Shown here: piece by piece, positions 1 to 64,000 of the stretch
How positions within the stretch are numbered: position 1 is the stretch's first letter
How the letters are laid out: every line of letters begins with the position of its first letter
NCBI GenBank assembly: GCA_032622095.1
Contig: CP136064.1
Location: 264,349,863-264,413,862, forward strand
Direction of reading: 5' to 3'
Length of the DNA stretch: 64,000 nucleotides
From: Siphonodentalium dalli
Lineage: Eukaryota; Mollusca; Scaphopoda; Gadilida; Siphonodentaliidae
Position numbers and translations under genes: made by a program
Notes under the pieces: generated by a model
The model's input: the letters and a program-made list of their open reading frames with translations, nothing else
Databases searched by the model: none
Told to the model about the DNA's origin: nothing

Positions 1-194
1 AGGGAGGCAGGATTTGTAGATTCAAAAGGGAACATCAAGTTATGGAATTGCCAGGCAAGTACCCCTGACCTTATCGGATAAAACGAGTTTACCCCATAAC
101 AACAAGACGATCGTTAGTAAGAAATTTTGTTTTCATTTTTCAGCGGAATTTATCTTTGCATGGAATCAATATCGCCTGTAGAAGAAGTTACTAG

Positions 195-570
195 CGCTGA
201 AATGGTCACTGTCACCCCATTTTGTTCAGTTGGGTGCCCAGCTTATCCAGCTTTTGTAGAATTTACAGTTGGGTACCCAGATTTATGAAATCTCACATAT
301 AGTGATTTAATTAGTAATTGCCGTCAGTTGATTGCGAAATAAACCTGTTAAATTTGTAAATGCGTGAATCATGATGTATATTTGTCACGATGCTTGAAAA
401 TAATAGCGGAGAAGAATTGCATGCATAGGACATAGGTATACTGCAGATCGACTGCATATAAAGCTGGTTACCCAAATGTAAATTTGATAAAAGCTGGGTA
501 CCCAACTCAAAGTTTAAAAAAGCTGGGTACCCAACAGAACGAAAGGGGGGTGACAATGACCATTTCAGCG
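195..570. mobile_element. Foldback element with 7-bp target duplication
   Basis: The termini CGCTGAAATGG and CCATTTCAGCG are perfect inverted repeats, and the flanks are direct repeats TTACTAG (188-194 and 571-577). The arms extend about 100 bp and contain several copies of GCTGGGTACCCAAC. A 7-bp duplication is unusual; Dada-type elements are one family with that length. No coding capacity was seen. Confidence 0.7.
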
Positions 571-718
571 TTACTAGCGGCCAATGCATTGGATAAGACG
601 CGAAATCAACGCTCTAGAACAGTCACGACCAGAACAAAAGCAACAAATGGACCCTCTTTACGTGTTTCTGCGCTCTTAAAATTCAAAATTTCCAACTGAC
701 GCCTCCAGCTTAATTTCC

Positions 719-799
719 AATTCCCTATGATTCCCTATGATTCCCTATGGTTCCCTATGGTTCCCTATGGTTCCCTATGATTCCCTATGATTCCCTATA
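719..799. repeat. 10-bp tandem array
   Basis: About eight copies of TTCCCTATGA/G run head to tail. The A/G variant position goes A,A,G,G,G,A,A. It precedes the family-C element. Confidence 0.9.
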
Positions 800-846
800 T
801 CTATATATATATGATTGGATATGTTTCCGTCGTGTAATCGGGCCTC

Positions 847-1312
847 ATATGTGACCCGCCATATCAAATCCAGTCGAAAGTCGTGATTTTTTTTACCCTG
901 TGTCAATGCATTCTCTTATATATGCGAGTCGACCATAGGTCGCCTCGCATATATAAGAGAATGCATTGGCCTAACAATTTTTTACAATTTTAATAATTTT
1001 TTCTTGTATTCTTTAACAATTTTATAATTTAACCCATACAGAGCCCCAGACAAACATGAGCAGACGACACTCTTCTATATGCTTCTATTTATGTGTGGGG
1101 CTCCCTGCAGGGTAATGGATGTTTTTTTTTTTTTATGTCCTAGAAATTGTAAGAAACATTTATTTTTAAAAAATGATAAAAAATTGTTAGGCCAATGCAT
1201 TCTCTTATATATGCGAGGCGACCTATGGTCGACTCGCATATATAAGAGAATGCATTGGCACAGGGTAAAAAAATTCCGACTTACGACTGGATTTGATATG
1301 GCGGGTCACATA
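847..1312. mobile_element. Family C twin-hairpin element
   Basis: The ends are inverted repeats beginning ATATGTGACCCGCC and continuing about 45 bp. Inside lie two 68-nt palindromes (about 902-970 and 1193-1260) in opposite orientation, bordered by CCCTGTG and CACAGGG. The hairpins match those of families A, B and D, although these ends are unrelated. The spacer between hairpins is longer than in family A. Confidence 0.75.
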
Positions 1313-1744
1313 TAGAGAGCATGGTGGTTTATCCCCGACGTTGGAATCGGGCCTCTAAAATATAGAGAGCATGCATGGTGTACGTTTGTTGGTGTTCCAG
1401 ACATCCCAGGACGATGTTCAATAAACATGGACTTATATTGAGTTTATTGAGTACCTTAGGTTCGAGTAACTCCAGTATTCTCCTGGTTTTGTTTATTTAT
1501 TGGCTTTTTGCGTCCATTGAGTGTTGATTGGAGGCCGAAGCGCAGATAACATAAACATTTTATATATACTCCAGTAATGTGGTGCAAATAGACCTGTGAT
1601 CCATAATCCTCGATATCCAGTATATTTTTGTTGGAAGGAAACCCAGAAGGTGCTTTGGAAACAGCTACTGTATAATCATGTTATATTTATACATGGGTCT
1701 TCAGGTTCTTCACTGTTACAAGCATAGGGATCCTGCCTGAGTTG

Positions 1745-2141
1745 CAAGCCTGAGTTTAGTGTGCCTGTCATTTGCAGAATGATGTCCCCAGATGGTGAAT
1801 TTAGTGACGCTATCCCGCATATCGGGCTAGCATCACTAAATTCACCCTCTGGGGACCTCATTCTGCTTAGGCCTCATCTTCTCTGGAAAGTTTCTTTATT
1901 ATCAAATTTCTATAGTTTATATACGTTTTTAGTTTAGTTTCTCTATATCCCCAAATTGGCAGACTTCACATTGCATAATCGAAGTTCCCAATGGGTGTAC
2001 ATCACAATATTCAGCATTTGGGAACTTCAATATGAGGCTTGGTCTCCCATAGCAGATGAGGGCCCCACAAGGTGAATTTGGTGATGCTAGCCCTCTGGGG
2101 ACCTCATTATGCAAATAACAGGCACACTAAATTCAGGCTTG
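1745..2141. mobile_element. Family F element (hAT-like), copy 1
   Basis: It starts CAAGCCTGAGTTTAGTG and ends with the inverted version. Each end carries its own palindrome built on GAATTTAGTGATGCTA. The target duplication is no longer recognisable. Confidence 0.75.
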
Positions 2142-2165
2142 GCCACTTGACGTCGACACGGTCCA

Positions 2166-3255
2166 TGGAAGTGACGACAAGGGTTTTCTCCAACTGTGGT
2201 CAAAATTTTCAACAGTTGGAAATTTCATGCCTGACATAACATTATAGTTGGACATTTTACACTGAAAATAGGTTGCACAGAACTCATAGTTTATTTTCCA
2301 ACCAGTAATTTTGTGGGGTATTTATTGATTTTAAAACAACAAAGTGGGGTATTTATTGATTTTAAAACAACAGTAAAACTTTGGGACTGAAAGGACATCA
2401 GTTTTTAATTTTTCGACCTTATATAGGGGTGGAAGGTTGGGCTTTTCTAACCGTTGGAAATATTGAGGTCCCAAAATTACAACTCAATAGAGACATGGGC
2501 GAAACAATTCCCGCTGAAAGTGGATGTCAGAAAATATATTAGCAGTCACTGTTAAAGGGACCCATGGCATCCGCAGTTGGTAAATGTGCAAAAAAATATA
2601 CAGGTCTGTAAAAACATCACAATTAAGAGGAACATGGAGAAACAGGAAACCATTGTCATGTAAACAACACTGTATTTGTCAACATCGCTAATTGTGTAGT
2701 AAGTTCAAATATATTAGTCTGAATATGTTTTTCATATAATGTTTCAATGCTTTGACCTTGACCGATGTTTAGCGTCAAGTTTTTATTAAACTTTGGTATC
2801 AATATTTTTGTATTATTTTTTTTGTGTGTGTCATTGTTTTATTTTTCTCTTCCTTTGTTGTTATGGCTATGTGGTGTGATGTTTGGATGTACTTTCTCGG
2901 CTAAAAGACATTATCGTTAGATATAGTGCAGATTTTTATAAAACATGTTTCATCTGGGACTGTCCACCTTGAAATTTCCAACTGCACCCCTCCCTTGAAC
3001 CAGACTAAGCCCCAACTGAAGGCCATTTCAGACTAAAAGTTTGACCAGAAAAATAATGCTGCTGGTCAAAAGACATGATATTCCACTCTAATTACTTGTT
3101 AGAAACGAAACAGTAAGAACAATTTCAACCTATACGTGCTGTAAAATTTCCAACTAATGTTGTTCGACTGTGTCAGGCATGAATATGCAACTGTTGAAAT
3201 TTTTTACCTAAGTTTTGAGGCGAGACCCCCCCCCCCAAATCTGTCGCCACGTCCC
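2166..3255. mobile_element. About 1.1-kb element with diverged inverted ends, no coding capacity seen
   Basis: A segment near 2203-2240 containing TCAACAGTTGGAAATTTC and GCCTGAC recurs inverted near 3174-3215, with further similarity toward both ends. It contains a 31-bp tandem duplication (2313-2371). Limits are approximate. Confidence 0.45.
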
Positions 3256-3489
3256 TGATTGAAAATTAGACCATCTACCCCCGTTCATGCGCACGTGCTC
3301 TTATTTTGATTTGATGATATGGGATGCCAACCATACGGTTAGATACTGGATATCGATCAATTTGTAATTCGATTCGATGCTTATAACTGCTAATTGATTG
3401 TAATTGACTGCTAACTTGCCATAATAAATCCACTGGGAGTACTTATCCAAACGCGAAGAAGAAACTTATTTCAATGGGTCTTGTATAGT

Positions 3490-4200
3490 TTTAGTTAGAT
3501 GGACATGGCTCATTCGAGCTTCCAAATTATGTCTGGAAGTAGGTATATCATAGGCTGACAAATACACGAAATATTGACGCACCGGCTTAATATGCTCTGA
3601 AAAAATACTGGTCACAGTCATTTTCCAGCTGTTTTCAATATTCTGCACATAATTGAAATAAACGCTCTTTATGTCTACCATATCAGGAATGGACTAACGC
3701 GAAACGCTCTTTTCTGTTCAATGCCATGCGCATGGCTGTTGTTTGTGTGGGACCAAAACACTGTGTTCAAAGTTGTATTTGCGTGTGACTTCAGTGCGTC
3801 TTTATGTGGTATATATAATGCCCATATAAAGGTAGTTCAAGTTTTTATCGACCTATTTCGATACCGGGAAAATTTCAAATGCAAACATGATAAGGTGTGT
3901 TTTAAGCGCAAAATACCATATGGCTTTAAACGGACATGGCTCATTCGAACCTCCAATTTTTTTCTACGTAATTGTGAGCGACGAATACGATGGGTGGATA
4001 AATACACCAACTATTGATATACCGGCTTCATATGCTCGAGAAACACTTGCCAAAGTCACAGACATTTTCCAGCCGTTTCAACTTTTCGCCAGAAGTCAGA
4101 TAAACGCTCTTTATTGCTATCATAGCAGGAATAGACTACCACGGAACGCTCTTTTCTGCCCCGTGTCGTGCAAATGGTTGTGGTTTTTTTGTTTGGGACA
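3490..4200. repeat. Diverged tandem duplication of about 435 bp
   Basis: The segment beginning GGACATGGCTCATTCGA near 3503 recurs near 3938, and similarity continues through AACGCTCTTT landmarks in both copies. Minus-strand translation of both copies shares EH(I/M)KPV and VYLS patches, suggesting a decayed coding sequence, but I do not recognise it. No intact gene. Confidence 0.5.
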
Positions 4201-4560
4201 CAAACAGCGTATTCACAGTCGTATTTTTCATTACTTCCTGAAAATAAGCTATTGAACTTATTTCAAAAACATAATTCAGAATCAAGTAAGTCCAATGTGA
4301 ACCTATTTGCACGAGGATATGTCGATTTCTTATGCAAGTATTTAATCATGCAACGCATTCTTTTTTACATACGGAATCTAACTATTTGTGAAAGTAGTAA
4401 GATGGGACAGGGTTACTATTTCCTTATGTCATGCAATCTTCCTGTTTTCATCCGACTTACCAGATTCACGCTCTTTATATAATGTATTTACATTGCGGCC
4501 GCGCCATTCAACGGAATAACTGGTATGTATAAGCTCACTATGGGTTTATTTAAAATAACA

Positions 4561-5098
4561 TCAGTCCACTATGAACCTATGTGAATATTTAGGTCCACTA
4601 TGAACCTATGTGAATATTTAGGTCCAATATGAACCTATGTGAATATTTAGGTCCAATATGAATCTATGTGAATATTTAGGTCCAATATGAATCTATGTGA
4701 ATATTTAGGTCCACTATGCACCTATGTGAATATTTAGGTCCACTATGAACCTATGTGAATATTTAGGTCCAATATGAACCTATGTGAATATTTAGGTCCA
4801 ATATGAATCTATGTGAATATTTAGGTCCAATATGAATCTATGTGAATATTTAGGTCCACTATGAACCTATGTGAATATTTAGGTCCACTATGAACCTATG
4901 TGAATATTTAGGTCCAATATGAACCATTGTGAATATTTAGGTCCAATATGAACCTATGTGAATATTTAGGTCCAATATATGAATCTATATGTGAATATTT
5001 AGGTCCAATATGAACCTATGTGAATATTTAGGTCCAATATGAACCTATGTGAATATTTAGGTCCAATATGAACCTATGTGAATATTTAGGTCCAATAT
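4561..5098. repeat. 29-bp tandem repeat array with higher-order structure
   Basis: About 18-19 units of AGGTCCAATATGAACCTATG followed by TGAATATTT. Three unit variants (CACTATGAACC, CAATATGAACC, CAATATGAATC) occur in a repeating order of five units, giving an about 145-bp higher-order period in the first two thirds. Confidence 0.92.
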
Positions 5099-5742
5099 GA
5101 TAATATTTTCACGAGGATATGTTCGATTTAATTTTATCTCGGAAACGTGACATGCAACATCAAATATGATTGAAACTTGAACAAAATTCGTCGCTTTAAC
5201 GACTCTAGCTAATCAAGAGAACAAAAATCTAAGTTTGCATCAAACAGACCATTCACCACTTTATACCTTGAGAGAATCTGTCGAGGCGGAAGAGAGCTGA
5301 TGTCTGGCTGGGCGGATAAACCTACCGAGTCGTTTCATCATAAGAACAGGAGCTTGTGGTGGAGCCAAAACGCACGTATGCACTAAGACAACTCACCGCC
5401 ATATGTTGATCGTAGAGAAAGTTGATACGCGGAGGATTAACAGCAGTGACTTATCCTCAGCAGCAAGATTAACGCGGATGTTTAAAAATGAAATTCAACT
5501 CTGGTATGTAATTATTGGTTGTACAGATAGCACGGATGGTCTGGGTGCGTTATCAGTCACGTTATAGCGTTAATATACGGCGTGGCTAATGTGCGAGTTC
5601 ATCTGCAGGTCCCAATCAAAGGGGCAGGATTTCCTCTTAAAGCTTCGTCGAGACATTTCACGGAAGGGAGATAATCTTTTATCAGTTTGTTCCGATATTT
5701 TCTTCTATTATGTAACACACCTTACTCGAAGGTATTGGAGTA
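5099..5742. other. Unique AT-rich intergenic sequence
   Basis: I see no gene, repeat or element here beyond short chance open frames. Confidence 0.5.
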
Positions 5743-5751
5743 TAGGATTGG

Positions 5752-6252
5752 TAGATCATGCCATGATTCTCTAGTCTGGCTAACGCCCGTGGAGATCATA
5801 TTCCACCAGTATAAAACCTTGGAACTTTTTTTAAGTTTTGACAGGGAACTTTATCAAATCGAAAAAATAACGCGAGGAGTATATTTCTTAGTTATTATGT
5901 GTTCCTTTCACTGTTGGTAAAGGTCCAAACTCGAACTATCACGATTTAAATAAATTTGTGAGCGATTTAGCTTTGCGTCACATACAATTATGGAATTTCT
6001 GCTGGTTAATTAATTATTTATTGCGATAACGGCTCACAAATCCACGGAAAAGCATGCAATTTTAAATTGGGACATTCACCTGCAGTGAAGTACATTATTA
6101 ACAGATAATATTACTAAGAAATATATTCCCCGCGTTATTTTGTCGACTTTATAACGTTCCCTGTCAAAACTTCAAAAAGTTCCAAGGCTTTGTACTAGTG
6201 GAACATGATCTCTGCGGGCGTTAGCCAGAGTAGAGATTCATGGCATGATCTA
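5752..6252. mobile_element. MULE-like element with about 140-bp TIRs and 9-bp target duplication
   Basis: The ends TAGATCATGCCATGA and TCATGGCATGATCTA begin inverted arms of about 140 bp at roughly 85% identity, separated by about 225 bp. Both flanks are the identical direct repeat TAGGATTGG (5743-5751 and 6253-6261). Long TIRs plus a 9-bp duplication are the hallmarks of Mutator-like elements. There is no transposase inside. Confidence 0.82.
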
Positions 6253-6261
6253 TAGGATTGG

Positions 6262-7383
6262 AAGCCGCGTTATTTTTCTCTTCCGGCTTTTTTTTCCGAA
6301 GCAACGCCATAAACCACACGGAAGTGGGGCAACTGCCGACTGTATGTGTATCGACTATTTTTTTTTCAACATTGGCACTTTTCATTTTCACCCGGTTTTG
6401 TCAGAATCCTTCCAACTTATACGCGGGTATATACAATTAGGATTGGGTGGAATAACGTGTTTAAAGGTGGTTTTCTTCTTAACACGTTTTATATAGATTT
6501 TGTGGTATAAAATAATAAATATGAATCAAAGACACGTGTCCGGAAACGCTTCTATCATTTGATATTGATTTTATTTCTATTTTGTTCTGGTATAATACAA
6601 ACAACATTTCAGTCCGGGACAGTTGTGGGGTTTAATTTTAGAACAGAAACTGCATCGGGGTGTAGCAAGCAGGGGAGAACTGTCTTTTCTTAGCATTCCC
6701 CATTAAAGAGACGGGTGGCGTTGGCGGTGGGTATGCTGTTAAAATATCAGCTCCGTCAATAACCGCCATGTTATGTAAACAAAAGCAAATAACGTTACAG
6801 AACCTGGCTTTTGTTTAGATCCGGATATGGTAAAAATAAAGAGCGTTATTTGTTACTGTTTTCCTGATATGGAAATAATAAAGAGCGTTTATATCATTTG
6901 TGTGTGATTAACCAATAGCAACACCCAGCAGGCTCTTGTTTACGTACACCATCGTACGTCTTGGCGACAATATACTATTTACGCGTGATTATATTTGGCA
7001 TATGGACACAACTATATATATTTTAATATTCCTTCTGTTGATGGCGATTTGAACAAATGTGAATATTTCTGCAACGAACGCTGCCCGTGCCTTTAAGGTT
7101 ATATATAAACAAATAATTTGATTCAGATACTTTGCAGGAATTAATAATCCAACGTGAGAGTTCGAGCTGCGTGTACTCGAAATCATATTCAGCAGGTACT
7201 ACTCGGTATCCACTTTACTATGCTTTTATATAGACAACTAATTGACCCAGTCTTCAGTTTTTTGGTTTTGAAATCAGGTTTTATAAAAATCATGTTGTTG
7301 TTGTAATTGTGGTCCGGAAGAGATAGTCAGATAGACAATCTTTAAATGTGATGAACGAACAAATTACTTGATATTTCTAACGA
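6262..7383. other. Intergenic sequence with a repeated 30-nt motif
   Basis: No gene was recognised. Two copies of a motif ending AATAAAGAGCGTT lie at 6836-6848 and 6878-6890; related copies occur at 3.66, 4.10 and 9.47 kb. Confidence 0.5.
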
Positions 7384-7625
7384 ATGACGGACGGAAATCC
7401 AACATTTTCAGATAAAAAAAGAGGAATAACTCTTGAACGGAAAATGCGAACAACGTCATTTAACATCTTTTGAAAGCCCTCATGATTTCAAACCTGCATA
7501 CGAAATTTCATTGAGAACCTATAACCCATGGCTGAAATCTCCATAGATGGTCAGAAAACCACCATTTCAGGATAAACAAAGAATAACTCAAGATCTAGAA
7601 CAGAAATTGTAAATGTCAACGGCAA
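7384..7625. repeat. Dispersed repeat family S
   Basis: It contains the pattern AACAAAGANGAATAACTC followed by CGGAAAAT, also present twice at 16970-17290 and in part at 8190-8260 and 39960-40050. No structure or coding sense was seen. Confidence 0.5.
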
Positions 7626-7634
7626 TTCTGTAGA

Positions 7635-8022
7635 AATGTGTGTCTGACATTTACAGAATGAGGTCCCCAGAGGGTGCATTTAGTGATATTACCACGCCCA
7701 ACAGGCAGCATCACCAAATACACCCTCTGGAGACATCATTCTGCTTAGGCCTCATCTTCTGGGAAGTATCAATAACCTCAAATTAACATTGAATTTACAG
7801 TGTAGTTTCTTTTTCCCTTCTTTTCAGTTTGTATATCCCCTAACTAACAGAAGATAAAATGCATAATCGAGGTGACTAATTGGTGAACATCACCAACTTC
7901 AATATGATCCATACGAGGCCTAAGCAGAATTAGGTTCCTAGAAGTGTGAATTTGGTGACACTAGCATCACTAAATTCCCCCTCTGGGGACATCATTGTGT
8001 AACTGTCAGACACTCTATTTCC
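7635..8022. mobile_element. Family F element, copy 2
   Basis: Two end hairpins around GAGGTCCCCAGAGGGTG and its inverse enclose about 200 bp. The outermost TIR bases are decayed. Confidence 0.65.
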
Positions 8023-8321
8023 AGGGTAACTCCGGATGGCTAACCTCAGTCTTAGTAAACTTAGCGTACATTTGCTCCCAGACTCGCGCACGGTACGTGC
8101 GCGACTAGCAATTGTACTTCGAAATTTATTTACGACTGGGCTAACCTCTGTACGAAATTTTAGTCTGTATTTGATAATAGATGGCTGAGAAATTTGCGCT
8201 GACAGAAAACCATCATTTCCAGATAAACAAAGAAGGATAACTCTAGAAAACAAATTTTCCAACCAAAATTAATCTAGTACTAGATAACAATATCAGGTTT
8301 TAGTTTTTGTAAGGATTCAAC

Positions 8322-8562
8322 TTAACCCTTTCATGATGGGAGCTGTGCTGGTGCAGCATTAAATATCTTGTGCCAGTGCATTCAATTATATATGCAAGTT
8401 TCTCATAGGGAGTCTCGCATATATATGAGAATGCACAGGCTTACATGGTCAGGTAAATATTGTTAGGCCAATGTTTCTCTTTATATATGCAAGGCTTGCA
8501 TATATAAGAGAATGCATTGGCACAGGGTTTTTTTTTACAAGCTGCAATCATGAAAGGGTTAA
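8322..8562. mobile_element. Family B twin-hairpin element, copy 1
   Basis: It is bounded by TTAACCCTTTCATGA and TCATGAAAGGGTTAA, with two TATATATGC-centred hairpins inside. TTAA at both ends fits a piggyBac-type target. Confidence 0.75.
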
Positions 8563-9121
8563 GCCACTTCTACTCCGGCTTAAACTAGAGGTGGGCCTTT
8601 CCCAGTGAGACTAAGGGTACCCCCACAGCTGACCTGTTAAGTTTCATGGTCTGTCTGTGAGTCTCCCGGATAGCCACAGGATGTTATGACCAAAAAAAAG
8701 TTTCCAAAAATAAATTTAATTGTTTTTTTTTTGGAACATTTGTTTTTATAAGTTTAAAAAAAATGTTTTTACCAATATGTCAATATATATACATTGAATA
8801 TGAATGTGCAAAACACATGAGCTCAAAATAATGTGTGAATAATAATCAATTTTTAAGGGTTTTTTTCTAACTTTTTTTTGGCAAGCCAACGGCTTATTCT
8901 CACTTTGCCGACAAGCCTGCAAAAATATCGCCGGCAAGGTGTGATCGTCGCGCCTATAGTCTGTATTAATTAAATAACAGTTTTCCCGGCTCCCGTCTGC
9001 AATGTTGTTTTAGCATGCCGCTAAACGAGTTTCACACGAGTCGTCATCAGATGAGCGATTTTCATGTTCACTCAGTGAAATAGTAGTAAACTGTTATTCG
9101 TATTGAGCGATCGTATTGAGC

Positions 9122-9127
9122 TATAAA
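9122..9127 (+). promoter_or_regulatory. TATA box of the FLYWCH gene
   Basis: TATAAA lies 50 nt before the ATG at 9177. A start about 30 nt downstream would give a short leader of about 20-25 nt. Assigned by position and motif only. Confidence 0.5.
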
Positions 9128-9176
9128 AACCCCATGTCTCTCCAAAGTTGATCATATTCAATGTTCTATCTTCATC

Positions 9177-9680
9177 ATGGCAAGTTCTCAAGTAAATGTA
9201 TTCTTCATCGCCAACGATCGAGGAGGCAAACACCTGGTCTTCAACGACTTCAAATTCCGCATCAAATCACGTCGATCCGAGAATGTCCACTGGGTGTGTT
9301 GTCAGAATGGCTGTGTTATCACCATCAACACAAATAACGAGATAGTTAGTTCTTCAATGGGTCAACACAACCATCTAGCCGATTCTGACCAGGTACGACA
9401 CATGCATTTTCTTATTTCAAATTCTTATAAAGAGCATCCATTCTTCTCTAAACAAAACGCCAGACAATAAAGAGCGTTATAATTAATAATAATATTTAAC
9501 TGATATATCTCTATACAAAAAATAGACATAAAATCTAATTTTATTTCTTTTTAACAGGTTATGGTTGATGCCTTCGTCGCAGATCTCAAGCAGTCTGTCC
9601 GCAGTGGCTCTAGACCCGTGCCGTCTATATACAAAGAGGAAATCGGTAGCCTGAATTATACCGCTCCCGCTCAAAAATGA
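9177..9680 (+). CDS. FLYWCH-type zinc-finger protein, two exons (9177-9392, 9558-9680), MULE-associated
   Basis: Exon 1 (72 codons) starts at ATG 9177 and ends CAG|GTACGA; exon 2 begins after TTTTTAACAG at 9558 and stops at TGA 9678-9680. The intron is in phase 0 and the product is 112 residues. Residues about 10-68 match the FLYWCH zinc finger: GGKHLVF, FKFRIKSRR, then WVCCQNGC and a distal HNH supply the Cys2His2 ligands. The second exon continues with VDAFVADLKQSVRSGSRPVP and IYKEEIGSL, typical of the segment between FLYWCH and the transposase core in MULE-type proteins. Fragments of that transposase follow at 9777-10078, so this is best read as the N-terminus of a broken transposase gene, possibly still making a short zinc-finger protein. 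It has a TATA box upstream and a polyA signal at 10158. Known: FLYWCH fingers bind DNA. Inferred: expression and function. Confidence 0.65.
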
Positions 9681-9776
9681 AGCCAAAGTTGCCAAAAGCG
9701 AGAACCGAGATACAGATACCATTTTTGTAAAATATTCATCTTGTTTTGTATTGGGAATAAATATTGTTTACACCAG

Positions 9777-10078
9777 ATACCAGAACGATACTCAACAACA
9801 ACCGCCGGCGAAGTTTTCCTGCTATCGTCAGAAAGAGACAACGACATCATGATATTGGCGACAGTCAGCAATCTACAATTTCTTCAAGACGCCGACACCT
9901 GGTGCTGCGTCGACCAGTTGAGCGATGCTTGGCTCAATGTACTAGAAGAATGGGAAGAATATATGGAAACAATCGGGCGGTCAACGCGTCTCTTAGACAT
10001 TTCAAGAGAATATTCAGGGAAAACGAGATCGATGTTGTAGAATACTTAGATTCCATCGCTAAATTAGTTCGCCATTGA
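9777..10078 (+). pseudogene. Internally deleted MULE-type transposase fragments (pre-catalytic segment plus C-terminal tail)
   Basis: After a candidate acceptor TTTACACCAG at 9776, one frame encodes IPERYSTTTAGEVFLL, MILATVSNLQFL and DADTW. These resemble the stretch just before the DDE catalytic core in FLYWCH/MULE transposases, where DADTW is normally followed by the first catalytic region. Here the match stops and the frame changes. The next frame ends with RIFRENEIDVVEYLDSIA and a stop at 10078, resembling the C-terminal tail of the same proteins. The whole catalytic core, normally several hundred residues, is missing. A frame break also separates this part from the FLYWCH exons. The element would be non-autonomous. 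Family assignment is from remembered motif patterns. Confidence 0.6.
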
Positions 10079-10157
10079 GCTTTTTGCTAAAGTATTGTCG
10101 TGTATTTGTTATATGTTTGTTATCTCCTTGTATGTATTTTATTAATTATTTTGCATC

Positions 10158-10163
10158 AATAAA
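10158..10163 (+). terminator. Polyadenylation signal of the FLYWCH/MULE unit
   Basis: AATAAA, followed by two further overlapping AATAAA copies, lies about 80 nt after the stop at 10078. Confidence 0.5.
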
Positions 10164-12372
10164 TAAATAAAACATGACATAGATTATTTCCTGACAACAT
10201 TGAATCAGCACCAAAGGTTCCACAACCCTCGTTCCCAAATTGACAAATCATTAAAAACCTACAAAAAGAGAGGACAAACCATTAAAACACCAAAAGAAAA
10301 GAGGAATAGACTATAAGCGGCAAATGATTGAAGTAAGGGATTATTGACACCTCGTGCAGGTACCCCCGGAAACAATAGCCGTCGGCAAAGTGAGATGCTC
10401 CCAAGCCAACAACAGGACACCTGCCATAAAAATCTCCCTGATTGCCATTTTCAAAACTTAACAGGTCTGCCCCACAGTGCAATTGGGCTACATTAAGGGT
10501 AACCATATTGACATATTTGTGTTTCTAATTTTTAAGTTGAAAAAGGGGATGTCTCCACAAAAAAGGTGGATTGAGCTCATCATCGCAGGGCTGAGGTCCA
10601 CAGATTCCTATGGTACATGTAATAAATATATACTAAAACTGATTGGAAAATGTAGGAATAAAAGCCTGTCAAAGTTGTGTACAATGGATGGACAGATAAG
10701 CTGATTCCCACAGGGGAGGGGGGGTATAATACCTTTGAGTCATTGTAATGAATTCCATTTTTATTATTCAAATTTGTTTTTAAGATCACAGTATGGCGTA
10801 TGTATACAACTCATAACAAAAAGTCACATTATGCATAGTGATAATGCTCCAATAAAATCCTATACAAAATGAAGGGTCGGCAACATGCGTCCATAATTAA
10901 TATGACAGACTAAAAGCAAATTTACACAAATTATTACAATTAACATGTGATGAAATAAATGCCTGATAATGAGATTAAAGAATACAGAAATCTCTCCCAC
11001 GAAAATTATCCATCTGAAACAGTCTGAAAACAGAATACTTCCAACTTTTATACCTTAAATGTGTAACAAAATAAAAAAGTAGAAACAATTACTAAAAAAA
11101 AAATCACTGTCAATTTCACTATTTCAAAATGAATTAAATGAAGTATATTTCATTTCTACATGCTAGTTACTAAAGTCATAACTGATCATCTGAGGTGAAT
11201 ATTTCTCAAGCGAGAGCACATGTCGATGTTCAGCAAGTGTCATGGACCATTGATTATAAGCCATTATACAGTTTTCAATAATAAAGTTTTCTTCTAATAA
11301 TGGCCTTATGTGGGAGAGTTTTCATGTGCTAGAGGGATTCTGGCTCCAACTATAGTTGATAAAGAGACAATGAAAACTAAAGTACGGTCAAACTCTATAC
11401 CCCTCAACCTTTGATTAATCACGACTGAATGTGTGTTGAAATATTAACAGCAAAATTGTGGACTAACATTCAACAGGTCATATCCTAGATTTGACTGTTA
11501 TAGTTATATTCAACTATAATTGATTAATATCGATATCACAGATTTATGAATTCGATAAAAGACCTATAATAATCCAATATCACATTTCATAAAAATGATT
11601 AAATACAGCGCCATACTAAATCAGTAAATACAGCGCCATACTAAATCAGTAAATACAGCGCCATACTAAATCAGTAAATACAGCGCCATACTAAATCAGT
11701 ATCATGTTTGCATTTGTTATGAAATAACATGTCTTGATCCAATGGAATGATTTAATTAATCAATATTGTGCTTGATAACGAAGTCAATTATTTGCTTCAG
11801 TATATTTTAACAGTGCAATGTGGCTGTACAGTGGGATGCAAAATCCCATAGTTTCCACAAAAACAGTGTATATACAATGTATGTGATTATAATTATAGAG
11901 AATGTTAGTTTCAGGTTTGCGAATTTTGTTTTAATTTCAATTGTGAACCGCCAAGAAAAACTATTATAGCTGTATATAACTATAAAAGTTTAATCCAGCA
12001 TTTCATTATTATTCAGGGAGTTAGTCAACAGGGTCTGAGGGATTAGAGTTTAACGAGACTAAGCGTATGAGACTACACATATTATGTTACAAATAGCACC
12101 GTAGATGATAAGAGTATTAGATACATGTGAGACTGAGAGCCAATTTTGATGATCCATATTCCGAATCAAATATACCATTTACAAGATTAAGATTGATAAA
12201 CTTCTAACCTCGCCTGTCAACCATCGACATACTATAACATTCCATGCCTATGTTGGGAAACTATTCAATAGTGAAACATACAGTTCTAGTTCCAAACAAT
12301 GCCCATGCAACATTCCACAGAAGTTTCTTTAGCCGTCATTAAGACAGGAAACACACTATATTATAGTCACTA
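10164..12372. other. Intergenic stretch without a recognised gene
   Basis: It holds a dispersed repeat (family T, about 10480-10740, also at 54320-54710) and a 25-bp tandem array at 11604-11700. Otherwise I see only AT-rich sequence. Confidence 0.55.
11604..11700. repeat. 25-bp tandem repeat, four copies
   Basis: TAAATACAGCGCCATACTAA plus ATCAG repeats four times almost perfectly. Confidence 0.92.
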
Positions 12373-12651
12373 TTAACCCTTTACCCAACAAACCGGCCAA
12401 ATAAAGATTCAACAGCCTAAAATATCTTCGGTCTGTCTCAATAGAACCATACACATATGGATATCATTGGAACCGGCTCCTTGACCACATTGTGATAGAT
12501 ACAGTTATGCCCTGTGCCAATGCATTCTCTTATATATGCGAGTCGACCATAGGTCGCCTTGCATATATAAGAGAATGCATTGGCCTATGGTCGACTCGCA
12601 TATATAAGAGAATGCATTGGCACAGGGCCCTTCTGTTGGGTAAAGGGTTAA
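12373..12651. mobile_element. Family A element, copy 1 (shortened)
   Basis: It runs from TTAACCCTTTACCCAACA to its inverse. The long arm and one full hairpin are present; the second hairpin is reduced to a half, so the element is 279 bp instead of about 400. Confidence 0.8.
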
Positions 12652-13765
12652 GAGGCAAAAACTCGTGCATAACAATTCACAATCGGTGTGGATATTACGT
12701 TATGTGAGTCATTTCACTATGGACTTGGATAAAATTCCTCCAAATACCATTAAGGTTTCCAAAATGTTAACTTTGTTTCTAGCCATATCATTTATATCAT
12801 CAGCAGTGAATTCAGTTAAGAGCGATGTGCAACTTGTTGCCACATAATAAACCAGATCAAATATTGATCCCAATAAATTGCTGATCTGATGACACAATGA
12901 AGAGCGTGATTTATGGAAAACCACTTTTCTGCAGGTCCAGATTTACAGAAGCAAATTGGCAGCAATACTTTATCATATCCAATAATTGCTGATGAGTAGT
13001 TACTTGGTTCCTATTAATTCTTCGTAGAGATGTTCAGCTTATAAGTCCAGGTAATAGTCTGAGACCGTTTGTTGAACTTATTATCTAAACACTCCCTCCA
13101 AAATGACTGAGTAGAAATCCTATGTCATCTGTACTTGTATTATCAAAACACTCCTCCGAATAAATAATAGACTATTCCAGCATATACCTCTATAACTGAA
13201 TGGGAGAATCCATTCCGTAATAAGAGGGGTTAAATGACTGTTAAAGATGGATCATTAAAACCTTCTCTCGTCCACATGTTTTCTCATTTCTCGAGAGATA
13301 CTATAATCGATTACTGACCACATTTATATATGGATGGACTTTAAACATAAAGCATGTCTAAATGTACAGACGCTTTTTCGCTATAGATATTTATGTACAT
13401 ATATGCAAGCACCTATATTATTGTTCGACAATATTGATATAAGGGATGATATGTAGACATTGCAAAGCCTAGTTTAAATAGAAATTTAAATGCTGTTGTC
13501 AAAGACAACTTTGAAAATTCATCAAGAAATCACTAATATGGGCACTTGGAGCTTTGGTATTAGTATAAGAAAGCATAAAAATTTATATAAAGTATTCTGA
13601 TTTTAATAACAGAGATAACTTAAGACTTTAAGGGTCAATTTTGCAGCTATTTTTACAGTAAGAAATGCTAATAGTTTCTCTGTTTAACATCTAGCATCTA
13701 TCTGTATCTATCATTCATTGCTTTCTTTATTGTTGAATGATTTTGTCGAGTTGTATAGAAATAAT

Positions 13766-13955
13766 TACAGTAATTCCATAAATAATCGACTCATTAACCA
13801 CAGCAGAATTATGGGTAATTTTTCAGGATTTAGTTGGAAATATGGTTTGTTGCCATTCATTGGAATGGCAACAAGCCATATTTCCAACTAAATCCTGAAA
13901 AATTACCCATAATTCTGCTGTGGTTAAGGAGTCGATTATTTAGGGCATTACTGTA
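13766..13955. mobile_element. Family E TA-flanked palindrome, copy 1
   Basis: It is an about 190-bp near-perfect palindrome ending TACAGTAAT/ATTACTGTA. A CAGT start and TA flanks are typical of Tc1/mariner-type MITEs. Confidence 0.8.
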
Positions 13956-14369
13956 CATGATTGATAACATGAAATATAATAAACAATAGAAGAAATACAC
14001 ATATGGTTGATGACTATGAACCTCTCACTTATTATTCACAGGCCGGCATCCCTAGCTCAGACTATCACATCTGAGTGTCTTACTCCATGAATCATTGCTT
14101 GGCATATGTTTCAGATATTGGAGATTTTCTGAAATCCCTACTGATCCCTATGGAATTATTAAGATTCTTACGGGGACACATTACCTACATATGAACACAT
14201 GAGTATGATCACCTGAACAATTGCACTGCAAACATAATTCTCAACCGCAAACTGTAGCCAAAATGCCAAGAATAGATCTAATATAGATCAACCTTACTGC
14301 TTCTTTGTCAATGTAAACTGTCTATCTAAGGCCTGAGAAAGACTTGTACAGACGAAAACTTGCCAAAAA

Positions 14370-14797
14370 AAAACAAAAAATAAAGGTTTTTATTTATTAC
14401 TTTGACCACCTTACTAACAGATTTATATGGTTGCCTCCAACATAAAATAACAGATCTAACTTATATCAGATAGATCGTATAGTTACCAAAATTAGCTATC
14501 ATAATTTACAAAGGAACTATTAAAAGTTGATAAGAAAATCAACAAACCAATGTAATTTCGAAACATGATGCAGCAGTGCGCCGTAAATCCAACAATGTCC
14601 TAAACGATCAGACCTGTGACTCATACAACGGGTCCCTTTCATCTTTCTGAGGCCCTATAGCCATGTGCGTAATTGATGGAGACTCAACCGTGTGAGAGGT
14701 TCTGCTGATGATTTGGTTGAGTCCCTGCAGCGGCCCTGTGAGCACCGCAATCATGATGATATAATTATAAATAACATTCTATAAGACACGCAGGACG
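14370..14797 (-). other. Probable perlecan 3' UTR
   Basis: This is the stretch between the perlecan stop codon and the first good polyadenylation signal on the minus strand. It contains no mobile element. It contains a 48-codon open frame (14608-14754) that does not continue the main frame. The extent is inferred from the signal only; a longer UTR is possible. Confidence 0.45.
14389..14398 (-). terminator. Candidate polyadenylation signal for perlecan
   Basis: Minus-strand AATAAATAAA (two overlapping AATAAA hexamers) lies about 400 nt past the stop codon. It is followed on the transcript by T-rich tracts that could serve as the downstream element. Confidence 0.45.
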
Positions 14798-14949
14798 TTA
14801 CATTATACACGGCCTCACATTATAACCACCGACGGTCGACTGAGTTATGATTAATGGATCGCTCTCTTGTAGCACGACATCTATCACACAACCATTAAAG
14901 TTCTTAGTGTACAGTCCTCCTGTCATTTTCTCCAGGTCGGGAACACCAC
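14798..14949 (-). CDS. HSPG2: Perlecan exon 28: end of LG3 and stop codon
   Basis: Acceptor TTGCTACAG; 152 nt ending in TAA at 14798-14800. It encodes GGVPDLEKMTGGLY, NFNGCVIDVV and the terminal VRPCIM. The two cysteines form the standard LG3 pair, and the end matches the vertebrate pattern (RPC a few residues before the stop). Confidence 0.92.
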
Positions 14950-17900
14950 CTGTAGCAAAGTGAAGAAAAGTCCGTTAATTGACATTATTATATGATCATA
15001 AGTTTCTTTCCCAAATTCCTAAGTTAAAACTTAACGAAAAAATTGAAATATCTAATGATGTTCACCTGGTTAACAGGTTAATAACAGTTCTGCATGAGTG
15101 ACGTAAGATACTTCAGGAGTTAGCATAACTTATTATCAGACCTGAAATAGATCAGATTTTCACAGTGACGTTCAATATCACGTCTTGAACAATCAAAGCA
15201 TGTTTCATATAATAAAACAGTTATCGCATTGTTTCTTGGTTAACACGAGGAATTGTCAGCTCTTGGAAGTCAATATTCACCTTGGCCTAAGGCTTTCGTG
15301 AATATTGACTTCCTGGGGTTGACAACTCCACGTGTCAACCTCGAAACATTGCGATGACTGTATAATATTTAATGGTCAGGTAATAAAACGAGCGTCGCAC
15401 AGCGACCGCATTTATCCCGTCGGGTCGCTAAAACATGACAGCTAGAGAGACACGTTTGCAGTTGTTTACCAAAACTAAGAATAGAACCAAAACAAGATCA
15501 CGTGCCCGATTGGGTCAGTTGCTAAATAAAGATTTGATGGATCATGTGGATCGATACACAAATTCCATTGGTGGTATTAACATGCAGTATTATATGATCA
15601 TTAATAAGATTTAATAAGTCAACATCTGCCTGGTAATTTATTCGCAATGTTACCAAAAACTCTCAGCAGCATCAGGGTAATATATAACCAGGGCGCTGAA
15701 TATTCTCAGTAAATCGGGAGAGCGGAACTATATCGCCGGAGGCACGTGATCAAGTCGTGAGAGGGCCAAGGTCTTTTTCGAAAAAAGTATGTTTTTGTTT
15801 GAAATTAACCTCCCCCCCCCCCCCACCCTCCCCTTTTTTTTGTTGGTTTGTTTGTTTTGTGATCCTGCGGCATTCGCTTGGCATTGACCAGCAGACATCA
15901 CTAACCAGGGGGTCTAGTGTCTCGTTTCAGGTCCGGGTTCCCACAGACTCCGCTTGTTTGCTTGTGGCCATGGCGCATTGTGGGCCAAAAAAGGAAGACG
16001 CGAAGCAAGAAATGGATAACTGGACAGTGAACATCCTACCAATAATTTTACGACTACCTTTTTGATTAATAATTCATTAAATAAAGGTAGTCAATCAGGC
16101 AGACCTGTCTTTGTTGTGTTACGACCCTGCGGGATAAATATACCTTTATTTATTCATAACCCTTTCATGACTGGCGTTTTCTGAAATTTTGTGAAAACCC
16201 TGAGCCAATGCATTCTCAATTTCCACCATGTGACGATTAGTGTTGACATAGAAGCATACAAAATGAAAAACCATTTTTAAACCGCCTGATATAGAGAATA
16301 ATTTCATTGAGTCATGTCGTCCCAAAACGGAAACAATGTTCCAAACAAAGAAATGCGCCATCCATCTGACGACGGAAAGAAACAAATGGATGTTAAAAGG
16401 ATCAAAGACTATCAAAGTCATTTCCAGTCCTAATTCCTAATTTTAGTAAATACCATTCATTTTAACCACTACTCCTTGTGTTTCAGTGTACTTACCAACA
16501 TATATATTACTCCTTGTGTTTCAGTGTACTTACCAACATATATATTACTCCTTGTGTTCAGCATCTGTAAGACTCCTCCAGAGTCTCCTCTCAACTCCTC
16601 TCTGTCAACCAACAACCTCGCTGTTCGGCCTTGTCTGAAATAATTAAGCAAAACTTATAAAACAGGTAACTGCTTATAGGTGACAAGTACAATCACCTGT
16701 GACAGGTGACTCCATGAGCTTAACCTAAAGGCTTTGTTGAATATAGAACAATAATGAGACATCTATTAGTTGGAGTTTGATATTTCCAAATTGATTTGCT
16801 GGGATTTACCGTATCGAGACTGTTGACAACCAGTATCCCAAATATTATAAATGAGAAAGAACAAGAGATGGACTGTCGTCAGGTGCATACCCCCTTGTGG
16901 TATACCCGCTTGTGTGGGCATATCTATAACTTATGACTGATATACTCAGACAGATGGACCCAAAAATCATAATGTTCAAATAAACAAAGATGAGTAACTA
17001 CAGAATTAAAAACCTAAACAAAACGATTTAACATATGCCATTGAATATCCTGATAGTGGTGAACATCCATACCAAAATTTCATTGAGATCCGAACACAAC
17101 TGTTGAAGTTATGACATGAGCAGACATCAGACGGACAAAGAAGCCAACATTTCCAGATAAACAAAGATGAATAACTCAAGAATGGAAAATCTGAACAAAA
17201 TGATGGAACCCTCTATTGAATGTCCTCATAGTAGTGAACATCCATTCCAATTTTCATTGAGATCACTGATCACTACTTTTTAATTTATGACATGAATAGA
17301 CATCGGGCAGACGTACATATGGATGCAGATGGACGTACGGACGGACAGGTGCAAAATAATATATACACCCCTTTTTCAAAAAGGGGGGCAAATAATTGGG
17401 TGTGATAATGCCCAGTTTTTTTTGTTGGATAACTAAAATTGCAAAACTATCGAGGATTCGAGACAAGCCTGTGTATGGAACAGCAGACATCAGAAGGGCT
17501 GAGGCCCTCGGTAGCAGACGCATGACGAAGCAGATATACTAACCTGGAGACAAAGACTGTGTGTTCGTAGCCATCATTGACCAATGTTCTTGATCTTATG
17601 TGTGCTGGTCCACTTCCTAACTCATATCTGTATAAAAAAGAAGCGAAGAATTCTAAAACAATGTTACCAAACAAACAAAATTCTTAAAGATCTCATCAAA
17701 GAAGTCAAGCTTCACATCAGGCCTGAGAATATGGTGCCGGACATTTGCAGAGGGTGAATTAGTGATGCTACCCCAAACGGTGGGCGAGCATCAGTACATT
17801 CACCCTCTGTGGACCTCATTCTGCTTAGGCCTCATCTGCTATGGTAGAGCTGGGATCAGATTGAAGTTCCCCAGTTGAAATTAGTCAACTCAATTATGAA

Positions 17901-20900
17901 TTTTATCTTTTGCAAATTAGGGGATATAGAAACTGAACAGAAGGGAAAAAGTAACTAAAAACAAGGTTAACTTGTGACTATAGATACTTTCCAGAAGATG
18001 AGGCCTAAGTAGAATGAGGTCCCCAGAGGGTGAATTTAGTGATGCTAGCCCGTCATGTGGGGTAACATCACTAAATTCACCTTCTAGGGACCTCATTCTG
18101 CAAATGACAGACACACTATTTCAAGGCTTGCCCCCTCAACTGTTGCAGGAGCATAATAAGAACTAACCTGACTTCTATTGTTCCGTCGACCACTCCTATA
18201 GCGAAATAATCTTTGTTTCCTAACTCTTCGGTCGGAAGCTGACCCATCCAGAATATGAGACCATTTGACTCGGTCGTTTTTATTTTAAATTCAATATTCT
18301 CTTTAGATGAAGATTTCTGTGGCAATAAACTGGCCTTGAATGCAGCAAATCCATCACCGGAAACTTCAAACTCTGAGTTAACATAAACATCTGAAAAAAT
18401 TTAAAACAACTGATATTAACCATTTCGTGAGGATAATGAGAGTAGACAGCTAGAGGTGCGAGATATCACCGGTGCATCGCGAATCAGAGTTCTACGATAC
18501 ACGCACCGGTTACATAGCCAAAAAATCGCGCATCGCGATAAACAATTTTGTTTATCTATTATCCATTATTCGTTCTTTAAAATTGCTATATTCACGCAGG
18601 AGAATAAGAATAAAATACAACGGCACACAAAGAAGCATAATCAAGTCGTTCTACTTCAAAACGCCGATTAAATAGGTCAGCCACCTGTTCATCGGTCATG
18701 CGCGTGGGCGTTGTTGTTTTTGTGTGAAGAATGATATACCATTGTCACCGTTGGCACACACCGCGTCAATACAGACAGCGTTCCGAACTTCCGACGTGGT
18801 ATTATTGGATTACTCCCCCTGGACTGTATTTAAATGAATTAACACAAACGTGGTATGTTTTTGTACTTGAAAGTCGTGTAATCCCATACGACCTTGGCCT
18901 TAAATAAAACATTCCATGAACTGAAGTAGCTGGTATTGAAGGATTAATCAAATTAATGAACTATTAAATAATGACTATGATTGAATATGTTTTTTTTCAA
19001 CCAATTCATGAATTCCATATGAAGGGCTGCATCCAGAAATACTAGGGTATCCTATCTAGATACGTATTGTATCGCGACCCGCATATCGCGATACGTATCA
19101 TATCGCGACATTGGGTGTACCTCCCACCCATATAGACAGCCATTATACTACTGGACCAATATTGCTGTGGACAGTCAAAAGTAACAGGTAAATCGCATAA
19201 GACCAAGGTCACCTAGGGGTCACATGGCGGCAGTCAAATTTCCGGAAACATTTTATTTCCACAACATGCTGGCTGTTTTATTTATATTTGTGAAATATTT
19301 ACAGTTATTGTTCTGCACCCCATCAACAGACAGTTATAGGACATAAGTGAACCTTTAACTATATTTTAATAGATTGTCTTGATGCCAAGTGGAAATCACA
19401 AGAGTATTTTGAGTTTTATCTGTATTTTAATCACAAAATAGCTATTTGCAGTCTTGAATTCGGGATATAAAATTATGTACTTGTAATTGTGGTATGGAAG
19501 AGACAGACCATCTTTAATCCTCCCATGGCGGGAACTGCGCTGATGCAGCATAAAGATCCTGTGTCAGTGCATTCTCTAATATATGCCAGTCTACCATAAC
19601 TATCATATAAAATAGAATGCATTGGCACAGGGTTTTTGCAAAATTTCAGGAAGCTCCAGTCATGGAAGTTTTAAAGAGATATCTTACCTGTTTGGCAAGT
19701 GCTTCCGGTATATCCGATTGGACAGTCACATTTGTATTGATCGTCCCTTACTGAACAGATGCCTCCGTTCACGCATGGGTTGTTCGTAAGGCAGATGTCG
19801 ATTCTTGTCTCACAATTTTTTCCTGAAGAAAAATATAAGGACATGGATAGAATTAGTGAGTGAGCATCTAACTAACCAGGAGTGTGTAAGTTTAAATTAA
19901 AAGGGACTCAAGACCTTCAAAGTGGGTTCATGCGACACAAAATAAATTTTGTCTGTACAACAACTATCATCAAGAAGTACATGCAAAAATAGATCAATTT
20001 CATTCATAATTTCATTATTAATAACTCTAAAAAAAAATGAGATTTCGCATAACCATGTTATGCAAACATTACTGTTACAGTGGAATTACCGGTAAAAGTC
20101 CAATTAGTCAAATAAGATACCAAAGTTTAATCAAAAATAATAGTAATGAAATCATATAGGTTCCACAAAACATAAGAATATCTGATGCATGTGCATTGTG
20201 CCTTACCTGTGAACTCTGGAGCACAGTTACATTTGTATTCTGTGTTCGTGAAGCTCTGACAATCTCCACCATTTTGACATGGAAGTTTGTCACACATGTA
20301 CCTCTCTCCACATTCATTTATGTTGTAGCTCGTCACTGCACTCTCAATGATGTCTAAATCCTTCTCATTTATCTGAATCTGTTAATAAGCAAATGACCCA
20401 ACAGTTATTCAGTTGAAATTTTAGTACTGGAAATGTCAAGCTACTTGAATACTCATGACACATAGCAGAGCTACAGTAATGCCGTAAGTAATCGACCCCT
20501 TAACCACAGCAGAATTATGGGTAACTTTTCAGGATTTAGTCGGAAATATGGCTTGTTGCCATTCATCGGTAAGCCCTCACTGAGAGCTATCCGATGAATG
20601 GCAACAAGCCATATTTCCGACTAAATCCTGAAAAGTTACCCATAATTCTGCTGTGGTTAAGGAGTCGATTACTTACGGCATTACTGTAGTTATGTGAGGA
20701 GATCAGGCCTGAATATATGGTGTCGGACATTTGCAGAATGAGGTCCCCAGAAGATGAATTTAGTAACTCTGGAGGAAATAACTCAAAGTCGAATTTAACC
20801 TATATTTTGTGGCAGTTAAATTTCATACAAGATATCTTTCCATTAAGTTCAGTATCTAAATTTATCATCTGGAAATGAGAGATGAACGGACATGCAGACA

Positions 20901-23900
20901 AAAATCTTAATACGCCCTATTTTTAAAAACAGGTGTATAAAACTATTGACATATATGTTGTGGTAGTGAACCTACATATCAGCTTTTATTCAATTCAGTT
21001 CATTAGAACTAAAGTTATCATCTGGAAATGTAAAATTAAAGGATTGAAAGACCAAAATATAATATGGCCTATTTTTAAAAATGGGCGAATATAACTCTTG
21101 ATACAACTCACCTCTAAAACACAGCCTACGAAGCCGTGGTGGATCTCGACTGATGATGAGACTCTCTGTGTTAGCCTGTCGACTCCTCCCAGGAACAATG
21201 GCTGCTGGAGGTTCAATCCTACAGTCGAACCAACTGTGCTTCCTGTGTAACACAGATATAGATTATTAATATACAGGAATACTGGTGACAAAGTAGATTT
21301 ATACACAATCCAACCTAGCTTATAATTAATATCTCAAGCAATGGGAGACAACCATGATACATGTATCAGAGTTGACTTAGTGGACATCAATTTTGATATG
21401 AACTACAGTAATACCCTAATTAATCGACTCCTTAACCACAGCAGAATTATGGGTAACTTAACGGAAAATATAAATAACGGAAATATGGCTTGTTGCCATT
21501 CATCGGAAGCTCTCGACGAGAGCTTTCCGATGAATGGCAACAAGCCATATTTCCAACTAAATCCTGAAAAGTTGCCCATAATTCTGCTGTGGTTAAGGAG
21601 TCGATTAATTAGGGCATTACTGTATAATTTGCCTACTTACCGGTAAGACAACAATTTAAAGGCCTGGTTTCTGAACCTATCATTAAACTTTTTTCGCATA
21701 TTGTAAAGAAAAAACAAAATGTCGCGACCACACGTACCCTGAAAATCTAAGTCAAGAAAGGGGAATACCTCATCCATATACATATCGCACATTAGCAATA
21801 TATGTGTGATGGACACATGAACGTCCCAACAGTATGAACACTAAAAGTAATTCCAACCATCGTCATTGCATATATTTTGATAATTTCTTATAAAGAGAGC
21901 GTTCCAACTATTCCATAAAAGGATCAATCATGTAATCCTATGAAATATTTACTACAAAACAATATTGTTATGGTATATACTGTGCAAGAAACGACAAAGA
22001 ATACTATCTTATCTTAACCCTTTCAGTGCCAAGCCCGATTTTTGTATCAACCCATATACCCTGTGCCAATGCATTCTCTTATATATGCGAGTCGACCATA
22101 GGTCGCCTCGCATATATAAGAGAATGCATTGGCCTAACAATTTTTCATCATTTGTTATTGTTTTTTACAATTTTTTACAATTTTAATAATTTTTTCTTAT
22201 ATTCTTTAACAGACTTATTTTGTAGGTTTAGTGCCAGGGAATCTTACGTTTTTCATGGGCATCAAAATTATTACTATGAATACTTGGTGATAGTTTTGAG
22301 TTATAACATGCCCCTAAGGTTTTATCCAGTTTGTTTTTAAATTCGCTATAGCATGCTTAAGCATACCCAAATTTTTTTTATTTTTTATTTTTTTTAGGGC
22401 CGATTTTACAAACCATAAATTAGGGCCGATGAGATTGACCCCTGGCACTGAAAGGGTTAATATACTAAATATGGAAGATTGATATTTGAAAGACCTGATG
22501 CGATTAATTTACAATTATATTAAACTAGATATCATTTCTGAACAAAAGGAACTGTAGCATTTCAACAGTCAAAATTATGTTATAGTTTTTTAACAAAATA
22601 GTTTATTTCTAATAACGAAGTTAAATAAAACTTTTGTTGATTTCTTGTGAAAATCACAAAATAATTTAACTGACAGCAAATATCGTGATCTATTAAACTC
22701 ATCAGCTCAAATAGATTCCCTTTGGTGTGAAAATAAATGTTTTTCTCTTGAAAACAAGAAGTGTCTTTCTCCATCTATATGTTTTTTACAATTTTTTACA
22801 ATTTTAATAATTTTTTCTTATATTCTTTAACAGACTTATTTTGTAGGTTTAGTGCCAGGGAATCTTACGTTTTTCATGGGCATCAAAATTATTACTATGA
22901 ATACTTGGTGATAGTTTTGAGTTATAACATGCCCCTAAGGTTTTATCCAGTTTGTTTTTAAATTCGCTATAGCATGCTTAAGCATACCCAAATTTTTATT
23001 TTTTTTTAGGGCCGATTTTACAAACCATAAATTAGGGCCGATGAGATTGGCCCCTGGCACTGAAAGGGTTAATATACTAAATATGGAAGATTGATATTTG
23101 AAAGACCTGATGCGATTAATTTACAATTATATTAAACTAGATATCATTTCTGAACAAAAGGAACTGTAGCATTTCAACAGTCAAAATTATGTTATAGTTT
23201 TTTAACAAAATAGTTTATTTCTAATAACGAAGTTAAATAAAACTTTTGTTGATTTCTTGTGAAAATCACAAAATAATTTAACTGACAGCAAATATCGTGA
23301 TCTATTAAACTCATCAGCTCAAATAGATTCCCTTTGGTGTGAAAATAAATGTTTTTCTCTTGAAAACAAGAAGTGTCTTTCTCCATCTATAAGTTACATC
23401 TGATGTCTCCTTAAAATGATGTGAAACACTCCAATGAGGTGTTAGGCAAGAAGTGTCTTTCTCCATCTATAAGTTACATCTGATGTCTCCTTAAAGTGAT
23501 GTGAAACACTCCAATGAGGTGTTAGGTACGAAATAACAAATAAATCATGCCAAAATAAGTTATTTTCATAAATTTTATATCCAGTCATTGTTATTAACGA
23601 ATTACACACACTGACTATTATTTGCGCAATCATTGTTGTAATGTTTATGCCCAATAATGCGTCCCGAATAAAATAGTAAATATTTACATTTGTGCTTAGT
23701 TCAAACGTTGTGTTCTCTGAAATGGTACAGTCGACATGGTGGGAATTTTCGACATTATTATAGTTTGTTGTTATATTCTTCACACAGAAATAGTGTTTAG
23801 ATACTAACATATCGGGTTTATACACTGAAATAAGTCCATAAGATGTCTTTAAACTTGAAGGTAAATTACTCTAAAATGAATTATTTATTCACTTTTCTGC

Positions 23901-26900
23901 TTTTTCAAAATATACAACTTCATCTATTTGTGTTTATTGTTATAAATTGATATATAAGGCACTGTTTACACATGCTACACTCTGCTCTTGGTTAACGACC
24001 ATATCAGGGTCATATCAAAGCATTGTCTTGATTGTCACGCAGCTAGCCATGTGCCAAAATTACAGGATTAAAACCAATGGTCGGTGTAAATCCTCTTGCT
24101 CGTTGTGTGACAATCAAAACAAAAAGTCAATATGACCTAAATACTTCCGCTAGCAGGGCGTAGCGCAGCATGTGTAAAAAGTGCCTAAAACTCATATGAG
24201 TAGGTTAGGTATTCCATTCATGACATAAGTTAAAATATGAGTAACTCTAAAACATAAACCATCACCACTAACATTAAGACGTGGGCTGGATTTTGATACA
24301 CCAATATTAGTTCACCCTATTATAAGTTTCTAATGTCCCATATTCACTGGCAAAAGAAATTCATTTCAGAATACTAAGTGGTTTTAACCTGTGAATCATA
24401 ATGAAATAAGGTTTCAAGAGAACCAAAATTTTGTTTTAAATAAGTAGATAGCTTTAGTACTAAGCATTAATATAATTATTATATGCATGTTGGGGTTTGA
24501 TCCAGGTATTACTATCAGGCAGGAACATACCGCTAGCCTGATTTTAAGCACATTGAATTGAACATTGAAAATTAACTTGAGGATAATCCACATCATTTTA
24601 GAAGAGAACTGATAGTCGAATTATAACTTAAAGTCACTTATAACATATTCTATTGCTTTATCAAAATCAGTGACATATATGTGAAAAAACAAACTTCATC
24701 AGATATTTTCTTCATCAGCAATTTTGTTGTGTTTTAATCTGTTTTAAGGCTAAATCAAATAATACCTGTGTTTAGGGTAACCCACCTGCCCCTCCCAGAA
24801 CAGGCCACCTCTTCACCATTTTATTGTTTTTTTTTCTTCAAATTTTTCTCCGACTCATTTTTTTTTTTCATTTAAAATACGGAAATATGTGACCGGAAGG
24901 TAGCGACCGCAATAAGCCGTTGCTTTAAAGATAGTGAACAACAGTCATTATTTTGTTATTTATGCTGCTGAATTCCATAAATCGCCTTAGGAAACTTGTG
25001 ACCAATTTTCCAGTCCCTGTACCCTTGGACACCTGGAACAAAAAGTTTTCTCTCCAATTCCCCCCATAGAACAGAATGGCAGAAATAATGTTGAGCAAGA
25101 AAAATAAACTGAAAATTTTTAATAAAATGACTTTACCACCCCCCCCCCCCATTACCCTAAACACAGGTATTATTTTATTATTTATCCTAATTGGGAATTA
25201 TCATCCCTACAAGCAATTCATAGAAAAGTATAATGCTATCATCCATTTTCAGTTAAAATCATGGAGATCACATTCAATGTGCCCAAACCGATTAAACCTG
25301 GCCCAAAATCTGCCTTTATTAATCCTGTTATGTGTGTGATTATTTTAAGCAAATAATATTCTGATTGTACATTTGTGGTTATAAATATCGCATGTGATTG
25401 CAGCATGATAAGCAGCAATGGTTTCTTAAATACATCGCCTTCATCGTGAATAAGATACCTGAAGATTAAAAAGCTATGGATACATTTCAGATCATGTTTG
25501 AACATTTACACATTTAATTCCACTTTTACTTTGAATAATTCTCGCAATGAGGAAACGTAATAAAATGTGTCAAATCAGTTACATGTACTTCCATATTTAA
25601 GTGGTTGCAAAACTGTTGCTGATATTTAAGAAATGTATATGATTTTCCAAGATCGCTAAGGGTATGTACAAATACAAGTTGAATTGCTGGCATAATAGTA
25701 ATTAAACAGTGCACACTAAATCTGGCCATTTAAGGGACCATCTCCTGTTATACTCAACAGAATATATGCACAAATGAATGAATTTGAGCCATGTATGAGT
25801 GCGAAATACACTTATGTGCTCTAACATAAATAAATAACATGGTTAATTATAATGAAAATGAGTTAATGACTCCAGCCATAAACTCATTTTCATTATAATT
25901 ACCATGTTGTTTTACATCGTTCATAAAGTGAGGTAAATGAGTGTATTTTGCACTCATCTATGGCTCAAATTTATTCATGTGTTCCCAAGTTTCAATGATT
26001 CAAATTGAAATGTTTTTTTTAATTCAAATAAACTTCTCGGGTTGACCAAATAATGCACACATATTAATATGGGTATCTCAGTATAGGAAAGGGATCATTC
26101 TTTATTAAATTAAAATCAGTAGATAAACAATTTAGCTGACCAAAATTCAAACATTATTATGAAAATTCAGAAACAAAACACCTATTTCTCAAATGGTTTT
26201 CTGTAGTTATAAATAATTGATGAGAGAAGTGAGGAAGCGTTGGGTAAGATGACAGTTTATAGTTAGAGTTATATTCAGGGCTTTATGGATGGGGGCTTTG
26301 ATATATACTTTCTTGGCCCGACCCTGTGGTAAAAAAATAAAAGAAATGAAACAAAATCAAGCAAGAGATGCATAACCAAATTAGAGCACATTTGATGTGA
26401 TACTATGTCTCATGATATTCAGAATTGTTTTAAAATTCCATGAAAATAGACAATTTGTTTAAAATAAACATAATAGTTTCTCCAAATGAGAAAGACATTC
26501 ATAATTTTGTTTTAAAAATAAAACATTTTAGGGAACTTAACTTAATTGTTCAATAAATATCAACATTGAAGGAGTGGTTCAAGCAATATTGCAGAAAGAG
26601 ATAGAAATCCTTGGTAGAATTTTCTCAAAGTAATTGATAACTGGAAGAATATCGGCGAGATGTACGAAGGTTGTGTATTACACATGTGTATATACAAGCA
26701 AAACTTGTTAATTCTTTTGCAATGACATGACATTGCTGATGTATCCTCATGTTGCGTTTACAGTCGTCGGTATCAGTTGATAACACAATCATCATCTTAT
26801 AGGTCTACACGCCGTAGCCAGGTGATTAGAATGCAGGGTTTTCGTTGAATGTATATAAGGTCCATGCTACTACAACTGAAATCAAATTATGTGGGGTAGC

Positions 26901-29900
26901 ATCACTAAATTCACCCTATGGGGACCTCATTCTGCAAATGACAGACACCCTATTTCAAGGCTTGTTTGGGAGAAGATATCTCCCAAGTTGCCCTCCAGAC
27001 TGGTCTGTGGAGGATACACACATGTATAATACACAGGCTTCATACATCTTGCTGTATTTGTTTTTGAGGAGGAAATATCTGAGCTGTCCAGCAAGGATAA
27101 ATGTAAATATGAGATTGAGGTAGGAGCTGAATAATGAATGCCGATTGAAATCTCCTGTAAATATGAGATTGAGGCAGGAGCGAAATAATGAATGGCGATT
27201 GAAATCTCCTGTAAATATGAGATTGAGGCAGGAGCGGAATAATGAATGCTGATTGAAATCTCCTGTAAATATGAGATTGAGACAGGAGCGGAATAATGAA
27301 GGCTGATTGAAATCTCCTGAAAAATGAAATAGTTATGGTGGGGTAAGGACAAGGGTTAAAGGTCCCACCACTAAGAAGCTAAATGGTCTAAGCATCAAAC
27401 AGCTGGCGATTTTAATGAGAGCAAAATATACCTGATCTAAAGAAATAGTAGTAATGGCTATAATATGGCATTCTCACTGGAAGAAAATAGTAGTAGTTGG
27501 TATAATATGGGTATCATTGGTGCAGGAGGAGAAGGTTAACCCTTTACCCAACAAACCGGCCAAAAACGGCCAAATAAAGCTTCAACAGCCAAAATTATCT
27601 TGGGTCTGTCTCAATAGAACCATACAAATATGGATATCATTGGAACCGGCTCCTTGATCACATTGTGATAGTTACAGTTATGCCCTGTGCCAATGCATTC
27701 TCTTATATATGCGAGTCGACCATAGGTCGCCTCGCATATATAAGAGAATGCATTGGCCTAAAAAAAATCTTTTTTTAACACTTTTTACCATTTTTTCTTA
27801 CATTCTTTAACAATTTTATAATTTTTAATGTGTTAAGCCAATGCATTCTCTTATATATGCGAGGCAACCTATGGTCGACTCGCATATATAAGAGAATGCA
27901 TTGGCACAGGGCCCTTCTGTTGGGTAAAGGGTTAAAATCATAAAATCGTGTAACTGATGTGAATTTTATTTGGTAAGTGGTAAACTTAAGGCGACACCAG
28001 TTGGTATCAAGCCAGAGTCTTTTTTGGGGAAATATGATTAACACTTCCATGACTGGAGCTTCATGAAATTTCACGAAAACCCTGTGCCAATGCATTCTCT
28101 TATATATGCGAGTCTCCCATAGGTAGCCTCACATATATAAGAGAAAGCATTGGCCTAACAATATTTACCTTGACCTTGTAAGCTGGTACATTCTCTTATA
28201 TATTGAAGGTTCCCTATGGGAGACTTGCATATATAAGAGAATGCACAGGAACAGGATCTTTATTGCTGCACCAGTGCATTCTTTTATATATGGGATGCTC
28301 CCTATGGGAGACTCACATATATAAGAGAATGGACTGGCACAGGATCTTTAATGCTGCACCAGCGCAGCTGCCTTCATGAACCTCAGGGTTAATGCATACT
28401 ATCTGACATAAATAAAAGAATGTCACAGTCATATTTACTCAAAAGACTCTGGAAATTTTGATACATGTAACATTAATTAAACAGGAGATTATTAAAATAG
28501 TAAACCATGGACAGAGATTGTTTGTCAAATTTTAATTTAGAAATGAACTGGTGAGGTATCTCTTACACATATAAACAAGTTATGACATTATTTTTTCATA
28601 ATATACTGGATAATTTATGCTTCAACGTGTTTCTTGTGAAAAGACATCTCTGTACAAGGTATACATTATTAAAATAAGGATTTTAGTTTGTATGATCTGC
28701 CTCATTAAAGGAGGCTACCTAAATCCAGCCATTTATGGGACCATTTTCTACTCTATTCAAACAGAAAATATGCAATAAAAGAATTAATTATTTCCATGTC
28801 CTGGATCGAGAGCATGAGTGAGTGCGTGTATTATGTCTTTTCTCTTTTGTTATCCTTTGTTCACAATAAAATAAAAAAAAATAAAAAAAATAAAAATAAT
28901 TAATATGAGTCATGAATGAGAGTTAATTAAATACACTCATGTACACAAAGAACCACATATAACAACCTGATAATTATACTGAAAATGAGTAAAAGTAAAA
29001 AAGTTAAATTTAAAATCATTTTCAGTATAATTATCGGGTTGTTATATGTGGTTCTTTGTGTACATGAGTATATTTAACTCTCATTCATGACTCATATTAA
29101 TTCTTTTATTAGATATTTTCTGTTGAGTATAGCAGAATGGCTGGATTTAGGTAGAGTCTCCCATTACACTGAGTTCAAACTAGAGACAGAGGAATAAATT
29201 TAACATGACAATAGTGATTATTAGATTTGATAATTGTTTGGATAAATATGCTACATTCAGGGACAAATTGGATAATTTGGATTTTAACAATCTGAAGGAA
29301 GTCAATACAGTGGGGGTACAACAAGTCTGCAAATATTGTGTCTTTCATTTGCAGAATGAGGTCCTCAGAGGGTGAATTTAGTGATACTATCCTGCATGGT
29401 GGGCTAGCATCACCAAATTCACCCTTTGGGAACCTCATTCTGCTTAGGCCTCAACTGCAATACGAGACTTAGGATCAGATTGAAGTTCCCCAGTTGAAGT
29501 AGGTGATGTTCACCCATTAGTCATCTCGATTATGCATTTTATCTTCTGCAAATTCTGGGATATAGATATTTCTCAGAAGGGAAAAAGTCATTAAAAACAA
29601 TGTTAATTTGAGACTATAGATACTTCTCAGAAGATGAGGCCTTAGCAGAGTGAGGTCATCAGAGGGTAAATTTGGTGATGCTAGCCCACTGCTCTGGGTA
29701 CCTCATTCTGCAAATGACAGACACTATTTGCAAACTTGGTGGTAAATGAAAATTAAATCAGGTGTGGATTCTAATGCTGTTAAAAAGCCATAACAGTGCG
29801 AACTCAGTTCACTCCTTGAATGATAAGATTGAGGTAAACTCCTTATTTCGTCAAATCATGCACATCAAACTTTAAAATTAGAAGTTACCACAGAGCATGT

Positions 29901-32900
29901 TACTTGAAATATAGTAGGCTACAACAATTCAATGACCATGCAGATGAATTTATTCCCATCTATTTTGGCAAGTTATTAGATATGAGGAATTCTCATTGTC
30001 ATCAATTAGGCCACGCCAAGTCAAATTCCCGTTACTCCGGCCTGTGTGCATGGTCCCGAAACCCTGCATGTTCAAACATTTACACGCATTCAATTTGTCA
30101 GGAAAATTTGTAATGTACAAATAATTGTGGTATGATTCAATAAAAACATTTAGAAATTAACCCTTTACCCAACAGAAGGGCCCTGTGCCAATGCATTCTC
30201 TTATATATGCGAGTCGACCATAGGTCGCCTCGCATATATAAGAGAATGCATTGGCTTAACACATTAAAAATTATAAAATTGTTAAAGATTGTAAGAAAAA
30301 ATGGTAAAAAGTGTTAAAAAAAGATTTTTTTTAGGCCAATGCATTCTCTTATATATGCGAGGCGACCTATGGTCGACTCGCATATATAAGAGAATGCATT
30401 GGCACAGGGTATAACTGTAACTATCACAATGTGGTCAAGGAGCCGGTTCCAATGATATCCATATTTGTATGGTTCTATTGAGACATACCGAAGATATTTT
30501 AGGCTGTTGAAGCTTTATTTGGCTGGTTTTGGCCGTTTTGTTGGATAAAGGGTTAAATGAGAATCCATTCTGAAAACAAAGAGCTAAATAAGGAAACAAA
30601 ACATTTAACCCTGTCATGAGGTTCATGATGGAGCTGCGCTAGTGCAGCGTTAAAGATCCTGTGCCAGTGCATTCTCTTATATATGTAAGTCTTCCATATG
30701 GAGCCTCACATATATAAGAGCATGCACTGGCTTACAAGATCAATATAAATATTTATAACTATTGTTAAGCCAATGTATTATCTCTATGGGAGACTCCGTA
30801 TATATAAGAGAATGCATTAACACAGGGTTTTCGCAAAATTTCATGAAAGGGTTAAATGAGTGAGATTCTCCTACGTGAAAGAAAATTTCCTTAAAATAAA
30901 ACAAGACACATGCATTTGTTCAGTAAAACATTCATACATAATGTTCTATATTAAAGTTGACATGACTGAATATCAACATGTCTACCATGCAAAAAAGATA
31001 ATACATAAAATGAAACAACATAGAAATAGTAGTAAAAATAAAATAAAAGTAGCATTGCATGGAAAGTATCCGTTGTCTGCGTTAAGCCATTCACATGGGT
31101 GCGTACATTGAGTTATAACGCAGAGTTTCCGATTAATAATTGCAGCTGATAAGTTTGATATAAGGATTAACTGTCATGTGGACTGTTTTTATGGAGATGT
31201 AACCGTGAGGTAAGTGGACATAACTTGTGTAAAACCCGAAGGGTTTTACATACAAGTTATGACCACTTACCTCACGGTTACATCTCCATAAAAATACTCC
31301 ACATGACAGTTAATCCTTATATTTATATACATTTAGCGAAAAAGCCACTTTTGTAAATGTATTTAAATCGAAAAGTGTATCGTGACAAAAACAGCCCAAA
31401 ATACCCAAATAGCACCCTTGGCAATAGTTAATAGGAACAATTTCTCTTCATATTGAAACCCGATGATGTATTAAGTCAATCCTGCGCGAGTCCAAATGCG
31501 CCCAAAACATTACGCGTTCGTCTTTCCAAACCCAATGACGTATCGATGGTGTTATGAGGCGTGTTATGAGGCGTTCCGCATTCACCGAGAAATAACTGCA
31601 ACTAGCCATGTGGGCGCCGACCAATCAGAATGCTGGATTTAGTGATGACAACACTTAGTATGTAAATATATTTGAATAAATTCAATATTGCAAATCAATC
31701 TATCTAATTTGTAATAAATTAATTATGTGATAATGTCAAATCACAACAAATAACATTTTACTGACATAAATACAAATCAATTTTCCTTCCGCCATCTTTT
31801 ATCGGTTTGAAAACAAGAAACAACATGATGCATATGCCATACAAGGTAAGAGTTACGCCTTACATTGTGTTGAAAATACAATCTCTCTTTAGGTTTTCCA
31901 CTATTTTCCAGTATCACTGAAAAAATGTAAATTTTTCCAGGAGTTTCAAAAAGCTAGAATTCCTACTGTTCATTTTCCAAGATAGGTGTACGAAATTTGA
32001 TTAAATAACATGCATGGAATTTCATGCTCAAATCACTGCGACTAGTTACTTACCTCTGACTGGTTCCTCATCATTAATGGTGAGGCTGCCATCTCTGCCG
32101 AGTCTCTGGACATTTATTTTGATTCTCTCATCAACTTTGACTGGCTCTCTGCTCTGAATAACGACTGGTCCTAAAAATCATTGAAGTAGAGTATTTCAAC
32201 CTCACATTCAAATTAGGGTTTGCACTTACACTAAATTGTAGTGAATAAATTTCCCTGATGCAGAATTGGTAAAAATCCCTGATTTAAAAGCAAAATTAAC
32301 CCTTTCTATGCTAAATACTTATTGACGAGTAATTCCATTTGGAAATGTTCAGATAATAATCTCAACTGATTAACCTATTATGTAAACATTTCACACCAAA
32401 GAATATGAGTACTTCTACACGTCTGGTCATTTTTCCTGAACACCCCTCCAAACGAATAACAGACCATTCCAAATTTACTTTTACAAGTGGGTGGGAGAAT
32501 CAATATAGTATAGAAAGGGTTGAATGTACTGGGCATATTTCAAGCTTTGTATAACATATATATATGTATATTCAAATTGTGTAATTGTGCAGAGAGCATA
32601 TCAGAACATGCCTATTTTCAAGATTTTGAACTAATATAGTCAGTATTTTGCTAAAACAGGCCTGAATTAATTTGTTTAGGGACTGTCTGACATATGATGG
32701 GTACTAACAGGAGGCTGTCTGACATTTTCAAGTTTGTCTCCATTGTTAGCTCAAATAAACTGAAGAATTAAATTATAAAACTCTGTATATTCTTCAAAAG
32801 CTAGAGTCATAATTAGTTTCTGTTCATAGTTACCTGATCCAGTGTCGAATCTGAGTTCTAAATGTTCATCCTTGACGAGAATAGCGATGAAATCGCCATC

Positions 32901-35900
32901 TCCGTTAATATGCTGCCCATTGTACAAGATGATACCATTATCGAGTGAGCTCAGCTTGATCTCCATGTCAATTGTCAGGGACATGAGCGCATTGTCGATC
33001 ATCTTATATTGGATGAATGATGTCTTGTTGAAAGCTGGGTCGACAATTGCGGTGTCTAAAAAATATAATAAAATTATATTTTGTATTACAGCAAAAAAGT
33101 TTATTGTATTAGCATTTATACAATCACAATGGTTTACATGCATATTGCTCACAATATAGTTAATTTTGTGGAGCTCCGTTTTCCAGTGGTTAGAGTGTCG
33201 GACTTGTCTTTGCTCTCAACTTGTCGAGACAAGTTCGTAGCCAGCCGGTGGTCTATTGTGAGTTTTACACAACAGTGGCTTGGCCAGATTGAGGGATGTG
33301 TAATTGTCGGATCATATGCTGATCAAATCTCGCGCCAAGTTGTGACCCTTGAGCAAGGTCACTCATACTGTGACTACTTTCCACCATGCATGCATTAACC
33401 CTTTACCCAACAAACTGGCCAAAAACGCCCAAATAAAGCTTCAACAGCCTAAATTATCTTGGGTCTGTCTCAATAAAACCATACAAATATGGATATCATT
33501 GGAACCGGCTCATTGACCACATTGTGATGGTTACAGTTATGCCCTGTGCCAATGCATTCTCTTATATATGCGAGTCGACCATAGGTCGCCTCGCATATAT
33601 AAGAGAATGCATCGGCCTAAAAAAATTCTTTTTTAACACTTTTTACCATTTTTTCTTACATTCTTTAACAATTTTATAATTTTTAATGTGTTAAGCCAAT
33701 GCATTCTCTTATATATGCGAGGCGACCTATGGTCGACTCGCATATATAAGAGAATGCATTGGCACAGGGCCGTTCTGTTGGGTAAAGGGTTAAACGATTA
33801 CTCAGTGGGGTGTTGATGGATCTTCTCAGCATGATTAATCCTCAGGCTGATGTGTAAGAATATGTGTTGCAGCTTGATTTCATCCTCCTCAGAGGCTGGA
33901 TCAAATAAATTGGTAATACTTTGCCCTATTGCCAGGGAATAATATTTATAGAGCGTCTTAGAGCACGTTGGTGGATAAAGGGCAGGGTCCGCCCTGGACC
34001 AAAATTTACTTTTGCCAAATAATTTGCGAAATGAAAATATTTTTTGCCAAATTCTTTTAGAATTTGCCAAATGCTATCCCCGATAGTATCATTTTCCGCA
34101 ACATTGAGTCTTATTTTGTGGTTTATCATACAACAAGAAACCAATCACAGAACAATAAAATTGTAGAAGGGTTGCTTCATCAGAAGGGCACATTATAAGA
34201 GGATTAGCTATGTAAACACCACCACCACACTAAATGAAGGTAATGCCTCACCCATCAATACTAATGCTATCAGATTAACTGCATCTTAATAAAGGTGTTA
34301 ACTTTTCCTTGACCTTATAAAACACCATTAATATAATTATATTGTGAGAGTTTCCTGAAATGAATGGTATTGACTGATCAATATTTTTCAACTTTCTTGA
34401 GGAATTAAAAAGTGACTTGCCAAAACTTTTGCCAAATGAAAATATTTTTGGCCAAATGTGAATTATTTTTGCCATTGGCAAATTTGGCAAGTGGCAGCGC
34501 GAACCCTGATTAAGGGCTACATAAAACTAATTATTATATTATTAATTATAGTTCACACTTCAGGAACACATGGATGGAACCATTTCAAACAAACAGGTCT
34601 CAAAATATGGTGCTTGACATTTGTAGAATGAGGTCCCCAGAGGGTGAATTTAGTGATGCTACCCCGGACAGTGGACTAGCATCACTAAATTCACCCTCTG
34701 GGGACCTCATTCTACTTAGGCCTAATTTTCTTGGTAAAGTATCTTTATTGTCAAATTAACAAGTTTTTTAGTTTCTATAGAAACATATTTAGAGAATCTT
34801 TTTTCTTTTTTAGTTTATCCCCAAATTGGAAGATGACACAATGCATAATCGAGGAGCCCAATGGGTGGACATTACCAACTTTACCATCTGTGATCTTAAA
34901 TCTGTGTCTAGGTCTCCCATAACAATTGAGGCCATGCAGAATGAGGTCCTCAGAGGATGAATTTAGTGATGCTAGCCCACTATGCGGAATAGCTTCACTA
35001 ACCTCATTATATAAATGACCAGCACCATATGTTGAGGCTTGGTATCTACAGGCTGCTGACGTGTTAAAAGTAAAGTCTTTTTGGAAGTTTATATTTAGTT
35101 GTCAAGATGTCATTATGTTGGCATGGATTTGATTGAAAAAACTACTTCAATCGATAGTCACTTCCATATTGAAGTCAACTTCCATATTGAAGACATCCTT
35201 TTACAACATGTCAATTTGTTTTATATTTGTATGGTAAATAGTATAGAAACAAAAGTGTAGGTAATAATGAGTGACTTTGAGACCAACTGTAGCCAGCATC
35301 CGGACATGGGACCTCAAAACTACCGTTGCCCGGGATATTTGACGTCACGTATCCACCAAATCCTGGACGTGAGCTGTCATTTCCAAAATGGCGGACAAAA
35401 ATGAAAAATGGTGGACAATGCTGAATTAGATCACCAATGGAGACTAATCGGATAAGAGATATTTTACAGGGAATATATTTTATTTGTAATAGATACTGAA
35501 AGTGGCATTCTTTGCGGCTACAGCCGTGATAATCGTTGTTCGAGATTCCTCGGAAATGGACAAGTGCAGTAGTATTTCCGATATCGGATATAATCAAAGC
35601 TGCAGCTGATCTTGAATCCCTGCATATTTCTTCCAAACCAATGATAAATTGTCAAGAGATAATTTTAATATTGATGTTGTAACCATGGAGATGGGCTGAC
35701 TTCACAAGATTACCTAGTCCAAGTTTCTTTCGATGTAAAAACCAGTTGGTGAAATGAGTTGGGATAATAATGTGTTACTTCGAAGCCCCGTTCATATATC
35801 TTTCTGTAGCAGGCTTTACACCAAGATCCAGTGAATGATTTTGTCCTCAATTAACCCTTTACCCAACAGAAGGACCCTGTGCCAATGCATTCTCTTATAT

Positions 35901-38900
35901 ATGCGAGTCGACCATAGGTCGCCTCGCATATATAAGAGAATGCATTGGCTTAACACATTAAAAATTATAAAATTGTTAAAGAATGTAAGAAAAAATGGTA
36001 AAAAAATATTTTTTTTAGGCCAATGCATTCTCTTATATATGCGAGGCGACCTATGGTCGACTCGCATATATAAGAGAATGCATTGGCACAGGGCTAACTG
36101 TAACTATCACAATGTGGTCAAGGAGCCGGTTCCAATGATATCCATATGTGTATGGTTCTATTGAGACAGACCCAAGATAATTTAGGCTGTTGAAGCTTTA
36201 TTTGGCCGGTTTTGGCCGGTTTGTTGGGTAAAGGGTTAACAAATCAATACATGATGCTATATATCAGAGAAAGAGAGAAATCTTTCGGTCATAATGATGT
36301 ATTATAATCTAAGAATCATGTTAAATTAATCGTAGAATATGCTGCGTAATTAGGAGTAACCTCAGTTTGTTCACATTTAATACACATGTTTCGTAAGATT
36401 AAATGAGTTTGTATTCTTGTGAAATTATGTTAACATTTATGATAAAATATATATCCTCATTACTTTACTACTATGAGTTGTCAACTTTTGGGGAGTTTAG
36501 AGCAAATATAATGTTTTCTATGGAATAAACTGATTCACTGTCACAATTGTGACATTTACTTACAGTTATTGGGGATTTTAAGTGAATAGGTCAACAATAC
36601 TTAAACCTTGATATAGAAAGATATATGAATGGGGCTTTGACGTAAAACAGTATTATTCCAACTGATTTCACCAGCTGGTTTACATCGAAGGAAACTTGGT
36701 CTAAAGATTAGCCAAGCTCCTTGAATAGAAGAGTAATTTACTCACATTCATAGCATCTGTGTCCACTGTAACCAACGGGACATGAGCATCGGATGCCGTG
36801 TCCACCGCCAGCACGGTCAATACATTTCCCATCCTTACCACATGAGTCTACAAAGAAAGCAGTAGAGAAATAGTCATAATGGTGTGGAGAAGTTTTCAAA
36901 GATTTCATTTTATTTGAAATTATTGAAAGAAACTCAGCGAGTTTAGGGAGACTAAATTTAATGTAGCGTACCACGTGGAATGCATGTTCTTATGAATTGC
37001 ATTACACAGTTTACGTCCCACAATAATTCAATAGATGTACCTCCAGGTAATCTATGTGCGTCTTTAGTCATTGTCATGACAGCCATCAGTGGCTATTTGT
37101 CAGTCGTTAGATACAATTATTTCATATTGGTTTATGAAAAATGATGAACAATGTCTTTAAGTGGTAATTACAACAAAGGGTCATATCTCTGGTGAAAATT
37201 TGCGGGAGGAACACAAATTCGAACCCGACCTGAATTTTGGGCAAGTAAACTCACATACCAAATTTCAATCCATTCAGTTCAGACTATTTAAAGTTATCAT
37301 CCGGAAACAAAAAAAACAACAGACTGACGGATGGATGCCCTGAACAATATCATAATACGTTCCGTTTTTTTTAAACGAGCATATAAAAACAAAGAAATTT
37401 TAGGACTAAACTAAAGAACGAGTAAAATTCCAAGGAAGTTTCAAATTTGTATAAACAAGGAATCTGTAATCTGACTATTGCAGCAGTAAGTGACATTCAA
37501 AGAATTTGTAACACCAAGAGCAACTCGTCAAACGCACCTGGTTCACAAGTTCTGCCGATGATTTCACAGAACATGCCAGAGAAACCTTGTGGACATTCAC
37601 ACTTATAGCCATGGTTGTTGTTGGATGGGCGACATCGGCCATCATTTCGGCACATACTGTATCGGCACACTTGGTATGGCTCTATTCCAACCAGTTGTCG
37701 AGCATCTCCGCCAATGTTTACTGGGACACCCTGAAGCTCCAACTGACTGATACTTCCTGAAAATGAAGCAGAATTCAATTTAATAGCATGTTATAAGTAG
37801 CAAACTTTATGCTTGAGAAGATAGTTCTCCGTTTCCGTTAAACAAGTATAGGCTATTTACCCTTTAATTACTGGCGCTTTCTGAAATTGGCCTAACAATA
37901 TGTGCCTTGATCTTGTCAGCCAGAGCATTCTTATATATATGTGAGACTCCCTATGGGAGACTAAACTATATAAGATAATGCATTAGCACATGATCTTTAA
38001 TGTTGCACCAGTGCAGCTCCAGTCGTTAAAGGGTTAAAGTGATGTGAAACACTCCACTGAGGTGTTCCCGGACAGAATAACAAATAATCATACCAAAATA
38101 AGTTATTTTCATCAATTTGATTTCTAAATAGTCAGCCACAAATCAATAATAGACCATTCCGATGTACACTTTTTGACTGACTGGGAGAATCAGATATTTT
38201 ACTATTCAGCCATTAAACCAGTTTGAAGAACTATTATTGGCAAGAAACTTACACGACATCAGGCACACCCTTTCGTAAAACAAATATTTTATCGTCCAGA
38301 ATTAATCAATAAACAAAGCTGTAATGATTTCTCTCCTATGAGATTTACTACACAATATTATTTATATAATATGAATGTGTGCTCCCAATTTTGATAGAAA
38401 ATTTAAGAATATATCTTGAATTGACTAAGTTTATTTGACATGCATGTTTGATCAAAGCTTTAATAATTGTAAAATAATTAAGCTATCAATCCAAAAATGC
38501 CACATTTAACACAGGCTGCACGGACGGTTATGCCCCCAGATACTTAAATTCATATTTTTCAGGACTCTTTTTAACCGATATTGGCTGAGAAATGGTATAC
38601 TGCTACCTAATTCAAAATCTTACCAACAAATCCTTCCCTCCTTCCGATACTTCTGGGATATCTCTCTAAGTTGGGAGCTCCACCGAGGTAGAAGTTTTGA
38701 GCGACGTCCAGTCCCTGGAAATTTCCGACTGACTGTCCAGTGTATGGCTGGTCACCAATAATCATTGTACCTAGAGAAGTAATAATAAAATATTAAATAG
38801 ATTTATCCTCGAAACAATTTGTGCCATTCAAATAAAATATCTGTGTTCTCAGGCAATTAGGTCTCAATTTTTAGATGAGGGAGGCTATTTATTTTTATTA

Positions 38901-41900
38901 TTTTCTCAAAGTCTGAAGAACATTCTCCAGAAACAAATAAAGAATTATTTTCGTTGTTCAAATCCAATATTTCTAACATAAAAATATTGAGACAAAAATG
39001 TTTTGACGAGGCTTTTTAAACGAAACTTTCAGTAACACAGGAGGTGTCTGAGAAATTATAATTTGTATTTGTTTTGGGAAGCTTGCAGACTGAGAGCCAA
39101 ACAATTATAATCTTGATAAAGTTAAACAAATATAACAGGGTCTCCCCGAGAGCTTTCCGATGAATGGCAACAAGTTACCCATAATTCAGCTGTGATTAAT
39201 TAGAGCATTACTGTATTAAATGGTTGAGGTGTGTTTGTGTTAAAAATCCGGACACAATCAAATCCCATTTTCCTTGTAAATCCAGTTATAAATATGAGTT
39301 TATAACAATTTCTATTTCTTTTAATGTGCATTCTGAATTTTCTCAGCTCATATATACTAGTTTATCCCATAAGACAAATGTTTATATATGTTTTAAACAC
39401 AATTAAAAAAAAAATGCTTTTGGTTAGTGATGTAGGTTCCTGGTCCTGTATAATAGTATAGAATAAATAAGAAGGTGCTGGAATACGCTAACGGCGCCTA
39501 ATTGAAACCAAGCCTGAGTTCAGTGTGCCTGTCATTCGCAGAATGAGGTCCCCAGAGGGTGAATTTAGTGATACTCTCCCGCAGTGGGCTAGCATCACCA
39601 AATTCACCCTCTTGGGACCTTATTCTGAATGACCTCATCCGCTATTGGAGACATACTCAGATTGAAGTTCCCAAATGGAGAATATTGTGATGTACACGCA
39701 CTGGTCACCTCGTTAATGCATTGTCGTCTGCCAATTAGGGGATATAGAGAAACTAAACTAAAATAGAAATAGAATCGATGTAAAGAAGTTTCTATAGACA
39801 TTTGATAATAAAGAAACTTTCCACAGAAGATGAGGCCTAAGTGGAATGAGGTCCCCAGAGGGTGAATTTAGTGATGCTAGCCCACTATGCGGGATAGTAT
39901 CACTAAATTGCCTAAATATGGCAGGCACACTAAACTCAGGCTTGATTGAAACATGGCCAGAACAGAACCCAAATTTAAAACAAACAAAGAAGCATAACTC
40001 TAGAACAGAGAATACAAGCGATGTAATTGAATGCACTTTTGAAAGCAATCATGATCAGACCTGAAAGAGTGTGTCTGTAATTTGCAGAATGAGGTCCCCA
40101 GAGGTTGAATTTAGTGATGCTACCCCATACAGCGGGATAGCATCACCAATGCTACCCCACACAGCTACCCCATACAGCGGGGTAGCATCACCAAATTCAC
40201 CCTCTGGGGACCTTATTCTTCTTTGGCCTCATCTTCTGAGACGTATCTATAGTCTAAAATTAACATTGTTGTTAAGTTACTTTTTCCCTTCTGTTCAGTT
40301 TCTATATCCCCTAATTTGCAGAAGATAAAATACATAATCGATGTGACTAATGGGTGAATATCACCAACTTCAACAGGGAAACTTCAATCTGATCCTAGGT
40401 CTCCCATAGCAGTTGAGGCCTAAGCAGAATCGGTTTCCCAGAGGGTGAATTTGGTGATGCTAGCCCGCTGTGTTGGATAACGTCACTAAATTCACCCTCT
40501 GGGGGAGCTCATTCTGACACACTATTTACAAGCAACAATGTAATCAATTATCTAACCATGTTTCCTATCCCTCTTAAGTTGTACAGTATGCCATTGGTTC
40601 AAGGCAAGAGATTTGTTTGCTCGGATTGTTGTTGGTCCGGATCCGAGATTGAAGCGGAACTCTGGTACGCTATCGGTCATTCCAAGGCACAAGAAATCAC
40701 CAGTACCATCTTCAAACTGTCCGTTGTACAAAATCATACCTGAAAACAGAGAACAACATTTCAGGCCATCTGGTTGGGGTTACGTGTCAGAAAATATCAC
40801 GGTTGATTGGTAACCTAAAAGTTTCTTTCTTTCTTTTTTTGTCTTACACTTAACCCTTTCACGAAGGGAGCTGTGCTGGTGCAGCATTAAAGATCCTGTG
40901 CCAGCGCATTCTCTTATATATGTGAGCTTCCCCATGGGAGACTCACATATTTAACCCTTTACCCAACAAACCGGCCAAATAAAGCTTCAACAGCCTAAAA
41001 TATCTTCGTTCTGTCTCAATAGAACCATACAAATATGGGTATCATTGGAACCGGCTCCTTGACCACATTGTGATAGTTACAGTTATGCCCTGTGCCAATG
41101 CATTCTCTTATATATGCGAGTCGACCATAGGTCGCCTCGCATATATAAGAGAATGCATTGGCCTAAACAAAATCTTTTTTTAACACTTTTTACCATTTTT
41201 TCTTACATTCTTTAACAATTTTATAATTTTTAATGTGTTAAGCCAATGCATTCTCTTATATATGCGAGGCGACCTATGGTCGACTCGCATGTATAAGAGA
41301 ATGCATTGGCACGGGGCCATTCTGTTGGGTAAAGGGTTAAGAGAATGCTTTGGCACAGGGTTTTCGCAAAATGTCAGGAAGCTCCAGTCATGGAAGGGTT
41401 AAATTCTATCATTGGACTAAGATTATTTTTGATTGTTTTTTTGTAAAACCCAAGAAATTTCCTGTTATTTGACTATGAATTGTTATGACGCTTTTAAAAA
41501 AGATATTTTATTTATACCATGAAATCAAGTTTATGGTGGGAATTTTAACCCTGTCTACACTAAATGGATTCTCCCACTCAGTCATAAAAGTTACATTAGA
41601 ATTTTCTATGATTCACCGAGAGGGACGACAGACAATAGAAAGTGCAGAAGGAATCTTATTCATTGGTGGGCAATGCTGGTCATTTGTTGAACTTATTATC
41701 TGAACATTTCCATCCAATAAATACGACTCCTTCTGATCATTTATTACATGTTGTCTGCTTGGGCCGCTAATAGGATGGCGCGTTGTTAATTATTTCTGAA
41801 GGGCCACTAACAGAACTGTAATGCCCTCCGAAATAATGTCATACTCTTATTATCACTCCTTATGAATCACAGTACAATGACCTAACAATTGTCGTGTCTA

Positions 41901-44900
41901 ATGCATTTGATCCTGAGAAAAGTCAAATACAATAATGCCCTAAATAATCGACTCCTTAACCACAGCAGAATTATGGGTAACTTTTCAGGATTTAGTCGGA
42001 AATATGGCTTGTTGCCATTCATTGGAAAGCTCTCAGTGAGCTGATTATTTAGGGCATTATTGTATTGTCAAAACCATTTTATCAATTGTTTGTATACAAT
42101 ATTGAAGTGTAATCCAGACGCGACGCAGGCCTACCTTTTTGGGAGATATTGACAGAACACAACGCACATCTTAATCGAGAATCTTTTATCGAATGAGTTG
42201 AGGATGGCTCATAGATATATTTCACAAGAGGGTAACTCGAGCGAAATGTAACTATGCGCCGTCCGCAAAGATAATGATAAAAGATTTGAGATTATGAGGC
42301 AAGTTGTGTTCTGTATTTATTGTACACCGTTGTGTCAGATAAATTAAATCAATTACTGTGCCCTTCATTGATACTATGGCTACCTTTATTGTGATTTTAT
42401 CCTGATGGATTGTTGACGTAATGTACATCATCTTTCTTGGCGAAAACATCAATAAGAATAGTTCTGACTTGTCTTCCACTAGAAGTATACACTAATATGT
42501 ATTCAATGACTCATATTCCGTTGAATACATGTGCCTCACTCGATGGGTGTGGAATAAAATTTCAGTTGTTACGGCTGTGACGACATCGTTAAAGTGGGCC
42601 ATTATTGAGCGAAAATTTCATTATCGGCCTGACACTGCAGGGCATTATAAGATTTCAAACTCTTTTAATACTCTTATATACTGTAAAGTGGATATAATAG
42701 GAGGCAACCTGATGCATTCTGGGTATATCACTCACCATCAGTGGCTTCTGGTCGGAACGATACGAGGATGTTAAATGTGAGGTAAGCATCGTGTAATGCT
42801 GGATAGCTGATATATGACACTGGGTTCTGCGAGAAATACGGGACCAAGTCTGAAAAAAAGATGTAAGTGTCGAGTAGTGGTGAATCGTTGATATTGCCAT
42901 TATTCTACTTGGGAGTCGGTCTGTATGAAATAAAGTAATGAAGAAAACACTGGCAAATCTTTTCCATCTAGATATGCCATATGGCAGATCAGATAAAACA
43001 GATATCACGCATACACGAGAGTTAGATAAATACAAGCAACAGAAAAAAACCAAGATAGAGAAAAAATAGTAGCATACAGAATCTAAATGATAATTTCTTT
43101 GTGTAATATATCGTATTATATTGCCTATCAACATTTAGACTTTTAATCTGGAATTTATTCTGGATATTAAAGCCCTTCAATCCTGTGATAATGTTAAACC
43201 CGTTATAGAAAATAAAGTGATAAGTGTGTCAAGACTGACCTCCGACGACAAGCTGTGTTGGTTCATTTGCTGCGCCATGGAGATTATTAGCTGAGCAATG
43301 GTAGGTGCCGGCGTCCTCATGTCGGACTCGTGGAATGTACAGGTCTCCATTCACTATCTTATGTTCTCTGAAATAAACAGGATATTTTACCTCTTAGCTT
43401 CAACAGTATTTATAATAAGTATGTTACATTCATTATAGAGGATCTCTAATGAGTCGCGGCTCAATTGGAATTTAGTGAATGACGTTAAAACATTTTGTAT
43501 AGAATTGCGACAAATTTGAGATCCTTTTTATCACATAATCACATTTTAGCAAGGAAAAACAATCTCGAAATGGCTGGGGTTAAACAAAATTAATATTTAT
43601 TTCCATATCAGAACCAAAGAGGAAGTAAAGAAAAAATAGAGTTCCACTTTAAATGTGTCTTTTCATGTTAACAAAACTGTTCAATCAACCCATATCACCC
43701 ATGTCTATCTCACAGTCAACACTAAATAACCAACACAAATTGAATATCATAATTATATTCTAATTAACATAATAATAACATTGATCACTGTTATTGCACT
43801 AGGCTCTTACGTCATTGTGCGTGCTGATAATACACGTGTGTCTTACTAATCAAAATATGAGGCCGGGTTGTTATGTGATAAAATACATGTTCTTGAATGT
43901 TTCATAGAGGCACTGGCATTTGCTAAAATCGCTCGAATTACCCAAACACTGCAAAATATGACAACTTTAGGAAAAATAATGGGGCAATTCAACAGGACAC
44001 ACCAGCATCATAGCATATTAGCAGGATAACTTGAGTTACAGATTTAGGAATATCACTTACACTGGTAGGTCTCCTTCATGTTTCGTCCATGTGATTACTG
44101 GCTGTGGATATCCCTCTGCTTGACAGCCGAGTGAAGCGCTGGTACCAAGGGCTGCAGTACTGATGTCGTTTACCCTTACAGATGGTACAGCTGAAGCAAG
44201 AAGATATAAACAAACATTTCAGTTTCTGTATCAGAGAAAGTGCAGTGTAATGTTCTGAGAACACTTATAGCCCATGAACAATCCTGGATTTAGTGTCTGA
44301 CATTTTCAGAATGAGGTCCCCAAAGGGTGAATTTAGTGGCGCTACCCCGCACAATGGGATAGCATCTCCAAATTCACCCTCTGGGGACAATCAAGATATT
44401 GTTGTGAAAGATTGATATACCAAATATGAATGAAATTGATCGACGTTTGTTCAAGTTATTGCACAAATGGACATAAAATTGCTATAAATAGTGGCATAAA
44501 CAAGTGGCATAACTCTGGTTAGAAAGTCGGGGCGGGAGTGCAGCTGTCGCACGTGACAATAAACTAACATACCAAAAAAAATACAACAAAATGTCAGAAT
44601 CCTTCAATAAATGTCTATGTTATAGAGCTGCCCACCCGCCATCAGTTCCCGATAAAAAACTTGACTAATAAAAGACTTCCATACCTCTAACAAACAATTC
44701 AACAGTTCTGTGGACGAAGCCAATGGCATTTGTGGCAGTGCACTGGTAAACACCCGCATCTCCTGGTCTAACTTGAGGAATGATAAGCTGGTTACCATCC
44801 ACAAAGGATCCTCGTGGTAGGGCACCATCTAATCTGGCCCATGTAACAGTTGGTGGTGGTGAACCTGAAATTCATAAACAGAAGTTGAGAAATGAGCAAC

Positions 44901-47900
44901 AATTTCTGACAATTGGATTGAAAAGATAATAGTATGGTCGTTAGACCCAGAAGAGATTGGTAATGAAGCTGTTTTGGTTTCAAAAGTGCAGACTGGTTTG
45001 CAGAACATTACAGTCAATTCCGCTTTATTGCATAGCGTCGGTGCATGGCCTTTCCCATGCATATAACCGAATATGCATAAAGCCGAAATCACCCCATCAC
45101 CCCATTTGAGGTTCTTAAGATTGTTTAGTTTGTACAGTACGTAGTACCGCGAAATAGCGAAATCATTAGATTGCTGTATCATATTTTCATCTCATACCTT
45201 GTTGTAAATTACTATTATGTCAATAAACTGATTCATTAACATCTTTATTTGTTGTTACATGTATAAAATGATTACATACCATCATTATCACACACAAAAA
45301 ACATTAAGAAAAAAACCCATTTCAAAACGTGTTGTTTAATTTCTCCCATCCCATAATTTCTATTCCCTATCTATTTATAGATAGATAAATACATTGTATG
45401 GGAGGCCAGACCAAACACATTCCTTGTTATTTCCATTACAGAATGGATTTGTATTTAAACGAACATGATAAAAACAGCAAAAACAACAATTACTTGTTGC
45501 TGATTCCCTCCGTCACCTGCATGGGCATTATCGGAACGGTATATTCAGCGTCATCATCAGATTCTGCATCGGGAGCTGCGGGTCGGATAAAACCCGAGAA
45601 TAAATCATAGTGAACCATTGTTATACTAATGAGTTGAAATCATTGAATAAACACGACACACATGGTGTTGGGATGAAAAACAAAGACAGTGTTGTTTTAG
45701 CCTTTGTGTCTAACTTGGGGAAACAGTGACGTCAACCAGTTGTTCAGTTAATGATAAGCCATCCCGTTATTTCTATACTAAATATGTAAACATGTTTCTA
45801 TTCATTAAATTATTGTCGGTAATTCTTGTATCTATAGTCTATAGTAGTCTATAGTTTATATCAATGTTCAGACTTAATCCGATCAGGAAAATATTAAACC
45901 CGGTGCTTTATTCGTGATCCGTTGTCCACATAGAGGATGTTACAATAGCGACTAATTGCTTGTTTAACAAAAGCCAGTAAGTGTAATTAATTAACAGTAC
46001 AAAATGTACTGACAAAAGACAGTTGTATTTCTGCTGGTATGGAAAAGCACGTGTTTATACTGTAAAATGTGAACAAAATGTAGTTTAAAAATATTAATGT
46101 CGATAACCTTTATTTTTGTTTCGAGTGTCTAACGTTGACGTAGTTTGGAAAACATGGTTGTTGAATGACAATTTTCCCCTTCTGTCCCATTATTATACCC
46201 ACTGTGTGTTTACATAACGAGGAAGCCAGTTCTTTGTGTTTCGCCACATGTAGGAACATACCGACGTTGTCACTGAACACGAAAAATGTTTTTACAGTAC
46301 GGTTGTTGGACAGGCGTGCTTTGCACGCGCAAGCAACTCATGTTTACCGCGTTTTCAGCTATACGCCGTTAGAGATTGGGTTCTAAATGAGATTTTAAGA
46401 TTGAAATGTTTCGAAACAGGAAATGTTTGAACAGAAGCATGTTAGAAGAAATAGAAAAGCATGTTAGTTTTGGTTTCGGTTTAGTAATTGGCTTCCTTGT
46501 TGGTGGAATTCCCGGGAAAATCTTCTTTTCACTTTGAATCCTCAGAATTGCAACTAGAACTTCAGGTTTTTACAAACTCAACAAACAACCAAATAAATAT
46601 ACAAATTTAAATAAATCATGCAATTCAAAAATAAATATGGAAACATACAGGAAATGAGTGTCAACAGAAGCTTGTTAATGAGAAGAGATAGAAAACCACG
46701 TGTGTTATGAAATCGAAAATTGCCGTCTTCGCTCGCGATGGTCATCTTCATCAACTTTGTATTAAGTTTTCCCATAAAATACGTTTTTCAAGGTAAATAG
46801 TTTTACAAATTGCTATAATTTCGGCACCATGAGGTGACTTTTTACTCCTTCTCATCAACATTTTTGGCGATTTTCGTATGCATAAAAACGGAATAGAGTC
46901 CGACCCTTATGCAAATAAACGATTAAAAATTGTCTTTTTATGAGAAAATGGTTTGGTGCATGCATATTTTATGCAAATAGCCGAAATATGCATTTAAACG
47001 ATATGCAATTAACTGGAATTGACTGTATATACAAAATCCACTTTGGGGAACATTCCCAAATTCATCACGGCATCCAAAATGGCAGTTGGTATCAGAAAAT
47101 GCTAAATTTCTGCAATAGGTGGATCAATTAATGCCAAATTCGTAATAAATTGAAATACACACAACAATGCTTAGTCGTAAACCATATCTGTAGAATGTCT
47201 GTCCCAAAATGGCCGCAAAAATGTACAAAATTTAATAGGTAGTCATTAAAGAGTAAACATGCTCAAATTATGTGAGGAAGAATGATTGCCGAGTATAAGA
47301 GAATCTTTTGAACAGAGATGCACAAATGGGATGCTAATCTATTGAAAAGATCAATGTTTCTTTACAGTGTAATAAGCATTGAGACATATGTGTATGGCTT
47401 ATTATCATGGATGGTGTTGAAAATTATGGAAATGTAACAAGTGTTTATACCACAGGGTATGCACTTCAGTTTCTGCATTACATTGAACAATTAATCACCA
47501 TGCTGAATTAACCCTTTACCCAACAAACCGGCCAAAACCGGCCAAATAAAGCTTCAACAGCCTAAAATATCTTCGGTCTGTCTCAATAGAACCATACACA
47601 TATAGATATCATTGGAACCGGCTCCTTGACCACATTGTGATAGTTACAGTTATGCCCTGTGCCAATGCATTCTCTTATATATGCGAGTCGACCATAGGTC
47701 GCCTCGCATATATAAGAGAATGCATTGGCCTAAAAAAAATCTTTTTTAACACTTTTTACCGTTTTTTCTTACATTCTTTAACAATTTTATAATTTTTAAT
47801 GTGTTGAGCCAATGCATTCTCTTATATATGCGAGGCGACCTATGGTCGACTCGCATATATAAGAGAATGCATTGGCACAGGGCCCTTCTGTTGGGTAAAG

Positions 47901-50900
47901 GGTTAAACTACCATGCACTATGTGGAGAAACATTACTTTGTGTGTTGCATGCCCGAAATTATTATTTTTGGCCCAACTGTTGGATGTATTCTAAGCAGTA
48001 AACTCAAACTTTAAAGGCGTAGCTCATTGGGGTTTGACTTGGCTTGCAGTGACCGATAAATTTTTCCGATGGATATGTTTTAAGATCTGTGTACCTTTAA
48101 ATATATTTAACAACAGACTTGTATATTACCAATACGTATTTTCACTCCTTGGTAGTTATCCAATATGTTGCTTTTCTCATGGCATGGCTTGGAGTTGCTG
48201 TCACTTTGACAGCCACTTCATGGCCACGATTATGTTATTTTTTGTCCATTTAAAATGGAACTATATTTTTTCTTGAAGGTATCCTTACTTCCTCTTTTGG
48301 TTGTGATAAGAAAATAAATATTAATATTTTTAAACCCCAGCCGTATCAAGATCATTTTCCTTGCTAAAATGCGATTTGGTGATAAAAAGAATTCATTGCA
48401 TTTCTATACAAAATTTATTAACCTCGTCCAATAAATTCATTTCAAGCCTCGCGAATCAAATTTGGTGCACTCAGTTAATAAATTTTGTATAGAATTGCGA
48501 CTCATTAGAGATCCTCTATTTATAACTGATGGGAGAATCCATTTAGTAATGAAAGGGTTAAGAAGAGAACAAACCTGTGGCAATACACTCCAGCTCGACC
48601 CTGTCTCCGACTTCGACCACTGATTTTGTTGAGACTATCTCTGTTGTTCCAGTACTTCCTCCTGTAATCAAAATTTAACAAATCTCATCTTAATATTCGG
48701 AAATTAGCACAAACTAAAAATATGTAGCATTTGCCATACATAGATGGTGTGGTTCAAAGAATTGTGTCTGGAGTATGCCAAACTTATTTTCCATATTTGG
48801 TATGTATTTTCCAATATTGAACAGTTTGGAACCTTACCAGCCTGGAAATAGTGTGTCTGACATTTGTAGAATGAGATCCCAAGAGGTTGAATTTAGTGAC
48901 ACCATCCTGCGCAGTGGGCTAGCATAACCAAATTCACCTCTGGGAATCTCATTCTGCTTAGGCCTCAAATGCTATAGGAGACGTAGAATCAAATTGAAGT
49001 TCCCCAGTTAAAAAGTTTGTGATGTTCACTCATCAGTCGCCTCGATTATGCATTTTATCTTCTGCAAATTAGGGGATATAGAAACTGAACAGTAGGGAAG
49101 AATTAACTAAAAGTAATGTTAATTTGAGACCATAGATACTTCCCAGAAGTTGAGGCCTAAGTAGAATGAGGTCCCCAGAGGATTAATTTTATGTGATGCT
49201 GGCATGCTCAGTCGATCAGTGGTCACTATATAAGGAGATGTATCAGTTGTAATCTTCATTGTAAGGTGTGATAATCTCAAAATCACAACCGGAATCAAAT
49301 TAACATTTGAGGAAACCTGACGATGTTTTCACAACAGTCAGCAATCAGACTGAGGTGTGAACATGCTTCCAGATTAGATCAATACAGGTGTTAGTTGTTT
49401 TATAACACCCTAACAGCAACTTGCAATTTGCCGACTGCAAAATTAGGCCGAAATGAGCCAGAATAGGTCAAAGAAGTGGCCCTCTCGGCTGGTTCCTGGT
49501 GTGATGGAACAGTTAAATGCTTACCATCAATTCTGAGGTAGGTGACTTCTCTAGATGATGCTGCCTCATTTGTTGCAGTACAGATGTATCTACCTTCATC
49601 CTCCTTCTGTACATCATACAACCTGCATAATAAATACAAACCATGAGTCGAGTGAGTACTTACAAATGTACGTCATACTACCTGCACAATAAATACAAAC
49701 CATGAGTCGGGTGTGTACTTACAAATGTAGTCATACTACCTGCACAATAAAAACAAACCATGAGTCGAGTGAGTACTTACAAATGTACGTCATACTACCT
49801 GCACAATAAAAACAAACCATGAGTCGAGTGAGTACTTACAAATGTACGTCAAACAACCTGCACAATATATTCAAACCATGACGAGTGTAGTTAAAAATGT
49901 ATGTTGTACAATCTGCACAATAAAATCAACTGCTATAAATGTACCAGGTAGTGACAGGCACCTTATTAAGCGGTAAACAAGTTGTAAAGCAAAACGTTTG
50001 TATGGACGATTTTATAGATGGAAGTATTGTGTATTTATCATGTATCTAAATAAGATAATACGAAGTGACTTACGTTAGAATTCCATTTCTGAGTTCATGC
50101 CGGGGAGGCAGAGTGCCACCTTCCTTCTCCCATCTAATTGTTGGGGTTGGCGTGCCACTTGCTGAGCATCTGAATTCAACTGTTGAACCTGGGTACCTAG
50201 TGTCTGATCTTGGCGATATCTGGATGGTTGGTGAAACTGGAATAGAAAGTTACAAACTACATTGTAATTAAAGTCGAATGTTTGTTGCAGAAACACGCAT
50301 TCTGATTGGCCAAAAACGGCTAACTTTTTCATCAGCATCGGTCACTGATCGGAAGACAAATTTAGAAAAATGGTGAATAGCATCATTGGCAACGTGCGTT
50401 AAATACGTCACTGTGCTGTCGTGTAACAGTCAAACGTAACATTGTTTTCTATAGAGTTAACAGGAAGTTGTTCTGGAGCTGTTAAGAGTAACCACATGGA
50501 ACGTACCCAGATATTTGATCACAGCAAAAAGGATATCTCACTTCAAAGCAAGTAATGTCTGTAAAAAGTGTCTTTCATGAAGTTTCTTAAAAAAATTTGG
50601 TGAAATGAATTACAATAGAGATAAACGTAAATGTTGAGTTGGATTTCGGGAAAAACAATTATGGCTCGCATCTCAAGATCACCCTGAAAATCCATATGAA
50701 GTTTGGGGATGGTCGGAAGAGAGATGTGACCTCTAGGGTGTGCTAACAGAAATTGTTAATGGATGCATACACAGACGTACGGATGCCAATAGCTCAAACT
50801 TGAATTTGTCAAGTTGAGATAATAAACCAATCGAATGTATACTTTTATAACTGAATGATAGTATCCATAAGATGGCAAAAGTTCAATGATAACACCTTTA

Positions 50901-53900
50901 TAAACACATAAAGCCTTTATCAAGTGAAATGATTATGATTATGATTTCACTTGATAAAGCTTCACAGAAGGCCGAAAGATTATGCACATTAAACACTAAT
51001 GAGTCTATAAAGGTGTCAACATTTAATTCCTGCCATCATATAACTTGATTAACCCTTTACCCAACAAACCGGCCAAAACCGGCCAAATAAAGCTTCAACA
51101 GCCTAAAATATCTTTGGTCTGCCTCAATAGAACCATACATATATGGATATCATTGGAACCGGCTCCTTGACCACATTGTGATAGTTACAGTTATGCCCTG
51201 TGCCAATGCATTCTCTTATATATGCGAGTCGACCATAGGTCGCCTCGCATATATAAGAGAATGCATTGGCCTAAAAAAATATTTTTTTAACACTTTTTAC
51301 CATTTTTTCTTACATTCTTTAACAATTTTATAATTTTTAATGTGTTAAGCCAATGCATTCTCTTATATATGCGAGGCGACCTATGGTCGACTCGCATATA
51401 TAAGAGAATGCATTGGCACAGGGCCCTTCTGTTGGGTAAAGACTCCTACAGCTATACATATACATCATCGTTATAGGATAATCCATTCAGTATAGAAAGG
51501 GTCAAAGGGAATACCTACCAAGAACCCTAACTCTAGCATAAGCCTCGGTTTTTCCAGCTGGACTGTCCACAGTACACCTATATCTACCAGAATCTGCTGC
51601 CGTCACTCTTGAAATCTCCAGCACACTGTTAACAATTCTCGCATACTGAGACAGAGAATCACCCGGTTTGTCCCACTCATAGTTGAAAGGCCCGGCGCCT
51701 TGTGCTTGGCAGTTGAGTCGAAGCGTCTCTCCAACCCTTGTGGTAACATCTTGTGGTGAGATAATCGGCCTTTGAATTGCTAGTGTGAAATAGAAAGTAA
51801 AATAATGAACAAGAGATTCATGAGTAGAAGCAAGCCTGTGTTTAATGTGCCTGTCATTTGCAGAATGAGGTCCCCAGAGGGTGAATTTAGTGATTTTAGA
51901 AGAATCTATGTGAAGAAATTTCTATAGAAATTTTATATCAAAGAAACAGAAGATGAGGCCTAAGCAGAATGAGGTCCCCAGAAGAGGAATTTAGTGATGC
52001 TATCCCACATAGTGGGCTAGCATCACCAAATTCACCCTCTGGGGACCTCATTCTACATGGCCTCATTTGCTGTGGGAGACATAGACTCAGATCGAAGTTC
52101 CCAAATGGTGAATATTGTGATGTACACCCATTGGGAAACTCAGTTATGCAATGTGTGATCTGCCAATTTGAGGATACAGAGAAACTAAACTAAAAAAGAA
52201 ATATAGAAATTTAATAATAAAGAAACTTTCCAGAGAAGATGAGGCCTAAGCAGAATGAGGCCCCCAGAGGGTGAATTTAGTGATGCTAGCCAGTTATGCG
52301 GGATAGCATCACTACATTCACCCTCGGGGGACCTCATTCTGCAAATGACAGGCACACTAAACTCAGGCTTGAGTAGAAGCCATGATTCAAATCGGATTAT
52401 GTTTGTTAACCCTTTCGCGACGAGAGTTGCGTTGGTGCAGCATTAAAGATCATGTGCCAGTACATTTTCTTATATATGCGAGTCACCCATAGGGACCCTC
52501 GCATATATAAGGAAATGCACTGGCTTACAAGGTCAAGGTAAATAAATTTAGGCGAATGTGTTCACTTATGTATGCGTGGCTGCCTATGGGAGACTCGCAT
52601 GTATAAGAGAATGCAGTGGCACAGAGTTTTCGAAAAATTTCAGGAAGCTCCAGTCATGGAAGGGATAAAGTTATCGCAGTTATGTTGCAACACAGACAGA
52701 CAGATGGATGCCCACAAATAAGATTTTTTGAATGTATTAGAACGGCAATGATGAGGAACTTCATGATACGAAGTGCATCGCGATTATTTTGTGACAATGC
52801 AATGCAGAATGTCTAATTGTCACTGACAGTTAATGTTTCATATCTCTTCCATTAATCAAAATAAAAGATAGAATATTAAGGTTGAGAAATTAGTACTAGT
52901 AGTTATTTCATAAAGTGTGGTGCATCATATCATCCATTTTACGACATGCCAAAAACAGATGTAATGGCCAATCTTCATTTCCGTCGTGTATTGATATTTT
53001 TTCTTCCAACAAAGAGTCAATTATTTTGTTGGGTGTTGAATCGTGGTGGGGCTAAACCACGAAATCAACAAATAATAGACCCCCACGAATTAAAAGGATT
53101 TTACAGTATAAGTTTTCATATGATTACTTACATCTAATAATAACAAACACGGAGCTCTCAAATGATCCTGTAGGTGTTCTGGCAATACAGATGTATTCTC
53201 CAGAATATTCTGAGCTGATTGACGGGATAAACAGAATGCCGTTCTCTAGGGTGTGCTCCGGTGGCAGGTTGCCTTCTCTCCTTCTCCACCTCAGCTGTGG
53301 TGAAATCAGACCTGTCAATATAGAGAGGTGGCAAAATAAGATGAGATTTAGGCAAAATAAATTAAAATACTGTGTTTGAGAAAGCAGCAGCTAGTTTTCA
53401 CAAAGTTTTTTTGGGGTAGAACTTCCAAAGACAGGCAGGCTATGATGAAAATCTTGAAATTTCAGATTATCCTAAAGAAACTGGAGGTTTCATAAAACAC
53501 TTTTGAGCTAGACCTTTCAAAGACATGCAGCTATGATGATAATCTTGAAATATCAGATTATCCTAAAGAAACTGGAGGTTTCATTAAGTTTTTTTGGGGT
53601 AGACCTTCTGAAGACAGGCAGACTATGATGAAAATCTTGAAATTTCAGATTATCCTAAAGAAACTGGAGGTTTCATAAAACAATTTTGAGCTAGACTTTT
53701 CAAAGACATGCAGGCTATGATGAAAATCTTGAAATATCAGATTATCCTAAAGAAACTGGAGGTTTCATTAAGTTTTTTGGGGGTAGACCTTCCGAAGACA
53801 GGCAGACTATGATGAAAATCTTGAAATTTCAGATTATCCTAAAGAAACTGGAGGTTTCATAAAACAATTTTGAGCTAGACCTTTCAAAGACGGGCAGGCT

Positions 53901-56900
53901 ATGATGAAAATCTTGAAATATCAGATTATCCTGGAGGTTTCATTAAGTTTTTTTGGGGTAGACCTTCTGAAGACATGCAGGCCATGATGAAAATCTTGAA
54001 ATTTCAGATTATCCTAAAGAAACTGGAGGTTTCATAAAACAATTTTGAGCTAGACCTTTCAAAGACGGGCAGGCTATGATGAAAATCTTGAAATATCAGA
54101 TTATCCTAAAGAAGCTGGAGGTTTCATTAAGTTTTTTTGGGGTAGACCTTCTGAAGACAGGCAGACTATGATGAAAATCTTGAAATATCAGATTATCCTA
54201 AAGAAGCTGGAGGTTTCATTAAGTTTTTTTGGGGTAGACCTTCCGAAGACATGCAGGCCATGATGAAAATCTTAAAGATTATCCTAAAGAAACTGGAGGG
54301 GAGACTCTCCAAGGCAGTAAGGATACCTCCCACCATGCAATTGAGCTACAGTAAGGTTAGCCTTCTTAACATATTTATTTTTCGAAAATGACAGAAGAAA
54401 TACAAGCTCTGACCATATGATGCATGTTACGACCAAATTTTAAGTCGAAAAAAAGTAAGATCGAGCTCATAATTGCAAATGCACAAGTTCGCATCATGAT
54501 ATATATCTGGAAAAAATTATGTATGTTGCAAAAATTTATAAGTCAAACAACGGGGATGACTCAACTAAAAAAAATCGGAAGGACCTCATAATCGCAGGTT
54601 CACACAACACTAAATATCTGTGCCAAGTTTAAAAACAATTGACTGAAAAATGTAAGAATGAATACAAGCTCGGCCAAGCTGATTCCTAGTTTTGTTATGG
54701 GGAGCTTAATAATTTGATAAAAACTTACCACTGGCTGTGCACACCAGTTCTAGATTCTGTCCAGCTTGAATGTTCATTCTCTCTGAGCCAGAAATGATCA
54801 CACCTCTCTCTTCAGAAGGCTCACCGTCATTAACTATGAGTGAGAAAAAATGTCATGGTTTATAAAATAATAAATATGAATTGAGGACACCTGCATGTCT
54901 GGAAAGGCTTCTAACAATTAATATTGATCAGATTTCAAATTTTGTGGTATAGTATACAATCAATTGAGACAATTTACGGCTCACGTTCGTTTGGAGTGTA
55001 CCATGTGGGATAACTCTATTTAAAATTCTAAAAATAGTTTCGAAAAAATGTCCCACTTTATTATCACATTATACAAGAAAATATTGATATCAAATAAATA
55101 TTAATTGATAAGCATTTCTTCGATTCATATCTATTATTTTATTCCATGAATACTATATAAAAAACGATATTTTCCTGCATGTCATGTTTGTCACCCCGTC
55201 ATTTTGATGGGCAAACCCCTATTTATATAATAATAATAATCTTTTGCAACATTTTCAGTGTTATATCTGTTATATATCTTATTTCTGTTACATCTCAAAT
55301 GATACTTAGTATTAGTAGGTACTCACAGGTTCCAAATGAGTGTACATGTAAAGTAATGCCCTAAATAAACGACTCTTTAACCACAGCAGAATTATGGGTG
55401 ACTTTTCAAGATTGAGTCGGAAATATGGCTTGTTGCCATTCATCGGAAAGCTCTCACTAAGAGCTTTCCGATGAATGGCAACAAGCCATATTTCCGACTA
55501 AATCCTGAAAAGTTACCCATAATTCTGCTGTCGTTAAGGAGTCGATTATTTAGGGCATTACTGTACGCTTATTAATTTTCATGAAAAAATCCACCCTGTA
55601 CAGTCCTTATTTGGGTCTGTACGTTTATTAATTTTTCCGAAAAACTCTGTTGAATTAACTGAATCTGTTTGTCATTTATAAAATAATATGGATAATTTGT
55701 ACTGTATAGTTCTAAAGATGTTATCCCAATTCAAAAGTAGAGCACACGGGTATGCAAACAATTCTTGGAAACGGGCTGTTAATTAAAAATAGCCTGCGAT
55801 GTTTACCTCAGCAAGTGACATCTGGCATGTGGACATTATATCGTGATAATCTGACATAATTTTTTTGCAGGAACACCGATCAGTCGATTTATATTTGGTG
55901 CCAGGGTTTCTTCACATTGGTGGCAAATAAATAACTAGTACTTATAGCGTGAGTTAGAAAAGAAATGTGTGCACATATATGTGCACATGTACATTAACCC
56001 TTTACCCAACAGAAGGGCCCTGTGCCAATGCATTCTCTTATATATGCGAGTCGACCATAGGTCGCCTCGCATATATAAGAGAATGCATTGGCTTAACACA
56101 TTAAAAATTATAAAATTGTTAAAGAATGTAAGAAAAAAATGGTAAAAAGTGTTAAAAAAAGATTTATTTTAGGCCAATGCATTCTCTTATATATGCGAGG
56201 CAACCTATGGTCGACTCGCATATATAAGAGAATGCATTGGCACAGGGCATAACTGTAACTATCACAATGTGGTCAAGGAGCCGGTTCCAATGATATCCAT
56301 ATTTGAATGGTTCTATTGAGACAGACCGAAGATATTTTAGGCTGTTGAAGCTTTATTTGGCCGGTTATGACCGGTTTGTTGGGTAAAGGGTTAAGCTGTC
56401 ATTTTGTGACACTGGAATAATATATAGCAACCACTTGTGTACAGTTGAGGCTGACTCCCCTAGAGCAGTAATGAATGCGTCCATGCAGACAACTGTTTGG
56501 GTGCTTCGAGGAGCATGTGTACACTTAATAGCACTGTAATTAGTGTAAATATTTTGTGGTATTAAGAGTATTTATCATTGTATTATGGCGACTGGTGAGC
56601 GATTGCAGAATTTAATTATTATTTTGAAGTAATCCGTCAGAAACATATGGATAACAGTTTTAAAAATATTATTTGAAGAGATGTTTTTATTCATTCCCAT
56701 CAGAAAATTGGGCAGGAGGAAAAAATACGCTCCGGGGAGTCCCTGTCCCATCAGTACAGAGTTGGCATTCCCGTTTATATCATTTCTCATACTTTAATTA
56801 TGAAGTACCGCAGTTCTATTCCAGGCTATTTTGACGTTTCGCAGTGTTCTATTGATGTTCATAACCATGTCGCTCCACTTCCTTTTGACATAAAATATGT

Positions 56901-59900
56901 TTTATTAAAATTTTATATGGTTTTTCAATTTTTATAGTCGGCCTGAGTCAGCAATTTGGAATTTTTTGGCAGGCGGATTTGTAAACTAACAAACATAGAT
57001 TCTCTCGCTTCACTTACCAACAATCTGTACACGGTCTTCAGTTGTTCCGGCTTCATTTGTTGCTACACAGATATAAGTTCCGGCATCTGTTCTCTGAATC
57101 CTCTCGAAGATTAGATGGCCCGATCCGAACTCTTTTGCCGTCGAAAGAATTGGGATGTCTCCACGATCCAAGGAGGCGGGTGGAGCTTTCCATTCCACAG
57201 ATGGAAGAGGATCGCCCTCGGCAGAGCATTCAATGGATACCCTTTCTCCGACGACCGTTGTGATGAACTTACTTGGTACAATTGTAACCTTTGGTGGACC
57301 TGTGAATTTGAGACATTTATGATTGAGAACAGCTGACAAAATGTTTCATATGTTGTGCATCTATGGTAGAGGTAAAATTTAAGGTTGTAATAGTATAGTT
57401 TATAATAGTATTATGATACAACCCCATTGAGAGAGACACATACAAACTTTAGCCCTAATCAAATAACCCTACTGGAGTTATCGCCTTATCGGTCAGATAC
57501 CAATATATTATCAAATAAGGTAACTTCTAAGTCTAAAAGAGCCATTTAGTCATTTGAGAAAATTCATATTCAAAAATGAACTGTATATTTGGTCAAGAAA
57601 AACACACACCATATCCAGTTCCGATTAAATAATCCAAACTGGAGTTATTGGTCGGAAACGGACAAACTAAACAACATATTAATACAACAATTTTTTTCAA
57701 AACGGGCATATGACAAATGAGTCACAGGAATAGACTTGCACAAGCTTGGCATTTAAAAGTCACAATGAACAGAGCAGGCTACACATTACTGACCCAGTTT
57801 GAATCATCCAAAAACAAACTTGACAATGCCATTAACTCTTTGTCTCTCGGATCATACCCAGCCTGCTGTCTATCACAATCAGGCATGAACATATGGCTAT
57901 TTGCAGAATGATGTCCCCATAGGGTGAATTTAGTGATGCTTCCCCAGAGTCAGCTAGCATCACTAACTTCACCTTCTGGGGACCTCATTCTGCTTAGGCT
58001 ACTTCTCTGGAATGTATTTTTATTATCAAATTAACAAGTATTTTAGTTTCTTTAGAAAGTTTCTTTTTCTTTTTTAGTTTAGTTTCTCTATATCCCCAAA
58101 TTGGCAGACGACACAATGCATAATCAAGGTGCCAATGGGCGCACATCACCATCTTCACCATCTGGGATCTTAAATCGGTGTCTAGGTCTTCCATAGCAGA
58201 ATGAGATACCCAGAGGATGAATTTGGTGATGGTAGCCTGCTGTGGGGGATAGTCACTAAATTCACCCTCTGGGGACCTCATTCTGCAAATGTCCCGCATC
58301 CTGAATTAATATATTAGCCCACCTTGTACAGATAAAGTAGCGGTAGCTGTAACGGTTCCTGCATCATTTGTAGCTGTGCAAACGTATCCACCCTGTTCCT
58401 CGCCAGTCACTTTCTCAAACATGAGCACACCGTTGCCCTCCATGATCTTTACTGTTGAAGGAATTGGCCCATTGTCGGCTCTGTTAAAAATAAAACAAAA
58501 TTTCATTTAAAATAGAAAACTAAAGTCTGTAATATCACTGCTACTAAGGGGCGATTACATTTATTACCCTGGGTTACAATAGGTAAATTACCCTGGGCAA
58601 AAGTGAATGGAATGATTTTTGGTGAGCGGAGTAATTTAAAAATAGCACAGTTACAACTGCAAACAAAACATAATTTTTTATTTAGGAAATTTGACAAAAC
58701 TCACATTGGGCGTGTCTAACAGACAAAGACTTAAGTAAATGAGCAAAAATAACTGATATTCACAATGAAACTAACGAGAATTTTTATTTTATCGAACAAG
58801 CAAAATACCTAATTTTAGAACAACCTTGACACTAAGTATCTAAAACTTTGGATAAATAGTTTTAACTGTCATTCAATTTAATTATATATTTCTGAATTAT
58901 ATATTACTTATTTATGACAAATTTTACAAAATAAGATTCATTTAATCCATTACATAAATATTTTCCATGTGCTTTCTCAGTTGACAACCACCTTCGTGGG
59001 AAAGTGACGTCACATTACAATACGCTCGAAATTACACCACCTTGGCCGTAGGTGTAGCGAGCATAGCCCGGCGTATTTACGCCCGGCCATTCTATTCATA
59101 CTGCTTAGGCATCACCATCTGGGAAGTATCTATATATATATAGTCTCAAATTAACACTGTTTTTAGTTACTTCTATATCCTCAGGCCCTAATTTGCAGAA
59201 GATAAAATGCATAATCGAGGCGACTAATGGGTGAACATCACTAACTTCAACTGGGGAACTTCAATCTGATCCTAGGTCTCCCATAGCAGTTAAGTCCAAG
59301 CAGAATGAGGTTCCCTTAGGGTGAATTTAGTTATGCTAGTCCACCTTGAAGGATAGCGTCACTAATCTCCCTCTGGGGACCTAATTCTGCAAATTACAAG
59401 CACACCATTGCCTTCCATGATCTTTACTATTGAATCATGAATTGGCCCATTGTCTGCTCTGTTAAAAATAGAACAAATTTCATTTCAAATGAAAAACTGT
59501 AATATCACTGCTACTAAGTTAGGGCAGAATGAGTAATATTAACCCTTTCAGTGCCAAGTCCAATTTTTGTATCAACCCATATTTCCTTGATCATTTTTCA
59601 AATTTATTGATTATAATAATGTGATACATTGATGGAAAGAGCTCTAAGAGTGGTTAAGGAGTCGATTAATTAGAGTTTAGTTTATATACAGTAATGCTCT
59701 AATTAATCGACTCCTTAACCACAGCAGAATTATGGGTAACTTTTCAGGATTTAGTCGGAAATATGGATTGTTGCCATGGCAACAAGCCATATTTCCGACT
59801 AAATCCTGAAAGTTACCCATAATTCTGCTGTGGTTAAGGAGTCGATTAATTAGAGCATTAATTACTGTATATAAACTAGACCAAATTCAATGCTTGTGTA

Positions 59901-62900
59901 AATTATATCTGTATATCAGTTATTTTTCTATCCAATTTCAGTACCGGTAAGCACAGAAATGTAAAACACTGCAGCTGGATCCTAAAACTCCATTTTGTGG
60001 ACAATTAGACAGTTGTTGGTCGTGGTATTATTATTTTATACATGTATTATACAAACCTAGCCCATGAGACAGTTGGTGACGGTATTCCCTTATTAACTCT
60101 ACACTGTATCCATGCACTGCCACCTGGTGACAGTGATTTGGTTGGGCCTGGATACAGCTCGATCTCAGGAATTTCAAGAGCTGAAACATAAGAGCGATAC
60201 ATCATCAGATCTCGAGAGATTTCAATCACCCACAATATAAACACCTCAAAAAAGTAAGATCCCCCCTGATATATTACACTTTATTACACACTTATAGGTG
60301 ATTTATAATGATTTCTCAGTAAACTAAAAGTCGTAATGTCTACACGATTTACACATATCACCAGCAATATTCACATAATGCCAGTCCAAGTGTCAGCTCT
60401 TTCGGCACAAATATTCAGTTAATATCCTGTATATTACAGATTTTTGAAAAAGATATCCCACAATAATGAGGTCAAATGGAATCATTTAGTCACAAATACA
60501 GTAATACCCCTAAATAATCGACTCCTTAACCACAGAAGAATTATGGGTAATTTTTCAGGATTTAGTTGGAAATATGGCTTGTTGCCATTCATCGGAAAGC
60601 TCTCACTGAGCCTAGCACATATAAAAGGATGCACTGGCTTACAAGGTCATGGCAAATAATGTTAGGCCAATGCATTCTCTTATATATGTGAGACTCCCTA
60701 TGGGAGACTCGCATATATAAGAGAATGCAATCGCACAGGTTTTTGCAAAATTCCAGGAAGCTCCAGTCATGGACGGGTTAAATATAAAGGTTACCACAAT
60801 TTTGTAACATATTATCTTTAGAATTAGAGCCTTTTAATGGTAGAAATTGTGTAATAGACAGAATAATCAATTGTTTTGAGGTTTATATGACATAATTCAC
60901 TCTGGAAGTCGGTGCCCTCATTGTAACAAGTCAACACTGGATTCAATACTGCCAATTCAGCATGCAGTAGATTATGAATGTCATATTTTTTGGCAAAATT
61001 GTAAACCACAGCGGAAATAAGGCCTAGTCTTTAACCTTTCATGACGGGAGCTGTGCTGGGAAATTAACCCTTTACCCAACAGAAGGGCCCTGTGCCAATG
61101 CATTCTCTTATATATGCGAGTCGACCATAGGTCGCCTCGCATATATAAGAGAATGCATTGGCTTAACACATTAAAAATTGTTAAAGAATGTAAGAAAAAA
61201 TGGTAAAAAAAGATTTTTTTAGGCCAATGCATTCTCTTATATATGCGAGGCGACCTATGGTCGACTCGCATATATAAGAGAATGCATTGGCACAGGGCAT
61301 AACTGTAACCATCACAATGTGGTCAATGAGCCGGTTCCAATGATATCCATATTTGTATGGTTTTATTGAGACAGACCGAAGATATTTTAGGCTGTTGAAG
61401 CTTTATTTGGGCGTTTTTGGCCGTTTTGTTGGGTCTGAGAAATTTGAAAAGCATACCTGCGCACAGTTTTGAATTATTTTATATTCTGGAGCACACGTCA
61501 ATGAAGCATTTCAACCCAAGATCAGTTAACTCTGGGCTTAACCCTTTCATGACGGAAGCTGCCTGGTGACTCACATACATAAAAGAATGCATTGGCACAG
61601 GGTTTTAGCAAATTTCAGGAAGCTCCAGTCATGGAAGAGTCAATCAATGATACATACCCTGTACATCGACCATGACCGAGGCCATGGCTGACCCGGCAAT
61701 GCTCTCAGCAGTACACACATAAATGTCTCTGTCTGCCATGGTAGCATCATTGATTCTAAGTGTATTACCAACCACCTGTAAAACATAGGTAAAAAGTTTA
61801 TATTACATGATTCTGCCCTTATTCCATTCAATAAACCCATTCTATAAATTGTGATATTAAACGATTGTTTAATAACAGGAAATAGTTCCAGAAGACATTT
61901 GACTTCCAGTTTGTCATCTGTTAACATTCCGTACGCTATGTCTCAAAATACTATGGCTTCCAATATTTTCCCAACAAACTATCACGAATGAAGTGTTTGA
62001 AAAGTTATGTCATTAAATATACGCCATTAAATACGCCTTAGAGTCTTTTTTTATCTGGGACTATTTCTTTACGCGGGCTAACAATGAATAGTTACGTGAA
62101 ACGTCATCGCATGCCTTATAGAAACCGATGTTAGTTCGCGTCCCATTTGTTGATTTAAGTATGTTTTGGATAATGTAATAAATATAATCTACAACTCGTC
62201 CCCAGTTTATAGCGGAAATTACAAAACTCGTCCAGTAAATTAGGTCTGGACGTCGACAAAGGCTCGGTCCAGACCTAAATTACTGGACTCGTTTTGTAAA
62301 TTCCACTATAAACTGAGGACTCGTTGTAGATCCTCTATCATGGTTCATACATATACCTTTGAACAAAATTCCATAACTTTTACATACCTTTTCCAGACTT
62401 CCTGATCATTTTTTCAAGACTTTTCAATGAACAAATTCAATAACTTTCCCATACGTCACATCAGGGAATTTGAAAAAAAAATTGGGAAAGACTTTACAAT
62501 TTCCTTATTTTGAAAAGGTCACTGGAATTAGTGTTCGAATTATAGGAAGATGAGTGTCTATTGTGTTTACCATCCATAAAGTCTACGCTTTTATATGTTT
62601 TCATGGTTGATCACCGTGGCCTCCCCCATGTTTGCAGCCCTTTTAATTCAGATTGTTTGGCTTCGGCAATCTGCTACGGCAACCCTTTATCGTGGCCCAG
62701 TTTGCTTCAGCAAATGGCTTCGGCATTGCCGATTGCCGTAGCCAATTATGAGGGCTGCTGCAGTGATATATTATCCCTGAACAAACAGTTGCCAGTCATT
62801 TAGACATCATGTAAGTAATCAAAACTGATATTTTATATTATTCCATGACTTTTCAAGACCTTCTCCCAGTCCCCCACCAATTTTCAAGACCTTTTCCATA

Positions 62901-63524
62901 ACTGGGTGAGAAAAGGTCCCATTTTCCAGGGTATGGAAATCAAATTTTCGAATTCCATAACTTTTCCAGGATTCGAGACCCGCGTATGAACCCTGTCTAT
63001 ATACTGCATACTGCCTGATTCTGCTTCCAAGGTTTGTGCTGCCGCTTGCCTATTTTGCTAAATGTAAAAATAATTCACATTTCATAAAAGTTTCTCATCA
63101 GGTAATAATCAGGTAATCTCATCAGGTAATGACAAATGACCTATGACCATTTGTTGAACTTATTATCTGAACATTTCCTAAAGGAACTACTCATCAATGA
63201 GTATTTAGAAAGGCTTAAATCGTGAGATTTGCATCCATAATTCTGAGTGAATGAGATGGAGCATGGGATGGGGTCTCACGCAAAATTATTGAACAAAAAA
63301 CTTAACATGTTAGAACCAAATGATTTTAGAGAACATTACATGCTAAGCTTAAGAAAAAGAGAGAAAGAGGCGTCATACCTGGTGGTTTGGACTAAGCTCT
63401 CCTCGTGATCTCTTCCATGTGACTGTCGGTTGTGGGATGCCCGACACTACACAGCGGATGATTCCTGTCGAGCCGCTCTTAACAGTCTGCGTTCTAGGAT
63501 CAATAACAGCAGTTGGAGCTGTCC
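14798..63524 (-). CDS. HSPG2: Perlecan-type basement-membrane heparan sulfate proteoglycan core protein, 3' part (28 exons)
   Basis: This is a secreted extracellular-matrix protein of basement membranes; the family scaffolds laminin/nidogen/collagen IV networks and binds growth factors and dystroglycan. The exons joined from high to low coordinates give 4,262 nt with no internal stop and consistent junction phases (mostly phase 1; phase 2 or 0 inside some Ig and LG domains). Domain order is eight Ig I-set domains (each with Cys, Trp and a YxC motif), LG1, two EGF modules, LG2, two EGF modules, LG3, then TAA. That order is specific to perlecan domain IV plus domain V (endorepellin), and the LG1 start VPYFSQNPVSYI resembles vertebrate perlecan LG1. 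The last residues VRPCIM supply the terminal LG3 cysteine. The N-terminal SEA/LDL-A/laminin-IV region must lie beyond 64000. Agrin shares LG/EGF modules but lacks this Ig array. The call of perlecan is firm; the exact orthologue name is inferred. Confidence 0.93.
15206..15362. repeat. Foldback repeat, arms about 70 bp
   Basis: GGAAGTCAATATTCAC and its inverse flank a short loop, and similarity extends outward through CAGTTATCGCA and its inverse. It lies in the intron between perlecan exons 27 and 28. Confidence 0.7.
16156..16217. mobile_element. Family B fragment (left end)
   Basis: AACCCTTTCATGACTGG and the start of a hairpin (CCAATGCATTCTC) are present; the rest is missing. Confidence 0.55.
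16471..16560. repeat. 38-bp tandem duplication over the exon 27 donor
   Basis: The unit containing CTTACCAACATATATATTAC is present twice plus a partial copy. One copy is the real 3' end of exon 27; the other supplies a second, identical 5' splice site at 16490-16495. Confidence 0.85.
16534..16634 (-). CDS. HSPG2: Perlecan exon 27: LG3, third part
   Basis: Acceptor ATTATTTCAG, donor GTTG|GTAAGTA; 101 nt. It encodes ARLLVDREELRGDSGG and NTRSNIYVG. The last about 30 nt of the exon plus its donor are tandemly duplicated just downstream, giving a second GTAAGT at 16490-16495. Confidence 0.91.
16970..17370. repeat. Dispersed repeat family S, two tandem copies
   Basis: Two copies about 176 bp apart share AACAAAGATGA(G/A)TAACT and GAACATCCAT(A/T)CCAA. 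The stretch ends with a small inverted repeat around CCCCTTTTT/AAAAAGGGG. Confidence 0.6.
17544..17627 (-). CDS. HSPG2: Perlecan exon 26: LG3, second part
   Basis: Acceptor TTTTATACAG, donor CCAG|GTTAGT; 84 nt, phase 2 at both ends. It encodes YELGSGPAHIRSR and VNDGYEHTVFVS, the LG strand block that contains NDGxWH in vertebrate LG3. Confidence 0.91.
17718..18130. mobile_element. Family F element, copy 3
   Basis: It runs from CAGGCCTGAGAATATGG to TATTTCAAGGCTTG, with hairpins at both ends. The first hairpin is slightly shortened. It ends 38 bp from the donor of perlecan exon 25. Confidence 0.72.
18168..18390 (-). CDS. HSPG2: Perlecan exon 25: linker and first half of LG3
   Basis: Acceptor TTTTTTCAG, donor TCAG|GTTAGT; 223 nt, ending in phase 2. 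It encodes SEFEVSGDGFAAF, NGLIFWMGQLP and DYFAIGVVDGTIEV. In vertebrates this inter-domain region is where LG3 is released by BMP1/tolloid proteases; no cleavage site can be assigned here from sequence alone. Confidence 0.92.
19514..19672. mobile_element. Degraded family B element
   Basis: Family-B landmarks are present (GCAGCATAAAGATCCTGTG, GAATGCATTGGCACAGGG, GGAAGCTCCAGTCATGG), but the palindrome has many mismatches. Confidence 0.6.
19688..19822 (-). CDS. HSPG2: Perlecan exon 24: EGF-like module 4
   Basis: Acceptor TTTCTTCAG, donor ACAG|GTAAGAT; 135 nt. It closes EGF 3 with KNCE and encodes ICLTNNPCVNGGICSV and CDCPIGYTGSTC. A degraded family-B hairpin element ends about 15 bp from the donor. 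Confidence 0.92.
20207..20378 (-). CDS. HSPG2: Perlecan exon 23: end of LG2 and EGF-like module 3
   Basis: Acceptor TTATTAACAG, donor ACAG|GTAAGG; enters in phase 0, ends phase 1. It encodes SYNINEC, the second LG2 cysteine, then CDKLPCQNGGDC and YKCNCAPEFTG. Confidence 0.92.
20472..20688. mobile_element. Family E palindrome, copy 2
   Basis: It is a 217-bp palindrome with TACAGTAATGCCGTAAG and its inverse at the ends and TA flanks. It lies in the intron between perlecan exons 22 and 23. Confidence 0.85.
20705..20778. mobile_element. Family F fragment (left end)
   Basis: Only the first about 75 bp of a family-F copy remain, starting shortly after the family-E palindrome. Confidence 0.55.
21112..21242 (-). 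CDS. HSPG2: Perlecan exon 22: LG2, third part
   Basis: Acceptor TGTTACACAG, donor TAGAG|GTGAGT; 131 nt, ending in phase 0. It encodes GLNLQQPLFLGGVD and HHGFVGCVLE, which keeps the canonical LG cysteine that LG1 lacks. Confidence 0.92.
21404..21624. mobile_element. Family E palindrome, copy 3
   Basis: It is about 221 bp with TA flanks and termini TACAGTAATACCCTAAT and ATTAGGGCATTACTGTA. The left arm has a small internal change near 21465. Confidence 0.83.
22014..22460. mobile_element. Family D element with one cassette hairpin
   Basis: It is bounded by TTAACCCTTTCAGTGCCA and TGGCACTGAAAGGGTTAA. One full 68-nt hairpin follows CCCTGTGCC. The remainder is AT-rich filler. Confidence 0.8.
22161..23393. 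repeat. Recent tandem duplication of about 621 bp
   Basis: The block at about 22161-22781 is repeated at about 22782-23393 with near identity, differing mainly in a T-rich run. It copies the right part of family D and downstream unique sequence, including identical 64-codon minus-strand open frames that I read as non-coding. Confidence 0.9.
23371..23526. repeat. 80-bp tandem duplication
   Basis: AAGTGTCTTTCTCCATCTAT through GAGGTGTTAGG occurs twice with one or two differences, at the right border of the 621-bp duplication. Confidence 0.9.
23958..24185. mobile_element. PIF/Harbinger-like MITE
   Basis: The termini GGCACTGTTTACACATGCT and the inverse of GGCACTTTTTACACATGCT are flanked by TAA on both sides (23955-23957, 24186-24188). 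A 3-bp TWA duplication and GGCACTGTT-type ends fit PIF/Harbinger. No coding region. Confidence 0.7.
24757..25175. mobile_element. MITE with 24-bp inverted ends
   Basis: AAATAATACCTGTGTTTAGG recurs exactly inverted at the right end. The interior includes C- and T-runs. Family unknown. Confidence 0.65.
25724..25990. mobile_element. Family M foldback, copy 1
   Basis: The long palindrome includes ATGGTTAATTATAATGAAAA and its near inverse. The outer left end (CTAAATCTGGCCATTTAAGG) matches copy 2 at 28.7 kb. Confidence 0.65.
26888..26965. mobile_element. Family F fragment (right end)
   Basis: Only the terminal half-hairpin and end (GACAGACACCCTATTTCAAG) remain. Confidence 0.55.
27103..27319. repeat. 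54-bp tandem repeat, four copies
   Basis: The unit contains GTAAATATGAGATTGAGGCA and ends GAAATCTCCT. Because 54 is a multiple of three, the minus strand shows an open frame with an 18-residue repeat; I read this as a by-product, not a gene. Confidence 0.9.
27536..27935. mobile_element. Family A element, copy 2 (full length, 400 bp)
   Basis: TTAA flanks; 14-bp TIR CCCTTTACCCAACA; long arm of about 120 bp; hairpin 1; AT-rich spacer of about 75 bp beginning and ending near TTAACAC-type motifs; hairpin 2 in opposite orientation; right TIR. No coding capacity. Confidence 0.88.
28038..28392. mobile_element. Family B element with three hairpins
   Basis: It is bounded by TTAA and degenerate CTTCCATGACTGG / family-B ends. 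Three successive TATATATG hairpins are present rather than the usual two. Confidence 0.7.
28711..29163. mobile_element. Family M foldback, copy 2
   Basis: The ends CTACCTAAATCCAGCCAT and its inverse enclose a long palindrome centred near 29000 (GATAATTATACTGAAAATGA and inverse). The left arm has an extra A-rich insertion near 28790-28900. Confidence 0.72.
29322..29738. mobile_element. Family F element, copy 6
   Basis: It starts CAAGTCTGCAAATATTGTG and ends with the near inverse. The left end hairpin is complete, the right one shortened. Confidence 0.72.
30157..30556. mobile_element. Family A element, copy 3 (full length, reverse orientation)
   Basis: It is 400 bp between TTAA sites, with the hairpin side first and the long arm last, opposite to copy 2. 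Confidence 0.87.
30605..30855. mobile_element. Family B twin-hairpin element
   Basis: It runs from TTAACCCTGTCATGAGG to TTTCATGAAAGGGTTAA and contains the family-B GCAGCGTTAAAGATCCTGTG segment plus two hairpins. Confidence 0.75.
31160..31322. repeat. Foldback repeat, arms about 73 bp
   Basis: AAGGATTAACTGTCATGTGG and its inverse, with near-perfect pairing down to a loop around CCCGAAGGG. It lies in the large LG2 intron. Confidence 0.8.
32054..32170 (-). CDS. HSPG2: Perlecan exon 21: LG2, middle
   Basis: Acceptor TTTTTAG, donor AGAG|GTAAGTA; 117 nt. It encodes IKINVQRLGRDGSLTINDEE. It is followed by the largest intron of the window (10.8 kb). Confidence 0.9.
32296..32524. mobile_element. Family R element (TTAA-type, no hairpins)
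   Basis: The ends TTAACCCTTTCTATGCTAAA and TATAGTATAGAAAGGGTTGA are inverted. Related sequence occurs near 13070-13235, 38040-38210, 41547-41760 and 63140-63220. It shares only the CCCTTT start with families A, B and D. Confidence 0.6.
32834..33055 (-). CDS. HSPG2: Perlecan exon 20: first half of LG2
   Basis: Acceptor ATTTTTTAG, donor TCAG|GTAACT; 222 nt. It encodes FNKTSFIQYKMIDN, GIILYNGQHINGDGDFIAI and LELRFDTGSG, a typical LamG half-domain. Confidence 0.92.
33172..33390 (+). mobile_element. tRNA-derived SINE-like element
   Basis: The 5' part resembles a tRNA with an A-box-like CAGTGGTTAGAGTGTCGGAC and a B-box-like AGTTCGTAGCC. It is followed by a body containing GTGACCCTTGAGCAAGGTCA, a segment typical of tRNA-type SINEs. 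No poly-A tail was identified because a family-A element starts directly after it. Confidence 0.6.
33395..33793. mobile_element. Family A element, copy 4 (full length)
   Basis: It is 399 bp between TTAA sites, forward orientation, and abuts the 3' end of the SINE-like element. Confidence 0.87.
34594..35041. mobile_element. Family F element, copy 7
   Basis: It starts CAGGTCTCAAAATATGG and ends CATATGTTGAGGCTTG. The left end hairpin is near-perfect; the right one is partly deleted. Confidence 0.7.
35709..36706. mobile_element. About 1-kb element with about 100-bp inverted arms, hosting a family A copy
   Basis: The left arm ending GGGGCTTCG-type sequence near 35785 (TTCATATATCTTTCT) pairs with 36610-36706, including AACCAGTTGGTGAAAT versus ATTTCACCAGCTGGTT. 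A full family-A element sits inside at 35851-36239. No transposase was seen. Confidence 0.65.
35851..36239. mobile_element. Family A element, copy 5 (reverse orientation)
   Basis: It is 389 bp between TTAA sites, nested inside the 1-kb inverted-arm element. Confidence 0.87.
36746..36847 (-). CDS. HSPG2: Perlecan exon 19: EGF-like module 2
   Basis: Acceptor TTTGTAG, donor GAAT|GTGAGT; 102 nt. It encodes CGKDGKCIDRAGGGHG and CSCPVGYSGHRC; the first cysteine of the module comes from the end of the preceding exon. Confidence 0.91.
37538..37756 (-). CDS. HSPG2: Perlecan exon 18: end of LG1 and EGF-like module 1
   Basis: Acceptor ATTTTCAG, donor CCAG|GTGCGT; 219 nt. It encodes GSISQLELQGVPVN and an EGF module (CRYSMCRNDGRC ... 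CECPQGFSGMFC). The usual LG1 disulfide cysteines are absent: GFVGS replaces GFxGC, and tyrosine stands three residues before the first EGF cysteine. Confidence 0.92.
37856..38036. mobile_element. Family B element, partial
   Basis: It runs from ACCCTTTAATTACTGG to the TTAAAGGGTTAA end, with one decayed hairpin. Confidence 0.6.
38624..38770 (-). CDS. HSPG2: Perlecan exon 17: LG1, third part
   Basis: Acceptor TTCTCTAG, donor TTG|GTAAGA; 147 nt. It encodes MIIGDQPYTGQS, LDVAQNFYLGGAPN and REGFV, leading into the position where LG domains usually have GFxGC. Confidence 0.92.
39141..39214. mobile_element. Family E fragment (right arm)
   Basis: GAGCTTTCCGATGAATGGCA through GCATTACTGTA; the left arm and part of the right arm are missing. 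Confidence 0.6.
39509..39944. mobile_element. Family F element with intact 8-bp target duplication
   Basis: It is 436 bp bounded by CAAGCCTGAGTTCAGTG and its inverse. Both flanks are ATTGAAAC (39501-39508, 39945-39952). The exact 8-bp duplication places the family with hAT-type transposons. The right hairpin is partly deleted. Confidence 0.85.
40056..40533. mobile_element. Family F element, copy 9
   Basis: It starts CAGACCTGAAAGAGTGTG and carries an extra internal duplication of ATACAGCGGG(A/G)TAGCATCACC in the first hairpin. The second hairpin lies at 40428-40515. It ends close to the donor of perlecan exon 16. Confidence 0.7.
40557..40739 (-). CDS. HSPG2: Perlecan exon 16: LG1 core
   Basis: Acceptor CTGTTTTCAG, donor CATG|GTTAGA; 183 nt. 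It encodes MILYNGQ, GDFLCLGMTDSVPEFRFNLG and LALNQWHTVQL, the canonical LamG strand order. Its donor lies about 25 bp from the end of a family-F element. Confidence 0.92.
40850..41402. mobile_element. Family B element interrupted by a family A insertion
   Basis: Family-B left part (40850-40950) ends at ACTCACATAT; the right part resumes at 41341 with GAGAATGCTTTGGCACAGGG and ends GGTTAA. Between them a complete family A element is inserted at TTAA. Confidence 0.85.
40951..41340. mobile_element. Family A element, copy 6, nested
   Basis: It is 390 bp from TTAACCCTTTACCCAACA to its inverse, inserted in a family-B hairpin with TTAA duplicated at both borders. Confidence 0.88.
41928..42064. mobile_element. 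Family E element with deleted right arm
   Basis: The left arm is complete to GGAAAGCTCTCAGTGAG; the right arm keeps only the terminal GATTATTTAGGGCATTA. TA flanks are present. Confidence 0.75.
42736..42849 (-). CDS. HSPG2: Perlecan exon 15: start of laminin G-like domain 1 (LG1)
   Basis: Acceptor TTTTTTTCAG, donor GATG|GTGAGTG. It encodes VPYFSQNPVSYISYP and FNILVSFRPEATDG. It resembles the start of vertebrate perlecan LG1 (VPYFxQxPxS...xFRPxxxDG), the clearest family-specific match in the gene. Confidence 0.92.
43240..43367 (-). CDS. HSPG2: Perlecan exon 14: second part of Ig domain h (last Ig)
   Basis: Acceptor TTTATTTCAG, donor GGAG|GTCAGTC; 128 nt. It encodes GDLYIPRVRHEDAGTYHCSA and the closing strand TQLVVG. 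It is the last Ig domain before the laminin-G region. Confidence 0.92.
43436..43635. repeat. Dispersed repeat family Q, copy 1
   Basis: The segment from AGAGGATCTCTAATGAGTCG to about 43635 recurs inverted and diverged at 48285-48520. Confidence 0.65.
44061..44190 (-). CDS. HSPG2: Perlecan exon 13: first part of Ig domain h
   Basis: Acceptor TTGCTTCAG, donor CAGT|GTAAGTG; it ends in phase 2. It encodes PSVRVND, SASLGCQAEGYPQPVITWTK and HEGDLP. Confidence 0.92.
44283..44393. mobile_element. Family F fragment (left hairpin only)
   Basis: Half an element: TTTAGTGTCTGACATTTTCA, a hairpin around AATTTAGTGGCGCTACCCC, then an abrupt end. Confidence 0.6.
44685..44864 (-). CDS. HSPG2: Perlecan exon 12: second part of Ig domain g
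   Basis: Acceptor AATTTCAG, donor AGAG|GTATGG; 180 nt, phase 1. It encodes PPPTVTWARLDGALP, the strand NQLIIPQV and GDAGVYQCTATNAIG. Confidence 0.92.
45009..47027. mobile_element. 2-kb pogo/Tigger-like element without recognisable transposase
   Basis: The ends TACAGTCAATTCC and GGAATTGACTGTA are inverted; the inner arms share TTATTGCATA and ATGCATA motifs. CAGT...AATTC starts with TA flanks suit pogo-type elements. The interior shows no transposase motifs, and short open frames look accidental. Confidence 0.55.
47508..47906. mobile_element. Family A element, copy 7 (full length)
   Basis: It is 399 bp between TTAA sites, forward orientation, in the intron between exons 11 and 12 of perlecan. 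Confidence 0.87.
48285..48530. repeat. Dispersed repeat family Q, copy 2 (inverted)
   Basis: It is the reverse complement of 43436-43635 with insertions; it ends GCGACTCATTAGAGATCCTC. Confidence 0.65.
48575..48661 (-). CDS. HSPG2: Perlecan exon 11: first part of Ig domain g
   Basis: Acceptor TGATTACAG, donor ACAG|GTTTGTT; 87 nt, phase 1 at both ends. It encodes VVEVGDRVELECIATG, the A'-B strands with the first cysteine. Confidence 0.89.
48838..49206. mobile_element. Family F element, copy 11, right end truncated
   Basis: The left hairpin and interior are intact; the right hairpin stops after its first arm near 49206. Confidence 0.68.
49525..49622 (-). CDS. HSPG2: Perlecan exon 10: second part of Ig domain f
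   Basis: Acceptor TTTATTATGCAG, donor GATG|GTAAGC; 98 nt, entering with one base to complete a phase-2 codon. It encodes LYDVQKEDEGRYICTATNEA. Its acceptor and first bases form the first unit of a tandem array (49613-49925) that repeats the splice acceptor several times. Confidence 0.91.
49613..49925. repeat. About 59-bp tandem array copying the exon 10 splice acceptor
   Basis: Five to six units share ACCTGCACAATAAA, ACAAACCATGAGTCGAGT and GTACTTACAAATG. On the minus strand each unit carries an acceptor (TTGTGCAG) and a consensus donor (GTAAGTAC) 18 nt apart. The first unit contains the real acceptor of perlecan exon 10. Confidence 0.9.
50074..50236 (-). CDS. HSPG2: Perlecan exon 9: first part of Ig domain f
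   Basis: Acceptor TCTATTCCAG, donor TAAC|GTAAGTC; it ends in phase 2. It encodes VEFRCSASGTPTPTIRWEKE and LPPRHELRNGIL. Confidence 0.91.
51049..51441. mobile_element. Family A element, copy 8, right terminus lost
   Basis: The left TTAA and TIR are intact; the right end stops at GTTGGGTAAAG without GGTTAA. Confidence 0.85.
51519..51779 (-). CDS. HSPG2: Perlecan exon 8: complete Ig domain e
   Basis: Acceptor TCACACTAG, donor CTTG|GTAGGTAT; 261 nt, phase 1 at both ends. It is a whole I-set domain with LRLNCQAQG, NYEWDKPG and DSGRYRCTVDSPAGK. A family-F element with an intact 8-bp target duplication starts only 50 bp from its acceptor. Confidence 0.92.
51831..52371. mobile_element. Family F element with intact 8-bp target duplication, copy 12
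   Basis: It is 541 bp from CAAGCCTGTGTTTAATG to the inverse of CAAGCCTGAGTTTAGTG. Flanks AGTAGAAG at 51823-51830 and 52372-52379 are identical. The left part is rearranged: a half hairpin followed by a complete second one. Confidence 0.85.
52406..52672. mobile_element. Family B twin-hairpin element
   Basis: It starts TTAACCCTTTCGCGACG and ends CAGTCATGGAAGGGATAAA. Both hairpins are present; the second is mutated. Confidence 0.7.
53132..53311 (-). CDS. HSPG2: Perlecan exon 7: second part of Ig domain d
   Basis: Acceptor ATTGACAG, donor AGAT|GTAAGT; 180 nt. It encodes LRWRRREGNLPP (core Trp) and EYSGEYICIARTPTG (F-strand Cys). The adjacent intron on the 5' side contains the about 92-bp tandem array at 53395-54300. 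Confidence 0.9.
53395..54300. repeat. About 92-bp tandem array, about ten units in alternating pairs
   Basis: Units share CTATGATGAAAATCTTGAAA and AGATTATCCTAAAGAAACTG. Two alternating linkers (AAACAATTTTGAGCTAGACC and TTTTTTTGGGGTAGACCTT) give an about 183-bp higher-order period. It fills most of the intron between perlecan exons 6 and 7. Confidence 0.9.
54320..54710. repeat. Dispersed repeat family T
   Basis: It shares GAGCT.CATAATCGCAGG-type and GACTGAAAAATGTAAGAAT-type segments with 10480-10740. Function unknown. Confidence 0.5.
54729..54833 (-). CDS. HSPG2: Perlecan exon 6: linker and first part of Ig domain d
   Basis: Acceptor ACTCATAG, donor AGTG|GTAAGT; 105 nt, phase 1 at both ends. 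It encodes an acidic linker (NDGEPSEERG) and the B strand ending LELVCTASG. Confidence 0.88.
55349..55565. mobile_element. Family E palindrome, copy 6
   Basis: It is 217 bp with TA flanks. Arms from AGTAATGCCCTAAATAA pair to a short loop at CTCACTAAGAG. Confidence 0.85.
55994..56394. mobile_element. Family A element, copy 9 (full length, reverse orientation)
   Basis: It is 401 bp between TTAA sites, in the intron between perlecan exons 5 and 6. Confidence 0.87.
57018..57299 (-). CDS. HSPG2: Perlecan exon 5: complete Ig domain c
   Basis: Acceptor ATTCACAG, donor GTTG|GTAAGTG; 282 nt, phase 1 at both ends. One exon carries a whole I-set domain: cysteine in VSIECSAEG, tryptophan in SVEWK, and DAGTYICVATNEAG. 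Confidence 0.92.
57880..58303. mobile_element. Family F element, copy 13
   Basis: It starts CAGGCATGAACATATGG. Hairpins lie at both ends; the right terminus reaches within about 20 bp of perlecan exon 4. Confidence 0.7.
58323..58480 (-). CDS. HSPG2: Perlecan exon 4: second half of Ig domain b
   Basis: Acceptor TTTTTAACAG, donor CAAG|GTGGGC. It encodes the F-strand motif GGYVCTATNDAG and the G strand ATATLSVQ. A family-F element ends only about 20 bp beyond its donor. The acceptor-proximal part of this exon, with flanking intron, is duplicated about 1 kb away at 59405-59520. Confidence 0.9.
59097..59404. mobile_element. Family F element, 5'-truncated
   Basis: It begins at CTGCTTAGGCATCACCATC, lacking the left hairpin. 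The right end abuts the truncated exon-4 copy. Confidence 0.65.
59405..59520 (-). pseudogene. Truncated duplicate of perlecan exon 4 with its acceptor and upstream intron
   Basis: It matches 58449-58548 closely: the acceptor TTTTTAACAG, then codons for ADNGPI and KIMEGNGVL with substitutions. It breaks off where the family-F terminus begins, losing the F-strand cysteine half and donor. It keeps a good acceptor but no matching donor, so it should be skipped in splicing. Confidence 0.8.
59538..59630. mobile_element. Family D fragment (left end)
   Basis: TTAACCCTTTCAGTGCCAAG and following sequence match the start of the element at 22014; no hairpin remains. Confidence 0.55.
59687..59869. mobile_element. 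Family E palindrome, copy 7
   Basis: TA-flanked palindrome with the loop region shortened (ATTGTTGCCATGGCAACAAG). A stray right-arm fragment precedes it at 59650-59675. Confidence 0.82.
60057..60180 (-). CDS. HSPG2: Perlecan exon 3: first half of Ig domain b
   Basis: Acceptor ATGTTTCAG and donor GCTAG|GTTTGTA. It encodes IPEIELYPGP, the B-strand cysteine in WIQCRVNKG and the tryptophan in TVSWA. It ends in phase 2, matched by the single leading base of the next exon. Confidence 0.9.
60497..60608. mobile_element. Family E left arm fused to family B
   Basis: The left arm ends at CTCTCACTGAG and sequence switches abruptly to family B, showing a deletion or recombination joint. Confidence 0.7.
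60609..60781. mobile_element. Family B element, left end missing
   Basis: It contains the hairpin at 60665-60730 with stem CTCCC/GGGAG near the loop, and the GAAGCTCCAGTCATGGACGG right end with GGTTAA. Confidence 0.7.
61064..61435. mobile_element. Family A element, copy 10 (reverse), right terminus truncated
   Basis: Left TTAA and TIR and both hairpins are intact; the right end stops at TTGTTGGGT. It follows directly on a 30-bp left-end fragment of family B (61031-61060). Confidence 0.82.
61538..61641. mobile_element. Family B remnant
   Basis: TTAACCCTTTCATGACGG is followed by half a hairpin and the GGAAGCTCCAGTCATGG end. Confidence 0.6.
61658..61775 (-). CDS. HSPG2: Perlecan exon 2: second half of Ig domain a
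   Basis: Acceptor TTTTACAG and donor G|GTATGTA. It enters in phase 0 and ends with one spare G. It encodes LRINDATMADRDIYVCTAES, the F-strand cysteine half that completes the Ig fold begun in the previous exon. Confidence 0.9.
62188..62333. repeat. Foldback repeat, arms about 65 bp
   Basis: TCTACAACTCGTCCCCAGTT and its near inverse, with inner TTAGGTCTGGAC/GTCCAGACCTAA. Confidence 0.75.
62339..62994. mobile_element. Element with inverted ends (hAT-like, uncertain)
   Basis: The left end CATGGTTCATAC and the inverse of CAGGGTTCATAC at the right are followed by similar arms containing TTCCATAACTTTT. Internal GC-rich palindromic segment near 62650-62760. No clear target duplication. Confidence 0.45.
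63379..63524 (-). CDS. HSPG2: Perlecan exon 1 of window: first half of Ig domain a
   Basis: Acceptor TTGTAG and donor CAG|GTATGA bound 146 nt that begin with two bases of a split codon and end on a whole codon (phase 0). It encodes the A-to-C strands, with the B-strand cysteine in IIRCVVSG and the core tryptophan in VTWKR. It is the most 5' exon visible; the preceding exon is outside the window. Confidence 0.9.
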
Positions 63525-64000
63525 CTACAAGGTCAAAGGTCATACTTGATTTTCTCTCCACGAAAAATGGACATAGCAAATTTGTAACATACTAGTACTG
63601 AATAAGTTTATTTTGGCTGCTAGGCTTTATCTTGTGGGGGGGGGGGGGGGCGCTGTGAATCGGGCATTAATTTTAGGATCCAATTTTTTATTCTATTTCG
63701 GTAAAGAATCGCGATTCGATCCAATTCAGTCAAATTCTCTATCCCTGTAAACAATGAGCCACATGAAGTAAGAATGGCCGACGATGCCTGCATTTACAAG
63801 TTCTGACTATGTGAGTCATCTGAAGTACATTCTTTTTGATACAAACGCGGCATCTGTGTGTGAAAATGCTATATCCCAAATAATTTAAACAAACTGTTGG
63901 ATATTCAAGCACTATTGATTTAAATGCTCATATGGCTGAGAGATTAGTGTGATCATGAATAGTACATTGACTTTATGATAGGTGATAGCAAGTGATTTCG

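Follow-up and report, generated by a model that had tools for sequence, protein, structure and literature searches.

MITE families are usually told apart by their ends, and the bodies tend to be regarded as disposable filler. The closest described elements are the CMITEs of Acropora corals: TTAA MITEs with different TIRs around a shared 75-nt internal region (Wang et al. 2010, PMC2872659). The same source gives the terminal motif CC[C/T]T as a piggyBac-type hallmark, and template switching into TIR elements has been described in animals (PMC8277862).

The window analysed here (64,000 nucleotides of the Siphonodentalium dalli genome, contig CP136064.1, positions 264,349,863 to 264,413,862) contains element families A, B, C and D, in which different terminal regions (shells) surround one hairpin-bearing body (the cassette). 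The original prediction was that the four families share this core and that no family with such a modular layout had been described. The shell ends and the arm were confirmed where they had been placed, all above shuffles. The claim of novelty was anticipated by the coral CMITEs (PMC2872659): the arrangement by which CMITEs are recognised, a conserved internal region bounded by differing TIRs, was found here as well. No description of the present elements was found in a literature search; sequence strings are rarely indexed, hence this is weak evidence of absence.

A hairpin cassette shared by families with unrelated shells

The 20-nt arm CCAATGCATTCTCTTATATA matched the window 66 times with up to 3 mismatches (shuffle mean 0.03), and chance palindromes were rejected on this count. 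In the 2.23-Gb genome the exact 33-mer CCCTGTGCCAATGCATTCTCTTATATATGCGAG (CCCTGTG plus the arm) was present in 123,995 copies (62,106 + 61,889), and the reversed pattern, used as a control, in 0. The hairpin, first taken to be 68 nt long, measured 67 nt, with 32-nt arms on either side of a 3-nt centre (ATA) and one conserved T·C mismatch. Folded as single-strand DNA, it reached -33.2 kcal/mol (z = -14.2). It had no match in Rfam at the gathering threshold, and an exact 21-mer of the arm was absent from the viral and prokaryote contigs searched. Hairpin 2 is the reverse complement of hairpin 1, so that the complete cassette (CCCTGTG...CACAGGG) forms a single inverted repeat. The second, opposite palindrome predicted for A, B and C was found, and one B element has three hairpins (28038-28390).

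Shell-end matches in the window numbered 18 for A, 15 for B, 2 for C (at 847 and 1300) and 6 for D, with up to 3 mismatches allowed for A and D and up to 2 for B and C (shuffle means at most 0.12 each). The elements are listed in Table 1. In the window, the hairpins of B are older and have diverged further, and a single B element may carry more than two.

Table 1. Cassette-related elements and features of the window
Feature	Position	Strand	Remarks
Family C	847..1313		4-bp ATAT duplications; TIR GTGACCCGCC...; cassette 896-1265; extra nested segment between its hairpins
Family B (old)	8322..8562		two diverged hairpins
Family A	12373..12651	+	internal deletion between hairpins
Family D1	22014..22460	+	D left end, one hairpin, AT spacer, D right part
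Family A	27536..27935	+	full cassette (27683-27911)
67-nt hairpin 1, reference copy	27690..27756	+	hairpin 2 at 27838-27904, opposite orientation
Family B	28038..28390		three hairpins; right end approximate
Family A	30157..30556	-	full cassette
Family B (old)	30605..30855		
Family A	33395..33793	+	full cassette
Family A	35851..36239	-	full cassette
Family B	40850..41402		host of the A insertion 40951..41340
Family A	40951..41340	+	at TTAA within a hairpin of the B element 40850-41402
Family A	47508..47906	+	full cassette
Family A	51049..51450	+	right end damaged (true end near 51442)
Family B (old)	52406..52668		
Family A	55994..56394	-	full cassette
D0 half-element	59539..59648	+	D end without cassette, runs into D0 palindrome; end approximate
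Family B fragment	60618..60781		one whole and one partial hairpin
Family A	61064..61425	-	one end truncated

Assignment of hairpins to shells by the nearest end was unreliable because of nested and neighbouring elements, and consensuses were compared instead, with the mirrored loci L045, L093, L094 and L095 excluded. Counted from CCCTGTG, the consensus sequences of A-left (61 copies), A-right (59), C (40) and D1 (17) were identical for 74 nt, and B-left (18) and B-right (13) differed from them at 4 and 8 of these positions, respectively. The four hairpin positions at which B-left differs make up two compensated pairs, 29-39 and 30-38. The AT-rich spacer inside the hairpin pair matched in 6/6 pairs among A-left, C, D1 and the young B copy L098 (1,000 dinucleotide shuffles per pair, of which 0 or 1 scored as well); spacer divergence in the consensus comparison was inflated by length variants.

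Ten pairs of shells (A-left, B, C and D1 ends; A-right was left out) were compared without TTAACCCTTT. B-left/B-right, which carry the same TIR, alone clearly beat the shuffles, and the C/D1 likeness was weak (7/300 shuffles scored as well). These comparisons, together with 4-bp duplications in C as against TTAA (see below), support the proposed split of cassette and shell: the terminal repeats show no clear likeness beyond TTAACCCTTT.

It is very unlikely that a single element gave rise to A, B, C and D and that their ends alone drifted as TIRs tracked different transposases. Such a history would fit the TTAACCCTTT that starts A, B and D and the spacer common to A, B, C and D1. However, C belongs to a different target-duplication class, the shell arms (~30-145 bp) retain no clear likeness although the bodies are identical, and a cassette-free form, D0, joins the D end to a wholly different body, on which ground D as a mere TIR-drift variant was rejected. 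The shells do not all look like descendants of one ancestor by TIR drift, the case that the original prediction had set against modularity. Formal trees are precluded by the near-identity of the cassettes and by shells that cannot be aligned.

Insertion sites, junctions and flanks

Families A, B and D carry CCCTTT at both ends in matching inverted repeats, in agreement with the piggyBac-type CC[C/T]T hallmark, and their intact copies (A, B, D0 and D1) have TTAA at both ends; damaged copies are also present. Among C elements with both ends placed, 12/16 have identical flanks of at least 4 bp (ATAT, ATTT or AAAT), or 10/14 after the mirror-image loci L045 and L093 are dropped. A TTAA duplication, expected of a piggyBac-type MITE, was seen in 0/16. 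Most C copies were retrieved with a pattern starting ATAT, so that the search itself partly imposed the ATAT flanks; among four C loci located through their hairpins (mirror copy dropped), three had ATTT on both sides and L099 had no clean duplication.

Genome matches to piggyBac transposases numbered 128, many with open frames. Of the 24 loci examined, 7 had a TTAACCCTTT end other than A, B or D nearby, and 0/24 had a hairpin or a shell end of A, B or D in the 1.5 kb that flank the transposase domain on each side.

The junctions are of six types (A-left, A-right, C, D1, B-left and B-right), and all begin at CCCTGTG or CCTGTG. Visual inspection for microhomology suggested a possible overlap of CC(C) at A-right and showed none at D1.

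The 123,995 exact copies were sorted by their flanks. G precedes 80,334 (as in A), TTA precedes 21,092 (as in C), and C stands at position -2 in only 445. Among 100 listed copies of the last kind, 97 read CA or CG, one transition away from the shell dinucleotides TA/TG, and are likely point mutants of shell flanks. STA precedes the arm in 383 copies (GTA in 78 of 100 listed), and the fetched GTA sites L041 and L087/L093 lie within C shells. By this flank test, which took up a search outside TIR shells proposed at the outset, almost no cassettes occur outside known shell contexts. In four of the 20 hairpin-picked loci (two cases, L081/L082 and L084/L095) no shell could be recognised on one side or on either, a share that is overstated since these loci were chosen after known A, C and D places had been excluded.

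That the cassette is or was a transposon in its own right (ends CCCTGTGCC...GGCACAGGG), which entered the founding copies of A, C and D, is a reading that we regard as rather unlikely, and as present activity it is disfavoured. It would account for every junction starting at the same base or one later, for the CCC...GGG of C lying between TTTTTTTA and TAAAAAAA and that of D following CATATA, as if the target were TA, and for L084/L095, where the cassette sits in otherwise unshelled DNA. The rarity of C at -2 and the position of the GTA sites speak against it, as does the lack of any visible target duplication in A or B. Diverse insertion sites with target duplications, expected of an independent transposon, did not emerge from the flank test, with two possible exceptions among the hairpin-picked loci, and insertion at TA at the present time was rejected on the same flank counts. 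Of the earlier idea that the cassette moves between shells, the genome-wide split of cassette and shell is supported, and a cassette that is itself still mobile is not supported.

Family histories and the origin of the cassette

The A, C and D samples were collected on C1 with exact shell or junction strings (C loci were chosen by hand), and the hairpin-picked loci by exact matching to the hairpin, restricted to the beginning of C1. The genome contains about 34,000 A copies whose left end is exact, and all 40 of the 40 copies picked by shell end alone had the cassette junction, some with internal deletions. In 21 genomic A left arms the next two bases are both non-C; of the 20 fetched, 19 retain hairpin pieces and one enters unrelated DNA. 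No cassette-free A was found among the genomic A left arms checked, a hidden family of this kind was rejected on these arms, and no cassette-free C occurred among 19 hand-picked C loci.

Family D exists in two forms. The D1 junction has 12,957 exact genome copies and the D0 junction 10,152, often two per element. D0 is a palindromic MITE of ~215 bp without cassette, the first 44 bp of which are nearly those of D1. The fetched D0 loci lacked the hairpin in 10/10 cases and diverge from D1 past ...GTATCAACCCATAT (L107 and L108 have common flanks and count as one; L110 ends at the fetched edge). D1 against D0 thus presents inner sequence from elsewhere beside a surviving form lacking it, the pattern by which Pack-TIRs are recognised.

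Old-type B hairpins differ from the nearer reference at 3 to 15 of 67 positions (the set includes the tandem copies L008 and L009), compared with singletons of 0.4-0.8% in A hairpins, in keeping with a greater age of B. L006 and L098 are young-type B copies.

It is extremely improbable that the copy count was inflated by assembly duplication. Mirror-image duplicate loci do occur on C1 (L084/L095, L086/L094 and L087/L093), as do D0 loci with the same flanks (L107, L108) and evenly spaced tandem units, but flanks differ among the ten A insertions of the window and private mutations separate 39 aligned A copies.

Taken together, the shared body, the unrelated shells, the two classes of insertion, the D end found both bare of the body and joined to it, the near-absence of free cassettes in the flank test and the compensated pairs are probably best explained by capture of a B-lineage body by at least three other ends, each chimaera having been amplified by the transposase of its own shell. 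The cassette (two subterminal hairpins and an AT-rich spacer) would be the interior of B, an old MITE lineage of piggyBac type that inserts at TTAA. It would have been captured at least three times, by A and D1 (TTAA ends) and by C (the 4-bp-duplicating class), after which each chimaeric founder would have multiplied to thousands of copies through a transposase recognising its shell, presumably of piggyBac type for the TTAA shells. B as the source is suggested by its divergence, the spacer match and the young-type copies L006 and L098, rather than by a rooted tree. Capture would most likely have proceeded at the hairpin, a site at which replication tends to stall, through template switching or the filling of a gap. 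Random template switching would scatter the junctions, which all lie at CCCTGTG or CCTGTG, so a fixed-ended unit may once have inserted. Hairpin pairing was retained as the body evolved, either for function or through palindrome copying.

A less likely alternative is that the hairpins are portable and promote amplification in cis (through transposase binding, replication stalling or transcription from the TATATAAG motifs) and that the shells which acquired them won. The pairing is maintained through the two compensated pairs, and the aligned A copies show non-singleton (subfamily-type) mismatches in 56/4,860 left-arm cells vs 3/5,034 hairpin cells (39 copies; L028, without right end, was dropped and the hairpin 2 window was shifted by one base). 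Paired CRDs of piggyBac-type transposases bind subterminal palindromes (PMC11707139), and MITE mobility is altered by internal sequence in mPing (PMC9921582). However, cassette-free D0 likewise reached thousands of copies, and C is not a TTAA element, which makes it unlikely that one piggyBac transposase uses the hairpin in both classes. Hairpin 1 of A shows no fewer singletons than the left arm, and stronger conservation of the hairpin after insertion was rejected for this reason. Arm-to-arm copying could also preserve pairing without function, although the conserved T-C mismatch speaks mildly against copying. The stronger form, in which any DNA transposon end would be amplified more once it had gained the module, whatever its transposase superfamily and with pairing under selection, is doubtful.

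Comparison with described elements

In the captured-body reading, conservation lies in the body, and the ends can be exchanged, across two insertion classes. One shell with the body (D1) and without it (D0) is abundant in the same genome, and this pair, together with the A copies, offers good material on how MITEs acquire bodies and on body-driven amplification.

Several described systems share single features with these elements, as far as the available text of each source goes. In Pack-TIRs, the ends of DNA transposons gain inner sequence by template switching (the FoSTeST/gap-filling model) and may amplify it; their filler is non-TE or gene sequence, whereas that of the present elements would be another transposon's body and has one common boundary in several shells (PMC8277862). 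MER6, a mariner MITE with a SINE V domain, likewise shows a conserved module that crosses unrelated transposon kinds and rides the burst of its new host, but that module is retroposon-derived and hairpins are not mentioned in the text available, unlike the twin hairpins here (PMC6887750). Foldback4 has palindromic ends and shuffled, repeated inner modules, which vary within one family, whereas here one body is common to families with different ends (PMC2955051). The ends of piggyBac and piggyBat also bear subterminal palindromes, and piggyBac targets TTAA; these palindromes are ~14-19 bp long and transposase-bound, in contrast to the 67-nt hairpins here (PMC11707139).

By description, the CMITEs come closest. 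They share with the present elements TTAA, piggyBac-type CCCTTT ends, a conserved internal region (75 nt in CMITEs, 67-74 nt here), tandem arrays (here L048 and L009) and a region of unknown origin. In the available text, CMITEs are ~100 bp long, insert at TTAA only, are estimated at ~1,600 copies in A. millepora and are described without mention of a hairpin, whereas the present elements have twin hairpins, an additional non-TTAA shell and 124,000 exact arm copies. The hairpins, the second TSD class and the scale are thus what is new relative to the CMITEs.

A common hairpin body within four kinds of ends

The genome containing the window (position G000:C4:264349863-264413862) comprises 2.23 Gb in 9 contigs. 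In the window, the hairpin arm CCAATGCATTCTCTTATATA was found 66 times at up to 3 mismatches (0.03 expected), and all four predicted kinds of element ends (shells A, B, C and D) were present. The core hairpin of 67 nt (CCAATGCATTCTCTTATATATGCGAGTCGACC-ATA-GGTCGCCTCGCATATATAAGAGAATGCATTGG) is paired at 31 of 32 positions, the exception being a T·C mismatch, and folds as single-stranded DNA at -33.2 kcal/mol (shuffle mean -5.4, z = -14.2). A second hairpin lies in opposite orientation, so that the entire cassette CCCTGTG...CACAGGG is a single inverted repeat; the RNA fold of a whole A element was a single long stem (-206 kcal/mol, z = -25).

The original prediction, that the four families carry the same core within terminal repeats sharing nothing beyond CCCTTT, was borne out as far as clear similarity goes. 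Over the first 74 nt, one identical consensus was obtained for A-left, A-right, C and D1 (the D end with cassette), from which B-left differs at 4 positions and B-right at 8. The AT-rich spacers just inside the hairpin of A-left, C, D1 and a young B copy (L098) matched in 6 of 6 pairs, each match being equalled by 0 or 1 in 1,000 dinucleotide shuffles; this strengthens the case for a shared body. Outside CCCTGTG, no clear alignment beyond TTAACCCTTT was found in ten shell pairs compared with shuffles (A-right not among them): only B-left/B-right, which are the same TIR, clearly beat the shuffles, and C/D1 was marginal (equalled by 7 of 300 shuffles), which T runs may explain. The MITE system is real, modular and very abundant.

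Shells A, B and D sit in TTAA. None of the 16 C copies with both ends placed did so, and 12 (10 of 14 without two mirror-image duplicates) had identical flanks of at least 4 bp (ATAT, ATTT, AAAT). Most of the 16 were retrieved by a pattern starting with ATAT, so the ATAT flank is forced and this line of evidence is weakened. Among the four C loci found via the hairpin, ATTT stood on both sides in L087, L090 and L092, and L099 was without a clean duplication. C is an element of a different kind from A, B and D. Nineteen C loci were picked by hand among sites with an exact shell end, and every one carried at least part of the cassette (the twentieth region fetched was an A element). Between the C hairpins in the window there is a further mosaic segment with CCC ends (...AGCCCC...GGGGCT...); it also occurs in L081, L082 and L050, in the last from ~521, directly adjoining the cassette end.

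Features of the window and of contig C1
Feature	Location	Strand	Basis
Open frames, I-set immunoglobulin and laminin G domains	window 51502-51921, 57010-57345, 32751-33215	minus	domain matches
Open frame, FLYWCH zinc finger	window 9120-9470	plus	domain match
Mosaic segment between C hairpins	window ~1030-1115		
A element inserted within a hairpin of an older B-type element	window 40951-41340		
Evenly spaced exact arms, ~14,558 bp apart	G000:C1:735735-779403		
Evenly spaced exact arms, ~11,175 bp apart	G000:C1:842600-920823		

We take the I-set/laminin G frames to be, perhaps, exons of a perlecan-like gene with cassette elements in its introns.

Copy number and elements with and without the cassette

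The 33-mer of CCCTGTG plus arm has 123,995 exact genome copies (control 0). Sorted by preceding bases, 80,334 were of A type (G) and 21,092 of C type (TTA). D1 accounts for at most 12,957 (exact junctions genome-wide, 22-mer pattern, whole arm not required); by subtraction, a residue of ~9,600 or more is left, presumably B and mutated forms. Independent counts of exact shell ends gave 34,306 for A left ends and 14,786 for C, where one element can contribute two. The evenly spaced arms on C1 are probably tandem arrays of long units.

The D end also occurs without the cassette (D0), as a nearly perfect palindromic TTAA MITE with 10,152 exact junctions, often two per element. Its length was 214-215 bp in 6 of 9 measurable copies, 224 bp in one and 149 bp in two sharing flanks; in L101-L109 nearly the whole length of the MITE (~215 bp) is inverted repeat. 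The hairpin was absent from 10 of 10 fetched D0 loci. Over their first 44 bp, up to GTATCAACCCATAT, D1 and D0 hardly differ, after which D1 runs ACCCTGTGCC..., hairpin, spacer, then another D right part. Among ten D1 loci, selected by the junction of GTATCAACCCATAT to ACCCTGTGCC, L118 was identical to D0 over the 44 bp, five had 1-3 differences and four a one-base deletion.

In all forty A copies chosen by left end alone, shell and cassette meet at one common junction; some copies are internally deleted, and 39 had the right end. In 21 genomic A left arms neither of the next two bases is C; of the 20 read, 19 kept parts of the hairpin and resemble products of local deletion or mutation, and one (L143) runs into unrelated DNA. 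No cassette-free earlier form of A was found in these 40 copies and 20 deviating arms.

A search for the cassette outside TIR shells returned almost nothing by flanks, and two cases lacking a shell on at least one side. Randomly placed cassettes should often show C at position -2, which was seen in 445 of 123,995 exact copies; among the 100 listed, the dinucleotide was CA or CG in 97, as expected of point mutants of the shell TA and TG. The arm was preceded by STA in 383 places (among 100 listed, 78 had GTA), and the GTA places fetched (L041, L087/L093) were C shells. Twenty hairpin-picked loci comprised 9 A, 5 C, 2 B and four in which one side or both had no recognisable shell, a share overstated by leaving out places known as A, C or D; the four represent the two cases (L084/L095, mirror images; L081/L082, common flanks). 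At present the cassette hardly moves by itself. Mirror-image pairs including flanks (L084/L095, L086/L094 and L087/L093, C1 ~1.7-1.8 Mb and 3.5-3.7 Mb; L044/L045, near 12.5 Mb) are either inverted duplications or assembly duplicates. A recurrent palindromic repeat, GCAGAATGAGGT...CCTCATTCTGC, lies near cassettes in L057, L100, L115 and L116.

Divergence and pairing of the hairpins

Singleton differences in 39 A copies were similar everywhere (left arm 0.56%, hairpin 1 0.84%, hairpin 2 0.44%, spacer 0.98%), so single copies were not protected after insertion. Non-singleton, subfamily-type differences numbered 56 per 4,860 left-arm cells versus 3 per 5,034 hairpin cells; the hairpin therefore hardly changed in the A lineages that bred.

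Old-type B hairpins (29 rows, tandem copies included) had 3 to 15 differences in 67 from the nearer of two references, in a search limited to 16; B is the older family. The four hairpin positions that changed between B-left and the A/C/D1 consensus pair with one another, as 29-39 (T·A to G·C) and 30-38 (C·G to A·T); by our arithmetic, four random hits in 67 would do so in ~6.5 of 10,000 cases. In B-right one more pair is altered, 4-64 (G·C against A·T), and 23-45 is a wobble. Counting each distinct hairpin once, 56 of 58 young and 14 of 17 old ones retain the T·C mismatch at 27-41. The compensated changes indicate that pairing was kept while sequence changed, via selection or arm-to-arm copying.

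B-type hairpins stand in tandem with a 97-bp period in L008 and L009 (seven in a row in L009, 1993 to 2575). A and C elements lie within hairpins of older B-type elements in the window (an A element there), L046 and L056; insertion may favour hairpins, whose arm contains TTAA or ATAT.

Origin, amplification and known systems

One body occurs in at least four shells and two insertion classes, the D end exists with and without it, amplification was of founder type, and pairing was kept. B, with hairpins near both ends, would be the source of the body: it is oldest, and some B copies combine young hairpins with long spacers (L006 and L098, the L098 spacer matching A-left, C and D1). From B the body probably passed to other ends by a template switch at the hairpin or by the filling of a gap there, the model proposed for Pack-TIR elements (TIR elements with acquired inner sequence) in PMC8277862. 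Deletions starting or ending within hairpins among the fetched loci fit a stall-prone site. Every junction type begins with CCCTGTG or CCTGTG, which counts against a free-ended process, and insertion of a fixed-ended unit in the ancient past is a possible alternative to such capture. A, B and D would most simply have been amplified by piggyBac transposases, whose domain has 128 genome matches, many with open frames. Among 24 piggyBac loci examined, TTAACCCTTT ends lay near 7, and an A, B or D end or hairpin within 1.5 kb of none.

According to PMC11707139, piggyBac-type transposases bind subterminal palindromes via paired cysteine-rich domains; such binding is one way in which a palindrome could help, a reason unlikely to hold for C. 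The original prediction put forward dsRNA production, promoter activity and a mobilisation advantage as candidate roles. The original prediction, that no described family has this modular layout, was not right. The closest precedent found is CMITE, from two corals, described in PMC2872659 as TTAA MITEs whose CCCTTT-type ends differ between families and whose 75-nt internal region, of unknown origin and perhaps important for transposition, is common; the likeness is one of layout. Judged by the literature searches, what is new here is the hairpins and their compensated changes, the spread into a second insertion class, the existence of D0 beside D1, and the scale.
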